A DNA stretch of 64,000 nt from Macrocystis pyrifera (taxonomy: Eukaryota; Sar; Phaeophyceae; Laminariales; Laminariaceae). The stretch is from contig JASSKH010000024.1 of the NCBI GenBank assembly GCA_031763025.1, positions 5,857,387 through 5,921,386 of the forward strand, given 5' to 3'. Under the pieces are notes generated by a model. That model was not told where the DNA came from. It saw only the letters and a list, made by a program, of their open reading frames with translations, and ran no database searches. Positions 1-64,000 of this stretch are shown piece after piece. Numbering within the stretch: position 1 is the stretch's first letter; every line of letters starts with the position of its first letter. Made by a program: the position numbers and the translations under genes.

Positions 1-43
1 GTGTGCAGATTTCAGTTTGCATACTCGGTGTGTACCCTTGCAT

Positions 44-333
44 TCTGGGAGAAAGGATCTTTAGTGTTCAGATATTTTGGTTGTTGTTGGGATCAAGGTA
101 CGGGCGAAGACCCAACCCAACCCCTGACTCTAACCCTGACCCTAACCCTGACCCTAAAACCCCAAACCGCAGCCAATACGCAGCCCAAACGGGCCAAAAC
201 GGGCCATAAACGCGGCTGCGCCGCGTTTGCATCGAACCAGGAAATTTCTCAATTCCAAACGACGATTCCGAAGTGCAGACCGCGCTACGCAATTTTCAAG
301 TCAATAAACACCTCTAAATATCCTTTCTCCCAG
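44..333. repeat. Segment bounded by ~20-bp inverted repeats
   Basis: The left arm at 44-64 (core CTGGGAGAAAGGAT) is matched in inverse at 313-333 with about two mismatches. The enclosed 250 bp include a telomere-like tract. This could be a small TIR element or the residue of a local inversion. No target-site duplication is visible. Confidence 0.4.
121..163. repeat. Interstitial telomere-like repeat tract
   Basis: Alternating CCCTAA and CCCTGA hexamers, about seven units, end in an AAAACCCC-like run. CCCTAA is the complement of the TTAGGG telomere repeat. The interspersed CCCTGA units show a degenerate or interstitial tract rather than an active chromosome end. Confidence 0.6.
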
Positions 334-399
334 ATTGCTAAACCTACTCGCTCGCCAACAAGTCGAGGGTTTCTATGGTTCATATGATTATGCAGAGTC

Positions 400-2160
400 A
401 CGGCGGGGGAAGCATGTGAGAAGTTACGGGCTAAACCAGCATGCACTGAACATTTCATCCTCCAGTGAGCTGTCGGTGCAGAAGTAGTGGAGAGCTATAG
501 CTAGACTGCCTGAACTACGACGGGTCACGGCGTGCACGGGTGCAGTTAGCTGAGGAGAAAGCAACAGCGACCGGGAGTATCGTGTGCAGCTGTTTACATC
601 CTGCTTCTCTACGTAGAGCAAAAGCTCCGCACACACGAGGAACCAAAAGCCCCGGGCGGCCCCCACTGGTGAGCGAATGGATTGCGTATACAAGGTTTCA
701 TGTGTGGTGTGTCTGCGAGCAGGTGCTGCTGCTTTGGTACGCGTGCAGACACCATGTCTCCGCTCGGAGTTGCTTACCTCGCTTGCCTCTCTCAAGCTGA
801 GGTTCAGGTTGGGCACGAGCGGGCTCTCATCAACAAGCTGAGGGCACGAGCGAGCCTACCCTGCCGCGGCGGAGAGTTCGAAAACGTTCTTATTTTCTTG
901 TCAGTTTGGTATCTCGCACCTGCCTATCACTCATCATTGTCTACCTATGCTATAATAGGAGGTTTACAGACGCCAGGATGCAGCATCACGCAAAGGAAAC
1001 TTCCTCAAGAAATTAATGTTTATTTGGTGCTTGAAGATTGTTGCCCCTCTGTCTATATCCATAGGAAGATCGATTATCTAGATGTGACTGCTGCTGTCCG
1101 TTATCAAAATAGAGTTTTTTTGTGTACGTACGTATCTATTCATTAATAATAATAAAAACGCACCGATCTATGACGCCTCCGGAAAGATCGCGATCTACAG
1201 CAGTAGACTGCTGCTATACCAAGCGCCCTCGGGTAAATATTATGGTAATGTCATCGACCTGGTACTTGCTACCTGTAGAGATCATGCCGTTATGAGACGG
1301 GCTGCAGGATATGTATGCTCGTACTGCAACTACAACAGTTAGTTGTTACAGCAGTAAGTACAGATCCGAAACAGAGAATATGTGCGAAGCAAACCGCGCG
1401 TATGGTATACAAGGCGCTTAGCGTATAGCTGGCGGCTCCGCCGGCTACGCTCGCTCACAAGGAAGAATGGAACGCAAGCACAGATGGATACTCCAAAAAG
1501 AGTTTAGTTGCAAACAGGCGACTTGCAAATGCCAAGACAGAAGAGCTCCGTGCACCAGGAAAACAACCCCTCTTCGCCGCATGCACGTATGATGTATGAT
1601 ACGTATGCACATACTCTTTTGATATGTACCAGGCACGGAAGAAAAAACACTGTACCGCATACAGCTCGCGTCACAGCACCGCATGGCGCTGCGTTGCGCT
1701 GCGCTGCGCTGCACTGCTGCGTGAGATGAGCTGAGCTGAGATGTGCCTTTCTTTCTTTCTTGCCACTGTATTTTATGTAGTACTTCGCATACATGACAGA
1801 CACATACACACCTACCAGGTACCTGGTGTGTACGAAAGCTAACGCTGCGCGGCTGTGGTGCTGAGCTCAGAGAACTACTATAGCGTTGCGCTGCTGATCT
1901 GAGTTGATCTGAGCTGAGCTGAGCTGGGTGTGAATAGTGCCTTTTTTGTTATACTGTGTGGTACTTCGTACTTGATATTATATCGATTATCTTGAAAGTA
2001 CGTGCATGTAGCAGGGCTGCTGCTGCTACTGCTGCTGTGTACCTCGCTCATTTTTGACCAATTAATTGCTTTTTCCAGCTTTTGATTCAGAATCGAGTTC
2101 CGAAAATCCTTTTTTAGTATTCAGGTTGCTTAAAAAAGAAGAAGAAAAACGGACTTTCGT
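400..2160. other. No supported gene; short low-complexity runs
   Basis: No ORF here has domain-like content. CTGCG-type runs occur at about 1,690-1,735 and GAGCT-type runs at about 1,725-1,740 and 1,895-1,930. A 14-bp palindrome, ACCAGGTACCTGGT, lies near 1,813. Otherwise I see nothing assignable. Confidence 0.5.
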
Positions 2161-2277
2161 CTTGAATCTAGTGTAGGAGCGGCTTTCGCTCAGTTTTGAC
2201 TGTGCTTTTCGATCCTGACTCGAGTTTCGAAGATTCGTCTTTTGACTTTTTTTCCCTGGGCTTTTTGCGGGTCAAGT

Positions 2278-2490
2278 CAACACACCTGACCCGACCCGTG
2301 AGCTCTTCACCGCCTCTTGACCCGACCTGACCCGACCCGTGAGATTTGAAAAAATCTTGACCCGACCCAACCCGACCCGACCCGTGAGATTTGAAAACCT
2401 CTTGACCCGACCCGACCCGACCCGTGAGATTTGAAAACCCGCTGACACGAACCGACCCAACCCGTGACGTTTTGAACAAACACACCCCGT
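2278..2490. repeat. Degenerate ~45-bp GACCC-rich minisatellite
   Basis: About four to five units combine a run of GACCC/CGACCC pentamers with a TGAGATTTGAAAA spacer. The minus strand is open across the repeat and would read as Gly/Arg/Val/Ser-rich sequence, but unit lengths vary and no domain is visible, so I treat it as a satellite. Confidence 0.65.
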
Positions 2491-2519
2491 GACCCGCGAA
2501 AAGCCTTGCTTTTTTCACA

Positions 2520-3150
2520 TTATATTGAAATTAGTGTGGGATGTTTTTATCCTGGATTTGGCATATGCTGTGCTGCGCTTGATTTGATTTTCGAAAACAC
2601 GAACAATAGTAGAAAAAAAGGAAGAAAGCGAACAACTCGAGTGAAACAAATAATTTCTCGATCGGTAGTTACCGGCTGCAAAGAAAGCAAAGAACTCGAG
2701 GAGAACAAAATACATTCTCGATCGGCAATCACGGGCTGAGGGGGGCTGTGAGGTTTGAGAATATACCAAGCAAGACAGCTGAGGGTCGGACTATTGCAGC
2801 ATTTATGTTTGTACGGCTCCCACTCGGCAACATGAATGAGCTATTCAGAGATCATCCGAGAAGATCAGGTGTCTATCTGTGCCCTGAGAAAATCCGCCAT
2901 CACGAGGTGGGGATCATCTATTATTCATAATATATACCAGGTATATATATTTAAATTTTGAAATACGTCAGCTGTGAGTTCGACTGATTAAATAGTTGAT
3001 ACTCAACTTTACAAGCTGCGTATTGTAGGCCATCAGTGATTATTCCGATGCGTGTTATGGTATCCCCTCTCCCCTGTTGCGGCGTTAAGATGTGTAGCAA
3101 GGGTCCCCTCATCATACCTGGCAGGCGTTATCGCCTGCCTGACTGATGAA
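2520..3150. other. No supported gene; AT palindrome at 2930-2948
   Basis: Mixed sequence without a credible coding region. A perfect 9+1+9 palindrome, ATATATACC-A-GGTATATAT, sits at 2930-2948. Confidence 0.5.
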
Positions 3151-3157
3151 TGCCTCA

Positions 3158-3555
3158 TGTGATATGATATAGTATCGGGCTATAGAAGTGGTTATGATGC
3201 AGCCCGTAGTATCAATAAGGCCCTACGAGTATTCCCGGGGGCTGTGAAGTTTCCTTTGCAGTACAATGTGTAGGATAGCCGTTACGAGAAGAGTAGACAA
3301 GTGCCCGAGGAACGCTCCTCGAACAAGTGTCTTTACCCGTCTAGCGAGTTAATAGAAGGAGAGCAGATTGGGCTTGATGCTGTGGATGAAGCCCCTATCG
3401 AGTCACTCTCTCAACAGCTCACTTCTCTCGTCATGAGGAATGATACGACGACACAAGAACAATCTACCGAACAAGAGAAGCTGCCTTCCTAGTCAGTTCC
3501 GATAGTACCTGCAATACATTCCATTACCACGATCATATGGTTCTACTACTCTTGG
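3158..3555 (+). repeat. Direct duplication, copy 1
   Basis: This copy starts at a TGTGATATGATAT motif and runs through a short ORF. It is repeated about 565 bp downstream with scattered substitutions and small indels. A CGAGGA-ACGC-TCCTCG hairpin lies at about 3,306-3,321. The intervening 170 bp are not duplicated. Confidence 0.75.
3301..3492 (+). CDS. Short hypothetical ORF, acidic/Gln-rich, in duplicated block
   Basis: A 63-residue reading frame opens with GTG and also stays open some residues upstream of it. It is rich in Glu, Ser and Gln (for example IESLSQQL and TEQEKLPS) and ends in TAG. The second copy at 3,723-4,128 keeps much of the protein, including PEERSS, EQIGLDA and STEQEKLPS, but carries an upstream stop and a frameshift. 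Conservation of the peptide through the duplication hints at a decayed coding segment, perhaps the tail of a mobile-element protein. No family is recognised. It may equally be chance. Confidence 0.25.
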   Translation: MPEERSSNKCLYPSSELIEGEQIGLDAVDEAPIESLSQQLTSLVMRNDTTTQEQSTEQEKLPS

Positions 3556-3722
3556 CGTCGTCGCCTAGGCCTCACTACGAGGTGTGGAGAAATTTATAGC
3601 CTCATTAAGTTGTTTCGAATAGCCGCATGTTCGACCTCCTTTTCCGGTCTTTTCGGATGATTCCGGTATCATCCATTGACCGTCGTGTGGTCTGCATATA
3701 CGACTATTCAGGGTGGGCCAAT

Positions 3723-4128
3723 GTGGTATGATATATTATCGGGCTATAGAAGTGGTTATGATACAGCCCGTAGTATCAAAGCCCTGAATACCCTACGAGT
3801 ATTCCCGGGGGCTGTGAAGTTTCCTTTGCGGTACAATGGTTAGGATAGCCGATAGGAGAAGAGCAGACAAGTGCCCGAGGAACGTTCCTCGGACAAGTGT
3901 CTTGAGTCATCTAGCGGAATAATAGAAGCAGAGCAGATTGGGCTTGATGCTTTGAATCAAGCTCCTGTGGAGTCACTCTCTCAGCAGCTCCCCTTTCATT
4001 CGTCATGAGAAATAATACGACAACGCAAGAATAAGTCTACTGAACAAGAGAAGCTGCCTTCCTAGTCGCTTCCGATAGTACCTGCATTCCATTCCCTTGC
4101 CACGATAATCTGGTTCTGCTACACTCGC
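3723..4128 (+). repeat. Direct duplication, copy 2 (decayed)
   Basis: Diverged copy of 3,158-3,555. The hairpin has become a perfect 16-bp palindrome, CGAGGAACGTTCCTCG. The ORF of copy 1 is broken here by a stop and indels. Confidence 0.75.
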
Positions 4129-4603
4129 CCCTTCGTTCAGAAGACATCCTGCGAGCAAGCAAGCAACAAATACAAGCTTGATAACCTTGAAGCACCTTGT
4201 GTGAGTGTGACCAGAGCAGAGCCAGAAGCACTACAAGTACCTGCATGGCAGTAGTCGGTCCCTAGTCCCTAGGTCCGTACTGCCCTTCGAACTCATCATG
4301 CGTGATACAACTATTTCCCGAAATGTATGGGCTAACACTGTTGATATATTAATATTATCGTTAATATTATTTAATCTAAGACGCGTTCTACGGACGGTGG
4401 ATGTAGAGATAGCGCTTTATTTTTTTCCCACACCCCAAAAAAAAAAACGATTTTTTGACGAGAAAGCTAAAAGTGCCACACCCCGACGAACTATCTCAAA
4501 GCACAGGCATATCACGAGCACTATCGTAGAACACGTCTTGTGTACTACTGCAGAACACGTCTTGTATTCCAACGATATTCCTCTCAATCCTCTTCGGACT
4601 GGA

Positions 4604-4661
4604 GTCCCGTTTCGGGGACAAACTACTTGGAATTAGAGTGGCTCGTCCCCAAAAACGGGAC
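4604..4661. repeat. 58-bp hairpin of a three-copy dispersed element
   Basis: Arms GTCCCGTTTCGGGGAC and GTCCCCAAAAACGGGAC are near-perfect inverted repeats around a 25-nt loop. Related sequences at 6,559-6,615 and 9,347-9,425 share the loop core CACTTGG or CTACTTGG and the downstream trinucleotide pattern. Confidence 0.65.
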
Positions 4662-4699
4662 TGCGGCACTAAAAGGGTTGAGGGGTCCGGTCAGTCAGA

Positions 4700-5412
4700 C
4701 ATGTTTCGGCCAAGAAGTGCTCTACTTCTATCGCAATACGCGTCCCAAACGGCCGCACTGCGACGGAGTTGTATTGTATGTAACGTAAGGCACTCACTCG
4801 CCCTCTTGGGCACGTCTGGCTGTCGATCCCTTGGCAACTGACCGCATCCATCCACGTTTTTGAAGACGAAAACACTTGCTCATTTGTGTGGGATATCGTT
4901 TTGAAGTAGCACACTCTATTGATGGGCCGAAGTGTAAGGAACGCTTGGTCTTTCATATAGCCACATCGTATAGCTAATCGTACCCCACCGCTACTTACGT
5001 TTCCGCCCCCAGCGTGGCATACGTGTTACAGTACTTCATATTTCATCCCCAAGCAAGCGTTGTTGCCTCCCCCTTTGGCCACCGACTGCTGCGGCGCATG
5101 CCAACGCCTTTGGGACTGACTCCGATTAGGGGATAGCGACCGAACCAGCGATGAGCTTTGGTGTCATCATCGACCGCCTGTGAGCAGAGTGAGCGCCCAA
5201 CAACACGGGTAGCGTCATGTTGCGCCCAAAAATCAGTACGTACGTACGTGGTACGACTACTCCTTTGCATTGAAACCCGCACACCAACCATTGTATCGTC
5301 CCCCAATCACGCAGTGGCCACAATGGTTGCTACAATCGTCACTTCTTGTCGTCGACTTTTCCCTCTGGAGTCCAAAGCGGGTCAAGCGATTCTCTTCATC
5401 TGTGGGTCCATC
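4700..5412. other. No assignable gene; weak minus-strand ORF
   Basis: A minus-strand frame at 5,043-5,306 (87 residues) has a mixed composition that could be coding, for example TDFWAQHDAT and RWFGRYPLIG. It has no recognised domain and no supporting splice or start context. A CGTA microsatellite lies near 5,236-5,250. Confidence 0.3.
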
Positions 5413-5521
5413 TATTACGGGGGACCATAGTCTACAGGACCAAATATTGTTAGTAAAAATAGGTAAATATATAGGTTTTTGTGTGTACCGTAGGTCCTAT
5501 TTACTATGGTCCCCCGTAATA
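5413..5521. mobile_element. TA-flanked MITE, copy 1
   Basis: A 105-bp element (5,415-5,519) has terminal inverted repeats TTACGGGGGACCATAG and CTATGGTCCCCCGTAA. It is flanked by TA on both sides. It has no coding capacity. The TA target duplication and TIR-only structure fit a non-autonomous Tc1/mariner-type element. The ends are confirmed by an empty site elsewhere in the window (59,598-59,599). Confidence 0.85.
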
Positions 5522-5628
5522 GCGAGGTGTACAACGATGATGCTGACCCCGGGGTTCCCAAGACATGAATGCCCAATAAAAGAACCGCCAACGCAGTACC
5601 TGGTACCTACCTATGTATGTGTATAGCT

Positions 5629-5889
5629 TTACGCGGTTCGCGGCTTGACCAGTAAAGGAGCATCTGTCACGCGCCTCATTCCCACCGTTCTGGTAGTACC
5701 GCTCTGAGCGTAAATATATTGACCGCTTAGTGTTGATACTATTGTCTGAACGGCCGTTATGTTCCGGCCCAGAGTAGTCAACGCCGCCCCCAAGCAGGCG
5801 GGATTATTGCGTAGAGTCGTCTTCTTTGACTGGAATGTGCGTGCCACGACTTTTTTCTGGTGTATCTCCAGGACATACATGATGCCCAT
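5629..5889 (-). CDS. Possible hypothetical ORF
   Basis: An 86-codon minus-strand frame has balanced composition, for example ALTTLGRNITAVQTIVSTLS. There is no recognisable family, no signal peptide and no neighbouring exon with a matching phase. It is retained only because its composition looks less random than surrounding frames. Chance is a real alternative. Confidence 0.15.
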   Translation of the reverse strand: MGIMYVLEIHQKKVVARTFQSKKTTLRNNPACLGAALTTLGRNITAVQTIVSTLSGQYIYAQSGTTRTVGMRRVTDAPLLVKPRTA

Positions 5890-5950
5890 CTAAAAGAGAC
5901 AAGAACAACAACACCCAAGAAGGACCATGGGAGGGTGTTAAGGTCTTAGT

Positions 5951-5961
5951 CCGTTGGGCTA
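5951..5961 (-). repeat. Solo A-box-like copy of tRNA-derived repeat
   Basis: About 31 bp around TAGCCCAACGG (minus strand) repeat the A-box segment found at 6,160-6,170, but no B box follows on the minus strand. Confidence 0.4.
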
Positions 5962-6089
5962 AAGGTAAAAGGAATATACGGGTCGACGCGTGACACCAAC
6001 ACGCGGTTCCAATTTCTGGGGATCCAGAAGTATTTTTCAGATTCTTGACATGAGGAAATTCACTTTTCTTTAAAAAGCGATTTCATGGT

Positions 6090-6176
6090 GGTCATGAGAT
6101 TCGAACTCACGACCAACGACCCATGTCCTGCCGACGACGCCCTTTGTTATGGTCTTAGTCCGTTGGGCTAAAGGTA
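6090..6176 (-). other. tRNA-like remnant or SINE head (A box plus B box)
   Basis: On the minus strand, TAGCCCAACGG (6,160-6,170) fits the A-box consensus and can form a D-arm with CTAA. GTTCGAATC (6,098-6,106) fits the B box within a GTGAG/CTCAT T-arm. The boxes are 53 nt apart. The 3' acceptor GACCACC has no pairing 5' partner, so this is not an intact tRNA. A tRNA pseudogene or tRNA-derived SINE head is more likely. Confidence 0.5.
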
Positions 6177-6558
6177 AAAGGTTAACCAATCGCCTACCCA
6201 ATCTAAGCCTCATAACAAGGGAGGGATTCGATGCCCAGATTGTTCAGATTGGGCTTTTTTGGTTGGTTCGACGGATTTACAGCAGCAGTGCATGTCTGGC
6301 GTACACTGCAGTAGGCGTCAATTGCTAACTAAACACACGGAAGACATTATGCATTTGTCGCCGATGTAGATTCAACTACGTATTAATACCTGCAAAGCTT
6401 TCAGCCGTTCTTGGAAAAGAAAATGCTCGAATACCCGGCACAGCAGTAGTACCAGGTATACTATACTATGTTCTACAAACGTTGTCACATACCAGTACCA
6501 AATCTGGACGTAAACGAAAGGGCCGTTTGGTATGCATATTAGCGCTTTTAGAACCGCG

Positions 6559-6615
6559 GTCCCACTTTAGGGACAAAACACTTGGATTCAGAGTAATTTG
6601 TCCCCAGAGCAGGAC
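6559..6615. repeat. Hairpin element, second copy
   Basis: Arms GTCCCACTTTAGGGAC and GTCCCCAGAGCAGGAC still pair in outline, although both differ from the 4,604 copy. Flanks on both sides align with that copy. Confidence 0.55.
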
Positions 6616-6779
6616 TGCAGTACTAGAAGCGTTAAACGTTCCCCGTGTATCCGTCCAGGATGATCTATACTACATCGTCAATGTTTCTACGTTTTGGAAC
6701 GTACCTGGTTTACTCGCCACGTATACAAGCAGAAGCACTTACAGCGGTACAGGGCACCAATGGTTTAGTTGAACCTATC

Positions 6780-8130
6780 CCAGGTGTATACTGAGAAAAC
6801 GAGCACTGATGAAACCGGTCTGAGGTTGACACGGGGCAAAATAAAAAACGGGAGTCGTTGTGCTGAAGTTGTGTTGTGTACAGCGTTGAACGCCCCCCCT
6901 TTTGCCCACACTAAAAAAAAACCGGCCTGAGTCGTATGTCCGGTTTCTTACCAGTACTTGTGTGTTGACCCTCTTGGGACGTCAGAGAGGGAAAACAATA
7001 AAAAAACGACGATATAAAATGACGAATACTGGAACCCTTGTGCCCCCCGCGTGATTGGGGGATGATACAATGGTTGGCATCCGAGTTACACTGGTTGATG
7101 CAAGGATTCGTGCGGCACGGGCGCGACATGATCCTGCTACCCACACTGCTGGGCGCTCATGCTGCTAGCAGATGATTGATATCACCAAAGAAGTCACCAA
7201 CCATTGGTTTGGTCCCTAGCTCGGCGTCTCCAAGGGGTTCATGCTCGCGTAGGTTTACGTACTATCGCGTACAGCTGCCCCTCAAATAAATGCCGGAAAG
7301 CCCCGCCCCAAAATTGCTGCTTGCTTGGTTGTTGATGGCAGAAAGTTTTGTCGTTCGTACCCGAGAGAGCATATAGATAGCTGCATCCTCCTACGGTAGT
7401 ACCATGAAGTAGAAATACAGAAATGGTAAACACGGTGTTTCAGCGTGAGGCACGATGATGATGATGATGATGATGATGTCGGTGATGCCTTCTCGGGCAA
7501 AATGGGGGTGACGGATCAGATCATATTTTGCAGTCGTGCGCTTGCAGAGACCGAGTCCAGTTCGTAATAAAAACCCCGCCCAAAACGCTCGCTTGTTGCT
7601 TTGATTGCCTGCTTGCTTACTTGAACTCACTTGCTTGGCTTGCTTTTCTTGCTCACTTTACTTGCTTGTTGACGGCAGGGATTTTTGTTTTCGTGACCGA
7701 GAGAGGGGGGGGCGAAAGCAAAAAAAGTCTCCGCGCATAAAGCCGTTGGCGACGCGCCCAGCTTTTACATGCCGGATAACACCGCTTCCACGCTCAACAT
7801 CGTCGCTCTGGTGCTGATCATCATCTCCGTGGGCGGCAGGCTGCTGCTTCGAGCGTGTCAAGGCCCCGTGGTCCACTATGTCCCGGTCCAGGTACGGAGG
7901 CGACCTGGTAATGGCAATCGTCCCGCCCCTGGGCCTGCCGCTGCATCTCGCTCGACCGCGGCGGTTACGACAGCGACGACGGCGACGACACCGGTGGCAT
8001 CCTCTGAGTTGGAGCTAACGATGGGCGGAGTGGAGGAGGGGCGGGGTGTTCCATGTTCCATATCGCAATAAAAGAGGGGGGGGCAGTATCCGGTACACAG
8101 GTGGCCGGGATCGGGACCCTCCCTCCCTCC
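6780..8130. repeat. Diverged short tandem duplication and microsatellites
   Basis: Sequence at 7,295-7,372 (CCCCGCCC, GCTTGCTTGGTTG, GGCAG..., ACCGAGAGAG) recurs in expanded form at 7,570-7,706. The second copy contains CTTG-type repeats. A GAT run lies at 7,456-7,480. No gene is supported between 6,780 and 8,130. Confidence 0.45.
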
Positions 8131-8137
8131 CTCGAGT

Positions 8138-8402
8138 ACCCCCCCCCCCCCCCCCCTCCCCTTGCACAGCGTGGGTAGAGAAAATCCTTGTGGAGACGTT
8201 GAACAATGTGTATGGCACACCACGACGGTTACAGATTTATGCCTTGTTCTGCTGTGTAGCTACGAGTACAATAAAAAATGTGTATATCAGGGGAGGAAAG
8301 ACTACACAACACACACCCCGGTACAGCGGCGGGGGGGGGAGGGGTGTACTCAATATCGTGCATGGCCGTAGTCGGGGGGGAGGGGGGGGGGGGGGCGGCG
8401 GG
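8138..8402. repeat. Poly(C) and poly(G) tracts
   Basis: A run of about 19 C residues follows TCGAGTA at about 8,138-8,161, and G runs lie at 8,330-8,340 and 8,374-8,402. They adjoin copies of the dispersed repeat described at 8,403, whose end is a GAGTAC(A)C(n) tract. They look like homopolymer tails rather than independent microsatellites. Confidence 0.6.
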
Positions 8403-8610
8403 GTGTACTCATTCTCATGCATAGCCGTAGTCGTATGACCATAGACCCTCGCATCCCTACAATGCCGGGACGGAGCACGTCGGGTTTTCACCGACCAGGC
8501 AGACTTTGCTTGCACCGAGCGCGAAGCGCCGTGCGGTGTTGGGCGAGTCGCATGAAGGGTGAGCTGCATCCTACGAAGAACCGCTTTCGAGGCGGATTTT
8601 CTTGTATATG
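8403..8610 (-). repeat. Poly(C)-ended dispersed repeat, copy b
   Basis: Read on the minus strand, the element contains TTTTCGTAGGATGCA, AAAACCCGACGTGCTCCG, GGTCTATGGTCATACG and CTACGGCTATGCATGAG, and ends in GAGTACACCCC followed by C runs. A partial copy at 8,341-8,375 precedes it. It has no coding content. Confidence 0.65.
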
Positions 8611-8913
8611 GATGACAGCATCAACGAATTAGTTTATTTTCTGATGGGGGGGAGGGGGGGATGTAACGTTGCTTGCAATACGTACGTGTTTTGTTTTTGT
8701 GTTGTGATACCACGTATGGTACCAGCCATCGATTCGGTCGTTTTTGTTCCTGGTAATAAGGAGATCTGTTATTTGATCTCCGACTCCATGTTATCTTCCG
8801 CGGTTGGTTTTGTTGGCTGCTCGAACGAACAACCAATTTGAAGCCAGCGTACAGTATTTTGTTATTGTACGCAAATAAGATTGCTACCATAGCAAGTCAG
8901 CACAAAAGACGGA

Positions 8914-9028
8914 GGGGGGTGTACTCGATAGGAGAGATGTACTCGATCTCATGCATGGCCGTAGTCGTGTGACCATAGACCCTCGCATGGCTACAAGGCC
9001 GGGAAGGAGCATGTCGGGTTTTCACCAG
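8914..9028 (-). repeat. Poly(C)-ended dispersed repeat, copy c
   Basis: It has the same core as the copy at 8,403, but its end carries the extra segment TATCTCTCCTATCGAGTA-type seen also at 12,725-12,745 in the opposite orientation. It is truncated at the GGTGAAAACC side. Confidence 0.6.
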
Positions 9029-9250
9029 GGGGGGAGAGGGGGGGGGGGGGGGGGTACTCATTATCATGCATGGCCGTAGTCGTATGACCATAGACCCTCG
9101 CATCCCTATGCCGGGACGGAGCACGTCGGGTTTTCACCAACCAGACAGACATCCCCTTGCAGCAAGCTTCGAGAAGCGCCATGAGGTGTTGGGCGAGTCA
9201 CGTGAAGGGTGAGCTTCATGCTACTGAGAACCACTTGTGCGGCGCCTTTA
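9029..9250 (-). repeat. Poly(C)-ended dispersed repeat, copy d
   Basis: A G-rich run at about 9,030-9,053 (C on the element strand) is followed by the full core and the GAAGCGCC / GTTGGGCGAGTC distal part shared with the 8,403 copy. Confidence 0.65.
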
Positions 9251-9346
9251 TTGAAAGGGGAGGATACCAACCGATTCAAGCCGGTTGGGTTTTTACATAG
9301 GCTCTCGAACAATAGCAACAAGAGGTATTTCTCCCCGTCCCTTTAG

Positions 9347-9425
9347 AACCATACCCGCACACGTTTTTCGGGGGGAAACTACTTGGCATTAGTGTGGAAC
9401 ATTAGTTTTTGCTGTAAAAGGGTTA
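9347..9425. repeat. Hairpin element, third copy (hairpin lost)
   Basis: It shares GGGGAAACTACTTGGCATTAG-type loop sequence and the following AAAAGGGTT with the copy at 4,604. The arms no longer pair. Confidence 0.4.
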
Positions 9426-9429
9426 TAAG

Positions 9430-10330
9430 GAAGAGCACAGTGCTGAAAGAAGAGCTTTCCGCGATGGTAAAAAAGCACAAGGGGCGTGACGTTGACGATC
9501 CCCCTCAGCGATCCCGCTGCGCAAACGATGCGCAATGAAAAAAAAAAAAACTCGTTCCAGTCCCATGGCGAGCGGGTTGGCTTTCCGTCGATTGATAGAA
9601 TACGATGGTGATGATCTTTATTGTCTATGTACTTAAAGATACACACATGAAAGCGATAAAAAAATAATCGGCGAGCAGGGGGGAGAGGAACTCGAGGAAG
9701 AAAAAGGAGTGCCTGTCGACGAAAAAAAACTTGGAGAACAGAGAGCGCATCAAAAATGACGAGATGCCCCATGTCACTTTCACTCATGACAGCGAAGTAG
9801 AGGGTAGATGGTCAACTTTATTCGGAAATATAATTCGGTTTTGGTCGGCGCTGGATCAGGGTGCTTGGTGGGTCCTGCCGGCTGCTAATTATACCGCGGT
9901 AGTAGTCTATCTTCCATCACTCTAAGACAAAAAATATCCCATTCCGCCTTCTCAAAGTCGTTTCCTTGCCTTCCTCCCTCCCTTGGCAACCCCTCGTTTA
10001 CCCTCCTTCTCGTCAATGTTCCACCAGCAGGGTACGGTGTATCCGTTAAAATACAGGTAACTCCACTGCTGTGATGGGTATGTGCTGTAGACGTATACTC
10101 GCCTACAGTATGGGTCCGCCAACCAGAACAATCAAATCTGGGAAAGCCTGAGATTCTTATTGGGGCGCCATCTTCAAACAACCTTGAGCTTAGGCTATTG
10201 TATAGGATTTAGTGTAGATTTCACCACTGAGCCGTTTTTCTTCAACCAATTTTCTTAGCGTTCTCCACAAAGTGGGCCTTTTGTTTTTTTTGAACTCTTC
10301 CTTAATCGCGGGCCTACACTGTTTGCTGGG
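9430..10330. other. No supported gene
   Basis: An A run lies at about 9,537-9,550. No domain-like ORF, RNA gene or clear repeat was recognised. Confidence 0.5.
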
Positions 10331-10830
10331 GTGTATAGTCGTCTGCAGTTCGAGCCCTATATACCGGCGGTGGATCTGCCGCTTGGCGTATCGCGGCTGC
10401 TACGGGTGCTTGACCCCACGCCCTCCCCCCTTCCCCTCCTGCTGCGTCTTACGTGGCGCCGGTTGCTGTAAGCCCCTCGGGCGTGACGGCTGCCCCCCCT
10501 GTCCCCGCACTCATCCACGCCAGGACGTATGCCCACCACCCTCGATCCGCTGCCAGGCAAACCGTCGCCGGGCCCACCGCGATTGCTATAGCCGGCCGAA
10601 CCCCCGCCGGCTGCATCCCGAGCAGTACCTGCTCGACATAGCCCCCCTGGCGCTTGGGTCGGGACCTCTGTCTCCGCACTCATCCACGCCGGGCGGGTCG
10701 TGTGCCGCTCGCGGTCCACAGACGGCAGGGCCACGCCATCGCCCGGCCCACCGTGGGATCGTCGTGTGCTCGGCGCTTGACTTCCGGCGCGGGGGGCGAG
10801 GGTTGCTGTTCGGACGTCCGAGTAGTACGT
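10330..10830. repeat. GC-rich degenerate tandem repeat
   Basis: The motif GCACTCATCCACGCC recurs at about 10,508 and 10,676, followed by partly alignable GC-rich sequence containing CGCCGGGCCCACCG / CGCCCGGCCCACCG. Open frames on both strands are explained by GC richness. Confidence 0.5.
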
Positions 10831-10839
10831 ACCGGTAGC

Positions 10840-11640
10840 CGTCCTCCGAATATTGGGTGGCCGTTGTTGATTTTAACGTGAACTGATGTGACAATGCCTA
10901 CCGATTACCGCCCGTTCGCGCCACCTTCGAGAGCGAACGCAAGCCCGCCACAACACTCACCACTCGAGAAACCGCTACCGCATAACCATTTCGGCCGCAA
11001 CAGACATCTTGTGTGTCTCGGCCCGTCCGAACGGTTATCGTTTCGAGACACTCGATACCGCATAAATTATCTCCTCCGCAGCAGACCTCTCGCTATGTGC
11101 TGCGAGCGCTCAGCATAAAAGTAAAAAAAATACGCTCTTGCCCTGGAATGACGCGGTGTTCACGGCGAACGGCGCGCCTTCATTGCTGTCGTGGTGAAGC
11201 CATCCGATCGACGGACTCGTGCCCGCGTACGATAATATCGAAACAAAAATATTGTTGCCAAAGGCTTGAGATAAGTACGAAGGGGGTCGACAGAAGCGGA
11301 GGTTGGTTCCACGGCAGCATTGATCTGATCTGGATGGCAGACGTTGTAGTGGACTCGTCAAGCGCTTGGGGTGGCGCAAAAGGGTGGTCCGCCGGTTACC
11401 CTGCTGGCATTACGCTGGCACCTAGATGCTAATACACGCACAGCTATTAACATACTTCTGTAAGTCGTCAGACAATGACGAGTGCGTGGCTATCATCCGA
11501 GCATGTGGATGTGTATTTCACATTTCACTCATATCGTCCCAGCCGAGGCATTTTCCAAACTCAGGGAGACAATTTTCCATCCAAAGTGTACGCCTTTTTC
11601 CTACTCCGGGTCGAAGGAACGAATCGCCTGAGATATGGAC
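10840..11640. other. No supported gene
   Basis: No recognised coding or repeat signal beyond scattered short ORFs. Confidence 0.45.
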
Positions 11641-11654
11641 ACCGCGGCCGGGCA

Positions 11655-12105
11655 GCGTTTGTCACGTGCAGCCGGCCAACGTACGTATCACACGCAAAGC
11701 AAGCGGTCCAGGTGAATCAGAGTACAACTTCCTAAAACCGGCAAAACACGCTCTGTTCGTGGTCCCGACCGAAGTATCCCCCTCCTACCCGCACTATTAC
11801 TACGTGTTTGTCACGTGCAGCCGGCCAACGTACGTATCACACGCAAAGCAAGCGGTCCAGGTGAATCAGAGTACAACTTCCTCAAATCGGCAAAAACACG
11901 CTCTGTTCGTGGTCCCGACCGCAGTATCCCCCATCCTACCCGCACTATTACTACGTGTTTGTCACGCGCAGCCGGGCAACGTACGTATCACACGCAAAGC
12001 AAGCGATCGAGGTGATTCAGAGCACAACTTCCTCAAATCGGCAAATCAGGCTCTGTTCGTGATCCCGACCGAGGTATCCCCCGCCTACACGCACTACTAC
12101 TGCTG
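11655..12105. repeat. Three-unit ~150-bp tandem repeat
   Basis: Units starting at about 11,661, 11,810 and 11,961 share GTCACGTGCAGCCGG, CGTACGTATCACACGCAAAG, CTCTGTTCGTG and CCCGACCG. The spacings are 149 and 151 bp, so the frame changes at each unit although a plus-strand ORF happens to run across all three. Confidence 0.75.
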
Positions 12106-12429
12106 TGGCGACAAACTTACAACATCGCTTGCAGCGCAGATAAATTGCCCACAGCGTCTATCCCGGTTCGTCTGAACAACCAAAAATTCTCAACGAAAAA
12201 CAAGTGCACGTATATGTCATGCTGTAAAAAAAACAGCAGTGCTTTAGCTATCGACAAAACGAACGCGGGATCGTCATGTCACGTTTCCCACTCAAGGTTG
12301 ACTAAGGTTCTTCGAAAACAGGACGAGATAATCACTTGGCCGTCGCTGTCACTGTGATGACGTGGCCCGCATGCACATGCACCTGCACCTACCTATCGCT
12401 CCCTACTACTCTACTAGCCGTAGCCATGA

Positions 12430-13420
12430 AAGGTTCCCCGCCAAGACGAACTGTCAAACCACGTACTCCCTACCATCGCACAACAAGGTGCTGCAGACTG
12501 CCTATGGAAGGGTATGCGACCTGGAGTACTTCATCACAATCCCGACAGCAAATAGCCTCCTCAAATCGAGCACAAGTCCCTTCGTCTCGTAAGCTTCCTC
12601 AGCGATGGAGCAAGCCAACCCCAAGCAATGTCTGCCTGATCGGTGAAAACCCGACATGCTCCGTCCCGGCATTGTAGGGATGCGAGGGTCTATGGTCATA
12701 CGACTACGGCCATGCATGAGATCGAGTATATCTCTCCTATCGAGTACACCCCCCCGGTCTTGACTGGTCGCTGACACTCAACCGGCTATACGCCAAATGC
12801 TCATCGAAATTCGGCCCCAACTGAATGCTAACTGCTACGTGATAGCGTCCCCGAAGATGTCCCATAGACTGTCATCCCCAACTGTGTATCACACAACAAC
12901 TTGCCCGAGGCTGCCTATTTCGCGTCCCGTGCGAGTCCCTTCCTTCGAAAAGAGTTATAACCTACTGTGGCCCAAGACAATTTCAGCCGCAACATAAAAA
13001 TTTCCCCCGTCCCCGCCCCCGCCCCCGACTTGTCGCTGGCGCCTAACCGAATAAGCACCAACTACGTACGGAAACTTTAACCCCAACAGTTTACCAAGTG
13101 AGATGGTGTTCGAGGATGTCCCAAGGACTCCCTTCTCCAACGGTGTATCACATGGTAGATTGTCCGAGCATCCGCTCCATGCAAGTCTCTTCCTTTGCCA
13201 AGCTCCCCAAGGTGGAGCAAGAAAGACAACCTAGAAAAAAAAAATCCCGAATTGACTTGACGCTGGCGCTGAGGCGGCCAAACGCCAAATACGCAATGAA
13301 CTATTGTATAACCCCCGACTGCACAGATTGTGCTTGTGTGTCGGAAGAGGTGACCATCGCCGACTGTCTACCACTCCATAGCTTGTCCGGGGCTGTCTAC
13401 TATTCCTCCCATCTACAACT
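12430..13420. repeat. Old degenerate tandem repeats
   Basis: Segments around 12,440-12,600, 12,820-12,960, 13,100-13,215 and 13,350-13,420 share a loose pattern: a TGTATCAC or ATCGCACA motif, then GACTG or TTGTCCG, GCTGCCTAT or CTGTCTA, then AAGTC/AAGCT-type segments. Similarity is weak and judged by eye. Confidence 0.35.
12590..12757 (+). repeat. Poly(C)-ended dispersed repeat, inverted copy e
   Basis: Plus-oriented copy: CGGTGAAAACCCGACATGCT, GGGTCTATGGTCATACGAC, CATGCATGAGATCGAGTA, then TATCTCTCCTATCGAGTACA and a C run ending at 12,757. It gives the clearest view of element orientation and of its C-tract terminus. Confidence 0.7.
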
Positions 13421-13777
13421 ACCTTACCTCGACGGTCTTCGTAGACCTGTACATATAAAATCTACCCCAAACGCATATCAAGCAGCGTCGGAGAGACCAT
13501 CCGCGGTGAGATGAATCACCCGACGCGGATGCTTGCACGGCTGTCTGACAGCCTAGGTTTTCGGCATTCGCCCAACCACCCGGACCGCTAGAAACGCGCA
13601 TTACGCATCACTTGGTAAAATTCCCGTTCTATCCTAACACAAAAAAACGCCCTGCAGCCCATGGACACCGCCGCCGGGCAACATATATAGTGGCTTCGCG
13701 CGCGGTATCACAAAGGTACGCCAAACAAACCCACACCAACCTGGTTGCGATCCTCGCCAGCGCATACGCCACAACGC

Positions 13778-13983
13778 CTAAGCGACGCCCACCTCGCGCC
13801 GCTTGGTGTAGGACAAGATATATGCCCCGCTTGACAAGGCTTGGGCTTCAGTCGCTGTCGATACTACGGCATCGTTATAACGACACCAATCGCCGCTAGG
13901 GTCGCGAATGAACGCGGTGTAATGCCCTTGGTGCGCGGTACCACAATGGTGGACGACCGCGTGGAGGTCGTAGATGATAGGTG
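13778..13983 (-). CDS. USP terminal exon: His box
   Basis: The acceptor TTTTCACCACAG leads into PIIYDLHAVVHHCGTAHQGH, then YTAFIRDPSGDWCRYNDAVV, SSGAYILSY and a stop at 13,778-13,780. The GHYTAF histidine and the aspartate of YND are the expected catalytic His and Asp. The protein ends eight residues after the ILSY strand (TKRREVGVA), as is common in USPs with no C-terminal extension. Confidence 0.88.
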
Positions 13984-16900
13984 CTGTGGTGAAAATGAAG
14001 TGGGGGTGAGAAGCAGCGAAACGGTATATTATTGGGTCCGTCAGCGCGTAAGAGCACAACAAATTCAAATGAATGCAGTAGATGGCGTTCGGACAAGAAG
14101 TCGGTCGTGTTGTCAAGTTGCCGCTGGGTCAAGCATACACCTGTTCGTTATTTCGATCCTTGCGTGCGTGCGTGCGTAAAATTTGGCCTTTTTCGCAAAA
14201 ACAACCGCCTCCAAGATTAACTAAATGCCTTTCTTCCAGACCCTGGACGTCTACGTACGTTGGTGAGTGCAAACGGTTCGGGCTAAACCCAGTCAAACCA
14301 ACTAGACAACCAACAGCACCTCGCACTATCTTTCTAACACTCAATATGACTCAGAAATGGACGCTTCTACAGCAGCTCGGATCTGCGTGGGCATTTGACT
14401 CATTATACGTGTGTAGTCTAGTCGGTTACGTTCGCACCGCACACGGCAAGGAAGCTTAAGGTATTTTAAGGTGCCCAGTGGTTGTTCAACGGATAAAGTA
14501 GCACGGCACACAAACCTAGACAATCTCGAAAAATACGTACAGGGAGTGACTGTGAAGCACAGGATTGCTTACCAGCGAGATTTCCAGGTTTCAGGAAACG
14601 GCCAACGTTGAGTTCGGTGGGGATTTCCACCACGTACGTGAGCTTGTTCCTCATGAAGCTGGTCGGTGAGCGGAAACGACCACGGACGGCGCGCGTCGAT
14701 CGGGTCACAACGTGAATTTGAACGACTGGCATAGGTCTCCAGAAACGGGGCACAAACCAGAAGTGATTGACTACCACTGCAAACCCTGACTCGATGCACT
14801 CTGCGTGATGTGAAATTGACGAAGGGCCAATGGTTGCGATACACCAACCCGACGAGCCAGGCGAACCCGTCAACTCCAATTCCGCAACGTTAGGAGCGAA
14901 GTGCCCAAGAGCCAAACCAAACTGTAAGTATGTAACACCACCTACTTCTGTATGGAGGTATAATGTATAATGTTATTGACATGATCAGAGTGAGAAGTAA
15001 CAAGAAACATGAATGGTGTCTTGATCATTTCCGAAACATGCGATCGCCCGCAACGCAGTACACATAGGCCCAAAACGCAGCCGTCGCAAGCCCAAAACCT
15101 GTTTTTCAGTGCGTATGAGTATGAACATTGCTGGCCCGAAAAGGCGCTTCGAGTGATCAGTTCGCTTTCTCACAGCTGCGGTCCTGTACCAGAACTGCCC
15201 TAATTTTCATGGAGCGTATGCACGACATGAACAACACAGCAGCAAAGGACCCGATCACGTCAATGCAGCCCTACCTTGAAGGCACTGCGAGGCGCCAATA
15301 GCAGTCAATGATAATACAACGACATGCGAAATATCGAGGTACCAACCCGGCGGCAGTTTCATGCGCCTAGTCTCAAGCTATGGCGTGCCAATCTTGGCCC
15401 AATGGTTGGGACTTTCTCGCATGCACTTTGCCACACGTGCCGAAAAAGAGAACACGCGGCGTACATGGTGCCGACCTAGCCCTATAGCGTGTTTTTCGAT
15501 GCGCGCAGAACTCACCTGCCGTTCTCCAGAGAGTAGTGAAATCGACCAAGCTGCAGAAACAGCTGGTCGGGAGAGTGCCCTAGCTTTGTGGCTTTGGTCC
15601 TCCCTACGGAGTTTGCCTGCGGAGCGGTAGGGAAAAGGCGAAATATGTATAGTCGATTCGTGCTTGCGTGACGGAAGTGCCTCAATCGTTTTTGATGCGG
15701 AGCTCGCTTCCCCCGGTTAGTGCTTTGACGCCTCCCACCAACTAAACTGCTAAAACAAAATCTTGGTGCTACCAGACGACTGATGAAGGACGAAAATATC
15801 TGCTGCTGCACACCTGAGACATATCAGCACCTGACGACATGAACCGAATTGGTCGGGGGGTATGAGGCGTAATCCGAGACCCAGGATGAGTAGTAAAAGC
15901 GAGCTGGAAAAGAAAGGACGAAAAAAACAGAAATAAAACAGGCAGAACTACTTTCACAGGGGGGGGGGCTATCTTTAGGGAAATTCCAACTCTGAGACAT
16001 ACGTGCAACGGCCAATCGCCTCAACGGTAGCTCACCTCGCCGCATAATCCACACGAGGCCATTTTTTCGGATCCAAAAACCTGCGCTCGTGAGTGTGTGT
16101 ATCGGCAATGAGGGGAAGCCGGAAGCGTGCGGGCGTTGGTCGTTGGGGACACGGATCGTTGTTCGTGCACCTTACATCCATTTCACTGCGCTCGTACCGG
16201 CGGTCGCGTGCAACGCTGGTCTGCTTCGTTGAGGAGTGGTACAGAGGAGACGAAAAGCACCAGCCACGCCCTGGATCGCTCATTGTTCATCAACGACTCT
16301 TCTACTAATCTCGTTTGGTGACGTGTGCCGACAGGCAAACGGCGCTATACAAGGGCTGCTTTGCACAACACCTGACCAAACTTCGAGCCAAATCACGCCA
16401 CACCTTCGCAAGCAAGTCAGCAAGCTTCACGGAACGTGCTCCTCCTCCTCCTCCTCCTCCTCCTTTTCCTCCTTTTTTTCCTGCTCCCCCTCCCCCCCCC
16501 TCCTCCTTTTCCTCCTCCCCCCCCCCCCCCCTCCTCCTCTTCCCCACTTCCCTTTTTCCACCTTTCCCCCGTCCTCTTCCACCTTTTCCTTTTCCACCTT
16601 TCCCTCCCCCCCCCCCCCCCGCCCCGCCCCTTTCCTTTCCCTCCTCCTCCTCCTCCTCCTCCGCCCCCTTCTCCCCCCCCCCCCCTCCTCACCCCCTTGG
16701 CCCTTGCTAGCCCCCCCGCCTGCACCACTGGGTAATAGCTTCTCCATGGGCACGGGGAGAACCAAGAACTTGTCCTCAGGCGACGTTTTCTAAAACACAC
16801 ACGCAGATAGGTGGCGAACATCGAAAGACATTAGCTATCCGTATACTGCACGCATGAAGACACAAGGCCAAATGACATTGCTCCACTGGTGCTCATGAGA

Positions 16901-19492
16901 TTACAGCACATTGATAGGTGGGTGGTTGACTTGGATTGGATGGGGCGCCATTCGATGCAGAAAGGGGGTTATTATACCCTAGGTACGCATATTTTCCGAA
17001 TGGTGTCGTCCTTCCACTGTTTGGTGACCTCTGGGTTAAACCGGCGGTTCGTTCACGTATTGAACAGCATCATACCCGCAATTCATCTAGTGATCGACAA
17101 AAAAATGCAGCTTCATATCACGCGCATTAACCATTTATATGTCGTTATGTGTCCTAGTGTGTTGGCAGCAAAGGCGAAATATCTTGGAGGCTGAGTAGCG
17201 CAGACCTAAGAGAGGCGACACCCCCCCGCTCTACGATAGCTTACCCGCCCACAAGCGCATGTGCACTCTATGTCCAGCCTGCCCGTCATGGCTTCCACCG
17301 CCTTCTTGATTCCTTCGCCCTGCCAGTGTACAATCGCAGGGAGAGCGAGCGAGTTCAGAAAAAAGTAAGCACCCAATCGTAAAAAGCCCACAAAGGCGTA
17401 CCCGTACGTATCTCGTCCCCCCAGCGTAGGCAGGCAGACAAGTGGCGGCACGGCCGGTCCTGACAGCCCTAGGGAGGACATGCAGTACGTCGACCGCCAG
17501 AACCGAAGGGCGGCCACACTAGCATCCGCTGGCCTTGCGGTCACGAAATTGCCAAGCGCTCATGACTCGTCTGCCTCGCACACGTGACCCAAACGTCGCT
17601 CAAGCTCGTTCTTACCTCGGCCCCGTCGACGCCGGTGCCCAGCTTGTCGAGCACGGCGCCTAGGAATTCGCTAGCGTCCGCCTGCTCGTCGGCGGGGCAC
17701 TGTTCTCGAAATGATCCAGAAAACACGCAGACGGGTTGGAGGCATACTTTCAACACCGGTCAATCGTGAAGCTGGAGGGGGGAAACCGCCCGTGTTTCGG
17801 CGTTCGTTCGTTGTTTTGCAAGCGATATGCCGCGACACTCACGCTACAGTAGATGCGGAAGCCACAAGCGGGTAAAATAATTCAAGGACGAATAGCATAG
17901 GGTTCACCCCCCATGCCCGTGCTACACGACAGGTCGCGCAGCTCTCGAGGTATTTGGAACTTAGGGCGTGAACATTAGGATCTTGAAGAGGCACCACGAC
18001 ATATTTTGGAACTACACAGTGTTTTCACGTCACAAGGCTGAAAAGAGTCCTCGAACCCTTAATGTCGCAGCGACGACTTGTCCGCTATCTTGTCAACTGG
18101 TGCAAGCAACCATTCGCTTAGCGCTCGAATGTTGCCTAGTCGCTCTTGCCAAAGGCGAATATAGTGGGCGCGTATCGTTCGAAGAGTCGCTGACAGCTGA
18201 CCCCGAGCTACGACAGGGCTAGCACGATTTGGCCGAAATATCATTGTGACTGACGGCGCTCCTCCACTAAGCAACTACCCAGCATCGTTGAAATATCATT
18301 CGCGTTTTGAAGCATGTTTCGTCAGATACCCAGGTCATGGGACTTTCCATGGAGGTAAACGCACCACGTTTTTAAATCTAATTCAGTTTTTGGATGAAAA
18401 TCTAAAGCTCCTCAATCGGAAACGTCAGGTGCACCCCTACCTCAGATTCTGTAGCAGAGAGGATATAGTGGTTGACCCTGCATACTTTCTTCGGCGCGTT
18501 CTCCATGTCCTGATAAAATAAACCCGATGGTGTCACGAGAAACAAAACATGGTTTGGACAATAAGAAGGGCCAGAAAACACAGCGCTACCTATAATGCAA
18601 TAAGTTCTCGTGAGCGTCCCCAAAACGGCTGGCGGTCAGTACAATTCCGTCTACATCCCCATCGGCTTGGACAGTTCTTTCGACGTTCAGTCGGGTCTAC
18701 CTCTCTACAGATGTCGCAACAGCGATTGCAAATAACGGCGAGCGAGCAGGCTGCATATGGCCGTTTGGGTGTGGGGAGTGCTTGGCATACAGTACTATAC
18801 GCCTGTAAGGTACTATCCCGCGGTTTCCACCGACAAAAAATTAGCGTGACAGACATCCGATTGCATTCTGACCTGAAAGAGTAACCCCATTCCTGCCGCC
18901 AAGGTGACCTTCAGCGGCGGTTGCGCTTGAAACCCGGGGAAAATGGGCACATGCAAGGAAAGAGGCAGATTGGACGACCATCGGAGCACCAGCAGGCAGG
19001 CGAATAGCTACAATATCGGGAAAGAACCATCGGACGTCACAGCTTACGAAGCCAAGCGGGTTCGACATCCAGAAGAAGAGGTATACGTTCGTCGCGGTTG
19101 CGGACGCACAGTGTACTCACTACTATTATTTGCACGCGCAATAGCCCAAGCAAGCGCATTCGGTGCAGCTTGCGTCTGATATAGCGAGCGCACGAATTCG
19201 CGGAACGGACTCGCGTGTTAACCCTGGCATCGGCCCGCTGGTGGTGTATGAGAGTGATTGACGTTCTTGGGAGTCCTGTGTTTCGCCGGGACCGGTGCTC
19301 CCGTTCAAAGCGAAATGGGCGGTGCAAAAAAACGGCCATACTTCCAATATATACGTAGAGGGGGGGATGCCTCCTATTCCAACCTTACCTTTCTTGGCGA
19401 CATCTACCACAGCGTTCCAAACTTCGGGAACGCTGCGCAGCAACTGGAGCACGGAGTTCTTGGCGCACTGGATCTTCGGGTTGAAAAGCCCA
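13778..19492 (-). CDS. USP-family ubiquitin carboxyl-terminal hydrolase, multi-exon gene
   Basis: Family role: USP enzymes are cysteine proteases that cleave ubiquitin from substrates. Seven minus-strand exons carry the USP hallmarks in canonical order: Cys box (IQCAKNSVLQLL), DASEF box (DEQADASEFL), Cys-rich segment (IECTCACGR), a strand segment (EDKFLVLPVP), LFLQLGRF, VEIPTELNV and the His box with GHYTAF and YNDAVV. Three exon joins have matching phases (17616/17319, 15516/14658, 14573/13983), and reading continues to TAG at 13,778. The 16692/15616 join does not match, so an exon is probably missing there. The region between the Cys and DASEF boxes and the N-terminus are also unresolved. 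Overall conserved core is shorter than usual, as expected with missing exons. The enzyme class is secure, the exact model is not. Confidence 0.85.
14573..14658 (-). CDS. USP exon: VEIPTELNV segment
   Basis: The 86-nt exon has acceptor ACCGACCAG and donor GTAAGC. It starts by completing a Ser codon and reads FMRNKLTYVVEIPTELNVGR, then FLKPGNLA. It ends with one base that completes Ala with the last exon. Both flanking phases fit. Confidence 0.8.
15516..15616 (-). CDS. USP exon: LFLQLGRF segment
   Basis: The 101-nt exon has acceptor CTCCGCAG and donor GTGAGT. It encodes ATKLGHSPDQLFLQLGRFHY in its middle, then SLENG. This matches A-x-K-x-x-x-I-x-x-x-P-x-x-L-x-x-x-L-x-R-F of USPs. It ends two bases into a codon, which the next exon completes. 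Confidence 0.8.
16436..16710. repeat. 275-bp polypyrimidine/polypurine tract
   Basis: Almost pure C/T on the plus strand, with CCT triplets and C runs up to about 13, and therefore purine-only on the sense strand of the USP gene. It overlaps the 16692-16789 exon end and most likely forms the head of the next intron. If translated it would encode Gly/Arg/Glu/Lys low-complexity sequence. Confidence 0.9.
16692..16789 (-). CDS. USP exon: strand segment before polypurine tract
   Basis: The 98-nt exon has acceptor GTTTTAG and donor GTGAGG. It encodes KTSPEDKFLVLPVPMEKLLP, then a Gly-rich tail. It follows the Cys motif as S-x-x-E-x-F-L-x-L does in USPs. The frame stays open through the polypurine tract beyond the donor, so the exon could be longer. 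Confidence 0.6.
17245..17319 (-). CDS. USP exon: Cys-rich strand
   Basis: The 75-nt, phase-0 exon has acceptor ACTGGCAG and donor GTAAGC. It encodes GEGIKKAVEAMTGRLDIECT, then CACGR. The GRLxxxIECxC pattern corresponds to the first half of the USP fingers Cys motif. Codons join in frame with the 17616-17699 exon. Confidence 0.75.
17616..17699 (-). CDS. USP exon: DASEF box
   Basis: The 84-nt, phase-0 exon has acceptor GAGAACAG and donor GTAAGA. It encodes CPADEQADASEFLGAVLDKL, then GTGVDGAE. It matches the QQDAxEFL signature of USP enzymes, with EQADASEFL here. Confidence 0.8.
18285..18350. repeat. Dispersed GTCAGATACC repeat fragment
   Basis: The segment CATGTTTCGTCAGATACCC with GTCATGGGA downstream resembles sequence at about 29,000-29,060 and in the array at 40,925-40,980, 47,945-47,990 and 57,665-57,715. 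It is short and diverged. Confidence 0.4.
18452..18520 (-). other. Candidate extra USP-gene exon (weak)
   Basis: An acceptor TTTTATCAG precedes DMENAPKKVCRVNHY and a GTAGGG donor follows, giving a 69-nt phase-0 segment between the Cys-box and DASEF exons. The phase does not fit the Cys-box exon, which ends with one extra base, and the peptide has no USP signature. It may be spurious. Confidence 0.2.
19389..19492 (-). CDS. USP exon: Cys box
   Basis: The 104-nt exon runs from an acceptor ending GATAG to donor GTAAGG. It reads GLFNPKIQCAKNSVLQLL, then RSVPEVWNAVVDVAKK. In register with canonical GLxNxGNTCxxNSxLQ, the catalytic Cys, the Asn five residues before it and the NSVLQ helix start are kept, but the Gly-Asn preceding the Cys is Lys-Ile. 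Upstream N-terminal exons were not found. Confidence 0.75.
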
Positions 19493-19499
19493 CTATCTC

Positions 19500-20180
19500 A
19501 CATGGTGAAACGGACGCAGGGTTGGGTCGGAGCGCGGCAAGCAGACAAATATTCAGGAACGTTGGCCGAGACGTCTCACCCTCCTGGGGGGTACCGTTAC
19601 ACGTGTACAATTTCACAGAGGAACATCTGCTGGTGAATGCCCACTGGAGTCCACGTCCTAAGAAAGGCTCCCCAAGTCTGAGGTCGAAACCGTCGCAGTG
19701 CGTCCACGCCATTAAAGATCAAATACCACCATCAAGTCGCGTTTTCCGTGACGTCCAGACAGTATCGTCCAGCTGATCAGTACGTTGAAAACAAAACAAC
19801 CACCGTGTAGGCCACCCTACAACGTACAACAGAGACAGAAAACACAAAGAGCCGTGATTACTTTTTCTCTCACGTGTGCTTCCGCTGCTTGTTCGGAGAG
19901 GTTCCTCTGGATCCGTCCTGCAGAAAAAAGTACGGAGGGGAGCGACAAGGAAAACACAACCGATGCTCACTGCTTCGCCTGGGAACCCTCATCGCTGGAC
20001 GCCAGATGTGCACGCGCTCGTACGTTTTCCACAATCTGAGCAAGAGCTTCCTTCCTAGCCACTACTTGACTCAACCTCGCATGCTTGGTCGCGGTCTACC
20101 ATCCTATTCGTAGCTTGCTGCTGAGGTGATGTGTAACAAAATACCGACATTCTATACCTTTTGCATACGTAGCACACCAA
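19500..20180. other. No supported gene
   Basis: This lies upstream of the USP Cys-box exon and may include its missing 5' exons or promoter, but nothing is recognisable. Confidence 0.4.
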
Positions 20181-20182
20181 GG

Positions 20183-20470
20183 GGGGGGGTGTACTCTGAC
20201 CTAGTACCCAGCTCCATGCAAAAAAAACTATGCACCCTCACATGAGCGCAAACTGGGATGGAAGGATCTACATCGTCAGGGACACGTATCTGCCCAGGAG
20301 GGAGGCCGAGCTTTTCGAACATACATACCCCCGGTCACTACGCACGCATACAAATGTTGTCTCGACGCCGAACGATGCTCATGCATGGCCGTAGTCATAC
20401 TCGAAGTATGGCCATAGATCCCATGGGTGGGGCAAAGGCCAACCACGCCCCATCGAACATGTCCGAAATG
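20183..20470 (-). repeat. Poly(C)-ended dispersed repeat, fragments f
   Basis: GGGGGGTGTACTC at about 20,181-20,196 and CATGCATGGCCGTAGTC at about 20,381 match the element's end and core. The core here contains an extra perfect hairpin CATACTTCGAGTATG. Confidence 0.5.
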
Positions 20471-20479
20471 TTGTTGAGG

Positions 20480-21070
20480 AAATGACAACCGGTACAACGT
20501 TGGAAGGTGTTCCTACTGTACGAGGTGCGAACAAGGTATGCACCAGACACAGGAAGCATACGCGATACTGCTGAGGTGCTTTTCTTTTCATGAAACAATT
20601 TTTTAGGGGGGAGGGTGGGGAATCGCGCTTGGAAATTGCCGTTATAGTCAAATGAGGCATCAACTAATGAACGAAACTGATATTGTTTTTGTAACGGTAA
20701 AAAACAGTGGAGTTTGCTCGGTGCTTCCAAAAAGGGCAATATTTCAATCGCCAGTAAAAAGAGCACCCAAGCCAAGCGTGTGTCAGCGCTGGTGGGTGCG
20801 TGCGGTACCGTCGGCTTAAAGAGATGGTCGCCGGATGTATTGCCCTGTACAGGGTGTTGATTGACGCCTGGTAGTTTCGGACGCTGTGAAGATTGATTGG
20901 CCCCCAAACACACCGGATTGAGCATATATGTTACACCGTGTGCAGTAATGTTGCACGAACTTTGTGATCATGGGTTTCACATGGTCAACGTTTCATGCTA
21001 TCGTATGATCCTCGACTACAGTTCCCGACATGAAGTATATTGTCAAAATGAGATCAGATTTCTACTGCTG
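20480..21070. other. No supported gene; fragment of the ~480-bp repeat
   Basis: About 20,990-21,040 contains CGTATGATCCTCGACTA and GTTC-CGACATG, a diverged piece of the repeat at 22.3-25.1 kb. A minus-strand ORF at 20,395-20,925 has no domain features. Confidence 0.4.
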
Positions 21071-21076
21071 GGGAAC

Positions 21077-21168
21077 GTTATAATCAAGACCAACTACGCT
21101 TACTAAAAATACTGGAATGTATAGTTTTTCTTTATGTGACGGGTTCCGATTATTATTGTCCCCCGTAA
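21077..21168. mobile_element. Decayed MITE copy
   Basis: The right end TGTCCCCCGTAA and the internal ACTAAAAATA...GTATAGTTTTT region align with the intact MITE family. The left TIR is mutated beyond recognition and the right flank is TG instead of TA. Confidence 0.55.
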
Positions 21169-21169
21169 T

Positions 21170-22200
21170 GATACAAATGGATGACCTCCTTCAAGGGACC
21201 CAGCGATAAGGAAAAGCGCTGTGTAAGAAACCTCAAGTTTCTCTGCACCGTTTTTTCCAACTTGTTCCAACTTTGAGGGACACCGTCCGTTATGCCGGAC
21301 GCACCGTTCAACAAGGGACCCCAGGCCCCTCAAACGGAAATCGCTCGGTCCTCAGCTTTGAAAACGCCACATGCATCGCTAAAAAAAAACAATTATTTTC
21401 CCACTGATTGCCAGATGTGCTTTCTGCCGAACTGTCATGCCATACTGTGTACTGCATTTCCCTGAGTCGCATTTCAGCAAATCCGTAAGGTCAAGATAGC
21501 GATTGTTTCGCGGCCGTGAACCAGTTAAGCAAGCAGGCAGACATGAGAGATGTCCTTGAATCTCAATGACTGAATCATCGTCGGCAACACGTAGATATAG
21601 TGAGCCATCCAGTTCCACCCCTCTCAATACTGCGCGACAGGATGCACCACTCTCGATATACCTGGCAGGGGTGGAGCTCCGGTACGATTGGGCAGCGCCA
21701 GGTACATCAAGACAGTAGAAGGGGCAGTAAAGATATATTACAGAAGAACGGCACTGGGTGCAAAGCTATGTTGACTGGACGTACTGTGGTAGGGTTTATC
21801 GACGTCGTAATGACGTCTTGAATTGGAGCGAGAGGGAAAAGTGCAGAGGTCATACTCAGACATGAAACATAAAAAACTTCAAGCACACGATGCAATCGAC
21901 TCGAGCCTCCAGGTGATATATTCACAATAATGTACTGTATCAGTTGCCAAGCGATCACAGCGCATTACACAGCTACTGTACAACAACCGGAGGAACCCAG
22001 CACAGTGCCGCCCTGCCTTCGACTCGGTTGGTTTGGAACACGATCGATCCCACATCAAGGGATCGACAGAGTAGCCCTTAATGGGCCATTTGTTGTTTGT
22101 TTGAAAGTACCGCCGGTTGCCAAAACTGAAGTACAAAAGAAAACAATTCGTCAACCGTCTATTTCCAATGATGCCTCGAGCACGATTGAAAATAATCGAT
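21170..22200. other. No supported gene
   Basis: Only short ORFs without domain content. No RNA gene was recognised. Confidence 0.45.
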
Positions 22201-22304
22201 TATTACGGGGGACCATAGTAAATAGGACCAAATATTGTTAGTAAAACTTACATATAGGTATTTGTGTGTATCATAGGTCCTATTAACTATGGACCCCCGT
22301 AATA
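22201..22304. mobile_element. TA-flanked MITE, copy 2
   Basis: A 100-bp element at 22,203-22,302 has TTACGGGGGACCATAG and CTATGGACCCCCGTAA ends and TA on both sides. It lies exactly at the left edge of the ~480-bp repeat array, inside or beside its truncated first unit. Confidence 0.85.
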
Positions 22305-22309
22305 GTTTT

Positions 22310-23794
22310 GTTGCTTTTGCGCCCAGTCCAGTACGACCAGCCATACCGCCAAAGAAACAGGACCAAAACATGTGTCGGCAAGGGCGACATAGAAGCATTA
22401 GAGGCACAAGGAGAATGCCACCGGCAGCCTCCAACAGAAGCAGACAATTTGAGAGCAACGAGTTGCTTCGCCATGCGCTGCAGTACTCACGACGAGCAAC
22501 AGCCGTACAAAATTTGCACCGATCGATGGAACTCCGCCGTGGAGGAACAGTCACACGCTAACGTTTGGTATATACCCCGCTGCAAGAGGTTGAGGTAGAT
22601 ATCGTACGTTGCAGTGTTCTACGTACTAAGCGAGCACGGGTATCTTGCGGCGAGCTTTTCACGCTAAATACTGTAGTATGATCCTCGACTAGAGTTCGCC
22701 ATCATGGTATAGAGCTGTCACAAGGACCTCAGAGTTTCAGCATCCCATTGCGCAGGGCCGTTGCTTACCTTCTTTCCAGAGGTGCCGCTCCTAGTCCTCT
22801 TCCTTTGCTTCTGGTACGACCAGTCACATCGCCAAAGAAACAGGACCAACACATGTGTCGGCAAGGGCGACATAGAAGCATTAGAGGGACAAGGAGAATG
22901 GCACCGGCAGCCTTCAACAGAAGCAGGCAGTTTGAGAGCAACGATTTGCTTCACCAAGCGCTACAGTACTCACGACGAGCAACAGCTGTACGAGATCTGC
23001 ACCGATCGATGGAAATCTGCCGTTGAGGAACAGTCACACGCTAACGTTTGGTATATACCCCACTGCAAGGTGTTGAGCTAGATATCGTACGTTGCAGTGT
23101 TCTACGTACCTAGCGAGCACGGGTATCGTGCGGCGAGCTTTTCACGCTAAATACTGCAGTATGATCCTCGACTAGAGTTCGCCATCATGGTATAGAGCTG
23201 TCACAAGGACCTCAGAGTTTCAACATCCCATTGCGTAGGGCCGTTGCTTACCTCGTCCCCAGAGGTGCCGCTCTCACTCTTTTGCTTCTGGTACGACCAG
23301 TCATATCGCCAAAGAAACAGGACCAAAACATGTGTCGGCAAGGGCGACATAGAAGCATTAGAGGGACAAGGAGAATGGCACCGGCAGCCTTCAACAGAAG
23401 CAGGCAATTTGAGAGCAACGATTTGCTTCGCCATGCGCTGCAGTACTCACGACGAGCAACAGCTGTACGAGATCTGCACCGATCGATGGAACTCTGCCGT
23501 TGAGGAACAGTCACACGCTAACGTTTGTCATATACCCCACTGCAAGGTGTTGAGCTAGATATCGTACGTTGCAGTGTTCTACGTACTTAGCGAGCACGGG
23601 TATCGTGCGGCGAGCTTTTCACGCTAAATACTGTAGTATGATCCTCGACTAGAGTTCGCCATCATGGTATAGATCTGTCTCAAGGACCTCAGAGTTTCAA
23701 CATCCCATTGCGCAGGGCCGTTGCTTACCTCGTCCCCAGAGGTGCCACTCTCACTCCCCTTCTTTTGCTTCTGGTACGACCAGTCATATCATAT
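22310..23794 (+). repeat. ~480-bp tandem repeats, forward block
   Basis: Units begin near 22,310 (truncated), 22,698, 23,179 and 23,657 (truncated). The marker GACATAGAAGCATTAGAG lies at about 22,388, 22,869 and 23,348, giving periods of 481 and 479. Each unit contains GCCAAAGAAACAGGACCA, CGATCGATGGAA and TATGATCCTCGACTA. Overlapping frames of about 90-105 codons persist in all units, but no domain or codon bias favours one. Confidence 0.9.
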
Positions 23795-24788
23795 CGCCCT
23801 TGCCGACACATGTTTTGGTCCTGTTTCTTTGGCGATATGACTGGTCGTACCAGAAGCAAAGGAAGAGGAGTAGGAGCGGCACCTCTGGAAATAAGTTAAG
23901 CAACGGCCCTGCGCAATGGGATGTTGAAACTCTGAGGTCATTGTGACAGCTCTACACCATGATGGCGAACTCTAGTCGAGGATCATACTACAGTATTTAG
24001 CGTGAAAAGCTCGCCGCATGATACCCGTGGTCGCTAAGTACGTAGAACACTGCAACGTACGATATCTACAGTAGCTCAACACCTTGCAGTGGGGTATATA
24101 CCAAACGTTAGCGTGTGACTGTTCCTCAACGGCAGAGTTCCATCGATCGGTGCAGATCTCGTACAGCTGTTGCTCGTCGTGAGTACTGCAGCGCATGGCG
24201 AAGCAAATCGTTGCTCTCAAATTGCCTGCTTCTGTTGGAGGCTGCCGGTGCCATTCTCCTTGTCCCTCTAATGCTTCTATGTTGCTCTTGCCGACACATG
24301 TTTTGGTCCTGTTTCTTTGGCGATGTGACTGGTCGTACCAGAAGCAAAAGAGTGAGAGCGGCACCTCTGGGGACGAGGTAAGCAACGGCCCTGCGCAATG
24401 GGATGTTGAAACTCTGAGGTCCTTGTGACAGCTCTATACCATGATGGCGAACTCTAGTCGAGGATCATACTGCAGTATTTAGCGTGAAACGTTCGCCGCA
24501 CGATACCCGTGCTCGCTAGGTGCGTAGAACACTGCAACGTACGATATCTACAGTAGCTCAACCTCTTGCAGTGGGGTATATACCAAACGTTAGCGTGTGA
24601 CTGTTCCTCAACGGTGGAGTTCCATCGATCGGTGCAGATCTCGTACGGCTGTTGCTCGTCGTGAGTACTGCAGCGCATGGCGAAGCAAATCGTTGCTCTC
24701 AAATTGTCTGCTTCTGTTGAAGGCTGCCGGTGGCATTCTCCTTGTGCCTCTAATGCTTCTATGTCGCCCTTGCCGACACATGTTTGGG
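23795..24788 (-). repeat. ~480-bp repeats, inverted block
   Basis: The same repeat in reverse orientation: a partial unit (23,795-23,963), a full one (23,964-24,445) and a partial one (24,446-24,788). With the forward block it forms a palindrome of well over 1.5 kb. Orientation switches inside the TCGCC...GGGCGA segment at about 23,778-23,840. Confidence 0.9.
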
Positions 24789-25130
24789 TCCTGTTTCTTT
24801 GGCGACATAGAAGCTTTAGAGCGACAAGGAGAATGGCGCCGGCAGTCTTCAACAGAAGCAGGCAATTGAGAGCAACGATTTGCTTCGCCATGCGCTGCAG
24901 TACTCACGACGAGCAACAGCCGTACGAGATCTGCACCGATCGATGGAACTCCACCGTTGAGGAACAGTCACACGCTAACGTTTGGTATATACCCCACTGC
25001 AAGATGTAGAGCTACTGTAGATATGGTACGTTGCAGTGTTCTACATACAAAGCGAGCACGGGTATCGTGCGGCGAACGTTTCACGCTAAATACTTTAATA
25101 TGATCCTCGACTAGGGTTACCATTGTGGTA
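24789..25130 (+). repeat. ~480-bp repeat, second forward block
   Basis: After the turn at about 24,755-24,805 the repeat resumes in forward orientation and ends near ACTAGGGTTACCATTGTGG. The turn uses the same internal segment as the first. Confidence 0.88.
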
Positions 25131-25414
25131 GTTGGAGCTGTCACAAAGAGGGGCTTAAAGTATGAACGACACAGCGTACACGTTACCGAGATTCGGATGT
25201 GCGTAGAGTGATTTTTCCAATGGGCTGGTGGAGATCCACTGGTTCAAACACAATGCCTGGTTTAATTTGGGTAGGCGTCAGTTTCGTCATGGGGGGGGCT
25301 GAGTATGGTCATAGTTAGGATGTCATCGATCTCCAATCTAATAAAATACTCTACCAATGCATGTTGTGAGTATATATGCTCTGGCAGCAGTCCGATTGAC
25401 GAGTGTATCGATTG

Positions 25415-25804
25415 CTACAAATCGAACACATGGGGGTCTCGGTTGTACATTTCTGAAGGCGCTGTGCTCATTCCGTCAATCGCCTCTAACACCGTACCAG
25501 GTATACTCAAAATCGCATCTTCGCTGTTAATGGGGCCACGCTCAAGATTTTCAAATGCCCGTACCTGCTCGATGTCATCCCACACGTCGATCCCCATATG
25601 AGCCGTCGACGCCAAGATCACGACGACTGCTAGCAACGTAAATGCCACGGAGATAATCACAGGAGGCACAGCATTGGCCGCCAGAAACCACAAGACCCAT
25701 CCAGCCGGAGTCACCAATAAACAGAGGGTCGTCCACACTGTCGCCGACAAGGAAGCATCGTGCTTCCTCGGTGATGTCACCTTAAAAATACACCGAACAT
25801 GCAA
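25415..25804 (-). CDS. Possible two-TM membrane protein (exon or small gene)
   Basis: A 129-residue minus-strand frame begins at ATG and contains two hydrophobic stretches: TTLCLLVTPAGWVLWFLAA at about residues 26-44, and PPVIISVAFTLLAVVVILAS at about 47-66. An acidic soluble tail follows (GIDVWDDIEQVRAFENLERG). A TTTTTAAG acceptor-like site near 25,784 suggests it could instead be a terminal exon. I do not recognise the family. The hydrophobic hairpin plus acidic tail is more protein-like than neighbouring frames. Confidence 0.45.
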   Translation of the reverse strand: MHVRCIFKVTSPRKHDASLSATVWTTLCLLVTPAGWVLWFLAANAVPPVIISVAFTLLAVVVILASTAHMGIDVWDDIEQVRAFENLERGPINSEDAILSIPGTVLEAIDGMSTAPSEMYNRDPHVFDL

Positions 25805-25809
25805 GCGTC

Positions 25810-27550
25810 AATCAACACGGTGGTCCTGATGTTTCACGGTTATAGTACCGGCCGTAACCACATGAAGCGTTAGGCGAGCACTAACAGGACCATGATGGCT
25901 GCTGGCAGGATTTTCATCGCCCGCGCACACACGGTAAAAACGTCGAACGTCAAGCGCACACACGAAGCAAAAATCGGGCGTCAAGCCACGGCGACGTTGT
26001 TGAGCGTGGGCAGTCCCCGCCTCTCTCTCCGAACAAATATTAATGATATTCTCTGTTGGCAGGGAGCCAGGCAGCCAGATTACCATCCATAGCTGAGGTG
26101 GAACCTGCAGATCCGACAAGTACACGATTCCTCTATCTTGGGCGTGAAAATCCTCTGGGCACCGTCTCTCGCCAAGACGGCTGGCTCGACGAAATGCCCT
26201 CCGTCGGGCGGAAGCTAGATGCAGTATCGAAAATTTCTGTGTTTGTTGTTTCCTCTCACTCTATGGGAGGCTCGACGAGCGGAGCTCCGTCCTAGAGGGG
26301 TCTAGACTTTTGCCTTCCCCCTTGGGGCGGTGCGCACCTCCCACGACATGTTTAGGGTGGGTTGCCACAGCACCGAGATATATTCGGTGATGTTCCTTGC
26401 TGAGTCGAATTATTTGAAGCCTTGGTGTCCCATTTTTCGGGCGTGCAGCATTGCTGCAATGCCATGCCGGGCAAATGTTAGGCACAAGATAACAGTTTTG
26501 GTTGGGCTGACAGTTTTTGACGATTGACCTCTGACAATGGGTAACCCGCTCAACGATGTACCTGTGGAGGATGCTAACATTTTGTGGGGCCATCCGTTGA
26601 GAGACCGAATCGATTTGAGTGCCGACAGATGATATGCATTGCTGAAGCCCAACTACGGCGGAAAACTCCCGTTACATTTGGCACCCACGCTCAAGCTGGA
26701 TTCCGTGCAAAGGGTTATGATGCAAAAATCCCTTTTGCAGGGAATTGAAAGCATGATGAGCAGACCATTAAATGCAGTCGGCCTCGCGAGACATTTTTTG
26801 TCGGGGACGGACTAGTAATATTTATGCCGGCCGTGCGCGTTTACTAGCTTCTAGGGAACACGATTTAGACAGCAAGACTCCCTAGTCAGTTTAACACACG
26901 TAAATATATCAAACACGTTATGATGAATCCCGAAATTGCGGGGCATTGAAGCGGGTGGAGAGCGAGGCTGCTGTTCACAACAAACTACGAGCTAATGATG
27001 CAACGAAACTCCCGTATTCATAGCCATTTCCGGGTTTGGTGCTGTATTTCTATGTAAGTCCGGTGGGTTGTAGGAGTGCATATTGTACTCGATTTGCGCA
27101 GTCTCTATGAGCGTGGATACCTCATTAACCCAGGTGCTATCTGTTATCCGACAGGGCTACCGCCTCGGTTGCAAACGCTTTCAAACCCAATCGATACTCG
27201 TGGTAGTTTCTAGACTTTGTGAATTTCTTTATGGTATTTGCGCCACATCTAACATAGTTATTTACAGACAACCTTCTCGGCGTTGTAGTCTATGGTCGTA
27301 TGACTTATATTTATACGTATCCTTCGAGAGTACTTCATTTCGCTCGGGATTCAGTCTGCTAATACTATGATTACTAATCGTTGCGTTATACCATCGTCGC
27401 GGTGAGACTAGTCTACCGCCGAGCTGCTCACCACAGCAGGTAGAACGTCTGGGGGTGAGTCCTCAGGCTTCGTTTTTTAATTTACGATAGAAACTTCGCT
27501 GGTCACAGACTCCGACGGGACGCAAACCGCGACGGTGTGCCTGCGATAGC
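25810..27550. other. No supported gene
   Basis: A peptide MKILPAAIMVLLVLA at about 25,900 (minus) looks like a signal peptide but meets a stop at once, and no in-phase splice was found. The rest holds no recognised feature. Confidence 0.4.
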
Positions 27551-27553
27551 GTA

Positions 27554-27922
27554 TCAAGGGAAAAAAAACATACGGAACCGCTGGAGTGTCAGATATCTCT
27601 CCATGCAGAACGAAAGGTGTGCTTGTGCAAAATGGTGGTCTGCCGTAAACACGTGTTCTTGGGGAGCCGAACGGCATAATAGCGTGTCAACAAATCTCGT
27701 CGACCGCCTAGAATGTAGCCGGCGCGCATCTTCGTTCAACGTGTGCATCAGTGCTGGGCGGTCAAAAATACAAATCTTGGCGCTCATATCTACCGTCGTC
27801 GATCCAGAAGCGAGAGTATTGTTGACGACTTCAACAACTCTCGGGGGGAGGGATAAGCTCCAAAAATAAAGAAATAAATAACGATACGCTGGGACTGGCG
27901 TGCAGGGGCTCGGACAGTTCAA
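27554..27922 (-). CDS. Unrecognised possible exon
   Basis: A 122-residue open frame has a protein-like stretch such as VVEVVNNTLASGSTTVDMSA, then KICIFDRPALMHTLNEDARR. A TTTTTGGAG acceptor-like site lies near its start. No domain, signal or TM segment is recognised. The relationship to the gene-family relics at 28.6 and 29.7 kb is unknown. Confidence 0.3.
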   Translation of the reverse strand: MNCPSPCTPVPAYRYLFLYFWSLSLPPRVVEVVNNTLASGSTTVDMSAKICIFDRPALMHTLNEDARRLHSRRSTRFVDTLLCRSAPQEHVFTADHHFAQAHLSFCMERYLTLQRFRMFFFP

Positions 27923-28518
27923 TTGCGTGCTATGGTGTCTGCGTATCGTCTTGCCTATACGAACGACAATCGATGACTTCGCAGACTGCCCAGCAAGGCA
28001 TGTTCATAAATGTCGTGCGTCATAGAGCCGCTAGGCAATCCCTCATGCTCAGCTATGGGCGGGACATCTTCACGTGCTAGACTCGAAGGATGAAAACGTT
28101 CTATAGAACATGAGGTATTGGATGGGGAAAGTGGAAGTCTGCGCATACTGAATAGTTCGTCGGAACGCCAGCAGTCAAAGTGGGGTATGCATCAAAAGAG
28201 CCATAAGACGACAAACGTACCTAATCACTGCCGTAGGTGCCGAAGCAAACAATATTTGACAATACTCTATCACGCTGGGTCCATCACAGCCGACCCTTGT
28301 CGCGCAACACTAACGATACAGCAGGTTGTTTCGCGTGCGGGATGTCCGATTATGCATGCCTCCGCAATACAAACTCAACCTCAAGTCGGCTCAAACAGAA
28401 TTTTTTGCTGTTGGCCCAAGCACTTGAATAAAGGTCCAGATCGTAGAGATGCCAAGTCTCTGGTTCTTCCAAATATTATTGAAGCGGAGGGCTTCAAGAG
28501 TATGTTGGCAGTCATTCC

Positions 28519-28749
28519 TTACCAGAACAAGTCGTGCGCAGTCAAGGATGGTTCAGCCCAGAGAGTGTGACTGGTAAACCCCATGGATGACGCCGCAGGA
28601 GGAAAAGCAGGTATCTTCACAAGCACGGCAGAGGTTGAGCCGTTGCGTGGAGCCTGTATCACGGGTGGTATCGCAGTGAATATTTCGTCCGTAAACACAA
28701 CACACAATCGGGATTGTTTGACAGTGTCAAAGTAGTAGCGAGGCTGCAT
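28519..28749 (-). pseudogene. Diverged relic of array B segment
   Basis: The minus-strand frame contains TDEIFTAIPPVIQAPRNGST, then SAVLVKIPAF. Nucleotides at 28,622-28,700 align with the array B segments (for example 31,850-31,935), including CGGACGAAA and the (A)TACAGG core. In-frame alignment IQAPRNGSTSAVLV versus MQGTHGAAVLA suggests shared coding ancestry. It lies about 1.7 kb outside the array. Confidence 0.4.
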
Positions 28750-29252
28750 GGCGAGTGGGGACGGATACGAAGCTGACCACCCTGACTTAAAACGGCCTCA
28801 CGAGCCGTAAATCAGTATGTAGCGATACAACAGTGTTTCTCTTAGGCGTTGCAACTCCGACAGCCGCCGTTACGTCGGCATGCTAAACCGTGCCTGTCTC
28901 GAGCCATGCTACAGGACGGATCGTTCTTTTTTTTGTCCGAAGACTTCTGACTCGACGGCGACTCCTAAACTGAGGACCTATATACGTACCCAGCATCGTT
29001 GTGTTCGATGGGTATTTTACGATGCTCTTCGTTAGATACCTACACCATCTCATGTGATTTTGTGTCGGCCTTAACATGTATACCAGGGACCTGGTACCCG
29101 ATATACGTCTCAAACTCGGTTGTTAAAAGTGGGATATCGATCTCATTAAATGAGGACTCCCATAACACAGCAGTAGAAGCTGTATACCCCTACAACACCG
29201 TCGCGTGATATTATCTCGAGAACTAAACAGTGGCGTCCAAACTGGCTATCAA

Positions 29253-29475
29253 TAGTTCGTGTTGACCCGACGAGGAGGAGAAAAGCGAGAGGGAAAGAGG
29301 GTGAATAAGCCGTGTGGTGTTTAGGTGTGTGGTGTTCTGCGCATCGTGTTAGCACCATACCTGAAGGCGTGCCAAGCACAAGGCGCTGAACACCACACAC
29401 CTGAAACCGCACGGGCTTATTTCACACTCTTTACGTCTCCCTTATCTCCTCCTTGGTGGGGCAACACGATTCGCC
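29253..29475. mobile_element. ~220-bp foldback (long-arm hairpin) element
   Basis: Arms of about 90 bp (29,253-29,343 and 29,382-29,475) pair with few mismatches around a 38-bp loop. The inner part TTTAGGTGTGTGGTGTTC is nearly perfect. There is no coding capacity and no clear target duplication. It fits a foldback or MITE-type element. Confidence 0.7.
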
Positions 29476-29511
29476 ATTTGAGAGGCCGCTCTCGAGTGCC
29501 TTTCCGCGGCT

Positions 29512-29600
29512 TGTTTTGTGTTAATCCGTGTCCATCTCTTCGTAGTGGCGATTCGATTTGCCCACTTGAGCGTAAACTTGAATACTCGAGAGCGGCACGG
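29512..29600. repeat. Inverted repeat, left arm
   Basis: It contains GTGTTAATCCGTGTCCATCT and CTTGAGCGTAAACTTG. It is reverse-complementary to 29,994-30,085, with about ten differences over 90 bp. Confidence 0.75.
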
Positions 29601-29699
29601 CCCACGACGTAAAGGGACTGTTGTCGGTACCAGCAGAAGGCTTGTGCATTCAAGGGTAACCCCGGCCAGGGACATTCGGACGGTCTGAACCCACCATCA

Positions 29700-29800
29700 G
29701 CCCCGTCGGGGATGTCGCCGCGGATAAACCAGACGTTATCGCAGGCGCGGCCAGAGTGACGCCACCGTGTGAACCCTGCATCACGGTTGGCGCGCAGGGG
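29700..29800 (-). pseudogene. Second diverged relic of array B segment
   Basis: The minus-strand sequence encodes MQGSHGGVTLA at about 29,755-29,787, in frame with array MQGTHGAAVLA. It lies between the arms of the inverted repeat, inside a 168-codon open frame in a different phase. Confidence 0.4.
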
Positions 29801-29993
29801 ATGTTTCGAGCACAAGCAAGTGACGCACAAAAACAGGATTGTTTGACAACTTACAGCGTTCGACCAATAGTACAACCACGAACAAAATGGTGGGGGGTGA
29901 GTCAGAAAGTGGCCACCCTGCATTAGCGGACTCTCAACCGCACATGTAGCGACATAGAAGTGCTACTACGACAACATTCGCTTCATGTTGTTA

Positions 29994-30085
29994 GCCGTGC
30001 CACTCTCGAGCGCTCAAGTTTACGCTCAAGTGGGCAAACCGAGTTGCCACTACGAAGAGATGGACACGGATTAACACTAAACAAG
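29994..30085. repeat. Inverted repeat, right arm
   Basis: Reverse complement of 29,512-29,600. The two arms are separated by about 390 bp. Confidence 0.75.
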
Positions 30086-33000
30086 TCGGGGCGCGTGATG
30101 TCCTACGCATTGCGCTCGTGTAGTGTCGCACCTGCAGGCGAAGCAAGAGCGTGAACTGCCAGCCCACAATATCAGTATGGTACACCTTGTTAGCTGTCAC
30201 CAATACGACCGCATCCTCTAGCCCGCAAATGAGTCCAGTGTGGGAGACTACTGGAACGTCATGAGTGTCCAAAACCGGTAGCTGGAGCCGGCGCGAAACG
30301 TTTCCATGAAGCGAAATCGGAGAAGTCCCCCCAAAGTGAGCTGTGCAGCCGAAAAAAACAAATGTGCAGGCACTGGTAAGCAGCGTGAAGTCCACCGGCT
30401 TGGCGTTTCGTTTTACTCCGCCATGAATGATATGGCGGCCGTGTATTATTGCGGGGTAATGATGGCAGCGAAACAGAACGACTCCGCCGCGTGTGAATAC
30501 CTTACATACCAACGTGGTCGATACGGTATGTTACGAGTTTTATCTGGAACGGGAATTTAGGCTCGCCTCATACGACGACGTCAATGTGCTGCTACTCGTA
30601 CGCCAGGGTTTTTCACCGATGGGGGCCCTTAGCTCAACCAATGCACACGCCTAGCCAAACAGTTGATTTGGATCGGTATATCCTTAGCAAGACTTGTATT
30701 ACTAAGATAGGATTCACCCGAAACCTATTCATGCCTGTACCCTAGGGGTGGGGCGTCTTCAAAGGCTGCAAACAAACACACCGAAAAAACCGTTGTGGCC
30801 AGAAGAAAGTCCGAGTTTAGATCGACAGGTTAGAGGCCTGTTCAGAGCTAATAGCCTGTCGGCGCGCTCAGGACAGTGGTGAAATAGGTGTGCGGGTCTG
30901 AGGGCAACGCACAATGAACAAACGTATCCAACGTGACCTACGCAAGAAATACTTCACACTATAAAATGATAACATGATCTGCATCCCTCGGCCACCCTGA
31001 GCGCTCGCGATGGTGCTGTGCTGCCGACGACGGCGAGGGTCCGGACGAAAAAAAGGGAACCGCTCGGCAACCACAGCAGCTGCTGCAGTTACGTCACTAT
31101 CCATAACCGAGTCGGTGTTTAGTGTGCAACCGCTTGCTGCAAATGTGTCGAGTTTCGTGACAAGGTGGCGTTGTTCGCTAGATCTGTTGCGATATCAATG
31201 GCGAATTTTACCTAGTGAAGCATTTTTCCACCATGCCTGGTAACTTTTCGAAGAACGGCACGGTAGGATGAACTACTGCTGCCGTCAAACCAGGTAGCGC
31301 GGTAATACATTTACACGGGGCATCCCACGCTTCATCCTGGGAACATACGCAGACGCCCTTGCTAAATTAACATAGGACCCGCAAATCCGCCAGCGTAGGT
31401 CAATCCTCGCCAGCTAGCGCACGTAACGCAAACAAAATCGTCCTTCCCCCATGACAAAGGATGCTTCGTCATCAACAACAAAACAAGTTCACGCATCCGT
31501 TTGACTTACTGCAGTTGAACACGTAGTTTAGGCTTACTGCTGTACATGGTCAGTGCGGACACCGAAGAACTTCCAGTGCTCATTTTCCACAACGCTTGTT
31601 GCCACTGCCACTGCCGCACGCAATCCAATCGAATTCTGCCGACATAAATGGTACCGATGATGTCGCTCCAACTTTGGCTGCAAAATACTGTCGACACCTC
31701 TCGAGAAAAGGGTATCAAATAGTTCCTCGGCAATCGTGCCTTACCCGTGCATGGCTCCCGCAGGGGAAGGTAGCCCAGGAAGGTGTTGGCGTGGACGCCC
31801 CGAATCCACCGTCAGCACCTTGGGGGAGGTCATTACGGGCAAGTCCGGTGCCCTCATGGGCAAGGCGAGGACTGCTGCGCCGTGTGTGCCCTGCATCGCG
31901 GCGGTGGTGAAGGAGGACAGGTTTCGTCCGTGGTCAATGTGCACACCCAGCCAGGACTACTCGGCAGCAACAGCAACAGCAGCTGCAAGAAGGAGAGGGG
32001 GGTGAACATGAAAACGGCCGCACTGCTGCAATGGGCTCTCAGCCGCATACAGCAACAACGCTTCCAAGTACACAATTATTTGCGCCAACTACCGCATCTA
32101 TGGCAGACATCGTAACGTCGTTAGGCTTGCCAACTCGACTAGATGACTATTATCAGTCAAACTGGCTAGTTTGTGTTGCCACGTCGAATATATGGAAGAA
32201 AATGAGACGAGAATGGTGGTTTTAGGGGTCAGGAATGCTGGAGGGGGAACTCGTCCGAGCAAGGGTCATACAGTTAAAAAAACATTTTTCCTGACTTTCT
32301 TCTTCCAGAAAATAACAGAGGGAAAGGAGGAAACCGATAGAAAAACAATCCTTCATCACGACATTTACTAGAAAGAAAAAAATCAGAAACACATAGATTT
32401 TCTCTGTGTGGAAATTAAATCAGGATAATCAGCGAAAATAAAAGTAAAAACAGGAAAAACAACCAGGAAAACCAGGAGTTTTAGGACAAAGCACTCTTCG
32501 ACCATAACGACCCCAATTACTCGGTACAGCAGTGCAGTGGTTACAAATAGTGTTGTTCCATGCGCGTCCCGACGTCCCGCACATGGCTACACTGTTGGGG
32601 CCCATTTTACCCCAAAGCTTCACAACATAGACGCAGTAAAACAGCCACCTATAAATGAGGGTATGAGCTGCGCTCGGCATAACGGCTCTCTCTATTAGCA
32701 AGCGATATCGAAGAGGCCAACACGAGGAAAGCAAAGCGCTAGCCTTGAGCAGTTGCCTACAATTCGAAATCTATTGGTGGTGGTTTTCACACGCCACCAA
32801 CAGTAGGAGTCGTGAACGTCAAGCAAGATGTACGTATTTTATAGTTATGGGCGAGTGTCTGATTTTCCTGCGTACTACCTACATGGCAGATTTCATCTCG
32901 CCTCCGAGGGACTGGGAGTTTGTGTCGTTCCTGCGGTCCAGACTAGTTCTTCGACAAGGAACCGTACACAGTAGTTCAAGTGTCATGTGGGTAGCAGAGT

Positions 33001-33621
33001 TGCCTCATACGAGCTTAGCGCGTGACACGCTGTCAAATCCTGCCATAAGTAACAACTAATGTGCCGGACGCTGCTTTGGCTGTGCATGGTCGTTTACGAC
33101 TCCAGCATTATCTCAATGGCACAACATGACTGTGTTCGCAGAGCAGCACGGATACCTCACGCAGTACCCGCAAAGGACAACCCATAGCAAACCTAACACC
33201 CGCGATTCGGTTGAATGGGTGAACCCACAGCCAACCAAACGATTGACCTCAGCTGCGCGGGTGATCTAAACGTATACCTACTTCGTCTCGGCCTGTTTCG
33301 ATATACAAGGTATGTAACACAACCGTCGCCAATTCGTGCCACGTTATCTGGGCTCTATACTCGTACTGCTTCTATGTCTTCGCCTACGGTAGCGTAGGGT
33401 ACGAGGGTAACATGCAACGGTATACGCGCAACCCGAAACATGTACAGCATGGCGAATAGCCCGATCGTACCGGGGCACCTCCACCGCGACTGATTTCGAT
33501 ACCCAGCCTTTCACTAAAACAAAACCCAATACCCCGCGGCGGCTACCCAGATTTTTATGTACAACGTTCGGCAATCGCACGCAAGGGAGGGCATGCATTG
33601 TAATCACCACACGGTACACAC

Positions 33622-33681
33622 CTCGTCGTGCACGCGGATAAGGGCTCGAGACCCGTCCCCAGCAGAAACCCGGCTAAACTC
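33622..33681 (-). CDS. Alpha-module exon X, unit 1
   Basis: The 60-nt, phase-0 segment between acceptor ATTGGACAG and donor GTGTGT encodes EFSRVSAGDGSRALIRVHDE. It is intact here and in units 2 and 4. Function unknown. Confidence 0.4.
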
Positions 33682-34084
33682 CTGTCCAATCATGACTGTC
33701 GGAGGAAACCATTCGCTCGAGGCAGAACTGTGGCGCTGTCGAACTACCATGGGCGAAGGGGGGAAAAACACGGAATGGTACGGCAAGGGGAGTGGTTCGG
33801 GAAGAGAAGGTATCGTCCGTGGCCCAGGGCTACTGCTGGACAGAGATAACGTGACAAGCTACACCTGTTGACGGAAAGACAAGGACATGACATACCTACT
33901 GAATTGTATGAATATGTCACATGTGGAACGGCAACATTGCTGTCGAAAATAGTGTCATATACAACAAATCCATTCATACGCTGCTAAAACACAAAATAAA
34001 CAGGGCGCCGAATATACATTATAGCACAGTGTGACGACTCGGGTGAACCCAAGATGATACAAGGCTACTATCTGTAGCTCTCAC

Positions 34085-34212
34085 CGATGGCGGCCATTGT
34101 CTCTGGTGTGAAGGGGATGACGATGGCACCGCCAGACACAGAAGCACCGGCGATGTCGGCCCTTCCGAGGAAGTACAGGCCCCCATCGAAAACACTGTCT
34201 CCACCACGTTCT
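34085..34212 (-). CDS. Alpha-module exon D, unit 1
   Basis: The 128-nt exon has acceptor CTTGCCTCCAG and donor GTGAGA. It encodes GGLYFLGRADIAGASVSGGA, then IVIPFTPETMAAI. Between D and the paralogous D' exons the frame is kept without indels (except D'1), with synonymous third-base changes in GAC/GAT, GCC/GCG and ACA/ACG codons, which supports real coding ancestry. Glycine-rich GGGLY plus the later GGAIW of exon E resembles parallel beta-helix repeats, but no family can be named. Confidence 0.45.
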
Positions 34213-34617
34213 CTGGAGGCAAGGCTAAACACATACCAGGGGTATCATACAACGAATGATCGAGGTGAGGGACATTCCAGCTTGCGGGGGTTGGGGAGCA
34301 TGGTCGGCCTTCTGCTTAAAGCTCGCTTCACATGTTCGCCGGACCTCTCGGGTCCGTGGTCGCAACAAGGCTGAACAACTAAGCATTAACAAAACGTAGC
34401 CAGGCACACAGCCAAACAAACGTCAGCACCCGCACCTCATGTACTCCATATGCCCGAGTATACAAAACATCGAAAACTAATCCAATGTCCAGTTGAATGG
34501 CAGAAGCAAGCAGGATTAAAACCGTTGAGCAGTTTTCTTCATAATTTGCTTGTATCGGGGCTGGTCACGCACCGGATCAAACGGTATTCTACAGGATGTA
34601 GCAGCCGTTTGTCGCAC

Positions 34618-34684
34618 TCGACCAAATCGACGCCGAACGGCACCATGGCAGCACCGACGCCCTCAAAGTCCCAGATGGGGCCGC
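34618..34684 (-). CDS. Beta-module exon E, unit 1 (chimeric downstream side)
   Basis: A 67-nt exon encoding GPIWDFEGVGAAMVPFGVDL. The donor is GTGCGA instead of GTGAGT because the sequence beyond the exon has been replaced by alpha-type DNA (junction at about 34,611-34,616). Confidence 0.4.
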
Positions 34685-35705
34685 CTGCAACGGAGCAGCG
34701 CATAATATGCAGAAAACGCATGTAAACAATTGAGCGTAGCGAGTACAGCGTCAGCCAGAAGCGAAACATACACGGATGGAAGATACGTCAAATGTGCAAA
34801 GAAAGGTACGCACGGATGAGGGGGGTTGTTTTACATAAGGACGAGGTTTAGTTGGTGGAGAACACCATGTATGCTGGTTCAAAAATCCTTGAGTGTTGAG
34901 GGGTAGAATGGCCCCACAGGCAAGTACAAACCAAAATTATTAGACCGTAAGAGACTCTTGCCTCTGTCTGGGTGCGCAGTGCGTGATTAGAGGTTCTCGC
35001 GATTGATGACCTGACAACTCAGGTTCAAGAACGGTACACAGCTAACCAAACGAGACGCTCCGGTACGTTGCCGAGAAAGACGAGCTACTCGCCCTCACAT
35101 GGTCTTGCAAGGGACAGAGACAGCGTATGGACGAAAGAATGATCGCCACACACGGCGGTGTGCCAAAATGCATATTGGGCTCAGCATATCCACGGTTAAT
35201 TACGTTCGGCCCTAGACAATCAAACCAATGAAACAACAACAAACGAAATTCCGGTCACGTTCTGCCCTGAGAACCACCAGAATATTTCGATTGTAGACCA
35301 AACGCGATCTTCAAACTGCATGTGGAGTACACGGCATGATATTGTGTTTGCTGTTGAAAACGGAACGTCCGAAGTGTTGCTCTGTTTGAAAACTCTCAAA
35401 GCTCGCTTGTTTGATTATTTATAGTTCAATCATCGTGCGGAAGAACGAGAGTACGTCAAAGCAAACAGAGCTCACTGCGCTAGCATAAGCAATGTAATGT
35501 TGCGAAAAACTGACAGCAACACCGTGTATCATCAGAAGTAGTGTTCAACTAGGGCTCCTGCGAAACAAAGCAGGTACTGTACAACCGTTCGTTGCAATCC
35601 GTGATCGCCGTGAGGTCTGTTGCTCGTACCAGGAGCGGTCGGCACTACGCGCAATTGCGAAGCCGTGACTACAATAACCTAGAGACGAGAACAGTAACAA
35701 CTCAG

Positions 35706-35871
35706 TTGGTTCGCCATGACATTTCAACTCCTACAAACACGGCAGTCGACAGAATGGCACGCACAAGCTGAACATAGGGGAACCACGCCGTGCTCTCGAA
35801 GAGCTTTAACGCTCGCTTGATGAGCAACGTCAACTCTTCAACGGCCACAGCGGTCAGTATATTGACGTGAC
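35706..35871 (-). pseudogene. Beta-module exon G, unit 1 first copy, donor lost
   Basis: The 166-nt open frame includes a TM-like stretch near its end, but the donor GT reads CT (ACCAA-CTGAGT), so splicing as in the 39,334 copy is not expected. Confidence 0.4.
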
Positions 35872-36169
35872 CTCGAGGGCGGTTTGACGCCAAGAAAATG
35901 CGACCGCCGTCTCTTTCGGTTCGGCAATGCACCCGTGACTTCTACACGCCTCCTCTGTCTCCCGAATAACGTAATCTAGCCACAAAAGCGCAATCATTAT
36001 ACCCTTCACGCAGCTCGGCTAGGTCAACAGCTCTGTCTCGCCCTCGATAAGCGAGTGAGTCATTATTCTACCTCTAGTCACCGTGCAGCGGTATTTGTGC
36101 GTCAAACCGTACGAGTCAGAAACAATCGTTCAATGCACGGACGGAGCCGACTCTGTATGTAGCTCTCAC

Positions 36170-36298
36170 ACGTTGGCGGTCCTCGTCTCTGGCGTGAAAG
36201 CGGTGTCGATCGCACGTTCAGACACAGAAGCACCGGCGATGTCGGCCCGACCGCGAAGGCACAGGCCCCCACAGAAAACACCGTCTCCCCCACGTTCC
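36170..36298 (-). pseudogene. Beta-module exon D', unit 1 first copy, +1 base
   Basis: 129 nt rather than 128, with an extra base near the donor. It encodes GRADIAGASVSERAIDTAFT before the shift. It is the most diverged D' copy. Confidence 0.4.
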
Positions 36299-38232
36299 CT
36301 GGAAGCAAGGACAAACAATTATAATACAATGAGAAAAATCATCAAGCAACAATAATCTAACGTCCAACGGAATAGAACAGATGAGCAGCAGCCGTTTGTC
36401 GAAGCTATCGGCATCTACGATGTTTTTTTCGTGTACCCCAAGGCTATGCTCCGATATCGACAACATGTCTCGGATTGGTGAACGTACGCCGTGTTCATCA
36501 CGACCGTGTAATAACAGTGGCTCAGAACGCGGAAAAATCCGCAGAAGAAAAACATCATGTTTTTTACCCTTCGCGCACATCAACACCGTTTTTCAACGAG
36601 ATACATACCCAGCAACGCCTGGAACGGCACGATACTGTTTCACAAAGGATCACGGCATGGGCACGATATCAAAACTTTGATATTGATTTCCTTCACGACA
36701 CCAAACACAGGGGCGACACTGCGTTGCACGCAGGTACGCAGGACAATCAGACAGGCACGGCTAGAACGAGGAGGGAAAGCATTCGTTCTTATACTTAGCC
36801 AGACAAAGCGCGGACGGGGTAGCGCAGTCCGATAATGGTAAACGCAACTTTCCCCAGGATGCGAGCACCAATCACATCTGACTTACAGTCCGTATGCAAA
36901 CCCCTGCACACTCATGTTGGAATCAATGACCACAACGATTGGTGGCTGCAAGAACGACGTCCTTTGTCCAGCTTCCGTGAACAAAGGCCGGCCTTAAGGC
37001 TTCTCCGAGAGTGGCGGCCCGCTTTGCGGACTAAAGCTTCCAGGCTGATGCAGCGGTAGTATGTTTGTCAAAACGAAGTACAGCCTCAGGGGGCGTTAAG
37101 GATGGTGCCTCTCACGAAATATCGACCAAGAGGACAAAGCCTTGCCATGACGGCAGGCGAGTAGCGTTGACAATATTCGTCTTCCACCAGTCAATCCAAG
37201 TTCACGGCCGGCGATCTAGAGATTCTCAGGAAAGTAGACGGGAATGCCGACAGACAAAACGAAGACACTAGAGGCGAAAAACGCGACCAACCAGTCCCAT
37301 CTCGACACAGGCGAGAAGCGATGAACCCAACACAGGAGTCGCACATAGCTAGTGGCTTTGTCTCCAACAAGACCAGCTGTTGTACCAGTGTCACCAATCA
37401 AACTAAATACAGCAGCAAATAGAGACGTTTAACACGCGGATCCACAACAACACCAACACCACCAACAAAAAGGCAAGCACGGTTTGCAACTCCAAGGAGG
37501 GAAAATGGTTGTAGTATTTCGGGAGACAAAGCGCCGACGCGGTAGCGCAGACTGAAAATGTTGTGCGCAGCTATGCCCAGGCAGAGATCGCTAATCACGT
37601 CTGTGCTATGCAAACCCCTGCACACTCATGAAGAAGGAAATGCCCACAACGATATGCCTCGCCGACAAGGGCTTTCCTAGAGCGGGGGGCCGTTTTGTAG
37701 AGTCAATGTTCCAGGCTGAAATAGTTGTCTTGTTTGCTTGTTGAAAGGGAGTACAGCTCAAGGGGGTGTGACGGTGCCCGCCTCGGCGTATCGCGCCAGA
37801 GGCAAGCCCTTGTCATGACGGCAAGCGTGGTGCGATCACAACAGTAGTCTTCCACCAGCCAAGTTCACGGCTGATGACTCAGAGGTTCTCATACAACTAG
37901 ACAAGGATGTCAATGGACGAAACGAAGACACTATGGGGAGAAAACGTGAATAAGCAGCAACATCCAGAAGCAGACAAGAAACGATTAACCAACCGCAGGG
38001 GTCGCAGCCCGTGACCTTGTCTATAGCAGGAACAGCCGCCGCATCAGTCTCACAAGGCTAAATCATTCCAGCAAAACCAAGAGAAGCAGGATCCTGGAAC
38101 AACAACGACAACATCAGCAATGATAATACCAAACAGGAAGCGGCGAGCCCTTGCGACCATGTGGTGCTCGAAATCAAGAGCTACAGCGACACACGTCCTG
38201 TGTAACAGAAACGACTCTACAAAGACACTCAC

Positions 38233-38299
38233 TCGACCAAATCGACGCCGAACGGCACCATGGCAGCACCGACGCCCTCAAAGTCCCAGATGGCGCCGC
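38233..38299 (-). CDS. Beta-module exon E, unit 1 second copy
   Basis: A 67-nt exon with acceptor TCCGTTGCAG and strong donor GTGAGT. It reads GGAIWDFEGVGAAMVPFGVD, then LV. Exon D' and exon E phases (one base then two bases) would also join in frame. Confidence 0.45.
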
Positions 38300-39333
38300 C
38301 TGCAACGGAGCAGCGCATAATTAGCAGAAAACGCATGTAAACAATTGAGCGTAGCGAGTACAGCGTCAGCCAGAAGTGAAACTTACACGGATGGAAGATA
38401 CGTCAAATGTGCAAAGAAAGGTACGCAAATATGAGAGGGGTTGTTTTACATAAGGACGAGCTTTAGTTAGTGGAGAACACCATGTATGCGGGTTCAAAAA
38501 TCCTTGAGTGTTGAGGGGTAGAATGGCCCCATAGGCAAGTACAAACCAAAATTATTAGACCGTAAGAGACTCTTGCCTCTGTCTGGGTGCGCAGTGCGTG
38601 ATTAGAGGTTCTCGCGATTGATGACCTGACAACTCAGGTTCAAGAACGGCACACAGCTAACCAAACGAGACGCTCCGGGTAAGTTGCCGAGAAAGACGAG
38701 CTACTCGCCCTCACATGGTCTTGCAAGGGACAGAGACAGCGTATGGACGAAAGAATGATCGCCACACACAGCGGTATGCCAAAATTATTATTGGGCTCAG
38801 CATATCCACGGTTAATTACGTTCGGCCCTAGACAATCAAACCAAGGGAACAACAACAAACGAAATTCCGGTCACGTTCTGCCCTGAGAACCACCAGAATA
38901 TTTCGATTGTAGACCAAACGCGATCTTCAAACTGCATGTGGAGTACACGGCATGATATTGTGTTTGCTGTTGAAAACGGAACGTAGGGAATGTTGCCCTG
39001 TTTACAAACTCTCAAAGCTCGCTTGTTTGTCTATTTATAGTTCAATCATCGTGTGGAAGAACGAGAGTACGTCAGAGCAAACAGAGCTCACTGCACTAGC
39101 ATAAGGCACATTTCTAGCAATAAATTGTTCCGGAAAGCTGACAGTAACACCGTGTATCATCAGAAGTAGTGTTCAACTAGTGCTCCTGCGAAACAAAGCA
39201 GGTACTGTACAACCGTTCGTTGCAGTCTGTGAACGCCACGAGGTCTGTGGCTCGTACCAGGAGCGGTCGGCACAACGCGCAATTGCGAAGACGTAACCAC
39301 AACAACTTAGAGACGATAACAGCAACAACTTAC

Positions 39334-39499
39334 TTGGTTCGCCATAATATTGCAACTCCTACAAACACGGAAGTCGACAGAATGGCACGCACAAGCTGAA
39401 CAAAGGGGAACGACGCCGCGCTCTCGAACAGCGTTAACGCTCCCTTGGTGAGCAACGTCAACTCTTCGACGACCACTGCGGTCAATCTATTGAAGTCAC
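39334..39499 (-). CDS. Beta-module exon G, unit 1 second copy (intact)
   Basis: The 166-nt exon has acceptor CTTCCTGCAG and donor GTAAGT. It completes a Gly codon from exon D' and then reads DFNRLTAVVVEELTLLTKGA, LTLFESAASF and the hydrophobic PFVQLVRAILSTSVFVGVAI. The 54-codon frame is kept in all four G copies. The hydrophobic segment suggests a membrane span. Only this copy has an intact donor. Confidence 0.5.
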
Positions 39500-39797
39500 C
39501 TGCAGGAAGGTTTGACGCCAAGCAAATGCGACCGCCGTCTCTGTCGGTTCGGCAATGCACCCGGGCCTTTTTCACGTCCCCTCTGCCTCCCGCATCACGT
39601 CATCTAACGACAAAGGCACAAAAAATATACCCTTCACGCAGCTCGGCCAACCCAACAGCTCTGTATCACCCTTGATAAATAAGCGAGTCATGATTCCTCC
39701 TCTAGTTGCCGTGCAGCGGCATTTGTGCGTCAAACCGTACGAGTCAGAAACAACCGTCCAATGCACGAAGCAGCTACCTACTATCTGTAGCTCTCAC

Positions 39798-39925
39798 CGA
39801 TGGCGGTCCTCGTCTCTGGCGTGAAAGCGGCACCGATCGTACATTCAGACACAGAAGCACCCGCGACATCGGCCCTTCCGGGAGGGTACAGGCCCCCACC
39901 GAAAACACAGTCTCCCCCACGTTCC
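39798..39925 (-). CDS. Beta-module exon D', unit 1 second copy
   Basis: A 128-nt exon with donor GTGAGA. It encodes GGGLYPPGRADVAGASVSEC, then TIGAAFTPETRTAI. It ends with one base that completes Gly with exon G. Confidence 0.45.
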
Positions 39926-42865
39926 CTGGAGGCGAGGACAAACATATACAATACAATTAAATGAATCAGCAAGCAACAGTAATCCAACGTCCAACGGAAT
40001 AGAATCAATGAGCAGCAGCCGTTTGTCGGAGCCATCGGCATCTACGATGTTTGTACATGTACCCCCAGGCTAGGCTCCGACATCGACAACATGTCTCGGA
40101 TTGGTGAACGTACGCCGTGTTCATCACGACCGTGTGATATCAGTGGTTCAGAACGCGGCAACATCCACAGAAGAAAACACCATGAATTTTACCCTTTGCG
40201 CACATCAGCACCGTTTCCAACGAGATACATGCCCAGTTACGCCTAGAACGGCACGATACTGTTTCACAAAGCGACACGGCACGAGCACGGCATCACATTA
40301 ATAGTGATTTTCGTTACGACACCAGACACAAGAACGACACTGCGTTGCATGCAGGTACGCATGACAAGCAGGCAGGAAACGGCCAGGAAGTCCAAAGAGC
40401 AGAAAATCTCGTTCTTATACTTAGTCAGACAAAGCGCGGACGGGGTAGCGCAGTTCGAGAATGGTACGCGCAACTTTCCAAACTGATCAAACCTCGGTCA
40501 ATCACCACATACGCACGTGATTGTCAAGGCAGACGAACAATCCACAAGGTTGCATACCCCTTGAGTGGTACATACTTGAGTTTGCGCGCCTCTGCACCAC
40601 GCAGCTTAACCTCATTTCAGCTCAAACCTTTCTTCTTGCCCCAGGCATTTCGTTTTACTCCGCGATGAATGATATGGCGGCCGTTTACTGTAGTGGGGAA
40701 TGATGGCAGCGAGACAGAACGACTCCGCCGCCTGTAAATACCTTATATACCAAAGTGGTCGATACGGTACGTTACGAGTTTCATCTGGAACGGGGATTTA
40801 GGCTCGCCTTGCACGACGACGTCAATGTGCTGCTACTCGCACGGTACGGCTTTCCATAAATGGGGGTCCTTAGCTGAACCAATGCATCTGAGGAGCAACC
40901 CAATATCGTCAGATTCGATTCGTATTTTACTGCACCTGTTTCGTCAGATACCGTGTCCATGAGATTGTTGGATCTGGCGTACCACGTGTCTTCTATTAAT
41001 CGTGCCTATCGAACCCGGGTGCTTGCGTGAGGTACTGCAGATGCGATACGTGCCACCCGTACGTGTACTCGGTACCACACATGACATACGTAGCCATACA
41101 CGCGGGGCTCAAAACGCTCGTGACTAGCAGAATCGGTGACTACAAATAGTAACTAACGCACACGCCCAGCCAAACAGTTGACTTGGGTCGGCATATCCTT
41201 AGCAAGACTTGTATTATTAAGATAGGATTCACCCGAAACCTATCCATGCCTGTACCCTAGGGGTGGGGGCGTCTTCAAAGGTTACTCTCAAACACACCGA
41301 AAATAACGTTGTGGCCGGAGGAAGGTCCGAGTTTAGATCGAGAGGGTAGATGCCTGTTCAGAGCTAATAGCCTGGCGGCGCGCTCAGGACAGTGGTGAAA
41401 TAGACGTGCGGGTCTGAGGGCAACGCAGAATGAACAAACGTATCCAACGTGGCCTAGGCAAGAAATACTTCACACGATAAAATGATAACATGATCTGCAT
41501 CCCTCGGCGACCCAGAGCGCTCGCGATGGTGCTGTGCTGCCGGCGACGGCGAGGGTCCGGACGAAAAAAAGGGAACCGCTCGGCAACCACAGCAGCTGCT
41601 GCAGTTACGTCGCTATCCATAACCGAGTTGGTGTTTAGTATCAGGCCTGTCAGGTGTAACGGCTTGCCGCAAATGTGTCGAGTTTCGTGACAAGGTGGCG
41701 TTGTTCGCTAGATCTGTTGAGATGTCAATGGCGTATTTTACCTGGTGAATCTTTTTCCCACGATGCCCGGTAACCTTTCGAAGAACGGCGCGGTAGGATG
41801 GATTGCTGCTGCCGTCAAACCAGGTAGCGCGCTAATACATTTACACGGTGCATCCTACGCTTCATCCTGGGAACATACGCACACACCCTTGCTAAATGGA
41901 CTTAGGACCCGCAAATCCGCCATCGTAGGCCAATCCTCGCCAGCTAGCGCACGCAACGCAAACAAAATCGTCCTTCCCCCATGACAAAGGATGCTTCGTC
42001 ATTAACAACAAAACAAGTTCACGCATCCGTTTTGACTTACTGCAGTTGAACACGTAGTTTAGGCTTACTGCTGTACATGTTCAGCGCGGACACCGAAGAA
42101 CTTCTAGTGTTCATTTTCCACAACGCTTGTTGCCACTGCCGCACGCAATCCAATCGAATTCTGCCGACATATATGGTACCGATGATGTCGCTCCAACTTT
42201 GGCTGCAAAATACTGTCGATACCTCTCGAGAAATGGGTATCAAATAGTTCCTCGGTAATCGTGCCTTACCCGTGCATGGCTCCCGCAGGGGAAGGTAGCC
42301 CAGGAAGGTGTTGGCGTGGACGCCCCGAGTTCACCGTCAGCACCTTGGGGGAGCTAATTACGGGCAAGTCCGGTGCCCTCATGGGCAAGGCGAGGACTGC
42401 TGCGCCGTGTGTGCCCTGCATCGCGGCGGTGGTGAAGGAAGACAGGTTTCGTCCGTGATCAATGTGCACACCCAGCCAGGACTACTCGGCAGCAACAGCA
42501 ACAGCAGCTGCAAGAAGGAGAGGGGGGTGAACATGAAAACGGCCGCACTGCTGCAATGGGCTCTCAGCCGCATACAGCAACAACGCTTCCAAGTACACAA
42601 TTATTTGCGCCAACTACCGCATCTATGGCAGCCATCGTAACGTCGTTAGGCTTGCCAACTCGACTAGATGACTATTAACAGTCAAACTGGCTAGTTTGTG
42701 TTGCCACGTCGAATGCATGGAAGAAAATGAGACGAGAATGGTGGTTTCAGAGGGTCAGGAATGCTGGAGGGGGAACTCGTCCAAATAAGGGCCATTCAGT
42801 TAAAAAAACATTTTTCCTGACTTTCTTCTTCCAGAAAAGAAAAGACGGAAAAAAGAGGGAAACAC

Positions 42866-42976
42866 TACTACGGGGGTCCATAGTTAACGGGACCAAATTT
42901 TGTTAGTTAAAAAATAGGCAAACATATAGGTTTTTATGTACACCATAGGTCCTGTTAACTATGGATCCCCGTAATA
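42866..42976. mobile_element. MITE in unit 2
   Basis: The element is 42,868-42,974 between TA and TA. Its left terminus is CTACGGGGG (one change from TTACGGGGG) and its right terminus is CCCCGTAA. It sits at the same unit position as the copy in unit 3, so insertion preceded that duplication. Confidence 0.85.
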
Positions 42977-44270
42977 AGAAACATTTCCTTCATCATGACA
43001 TTCACCAGTAGGAAAAAAATCAGGAACACTTAGATTTTCTTTTGGTTGAAATTAACTCAGGAGAATCAGCGAAAATAAAAGTAAAAACAGGAAAAAACAA
43101 CCAGGAAAACCAGGAGTTTTAGGACAAAGCACTCTTCGACCATAACGACCCCAGCTACTCGGTACAGTGCAGTGGATACAAATACTGTTGTTCCATGCGC
43201 GTCCCGACGTCCCGCACATGGCTACACTGTTGGGGCCCATTTTACCCCAAGGCTTCACAACATAGACGCAGTAATACAGCCACCTATAAATGAGGGTATG
43301 AGCTGCGCTCGGCCTAACGGCTCTCTCTATTAGCAAGCGATATCGAAGAGGCCAACACGAGGAAAGCAAAGCGCTAGCCTTGAGCAGTTGCCTACAATTC
43401 GAAATCTATTGGTGGTGGTTTTCGCACGCCACCAACAGTAGGAGTCGTGAACGTCAAGCAAGATGTACGTATTTTATAGTTATGGGCGAGTGTCTGATTT
43501 TCCTGCGTACTACCTACATGGCAGATTTCATCTCGCCTCCGAGGGACTGGGAGTTTGTGTCGTTCCTGCGGTCCAGACTAGTTCTTCAACAAGGAACCCT
43601 ACACGGTAGTTCAAGTGTCATGTGGGTAGGAGAGTTGCCTCATACGAGCTTAGCGCGTGACACGCTGTCAAATCCTGCCATAAGTAACAACTAATGTGCC
43701 GGACGTTGCTTGAACTGTGCATAGTCGTTTACGATGACACGGAAACTCCAGCATTATCTCAATGGCACAACATGACTGTGTTCGCAGAGCAGCGTGGATA
43801 CCTCACGCAGTACCCGCAAAGGACAACCCATAGCAAGCCCAACACCCGCGATTCGGTTGAATGGGTGAACCCGCAGGCAACTAAACGATTGTCCTCAGCT
43901 GCTCGGGTGATCTAAACGTATACCTACTTCGTTTCGGTCTGTTTCGATATACAAGGTATGTAACACAACCGTCGCCATTTCGTGCCACGTTATCTGGGCT
44001 TTATACTCGTACTGCTTCTACGTCTTCGCCTACCGTAGCGTAGGGTACGAAAGGGTAACATGCAACGGTATACGCGCAACCCGAAACATGTACAACGTGG
44101 CGAATAGCGCAATCGTACCGGGGCACCTCCACCGCCAATGATATCGATACCCAGCCTTTCACCAAAACGAACCCCAATACCCCGCGGCGGCTACCTAGGT
44201 TTATATGTACAACGGTCGGTAATCGCACGCAAGGGGGGGGCATGCATTGTAATCACCACACGGTACACAC

Positions 44271-44330
44271 CTCGTCGTGCACACGGGTAAGGGCTCGAGA
44301 CCAGTCCCCAGCAGAAATCCGGTCAAACTC
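44271..44330 (-). CDS. Alpha-module exon X, unit 2
   Basis: Encodes EFDRISAGDWSRALTRVHDE. The acceptor is GGAAAG rather than GGACAG. The frame is intact. Confidence 0.35.
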
Positions 44331-44733
44331 CTTTCCGTTCATGACTGTCGGAGGAAACCATTCGCTCGAGGCAGAACTGTGACGCTGTCGAACTACCATG
44401 GGCGGAGGGAGGGAAAACACGGAATGGTACGGCAAGGGGAGTGGTTCGGGAAGAGAAGGTATCGTCCGTGGCCCAGGGCTACTGCTGGACAGAGATAACG
44501 CGACAAGCTACACCTGTTGACGGAAAGAAAAGGTCATGACATACCTACTGAATTGTATGAATATGTCACATGTGGAACGGCAACATTGCTGTCGAAAATA
44601 GTGTCACATACAACAAATCCATTCATACGCTGCTAAAACACAAACCAAGCAGGGCGCCGAATATACATTATAGCACAGTGTGACGACTCGGGTGAACCCA
44701 AGATGATACAAGGCTACTATCTGTAGCTCTCAC

Positions 44734-44861
44734 CGATGGCGGCCATTGTCTCTGGTGTGAAGGGGATGACGATGGCACCGCCAGACACAGAAGCACCGGC
44801 GATGTCGGCCCTTCCGAGGAAGTACAGGCTCCCACCGAAAACACCGTCTCCACCATGTTCC
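44734..44861 (-). CDS. Alpha-module exon D, unit 2
   Basis: A 128-nt exon, frame intact, with Ser in place of Gly before LYFLGRAD. Donor GTGAGA and acceptor CCTCCAG are kept. Confidence 0.45.
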
Positions 44862-45266
44862 CTGGAGGCAAGGCTAAACACATACCAGGGGTATCATACA
44901 ACGAATGATCGAGGTGAGGGACATTCCAGCTTGCGGGGGTTGTAAAATATGGTCGGCCTTCTCCTTGAAGCTCGCTTCACATGTTCGCCGGACCTCTCGG
45001 GTCCGTGGTCGCAACAAGGCTGAACAACTAAGCATTAACGAAACGTAGCCAGGCACACAGCCAAACAAACGTCAGCACCCGCACCTCATGTACTCCATAT
45101 GCCCGAGTATACAAAACATCGAAAACTAATCCAACGTCCAGTTGAATGGCGGAAGCAAGCAGCATTAAAACCGTTGAGCAGTTTTCTTCATAATGTGCTT
45201 GTATCGGGGATGGTCACGCACCGGATCAAACGGTATTCTACAGGATGTAGCAGCCGTTTGTCGCAC

Positions 45267-45333
45267 TCGACCAAATCGACGCCGAACGGCACCATGGCAG
45301 CACCGACGCCCTCAAAGTCCCAGATGGGGCCGC
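45267..45333 (-). CDS. Beta-module exon E, unit 2 (chimeric downstream side)
   Basis: Same structure and same alpha/beta junction (about 45,260-45,265) as exon E at 34,618, with the weakened GTGCGA donor. Confidence 0.4.
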
Positions 45334-46373
45334 CTGCAACGGAGCAGCGCATAATTAGCAGAAAACGCATGTAAACAATTGAGCGTAGCGAGTACAGCGT
45401 CAGCCAGAAGCGAAACATACACGAATCGAAGATATGTCAAATGTGCAAAGAAAGGTACGCATAGACGAGGAGGGTCGTTATACATAAGGACGAGGTTTAG
45501 TTAGTGGAGAACACCATGTATGCTGGTTCAAAAATCCTTGAGTGTTGAGGGGTAGAATGGCCCCACAGGCAAGCACAAACCAAAATTATGAGATTGTCCG
45601 AGAATCTTGCCTCTGTCTGGGTGCGCAGTGCGTGATTAGAGGGTCTCGCGATTGATGACCTGACAACTCAGGTTCAAGAACGGCACACAGCTAACCAAAC
45701 GAGACGCTCCCTGTAAGTTGCCGAGAAAGACGAGCTACTCGCCGCCACATGGTCTTGCAAGGGACAGAGACAGCGTATGGACGAAAGAATGATCGCCACA
45801 CACAGCGGTATGCCAAAATTAATATTGGGCTCAGCATATCCACAGTTAATTACGTTCGGCCCTAGACAATCAAACCAATGAAACAACAACAAACGAAATT
45901 CGGTCACGTTCTGCCCTGAAAACCACCAGAATATTTCGATTGTAGACCAAACGCGACCTTCAAACTGCAGGTGGAGTACACGGCATGATATTGTGTTTGC
46001 TATTCAAGACGGAACGTGGGGAATGTTGCCCTGTTTACAAACTCTCAAAGCTCGCTTGTTTGCCTATCTATAGTGCAATCATCGTGCGGAAGAACGAGAG
46101 TACGTCAAAGCAAACAGAGCTAGCTCACTGCGCTAGCGTAAGGCACATTTCTAGCAATAAATTGTTACGGAAAACGGACAGCAACACCGTGTACCATCAG
46201 AAGTAGTGTTCAACTAGGGCTCCTGCGAAACAAAGCAGGTACAGTACAACCGTTCGTTGCAATCCGTGAACGCCACGAGGTCTGTGGCTCGTACCAGGAG
46301 CGGTCGGCACAACGCGCAATTGCGAAGCCGTAACCACAACAACTTAGAGACGATAACAGCAGTAACAACTCAT

Positions 46374-46539
46374 TTGGTTCGCCATAATATTGCAACTCCT
46401 ACAAACACGGCAGTCGACAGAATGGCACGCACAAGCTGAACAAAGGGGAACGACGCCGCGCTCTCGAACAGCTTTAACGCTCGCTTGGTGAGCAACGTCA
46501 ACTCTTCGACGACCACAGCGGTCGATCTATTGAAGCTAC
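46374..46539 (-). pseudogene. Beta-module exon G, unit 2, donor lost
   Basis: The 54-codon frame is intact and starts SFNRSTAVVVEELTLLTKRA, but the donor reads ATGAGT instead of GTAAGT. Confidence 0.45.
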
Positions 46540-46808
46540 CTACAGGAAGGTTTGACGCCAAGCAAATGCGACCGCCGTCTCTGTCGGTTCGGCAATGCAC
46601 CCGGGCCTTTTTCACGTCCCCTCTGCCTCACGCATCACGTCATCTAACCACAAAGGCGCAAAAAATATACCCTTCACGGAGCTCGGCTAGCCCATCAGTT
46701 CAGTATCACCCTCTAGTTGCCGTGCAGCGGCATTTGTGCGTCAAACCGTACGAGCCAGAAACAACGCTCCAATGCACGAAGCAGCTACCTACTGTCTGTA
46801 GCTCTCAC

Positions 46809-46936
46809 CGATGGCGGTCCTCGTCTCTGGCGTGAAAGCGGCACCGATCGTACATCCAGACACAGAAGCACCCGCGACATCGGCCCTTCCGAGAGGGTAC
46901 AGGCCCCCACCGAAAACACAGTCTCCCCCACGTTCC
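46809..46936 (-). CDS. Beta-module exon D', unit 2
   Basis: A 128-nt exon encoding GGGLYPLGRADVAGASVSGC with a GTGAGA donor. Phase-compatible with the following exon G. Confidence 0.45.
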
Positions 46937-49884
46937 CTGGAGGCGAGGACAAACACATACAATACAAACAAACAAATCAGCAAGCAACAGTAATCTAACG
47001 TCCAAGGGAATAGAACCAATGAGCAGCAGCCGTTTGTCGGAGCCATCGGCATCTACGATGTTTGTACATGTACCCCAGGCTAGGCTCCGACATCGACAAC
47101 ATGTCTCGGATTGGTGAACGTACGCCGTGTTCATCACGACCGTGTAATAACAGTGGCTCAAAACGCGGCAACATCCACAGAAGAAAACACCATGAATTTT
47201 ACCAATCGCGCACACCAACATCGTTGTCAACGGGATACATGCCCAGTTACGCCTAGAACGGCGCGATACTGTTTCACGAAGAGACACGGCACGAGCACGG
47301 CATCACATTAATAGTGGTTTTCGTTACGACACCAGACACAGGAACGACACTGCGTTGCATGCAGGTACGCATGACAAGCAGGCAGGCACGGCCAGGAAGT
47401 CCAAAGAGCAGAAAATCTCGTTCTTATACTTAGTCAGACAAAGCGCGGACGGGGTAGCGCAGTACGCGCAACTTTCCAAACTGATCAACCTCGGCCAATC
47501 ACCACTTGCGCATGTGACTGTCAAGGCAGACGAACAGCCCACCAGGCTGCATACCCTTTGAGTGGTACATACTTGAGTTTGCGCGCCTCTGCACCACGCA
47601 ACTTAACTCATTCCAACTCAAACCTTCTTGCCCCAGGCGTTTCGTTTTACTCCACGGTGAATAATATGGCGGCCGTTTTACTATAGTGGGGAATGATGGC
47701 GTTTACTATAGTGGGGAATGATGGCAGCGATATAGAACGACTCCATCGCCTGTAAATACCTTATACACCAAAGTGGTCATTACGGTACATTACGAGTTTT
47801 ATCTGGAACGGGGATTAAGGCTCGCCTCATACGACAACGTCAATATGCTGCTACTCGTACGGCACGGTTTTTCACAGATGGGGGTCCTTAGCTGAACCAA
47901 TGCATCTGAGGAGCAACCCAATATCGTCAGATCCGATTCGTATTTTACTGTAACTGTTTCGTCAGATACCGTGTCCATGAGATTGTTGGACCTGGCGTAC
48001 CACGTGTCTTCTATTAATCGTGCCTATCGAACCCGGGTGCTTGCGTGAGGTAGTGCAGATGCGATACGTGCCACCCGTACGTGTACTCGGTACCACACAT
48101 GACATACGTAGCCATACACGCGGGGCTCAAAACGCTCGTGACTAGCAGAATCGGTGACTACAAATAGTAACTAACGCACACGCCCAGCCAAACAGTTGAT
48201 TTGGGTCGGCATATCCTTAGCAAGACTTGTATTATTCAGATAGGATTCACCCGAAACCTATTCATGCCTGTACCCTAGGGGTGGGGGCGTCTTCAAAGGT
48301 TACCACCAAACACACCGAAAATAGCGTTGTGGCCGGAGGAAGGTCCGAGTTTAGATCGAGAGGGTAGATGCCTGTTCAGAGCTAATAGCCTGGCGGCGCG
48401 CTCAGGACAGTGGTGAAATAGGTGTGCGGGTCTGAGGGCAACGCAGAATGAACAAACGTATCCAACGTGGCCTACGCAAGAAATACTTCACACTATAAAA
48501 TGATAACATGATCTGCATCCCTCGGCGATCCAGAGCGCTCGCGATGGTGCTGTGCTGCCGGCGACGGCGAGGGTCCGGACGAAAAAAAGGGAACCGCTCG
48601 GCAACCACAGCAGCTGCTGCAGTTACGTCGCTATCCATAACCGAGTTGGTGTTTAGTATCAGGCCTGTCAGGTGCAACGGCTTGCTGCACATGTGTCGAG
48701 TTTCGTGACAAGGTGGCGTTGTTCGCTAGATCTGTTGAGATGTCAATGGCGTATTTTACCTGGTGAATCTTTCTCCCACGATGCCCGGTAACCTTTCGAA
48801 GAACGGCGCGGTAGGATGGATTGCTGCTGCCGTCAAACCAGGTAGCGCGCTAATACATTTACACGGTGCATCCTACGCTTCATCCTGGGAACATACGCAC
48901 ACACCCTTGCTAAATTAACTTAGGACCCGCAAATCCGCCATCGTAGGCCAATCCTCGCCAGCTAGCGCACGCAACGCAAACAAAATCGTCCTTCCCCCAT
49001 GACAAAGGATGCTTCGTCATTACCAACAAAACAAGTTCACGCATCCGTTTTGACTTACTGCAGTTGAACACGTAGTTTAGGCTTACTGCTGTACATGTTC
49101 AGCGCGGACACCGAAGAACGTCCAGTGTTCATTTTCCACAACGCTTGTTGCCACTGCCGCACGCAATCCAATCGAATTCTGCCGACATATACGGTACCGA
49201 TGATGTCGCTTCAACTTTGGCAGCAAAATACTGTCGATACCTCTCGAGAAATGGGTGTCAAATAGTTCCTCGGTAATCGTGCCTTACCCGTGCATGTCTC
49301 CCGCAGGGGAAGGTAGCCCAGGAAGGTGTTGGCGTGGACGCCCCGAGTTCACCGTCAGCACCTTGGGGGAGGTCATTACGGGCAAGTCCGGTGCCCTCAT
49401 GGGCAAGGCGAGGACTGCTGCGCCGTGTGTGCCCTGCATCGCGGCGGTGGTGAAGGAAGACAGGTTTCGTCCGTGATCAATGTGCACACCCAGCCAGGAC
49501 TACTCGGCAGCAACAGCAACAGCAGCTGCAAGAAGGAGAGGGGGGTGAACATGAAAACGGCCGCACTGCTGCAATGGGCTCTCAGCCGCATACAGCAACA
49601 ACGCTTCCAAGTACACAATTATTTGCGCCAACTACCGCATCTATGGCAGCCATCGTAACGTCGTTAGGCTTGCCAACTCGACTAGATGACTATTAACAGT
49701 CAAACTGGTTAGTTTGTGTTGCCACGTCGAATGTATGGAAGAAAATGAGACGAGAATGGTGGTTTCAGAGGGTCAGGAATGCTGGAGGGGGAACTCGTCC
49801 GAATAAGGGCCATTCAGTTAAAAAAAAAACATTTTTCCTGACTTTCTTCTTCCAGAAAAGAAAAGACGGAAAAGAGGGAAACAC

Positions 49885-49995
49885 TATTACGGGGGTCCAT
49901 AGTTAACGGGACCAAATTTTGTTAGTAAAAAAATAGGCAAACATATAGGTTTTTATGTACACCATAGGTCCTGTTAACTATGGATCCCCGTAATA
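49885..49995. mobile_element. MITE in unit 3
   Basis: The element is 49,887-49,993 with perfect TTACGGGG/CCCCGTAA ends and a TA-TA flank. It matches the unit 2 copy in position and almost throughout in sequence. Confidence 0.9.
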
Positions 49996-51282
49996 AGAAA
50001 CATTTCCTTCATCATGACATTCACCAGAGGGAAAAAAAAAATCAGGAACACTTAGATTTTCTCTTTGTGGAAATTAAATCAGGAGAATCAGCGAAAATAA
50101 AAGTAAAAACAGGAAAAAACAACCAGGAAAACCAGGAGTTTTAGGACAAAGCACTCTTCGACCATAACGACCCCAACTACTCGGTACAGTGCAGTGGATA
50201 CGAATAATGTTGTTCCATGCGCGTCCCGTCGTCCCGCACATGGCTACACTGTTGGGGCCCATTTTACGCCAAAGCTTCACAACATAGACGCAGTAAAACA
50301 GCCACCTATAAATGAGGGTGCGCTCGGCGTAAAGGCTCTCTCTATTAGCAAGCGATATCGAAGAGGCCAACACGAGGAAAGCAAAGCGCTAGCCTTGAGC
50401 AGCTGCCTACAATTCGAAATCTATTGGTGGTGGTTTTCACACGCCATCAACAGTAGGAGTCGTGAACGTCAAGCAAGATGTACGTATTTTATACTTATGG
50501 GCGAGTGTCTGATTTTCCTGCGTACTACCTACATGGCAGATTTCATCTCGCCTTCGAGGGACTGAGAGTTTTTGTCGTTCGTGCGGTCCAGACTGATTCT
50601 TCGACAAGGAACCGTACACAGTAGTTCAAGTGTCATGTGGGTAGGAGAATTGCCTCATACGAGCTTAGCGCGTGACACGCTGTCAAATCCTGCCATAAGC
50701 AACAACTAATGTGCCGGACGCTGCTTTGGCTGTGCATGGTCGTTTACGATCATACGGAAACTCCAGCATTATCTCAATGGCACAACGTGACTGTGTTCGC
50801 AGAGCAGCACGGATACCTCACGCAGTACCCGCAAAGGACAACCCATAGCAAACCTAACACCCGCCATTCGGTTGAATGGGTGAACCCACAGCCAACCAAA
50901 CGATTGTCCTCAGCTGCGCGGGTGATCTAAACGTATACCTACTTCGTTTCGGCTTGTTTCGATATACAAGGTATGTAACACAACCGTCGCCATTTCGTGC
51001 CACGTTATCTGGGCTCTATACTCGTACTGCTTCTACGTCTTCGCCTACGGTAGCGTAGGGTACGAGGGTAACATGCAACGGTATACGCGCAACCCGAAAC
51101 ATGTACAGCATGGCGAATAGCCCGATCGTACCGGGGCACCTCCACCGCGACTGATTTCGATACCCAGCCTTTCACTAAAACAAAACCCAATACCCCGCGG
51201 CGGCTACCCAGATTTATATGTACAACGTTCGGCAATCGCACGCAAGGGGGGGCATGCATTGTAATCACCACACGGTACACAC

Positions 51283-51341
51283 CTCATCGTGCACGCGGAT
51301 AAGGGCTCGAGACCCGTCCCAGCAGAAACCCGGCTAAACTC
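51283..51341 (-). pseudogene. Alpha-module exon X, unit 3, frameshifted
   Basis: Only 59 nt: one C is missing from the GTCCCCAGC run, so the frame changes after VSAG. The donor GTGTGT is kept. Confidence 0.5.
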
Positions 51342-51744
51342 CTGTCCAATCATGACTGTCGGAGGAAACCATTCGCTCGAGGCAGAACTGTGGCGCTGTC
51401 GAACTACCATGGGCGAAGGGAGGGAAAACACGGAATGGTACGGCAAGGGGAGTGGTTCGGGAAGAGAAGGTATCCTCCGTGGCCCAGGGGTACTGCTGGA
51501 CAGAGATAACGTGACAAGCTACACCTGTTGACGGAAAGACAAGGTCATGACATACCTACTGAATTGTATGAATATGTCACATGTGGAACGGCAGCATTGC
51601 TGTCGAAAATAGTGTCATATACAACAAATCCATTCATACGCTGCTAAAACACAAAATAAACAGGGCGTCAAATATACATTATAGCACAGTGTGACGACTC
51701 GGGTGAACCCAAGATCATACAAGGCTACTATCTGTAGCTCTCAC

Positions 51745-51872
51745 CGATGGCAGCCATTGTCTCTGGTGTGAAGGGGATGACGATGACACCGCCAGACACA
51801 GAAGCACCGGCGATGTCGGCCCTTCCGAGGAAGTACAGGCCCCCACCGAAAACACCGTCTCCTCCACGTTCC
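51745..51872 (-). CDS. Alpha-module exon D, unit 3
   Basis: A 128-nt exon, frame intact: GGGLYFLGRADIAGASVSGG with VIVIPF after it. Confidence 0.45.
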
Positions 51873-52867
51873 CTGGAGGCAAGGGTAAACACATACCAGG
51901 GGCATCATACAACAAGTAATCGAAGTGAGACGCCTTCCAGCCTGAGGGGGTTGTGGAGCATGGTCGGCCTTCTCCTTAAAGCTTGCTTCACATGTTCGCC
52001 GGACCTCTCGAGTCCGTCGTCGCAACAAGGCTGAATAACTAAGCATTAACAAAACGTAGCCAGGCACATAGCCAAATAAACGTCAGCACCCGCACCTCAT
52101 GTACTCCATATGCCCCGAGTAAAAAAAAACATCAAACGCTAGTCCAACGTCCAGTTGAACGGCAGAAGCAAGCAGCATTAAAACCGTTGAGCAGTTTTCT
52201 TCATGATTTGCTTGTATCGGGGATGGTCACGCACCGGAACAAACGGTATTCTACAGGATGTAGCAGCCGTTCGTCGCAGGCATCGGCATTTGCGATGTTT
52301 GCACATGGACCCCAACGCTAAGTCCCTACCATCGACAGCAAGTCTCGGATTTGTGGATCTATGCCATGTTCATGACAACTGTGTGGTATCAGTTGGTGAG
52401 AAGGCGGCAACTCCCACTGAAGATTATTCCGCGGTTAGTTACTGGCTGGCTGAAGTGTAACACCCCAAATTGGTCCGCCACGAATGCCGATCGCAATGCC
52501 TACTCGAGTGTCACATCTTTGGTGTGGTACTGACCGTAAAGAACAGCGGAAGAGGGTGACATAGCCCGTTTTCTGTTCAAAGGGCCTAGTGCGGGCGCTA
52601 TCGGTCGAATTGCGTCCCGGCCAACCACAGGCAATCAAAAAGGTCTCAAAATAGTCAGGAGTTTCCCTGGGAACAACCCAGTTTGGTAACGTTTTTTTGT
52701 TCTGAACGAACCTGTTTCAGGTACCCCAAGGCATGTCTGTAAAACATTTCACGCCAATGTTCGAAGAGCTGCAAGCTTCATCAGAGTACTTGTCACGGCC
52801 TTCGGGACTCAGTCAATGATGCACCAGTCCAAGCCCTTTTCGAGGATCCAGCCCTCAGGGTACCTGG

Positions 52868-53271
52868 GGGACTGGATTGACTGAGTCCCACCAGTCCCCC
52901 GGGTACCTGGTGGCTGAAATGACTTGAGTCCCACCAGTCCCCAGGCTGCTTGGGGGCTGAAAGGACTGAGTCCTGCCAGTCCCAAGAGTACCTAGGGTCT
53001 GAAAGGACTGAGTCTCGCCAGTCCGTAGGATACCTAGCGGCTGAAAGGACTGAGTCCCGCCAGTCCCAAGGTTATCTGGGGTCTGACATGACTGAGTCCC
53101 GCCTGTCCCAAGGGTATACCTGTGGAGCTAGAAGGACTGAGTCTCGTCAGTCGACAGGATGTCTGTAGGGGCTGAAGGACTGAGTCCCGCCAGTCCTCAG
53201 GGTACCTGAAACGACTAAATCTTGTTGGTCCCCGGCAGACTGAAAGGCCTGAGTCCTGCCAGTCGACAGGG
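52868..53271. repeat. 42-bp minisatellite J with hairpin units, unit 3
   Basis: About nine to ten units with core GGACTGAGTCCCGCCAGTCC, in which GGACTG and CAGTCC can pair. Central units are exactly 42 bp, so one plus-strand frame reads ERTESRQSxGYLxS repeatedly from 52,950 to 53,168. Flanking units break that frame. Confidence 0.8.
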
Positions 53272-53299
53272 TAGGAGAAGAAGCTGAACGGACTGGTAC

Positions 53300-54210
53300 C
53301 CGGACGACTGGTACTCTAACGACCTCTGAAGAACTGACTGCGTAGGGACCCATATCGAGTCATTTATAGCTCCAAAAGTGGATCCTAAACTGAAACTAAG
53401 TAATCAAGAGGCAACGCCTTACTTTTTGTACTTTCACCGCACAAAGGTCCAAAATGCCCACGCCGGTTTTTGGATATAAACCATGAATCTCGTCGCGCGT
53501 GTTCCCTGAACCCCTGCCTACCGGGTAAATAATGTTTTCGTTATCTACTGAGACCCAAATATCGCAAAAATATAACATTACATACTTACTTACAGTAGAA
53601 TTTATCTGGCGAGACAAAAGAAACAAAAACAAAACACTGTGTAACGGGTCGACAGGGTTTCATAGAAGACCTGGGATAAATTTCAGGGCACATCTCCCAA
53701 AAACGCCATGGAGATTGATTGGATGTTTAATACTTTTTGGGCGGCATGCTTGAACCAGCTCGTATGGTTCGCGACAGCATTTCCGTTTTTCTACCCGATA
53801 TCTAGTCACTTCAAGAACGGCACGACCGTGCTTCCCAAACGATCACGGCACGAGCACGACATCACAATATTCGTGACGACTTTTCTTTTACGGCACCGAC
53901 ACAGGCACGACTCTGCGTTCCACACGGGTACGGAGGCATTCTACGATAGAGGTGCACCCTAATTTTTCTGAGGCTCCTTTGTACCCCCAACATATAATGC
54001 GGAATTCAACCGGACAAACATATGAGTGCGACCGATCCTACACGCATCTCGTACGTGTACGTACGCATCGTGCCCAACGATGAAAAGCACAATTACATAC
54101 TCGTCGATCGAGTTCTGAAACATGAGGCGGCCGGTAAACACGCCGTGGTCGCTCAGATCCTTTTTTTCACGAATGTGATACCTCCATAAGAGAAAGCGCC
54201 TCTACGCATG
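53300..54210. other. Unassigned block in alpha module
   Basis: It is present in unit 3 and again at 62,900-63,805. A plus-strand stretch at 53,815-53,950 (NGTTVLPKRSRHEHDITIFV frame) aligns with beta sequence at about 40,245-40,380, which supports a common origin of alpha and beta modules. No gene is recognised. Confidence 0.5.
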
Positions 54211-54992
54211 ACACTCAGGCAAGCACGGTTTGCAACTCCAAGGAGGGAAAATGGCTGTAGTATTTCGGGAGCAAAAGCGCCGACGCGGTAGCGCAGACTG
54301 AAAATGTTGTGCGCAGCTATGCCCAGGCAGAGATCGCTAAACACGTGTGTGCTACGCAAACCCCTGCACATTCATGAAGAAGGCAATGCCCGCAACGATA
54401 TGCCTGGCCGACCAGGGCTTTCCTAGAGCGGGGGGCCGTTTTGTAGAGTCAACGTTACAGGCTGAAATGGTTGTCTTGTTTGCTTGTTGAAAGGGAGTAC
54501 AGCTCAAGGGGGCGTGACGGTGCCTGCCTCGGCGTATCGCGCCAGAGGCAAACCCTTGTCATGACGGCAAGCATGGTGCGATCACAACAAAAGTCTTCCA
54601 CCAGCCAAGTTCACGGCTGATGACCCAGAAGTCCTCATACAACTAGACAAGGACGTCAATGCACGAAACGAAGACACTATGGGGAGAAAACGTGAATAAG
54701 CGGCAACATCCAGAAGCAGACAAGAAACGATTAACCCAACGCAGGGGTGGCAGCCAATGGCCTTGTCTACAGCAGGAACAGCCGCCGCACCAGCCTCACA
54801 AGGCTGAATCATTCCAGCAAAACCAAGAGAAGCAGAATCGTGGAACAACAACGACAACATCAGCAATGAGAACAGTACCGAAATGGTACCAAACAGGAAG
54901 CAGCGTGCCCTTGCGACCATGTGGTGCTCGAAATCAAGAGCCACAGTGACACACGTCCTGTGTAACAGAAACGACTCTGCAACGACACTCAC

Positions 54993-55059
54993 TCGACCAA
55001 ATCGACGCCGAACGGCACCATGGCAGCACCGACGCCCTCAAAGTCCCAGATGGCGCCGC
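54993..55059 (-). CDS. Beta-module exon E, unit 3
   Basis: A 67-nt exon with intact acceptor and GTGAGT donor; GGAIWDFEGV is kept. Confidence 0.45.
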
Positions 55060-56094
55060 CTGCAACGGAGCAGCGCATAATTAGCAGAAAACGCATGTAA
55101 ACAATTGAGCGTAGCGAGTACAGCGTCAGCCAGAAGCGAAACTTACACGGATGGAAGATACGTCAAATGTGCAAAGAAAGGTACGCACGGATGAAGGGGG
55201 TTGTTTTACATAAGGACGAGCTATAGTTAGTGGAGAACACCATGTATGCTGGTTCAAAAATCCCTGAGTGTTGAGGGGTAGAATGGCCCCACAGGCAAGT
55301 ACAAACCAAAATTATGAGATCGTCCGAGACTCTTGCCTCTGTCTGGGTGCGCAGTGCGTGCTTAGAGGGTCTCGCGATTGATGACCTGACAACTGAAGTT
55401 CAAGAACGGCACACAGCTAACCAAACGAGACGCTCCGGGTAAGTTGCCGAGAAAGACGAGCTACTCGCCTTGACATGGTCTTGCCAGGGACAGAGACAGC
55501 GTATGGACGAAAGAATAATCGCCACACACAGCGGTGTGCCAAAATTAATATTGGGCTCAACATGTCCACGGTTAATAGCGTTCGGTCCTAGACAATCAAA
55601 CCAATGTAACAACAACAAACGAAATTCCGGTCACGTTCTGCCCTGAGGACCGCCAGAATGCTGCGATTGTAGACCAAACGCGACCATCAAACTGCATGTG
55701 GAGTACACCGCATGATATTGTGTTCGCTGTTCAAGACGGAACGTAGGGAATATTGCCCTGCTTACAAAGTCTCAAAACTCGCTTGTTTGTCTATGTATAA
55801 TGCAATCATCGTGCGGAAGAACGAGAGTACGTCAGAGCAAAGAGAGCTCACTGCGCTAGAGTAAGGCACATTTCTAGCAATATATTGTTACGGAAAGCTG
55901 ACAGCAACACCGTGTATCATCAGAAGTAGTGTTCGACTAGGGCTCTTGCGAAACAAAGCAGGTACAGTACAAGCGTTCGATGCAATCCGTGAACGCCACG
56001 AGGTCTGTGGCTCGTACCAGGAGCGGTCAGCACAACGCGCAGTCACGAAGACGTAACCACAATAACCTAGAGAAGAGAACAGTAGCAACTAACT

Positions 56095-56260
56095 TTGGTT
56101 CGCCATAATATTGCAACTCCTACAAACACGGAAGTCGACAGAATGGCGCGCACAAGCTGAACAAAGGGGAACGACGCCGCGCTCTCGAACAGCGTTAACG
56201 CTCGCTTGGTGAGCAACGTCAACTCTTCGACGGCCACAGCGGTCAATCTATTGAATTTTC
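56095..56260 (-). CDS. Beta-module exon G, unit 3, shifted donor
   Basis: The 54-codon frame is intact, but the only GT (GTTAGT) lies one base further on, so the spliced product would be out of phase with the 39,334 version unless the next exon compensates. Confidence 0.4.
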
Positions 56261-56553
56261 CTGCAGGAAGCTTTGACGCCAAGCAAATGCGACCGCGGTC
56301 TCTGTCGGTTCGGCAATGCAGCCTTTTTCACGCCCCCTCTGCCTCCCGCATCACGTCATCTAACGACAAACTCGTAAAAAATATACCCTTCACGGAGCTC
56401 GGCTAGCCCATCCGCTCAGTGTCACCCTCAATAAATAAGCGAGTCATGATTCCTCCTCTAGTTGCCGTGCAGCGGCATTTGTGCGTCAAACCGTACGAGT
56501 CAGAAACAACGCTCCAATGCCCGAAGCAGCTACCTACTATATGTAGCTCTCAC

Positions 56554-56681
56554 CGATGGCGGTCCTCGTCTCTGGCGTGAAAGCGGCACCGATCGTACAT
56601 CCAGACACAGAAGCACTCGCGACATCGGCCCTTCCGAGAGGGTACAGGCCCCCACCGAAAACACAGTCTCCCCCACGTTCC
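56554..56681 (-). CDS. Beta-module exon D', unit 3
   Basis: A 128-nt exon encoding GGGLYPLGRADVASASVSGC with donor GTGAGA. Confidence 0.45.
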
Positions 56682-59600
56682 CTGGAGGCGAGGACAAACA
56701 CATACAACACAATTAAACAAATCAGCAAGCAACAGTAATCCAACGTCCAACGGAATAGAACAAATAAGCAGCAGCCGTTTGTCGGAGCCATCGGCATCTA
56801 CGACGTTTGTACATGAGTCCCAAGGCTATGCTCCGACATCGACAACATGTCTCGGATTGGTGAACGCACGCCGTGTTCATCACGACCGTGTAATAACAGT
56901 GGTTCAGAACGCGGCAACATCCACAGAAGAAAACACCATGATTTTTACCCTTTGCGCACATCAGCACCGTTTTCAACGAGATACATGCCCAGTTACGCCT
57001 AGAACGGCACGATACTGTTTTACAAAGAGACACGGCACGAGCACGGCATCACATTAATAGTGATTTTCGCTACGACACCAGACACAAGAACGACACTGCG
57101 TTGCAAGCAGGTACGCATGACAAGCAGGCAGGCACGGCCAGGAAGTCCAAAGAGCAGAAAATCTCGTTCTTATACTTAGTCAGACAAAGCGCGGACGGGG
57201 TAGCACAGTTCGAGAATGGTACGCGCAACTTTCCAAACTGATCAAACCTCGGCCAATCACCACATACGCACGTGATTGTCAAGGCAGACGAACAATCCAC
57301 AAGGTTGCATACCCCTTGAGTGGTACATACTTGGGTTTGCGCGCCTCCGCACCACGCAACTTAACTTCATCTTTCTTCTTGCCCCAGGCATTTCGTTTTA
57401 CTCCGCGATGAATGATATGGCGGCCGGCCGTTTACTATAGTGGGGAATGATGGCAGCGATATAGAACGACTCCACCGCCTGTAAATACCTTATATACCAA
57501 AGTGGTCGATACGGTACGTTACGAGTATTATCTGGAACAGGGATTTAGGCTCGCCTTGCACGACGACGTCAATGTGCTGCTACTCGCACGGTAGGGTTTT
57601 CCACAAATGGGGGTCCTTAGCTGAACCAATGCATCTGAGGAGCAACCCAATATCGTCAGATTCGATTCGTATTTTACTGCACCTGTTTCGTCAGATACCG
57701 TGTCGATGAGATTGTTGGATCTGGCGTACCACGTGTCTTCTATTAATCGTGCCTATCGAACCCGGGTGCTTGCGTGAGGTAGTGCAGATGCGATACGTGC
57801 CACCCGTACGTGTACTCGGTACCACACATGACATACGTAGCCATACACGCGGGGCTCAAAACGCTCGTGACTAGCAGAATCGGTGGCTAATAATAGTGAC
57901 AAACGCACACGCCCAGCCAAACAGTTGATTTGGGTCGGCATATCCTTAGCAAGACTTGTATTATTCAGATAGGATTCACCCGAAACCTATTCATGCCTGT
58001 ACCCTAGGGGTGGGGGCGTCTTCAAAGGTTACCACCAAACACACCGAAAATAGCGTTGTGGCCGGAGGAAGGTCCGAGTTTAGATCGAGAGGGTAGATGC
58101 CTGTTCAGAGCTAATAGCCTGTCGGCGCGCTCAGGACAGTGGTGAAATAGGTGTGCGGGTCTGAGGGCAACGCAGAATGAACAAACGTATCCAACGTGGC
58201 CTACGCAAGAAATACTTCACACTATAAAATGATAACATGATCTGCATCCCTTGGCGACCCAGAGCGCTCGCGATGGTGCTGTGCTGCCGGCGACGGCGAG
58301 GGTCCGGACGAAAAAAAGGGAACCGCTCGGCAACCACAGCAGCTGCTGCAGTTACGTCGCTATCCATAACCGAGTTGGTGTTTAGTATCAGGCCTGTCAG
58401 GTGCAACGGCTTGCTGCAAATGTGTCGAGTTTCGTGACAAGGTGGCGTTGTTCGCTAGATCTGTTGAGATGTCTATATCGTATTTTACCTGGTGAATCTT
58501 TTCCCACAATGCCCGGTAACCTTTCGAAGAACGGCGCGGTAGGATGGATTGCTGCTGCCGTCAAACCAGGTAGCGCGCTAATACATTTACACGGTGCATC
58601 CTACGCTTCATCCTGGGAACATACGCACACACCCTTGCTAAATTAACTTAGGACCCGCAAATCCGCCATCGTAGGCCAATCCTCGCCAGCTAGCGCACGC
58701 AACGCAAACAAAATCGTCCTTCCCCCCTGACAAAGGATGCTTCGTCATTAACAACAAACCAAGTTCACGCATCCGTTTTGACCTACTGCAGATGAACACG
58801 TAGTTTAGGCTTACTGCTGTACATGTTCAGTGCGGACACCGCGGAACTTCCAGTGCTCATTTTCCACAACGCTTGTTGCCACTGCCGCACGCAATCCAAT
58901 CGAATTCTGCCGACATATATGGCACCGATGATGTCGCTCCAACTTTGGCAGCAAAATACTGTCGATACCTCTCGAGAAAAGGGTATCAAATAGTTCCTCG
59001 GTAATCGTGCCTTACCCGTGCATGGCTCCCGCAGGGGAAGGTAGCCCAGGAAGGTGTTGGCGTGGACGCCCCGAGTTCACCGTCAGCACCTTGGGGGAGG
59101 TCATTACGGGCAAGTCCGGTGCCCTCATGGGCAAGGCGAGGACTGCTGCGCCGTGTGTGCCCTGCATCGCGGCGGTGGTGAAGGAGGGCAGGTTTCGTCC
59201 GTGGTCAATGTGCACACCCAGCCAGGACTACTCGGCAGCAACAGCAACAGCAGCCGCAAGAAGGAGAGGGGGTGAACATGAAAACGACCGCACTGTTGCA
59301 ATGGGCTCTCAGCCGCATACAGCAACAACGTTTGCAAGTACACAAATATTTGCGCCAACTACCGCATCTATGGCAGCCATCGTAACGTCGTTAGGCTTGC
59401 CAACTCGACTAGATGACTATAAACAGTCAAACTGGCTAGTTTGTGTTGCCACGTCGAATATATGGAAGAAAATGAGACGAGAATGGTGGTTTTAGGGGTC
59501 AGGAATGCTGGAGGGGGAACTCGTCCGAATAAGGGTCATTCAGTTAAAAAACATTTTTCCTGACTTTCTTCTTCCAGAAAAGAAAGGAGGGAAACACTAA

Positions 59601-60886
59601 GAAACATTTCCTTCGTTATGACATTCACCAGAGGGAAAAAAAAAAATCAGGAACACTTACATTTTCTCTTTGCGGAAATTAAATCAGGAGAATCAGCGAA
59701 AATAAAAGTAAAAACAGGAAAAACAACCAGGAAAACCAGGAGTTTTAGGACAAAGCACTCTTCGACCATAACGACCCCAACTACTCGGTACAGTGCAGTG
59801 GATACAAATAATGTTGTTCCATGCGCGTCCCGTCGTCCCGCACATGGCTACACTGTTGGGGCCCATTTTACCCCAAGGCTTCACAACATAGACGCAGTAA
59901 AACAGCCACCTATAAATGAGGGTATGAGCTGCGCTCGGCGTAAAGGCTCTCTCTATTAGCAAGCGATATCGAAGAGGCCAACACGAGGAAAGCAAAGCGC
60001 TAGCCTTGAGCAGCTGCCTACAAGTCGAAATCTGTTGGTGGTGGTTTTCGCACGCCACCAACAGTAGGAGTCGTGAACGTCAAGCAAGATGTACGTATTT
60101 TATACTTATGGGCGAGTGTCTGATTTTCCTGCGTACTACCTACATGGCAGATTTCATCTCGCCTCCGAGGGACTGGGAGTTTGTGTCGTTCCTGTGGTCC
60201 AGACTAGTTCTTCAACAAGGAACCGTACACAGTAGTTCAAGTGTCATGTGGGTAGGAGAATTGCCTCATACGAGCTTAGCGCGTGACACGCTGTCAAATC
60301 CTGCCATAAGCAACAACTAATGTGCCGGACGCTGCTTTGGCTGTGCATGGTCGTTTACGATCATACGGAAACTCCAGCATTATCTCAATGGCACAACGTG
60401 ACTGTGTTCGCAGAGCAGCACGGATACCTCACGCAGTACCCGCAAAGGACAACCCATAGCAAACCTAACACCCGCCATTCGGTTGAATGGGTGAACCCGC
60501 AGCCAACCAAACGATTGTCCTCAGCTGCTCGGGTGATCTAAACGGATACCTACTTCGTTTCGGCTTGTTTCGATATACAAGGTATGTAACACAACCGTCG
60601 CCAATTCGTGCCACGTTATCTGGGCTCTATACTCGTACTGCTTCTATGTCTTCGCCTACGGTAGCGTAGGGTACGAGGGTAACATGCAACGGTATACGCG
60701 CAACCCGAAACATGTACAGCATGGCGAATAGCCCGATCGTACCGGGGCACCTCCACCGCGACTGATTTCGATACCCAGCCTTTCACCAAAACGAAGCCCG
60801 CGGCGGCTACCCAGGTTTTTATGTACAACGTTCGGTAATCGCACGCAAGGGGGGGGCATGCATTGTAATCACCACACGGTACACAC

Positions 60887-60946
60887 CTCGTCGTGCACGC
60901 GGATAAGGGCTCGAGACCCATCCCCAGCAGAAACCCGGCTAAACTC
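60887..60946 (-). CDS. Alpha-module exon X, unit 4
   Basis: 60 nt, intact EFSRVSAGDGSRALIRVHDE with donor GTGTGT. Confidence 0.4.
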
Positions 60947-61340
60947 CTGTCCAATCATGACTGTCGGAGGAAACCATTCGCTCGAGGCAGAACTGTGGCG
61001 CTGTCGAACTACCATGGGCGGAGGGAGGATAAACACGGAATGGTACGGCAAGGGGAGTGGTTCGGGAAGAGAAGGTATCCTCCGGCTACTGCTGGACAGA
61101 GATAACGTGACAAGCCATACCTGTTGACGGAAAGACAAGGACATGACGTACCTACTGAATTGTATGAATATGTCACATGTGGAACGGCAACATTGCTGTC
61201 GAAAATAGTGTCATATACAACAAATCCATTCATACGCTGCTAAAACACAAAATAAACAGGGCGCCGAATATACATTATAGCACAGTGTGACGACTCGGGT
61301 GAACCCAAGATGATACAAGGCTACTATCTGTAGCTCTCAC

Positions 61341-61468
61341 CGATGGCGGCCATTGTCTCTGGTGTGAAGGGGATGACGATGACACCGCCAGACACAGAAG
61401 CACCGGCGATGTCGGCCCTTCCGAGGAAGTACAGGCCCCCACCGAAAACACCGTCTCCACCACGTTCC
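61341..61468 (-). CDS. Alpha-module exon D, unit 4
   Basis: A 128-nt intact exon with the same peptide as unit 3. Confidence 0.45.
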
Positions 61469-62465
61469 CTGGAGGCAAGGGTAAACACATACCAGGGGTA
61501 TCATACAACGAATGATCGAGGTGAGGGACATTCCAGCCTGAGGGGGTTGTGGAGCATGGTCGACCTTCTCCTTAAAGCTTGCTTCACATGTTCGCCAGAC
61601 CTCTCGAGTCCGTGGTCGCAACAAGGCTGGTCAACCAAAGCATTAACAAAACGTAGCCAGGCACACAGCCAAACAAACGTCAGCACCCGCACCTCATGTA
61701 CTCCATATGCCCGAGTAAAAAAAACAATCAAAAACGCTAATCCAACGTCCAGTTGAACGGCAGAAGCAAGCAGCATTAAAACCGTTGAGCAGTTTTCTTC
61801 ATAATTTGCTTGTATCGGGGATGGTCACGCACCGGAACAAACGGTATTCTACAGGATGTAGCAGCCGTTCGTCGCAGGCATCGGCATTTGCGATGTTTGC
61901 ACATGGACCCCAACGCTAAGTCCCTACCATCGACAGCAAGTCTCGGATTTGTGGATCTATGCCATGTTCATGACAACTGTGTGGTATCAGTTGGTGAGAA
62001 GGCGGCAACTCCCACTGAAGATTATTCCGCGGTTAGTTACTGGCTGGCTGAAGTGTATCACCCTAAATTGGTCCGCCACGAATGCCGATCGCAATGCCTA
62101 CTCGAGTGTCACATCTTTGATATCGTACTGACCGTAAAGAACAGCGGAAGAGGGTGACATAGCCCGTTTTCTGTTCAAAGGGCCTAGTGCGGGCGCTATC
62201 GGTCGAATTGTGTCCCGGCCAACCACAGGCATTCAAAAAGGTCTCAAAATAGTCAGGAGTTTCCCTGGGAACAACCCAGTTTGGTAACGTTTTTTTGTTC
62301 TGAACGAACCTGTTTCAGGTACCCCAAGGCATGTCTGTAAAACATTTCACGCCAATGTTCGAAGAGCTGCAAGCTTCATCAGAGTACCTGTCGCAGCCTT
62401 CGGGACTCAGTCAATGATGCACCAGTCCAAGCCCTTTTCGAGGATCCAGCCCTCAGGGTACCTGG

Positions 62466-62868
62466 GGGACTGGATTGACTGAGTCCCACCAGTCCCCCGG
62501 GTACCTGGTGGCTGAAATGACTTGAGTCCCACCAGTCCCCAGGCAGCTTGGGGGCTGAAAAGACTGAGTCCTGCCAGTCCCAAGAGTACCTAGGGTCTGA
62601 AAGGACTGAGTCTCGCCAGTCCGTAGGATACCTAGTGGCTGAAAGGACTGAGTCCCGCCAGTCCCAAGGTTATCTGGGGTCTGACATGACTGAGTCCCGC
62701 CTGTCCCAAGGGTATACCTGTGGAGCTAGAAGGACTGAGTCTCGTCAGTCGACAGGATGTCTGTAGGGGCTGAAGGACTGAGTCCCGCCAGTCCTCAGGG
62801 TACTGGAAATGACTAAATCTTGTTGGTCCCCGGCAGACTGAAAGGCCTGAGTCCTGCCAGTCGACAGG
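62466..62868. repeat. 42-bp minisatellite J, unit 4
   Basis: Same unit order and unit count as J in unit 3 with only a few substitutions. The in-frame ERTESRQS repeat is kept at 62,548-62,766. Confidence 0.8.
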
Positions 62869-64000
62869 GTAGGAGAAGAAGCTGAACGGACTGGTACCCG
62901 GACGACTGGTACTCTAACGACCTCTGAAGAACTGACTGCGTAGGGACCCATATCGAGTCATTTATAGCTCCAAAAGTGGATCCTAAACTGAAACTAAGTA
63001 ATCAAGAGGGAACGCCTTACTTTTTGTACTTTCACCGCACAAAGGTCCAAAATGCCCACGCCGGTTTTTGGATATAAACCATGAATCTCGTCGCGCGTGT
63101 TCCCTGAACCCCTGCCTACCGGGTAAATAATGTTTTCGTTATCTACTGAGACCCAAATATCGCAAAAATATAACATTACATACTTACTTACAGTAGAATT
63201 TATCTGGCGAGACAAAAGAAACAAAAACAAAACACTGTGTAACGGGTCGACAGGGTTTCATAGAAGACCTGGGATAAATTTCAGGGCACATATCCCAAAA
63301 ACGCCATGGAGATTGATTGGATGTTTATTACTTTTTGGGCGGCATGCTTGAACCAGCTCGTATGGTTCGCGACAGCATTTCCGTTTTTCTACCCGATATC
63401 TAGTCACTTCAAGAACGGCACGACCGTGCTTCCCAAACGATCACGGCACGAGCACGACATCACAATATTCGTGACGACTTTTCTTTTACGGCACCGACAC
63501 AGGCACGACTCTGCGTTCCACACGGGTACGGAGGCATTCTACGATAGAGGTGCACCCTAATTTTTCTGAGGCTCCTTTGTACCCCCAACATATAATGCGG
63601 AATTCAACCGGACAAACATATGAGTGCGACCGATCCTACACGCATCTCGTACGTGTACGTACGCATCGTGCCCAACGATGAAAAGCACAATTACATACTC
63701 GTCGATCGAGTTCTGAAACATGAGGCGGCCGGTAAACACGCCGTGGTCGCTCAGATCCTTTTTTTCACGAATGTGATACCTCCATAAGAGAAAGCGCCTC
63801 TACGCATGACACTCAGGCAAGCACGGTTTGCAACTCCAAGGAGGGAAAATGGCTGTAGTATTTCGGGAGCAAAAGCGCCGACGCGGTAGCGCAGACTGAA
63901 AATGTTGTGCGCAGCTATGCCCAGGCAGAGATCGCTAAACACGTGTGTGCTACGCAAACCCCTGCACACTCATGAAGAAGGCAATGCCCGCAACGATATG

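Follow-up and report, generated by a model that had tools for sequence, protein, structure and literature searches.

A 64,000-nucleotide stretch of the giant kelp genome (the window; contig C205, 5857387–5921386) holds part of a tandem array in which duplication is nested at two levels, and another contig carries a second array of the same module. As a repeat pattern this is familiar; the gene piece in it does not belong to any known gene. The best reading is that an ordinary process has acted on a lineage-specific, fast-evolving exon: modules were probably amplified in nested fashion, with unequal exchange and conversion, around a short coding exon here called x1.

Organization and extent of the array

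Comparison of the window with itself by BLAST revealed tandem direct repeats, kilobases long and mostly of 87–97% identity, running in a single orientation from 30402 to the window end, with a similarity far above chance level. Among the matches listed, all those between modules are plus/plus, so the modules lie head to tail. The blocks follow one another in the order A1 B1 V1 S1 B2 A2 B3 A3 C1 S2 B4 A4 C2 S3:

30402..34616, minus strand, A1, alpha block made up of a 4-kb body plus x1, directly abutting B1
34085..34212, minus strand, x1 cassette a1, 128 nt
34615..36853, minus strand, B1, beta block
36170..36298, minus strand, x1 cassette b1, 129 nt, with one extra base at the donor
36853..37457, minus strand, V1, S homolog lying upstream in beta module 1
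37471..38230, minus strand, S1, upstream segment of alpha type, adjoining V1 with C lacking
38230..40479, minus strand, B2, second beta block of unit 1
39798..39925, minus strand, x1 cassette b2, 128 nt
40644..45265, minus strand, A2, alpha block with a MITE, joined directly to B3
42856..42975, no strand assigned, MITE-like inverted repeat in A2, TA-flanked, ends approximate
44734..44861, minus strand, x1 cassette a2, 128 nt
45264..47477, minus strand, B3, beta block
46809..46936, minus strand, x1 cassette b3, 128 nt
47636..52278, minus strand, A3, alpha block with the same MITE as A2
49875..49994, no strand assigned, MITE-like inverted repeat in A3, ends approximate
51745..51872, minus strand, x1 cassette a3, 128 nt
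52278..54217, minus strand, C1, upstream portion of alpha module 3, containing a 42-bp tandem repeat (52857–53207)
54217..54990, minus strand, S2, homolog of V
54990..57234, minus strand, B4, beta block
55803..55833, minus strand, run y in B4, 31 nt, candidate last-exon segment (in other beta blocks from 35427 in B1, 39043 in B2 and 46076 in B3)
56554..56681, minus strand, x1 cassette b4, 128 nt
57387..61876, minus strand, A4, alpha block without the MITE
59016..59161, minus strand, x2, second exon-like stretch of the alpha body, related stretches at about 28.6 and 29.7 kb, ends judged by eye
61341..61468, minus strand, x1 cassette a4, 128 nt
61876..63815, minus strand, C2, with a 42-bp tandem repeat at 62455–62803
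63815..64000, minus strand, S3, running beyond the window to 64588

The nested duplication and the four successive units of 7–10 kb that a first-pass annotation made from the sequence described are both borne out, the unit starts being spaced by 10.2, 7.0 and 9.8 kb. Its account of unit content also holds in outline: unit 1 has two beta blocks, unit 2 lacks a block termed "I-J-H-K" (letters given without definition, and taken here to mean C+S), and units 3 and 4, which have C+S, are the fullest. That account left out a direct A|B joint that unit 1 shares with unit 2, the A1|B1 and A2|B3 joints being identical across the 61 bases compared. The span of 30404..64000 given for the array is too small; the repeats do reach the window end, but the array has its left limit at ~28.5 kb, where part of the A body has weak relatives to the left of A1 (28.5–28.9 and 29.7–30.1 kb), and its right limit ~21 kb past the right end of the window. 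This rightward extension, to ~85.1 kb in window-based coordinates, carries the betas b5–b7 and a diverged outer module. In all, the array (C205, 5.885–5.943 Mb) measures ~57 kb, with 12 x1 copies found, all on the minus strand.

Repeat units of 7–10 kb are a common trouble spot in assembly, and a single unit could have been assembled several times. We consider this artefact extremely improbable, because the source was haploid, the PacBio reads averaged 15.8 kb at ~100x, and the copies have diverged: A copies are 3–5% and B1–B5 5–12% apart, and the alpha copies have private indels, with the MITE in some of them. Closer pairs also occur (C1/C2, 99.0%; b6/b7, 99.2%).

Relationship between alpha and beta modules

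The proposal that alpha and beta are diverged paralogs is upheld for three segments. The x1 cassette is common to both (104 of 128 positions identical between a4 and b4), the upstream Bb/C segment is 76% identical between alpha and beta, and the S/V segment 67–72%. It does not extend to the long A body, for which no beta relationship was detectable: profile searches of the 4-kb body against the beta blocks found only x1 in common (E 1e-3), and tblastx of the alpha body added a few short pieces, one of them 44 aa at 27%.

A second array on another contig

A 1001-base DNA query against the genome gave at least 11 matches, 10 on C205 and 1 on a second contig, C208. A peptide query gave at least 11 matches, all on C205; it missed the outer copy and the whole C208 set. 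The C208 array (8.720–8.774 Mb) covers at least 53 kb, with 11 x1 copies found and 11 V segments, and has a higher-order period of 14.14 kb: among the matches listed of at least 250 bases, identity is 96.6% at the 14.14-kb offset vs ~89–94% at monomer offsets. Alpha-profile matches starting in the MITE part were set aside in charting this array. In a tree of V/S segments the outer C205 module clusters with C208 (support 99), and the edge copy of C208 is the most diverged within its array.

A conserved frame and splice-like borders in x1

The x1 cassette is 113–131 nt long. On C205, all 12 copies show CAG|(G/A)G at their start and are followed by GTGAGA, and the borders are retained in the outer and C208 copies despite several interior indels. 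Of the 11 C208 copies, 10 were chosen with a pattern demanding both border motifs, though C208 also yielded 11 V segments. Frame 1 is free of in-frame stops in every one of the 23 copies of both arrays (stops occur in 16 copies in frame 0 and in 8 in frame 2), these copies being related and representing perhaps three or four lineages. The length is 2 mod 3 in 21 of the 23; two copies are out of phase. In a control scan of a 14-row alignment (10 C208 rows, b1, b5, b7 and the outer copy; ungapped windows excluded, neighbours merged), 78 distinct gapped windows comparable in size were compared; only 3 of them kept the length class (in at least 13 rows) together with an open frame (in 14), and all 3 lay at x1.

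As an exon, x1 would enter with 1 nt of a codon, read 37–43 codons and exit with 1 nt of the next. An earlier model of x1 as a terminal exon ending ...ESYR-stop was dropped, the splice-like GTGAGA lying inside that reading in all 11 copies then known. A downstream partner is suggested by run y, which gave 15 matches in the loci searched: every module that contains the relevant portion of the beta block has one, at 0–1 mismatch. The CAG before y gives the phase needed by the x1 donor in 13 of 15 cases, two y copies being out of phase; a splice from x1 to the downstream y is thus predicted. No exon upstream of x1 was found in the flanks, which were covered by Pfam scans.

The modules could instead all be parts of a single long gene, in which shared upstream exons are joined to only one of the x1 copies in any transcript, in the manner of Dscam. 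The common strand, the phase shared by most copies and the presence of 12 copies in one array fit such an alternative-exon cluster, as does a length indivisible by 3, which means that two x1 used together would shift the frame. We nevertheless think it quite unlikely: a separate array of the same module lies on C208, beta modules seem to have a last exon y of their own, Pfam scans of the flanks revealed no shared exon upstream or on the other side, and the right flank (84–104 kb) gave no Pfam match at E 0.1.

Tests for coding sequence and known domains

The description of the locus as one gene cluster finds partial support. The case for a gene lies in the single 113–131 nt cassette, because it keeps its frame across indels and its splice-like borders; but neither a convincing Pfam or Rfam match nor a significant codon signal accompanies it. 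Pfam scans of array stretches outside 39–54.2 kb gave no convincing match (best E 0.069), and a Pfam gene inside the scanned stretches was dropped as a candidate. Known RNA genes were likewise dropped, with 0 Rfam matches in the window at gathering score. The x1 peptide had no relative in PDB at E 1 and a single chance-level Pfam match (E 0.054, 1 of 12 members), and no LRR was matched in the Pfam scans of array stretches or x1 peptides. A beta-helix-like look of the x1 peptide, an impression by eye, was set aside. A phage relative of the A2 block was searched for, and none was found.

In permutation scans of the module alignments (alpha, beta, V and C208), coding windows were not in excess; for C208 the codon counts came from 7 of the 11 copies, those of 113 nt. 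No excess of synonymous change was seen, in a test whose power was apparent only for beta-like data at omega 0.2: with a simulated exon, 9 of 28 beta-like windows reached p 0.01 at omega 0.2 and 0 of 16 at omega 0.5. In the alpha-like control at omega 0.2, none of the 33 windows reached p 0.01, so the alpha null carries little weight. Two other candidates were rejected. Windows of low pN/pS in alpha from a simple scan (lowest 0.10, 58287–58406) were not confirmed by the permutation test, whose alpha-like control had no power, and an open reading frame noted by eye in the V region was dropped because its frame is broken in the outer and C208 copies.

Within x1 itself, variable columns are spread evenly over the codon positions (14, 15 and 14 in 11 C205 copies), and x1 is diverging about as fast as its flanks. 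Identities of x1 vs flanks are 0.81 vs 0.76 for a4/b4, 0.86 vs 0.84–0.87 for b4/b5 and 0.69–0.73 vs 0.73–0.82 for the outer module; for b1/b5, x1 (0.86) is less conserved than the flanks (0.91). These flat codon positions and flank-like divergence, together with the null coding scans and domain searches, are what would be expected of a non-coding macrosatellite, a neutral tandem repeat with higher-order structure in which the frame and borders of x1 are relics or chance. That reading is possible but doubtful. Against it, x1 windows alone keep length class and open frame in the control scan across both arrays, none of the 23 copies has a stop in frame 1, and the borders persist in outer and C208 copies with altered interiors. 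Most likely, x1 is a genuine protein-coding exon belonging to a small gene family that is lineage-specific and evolves fast; the pattern of frame and borders suggests that it is spliced and translated.

History of the arrays

Block gain and loss with shared breakpoints is evident from the A1|B1 and A2|B3 joints, between whose blocks C+S is missing, and the alpha pairings change from slice to slice along the blocks, a mosaic divergence. Shared joints and mosaic divergence fit unequal exchange plus conversion; with the diverged edge modules and the higher-order repeats of C208, they support the history of unequal exchange that the annotation had proposed, with crossing-over as the probable cause and a putative direction for each event. 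We hypothesize that head-to-tail amplification in giant kelp started from a minus-strand module, ~2.8 kb in compact form, whose one short exon was x1, and that unequal crossing-over and gene conversion then produced units of a higher order. On C205 these would combine alpha with beta modules; on C208 the unit would be 14.14 kb long and contain several modules. Single events may later have been copied along, such as the 2.7-kb loss of C+S common to units 1 and 2 and the MITE insertion common to A2 and A3, while the bulk of each module would drift like intron or spacer.

Comparison with known systems

Tandem segmental duplications of gene families arise by unequal crossing-over, and the kelp arrays resemble them in their direct repeats, block gain and loss, shared breakpoints and conversion; they differ in that the gene content found in a module amounts to one or two short exon-like stretches. 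D4Z4/DUX4-type arrays and alpha satellite are macrosatellite or higher-order repeat arrays, and share with the kelp arrays kilobase units placed head to tail, higher-order periods, edge copies that are the most diverged and mosaic homogenisation. Unlike these, the kelp arrays have ~11–12 modules each, on the two contigs found so far, and a module without a known open reading frame such as DUX4, and they need not be centromeric.

A study of brown-algal LRR-ROCO genes describes them as exon-shuffled, each exon being 72 bp long, in phase 2 and encoding an LRR (PMC11378527). As described there, those loci are likewise brown-algal, with short same-phase exons that multiply and diversify, whereas x1 is 113–131 nt long, has another phase pattern and contains no known domain. 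The C205 and C208 arrays might be banks of same-phase, fast-evolving x1 exons of a brown-alga-specific gene, used as alternative exons of one transcript or as separate small genes, with unequal exchange constantly reshuffling and diversifying a short secreted or recognition peptide; we regard this as speculative and unlikely.

The locus offers a long-read example from a brown alga of tandem array growth by nested unequal exchange, with markers for ordering the events (the shared joint, the MITE and the edge copies). It also offers in x1 a short candidate coding exon whose copies are directly comparable with RNA. Should x1 prove to be expressed, both arrays together would supply 23 natural variants of a single exon within one haploid genome.

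In the left flank, long frames gave chance-level matches only in two insensitive searches against PDB. A UCH match marks a gene to the left of the array, with its C-terminal exon within 13781–14128.

Organization of the array

Comparison of the window with itself (G000:C205:5857387-5921386, in an assembly of 537,376,219 bases and 223 contigs) revealed direct repeats across 30402-64000. The alpha body plus its x1, a short exon-like cassette, was named A and the beta block B; C+S and V denote the upstream portions of alpha and beta modules, respectively. The block order is A1 B1 V1 S1 B2 / A2 B3 / A3 C1 S2 B4 / A4 C2 S3. The alpha copies share 94.6-96.8% identity and the whole betas B1-B5 88-95%, while pairwise identity in the right half of beta, with b6 and b7 included, runs from 83.7% (lowest) to 99.2% (highest). 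With window numbering carried on beyond 64000, the array extends right to ~85.1 kb through b5, b6, b7 and an outer module that has diverged; this extension has recent duplications of its own (97.8% and 96.8% identity). Left of the array, at 28.5-28.9 and 29.7-30.1 kb, are two sequences weakly related to part of the A body. The two C blocks contain a tandem repeat:

52857-53207, 42-bp tandem repeat, ~8 copies
62455-62803, 42-bp tandem repeat, ~8 copies

When a 1001-base DNA query was compared with the assembly, the sole match outside contig C205, among the matches listed, fell on contig C208, where the same module forms a sister array:

G000:C208:8720017-8773086 at least (read as stretches L035, L028-L031 and L025), sister array with a 14.14-kb higher-order period

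The period is evident from 8726000-8753275, which recurs (96.6% identity) at 8740138-8767450; 2.8 kb is one of the offsets between monomers. In the pairs listed, upstream V/S segments of the two contigs share 64-72% identity. The first-pass annotation, which described four units of 7-10 kb with nested alpha and beta paralogs, was correct about the tandem array and understated it. Arrays of this kind are known from many genomes. No paper title or abstract start naming this locus was found in one open-access collection searched with a few terms, and absence from print is not claimed. A description of the Macrocystis pyrifera genome gives 537 Mb in 223 contigs with 50.37% GC; the source was a female gametophyte, which is haploid, and the PacBio reads had a mean length of 15.8 kb at ~100x (PMC10498591).

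In the two stretches right of the window (L009 and L010), long inserts at ~67986-71179 and 73460-78803 interrupt beta-type sequence before b6 and b7, and include dispersed-repeat matches and ~350-bp diverged tandem units. Parts of the array (36001-40000, 44001-46000 and 54001-56000) have a strong A-over-T skew on the plus strand (~0.2).

History of the modules

The A1|B1 joint equals the A2|B3 joint over 61 bases, while A3 and A4 instead continue into C. We read the common joint as a probable single loss of ~2.7 kb, later copied, with the direction inferred. Pairwise distances between alphas shift along the block: in slice 0 A3/A4 are 0.008 apart and A1/A2 0.066, and in slice 3000 A1/A3 are 0.018 apart and A2/A3 0.056. 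Beta copies differ by 3-6% at the left end; at the right end the distances of B1 and B5 to B2-B4 reach 19%, and B2-B4 themselves are 2-4% apart in the last slice. Such mosaic divergence along alpha and beta is the pattern expected from unequal exchange and conversion. In a tree of V/S segments the beta and alpha types form separate groups, and the outer C205 module clusters with C208 (support 99). Within the C208 array, the copy at the edge has diverged furthest. Unequal exchange, already proposed as the cause from first inspection, is well supported by the common joint, the mosaic divergence and this tree.

A ~112-bp MITE-like inverted repeat with TA at both ends is present in A2 and A3 and absent from A1 and A4. 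It or its relatives recur in the loci read, among them flanking loci and stretches L011, L012, L013, L025 and L026, and occur in the window at:

5411-5522, MITE-like inverted repeat
22199-22305, MITE-like inverted repeat
42856-42975, MITE-like inverted repeat (A2)
49875-49994, MITE-like inverted repeat (A3)

Coding potential of the modules

Pfam searches covering both strands of 30-39 kb and 54.2-64 kb, together with L009 and L010, returned nothing better than E 0.069; the scans exclude 39-54.2 kb, which carries copies of the same blocks. At the gathering score, Rfam found nothing in the window. In a permutation test for codon structure, no window reached p 0.05 among the open windows of alpha (119), beta (47) or V (16), and the C208 modules gave 3 of 94 at p 0.05 (4.7 expected) and none at 0.01. 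The power of this test was gauged for beta-like and alpha-like data. Under beta-like conditions it recovered a simulated exon with omega 0.2 (9/28 windows at p 0.01) and missed one with omega 0.5 (0/16); under alpha-like conditions the simulated exon was missed (0/33). Low-ratio alpha windows from a plain pN/pS scan were not borne out by the permutation test.

On C205, x1 is a minus-strand stretch of 128 nt (129 nt in b1, 131 nt in the outer copy), preceded by CAG and followed by GTGAGA in 12/12 copies. The 11 further copies on C208 measure 113 or 119 nt, apart from a single one of 120, and are as many as the V segments found there (11). Ten were chosen by a pattern requiring the border motifs; inspection by eye added the eleventh. 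Frame 1 is stop-free in all 23 copies, with stops in frame 0 in 16 and in frame 2 in 8, and the length is 2 mod 3 in 21 of the 23 (exceptions b1 and C208_8734802). As a control, windows that contain gaps, resemble x1 in size and have conserved ends were taken from a 14-row module alignment (10 C208 rows, b1, b5, b7 and outer, with the alphas and b2-b4 left out). Among 78 distinct windows, 10 had a length class common to at least 13 rows, 4 had a frame that stayed open throughout the 14 rows, and 3 had both, all at x1. Because x1 had been seen before the test was designed, and the rows share ancestry, the result contrasts parts of a single alignment and is no probability.

Variable columns of x1 number 14, 15 and 14 by codon position (11 C205 copies), its divergence is about that of adjacent non-coding sequence (greater for b1/b5), and pN/pS in frame 1 ranges from ~0.5 to >1. 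The seven 113-nt C208 copies have 5, 7 and 8 variable columns by position, and sum to 67 synonymous and 107 non-synonymous changes. x1 is not slowly evolving, so a coding x1 would need relaxed or diversifying selection. The initial view of the array as a gene cluster is supported only for a short, fast-changing probable exon, x1, whose frame and borders are kept.

Each of the 15 modules read that include the relevant part of the beta block (5 on C205, 10 on C208) carries a 31-nt run, y, with 0-1 mismatch. In 13/15 the preceding CAG sets the phase required by the x1 donor, and a stop follows within 30 codons in 12 of these 13 in-phase copies. On this basis y is a low-confidence candidate for a last exon; it could equally be a promoter or other box. 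A second exon-like stretch in the alpha body, x2, has both splice-like borders common to the four alphas and the left relative L2; in L1, the other left relative, the first border alone is kept.

Other features in the window

One protein-coding match lies left of the array:

13781-14128, minus strand, ubiquitin carboxyl-terminal hydrolase (UCH), C-terminal exon, Pfam E 5.4e-15

The match covers profile positions 197-254 of 254, with Ubp8 and USP2 as PDB relatives. Given the minus strand, the upstream exons should lie toward the array. A 249-aa open frame on the plus strand (11426-12175) spans three copies of a 151-bp repeat, which it reads in different frames because the period is no multiple of 3. 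At 22331-25149, a 477-482 bp repeat is present in ~3 direct and 2 inverted copies with 89-94% identity.
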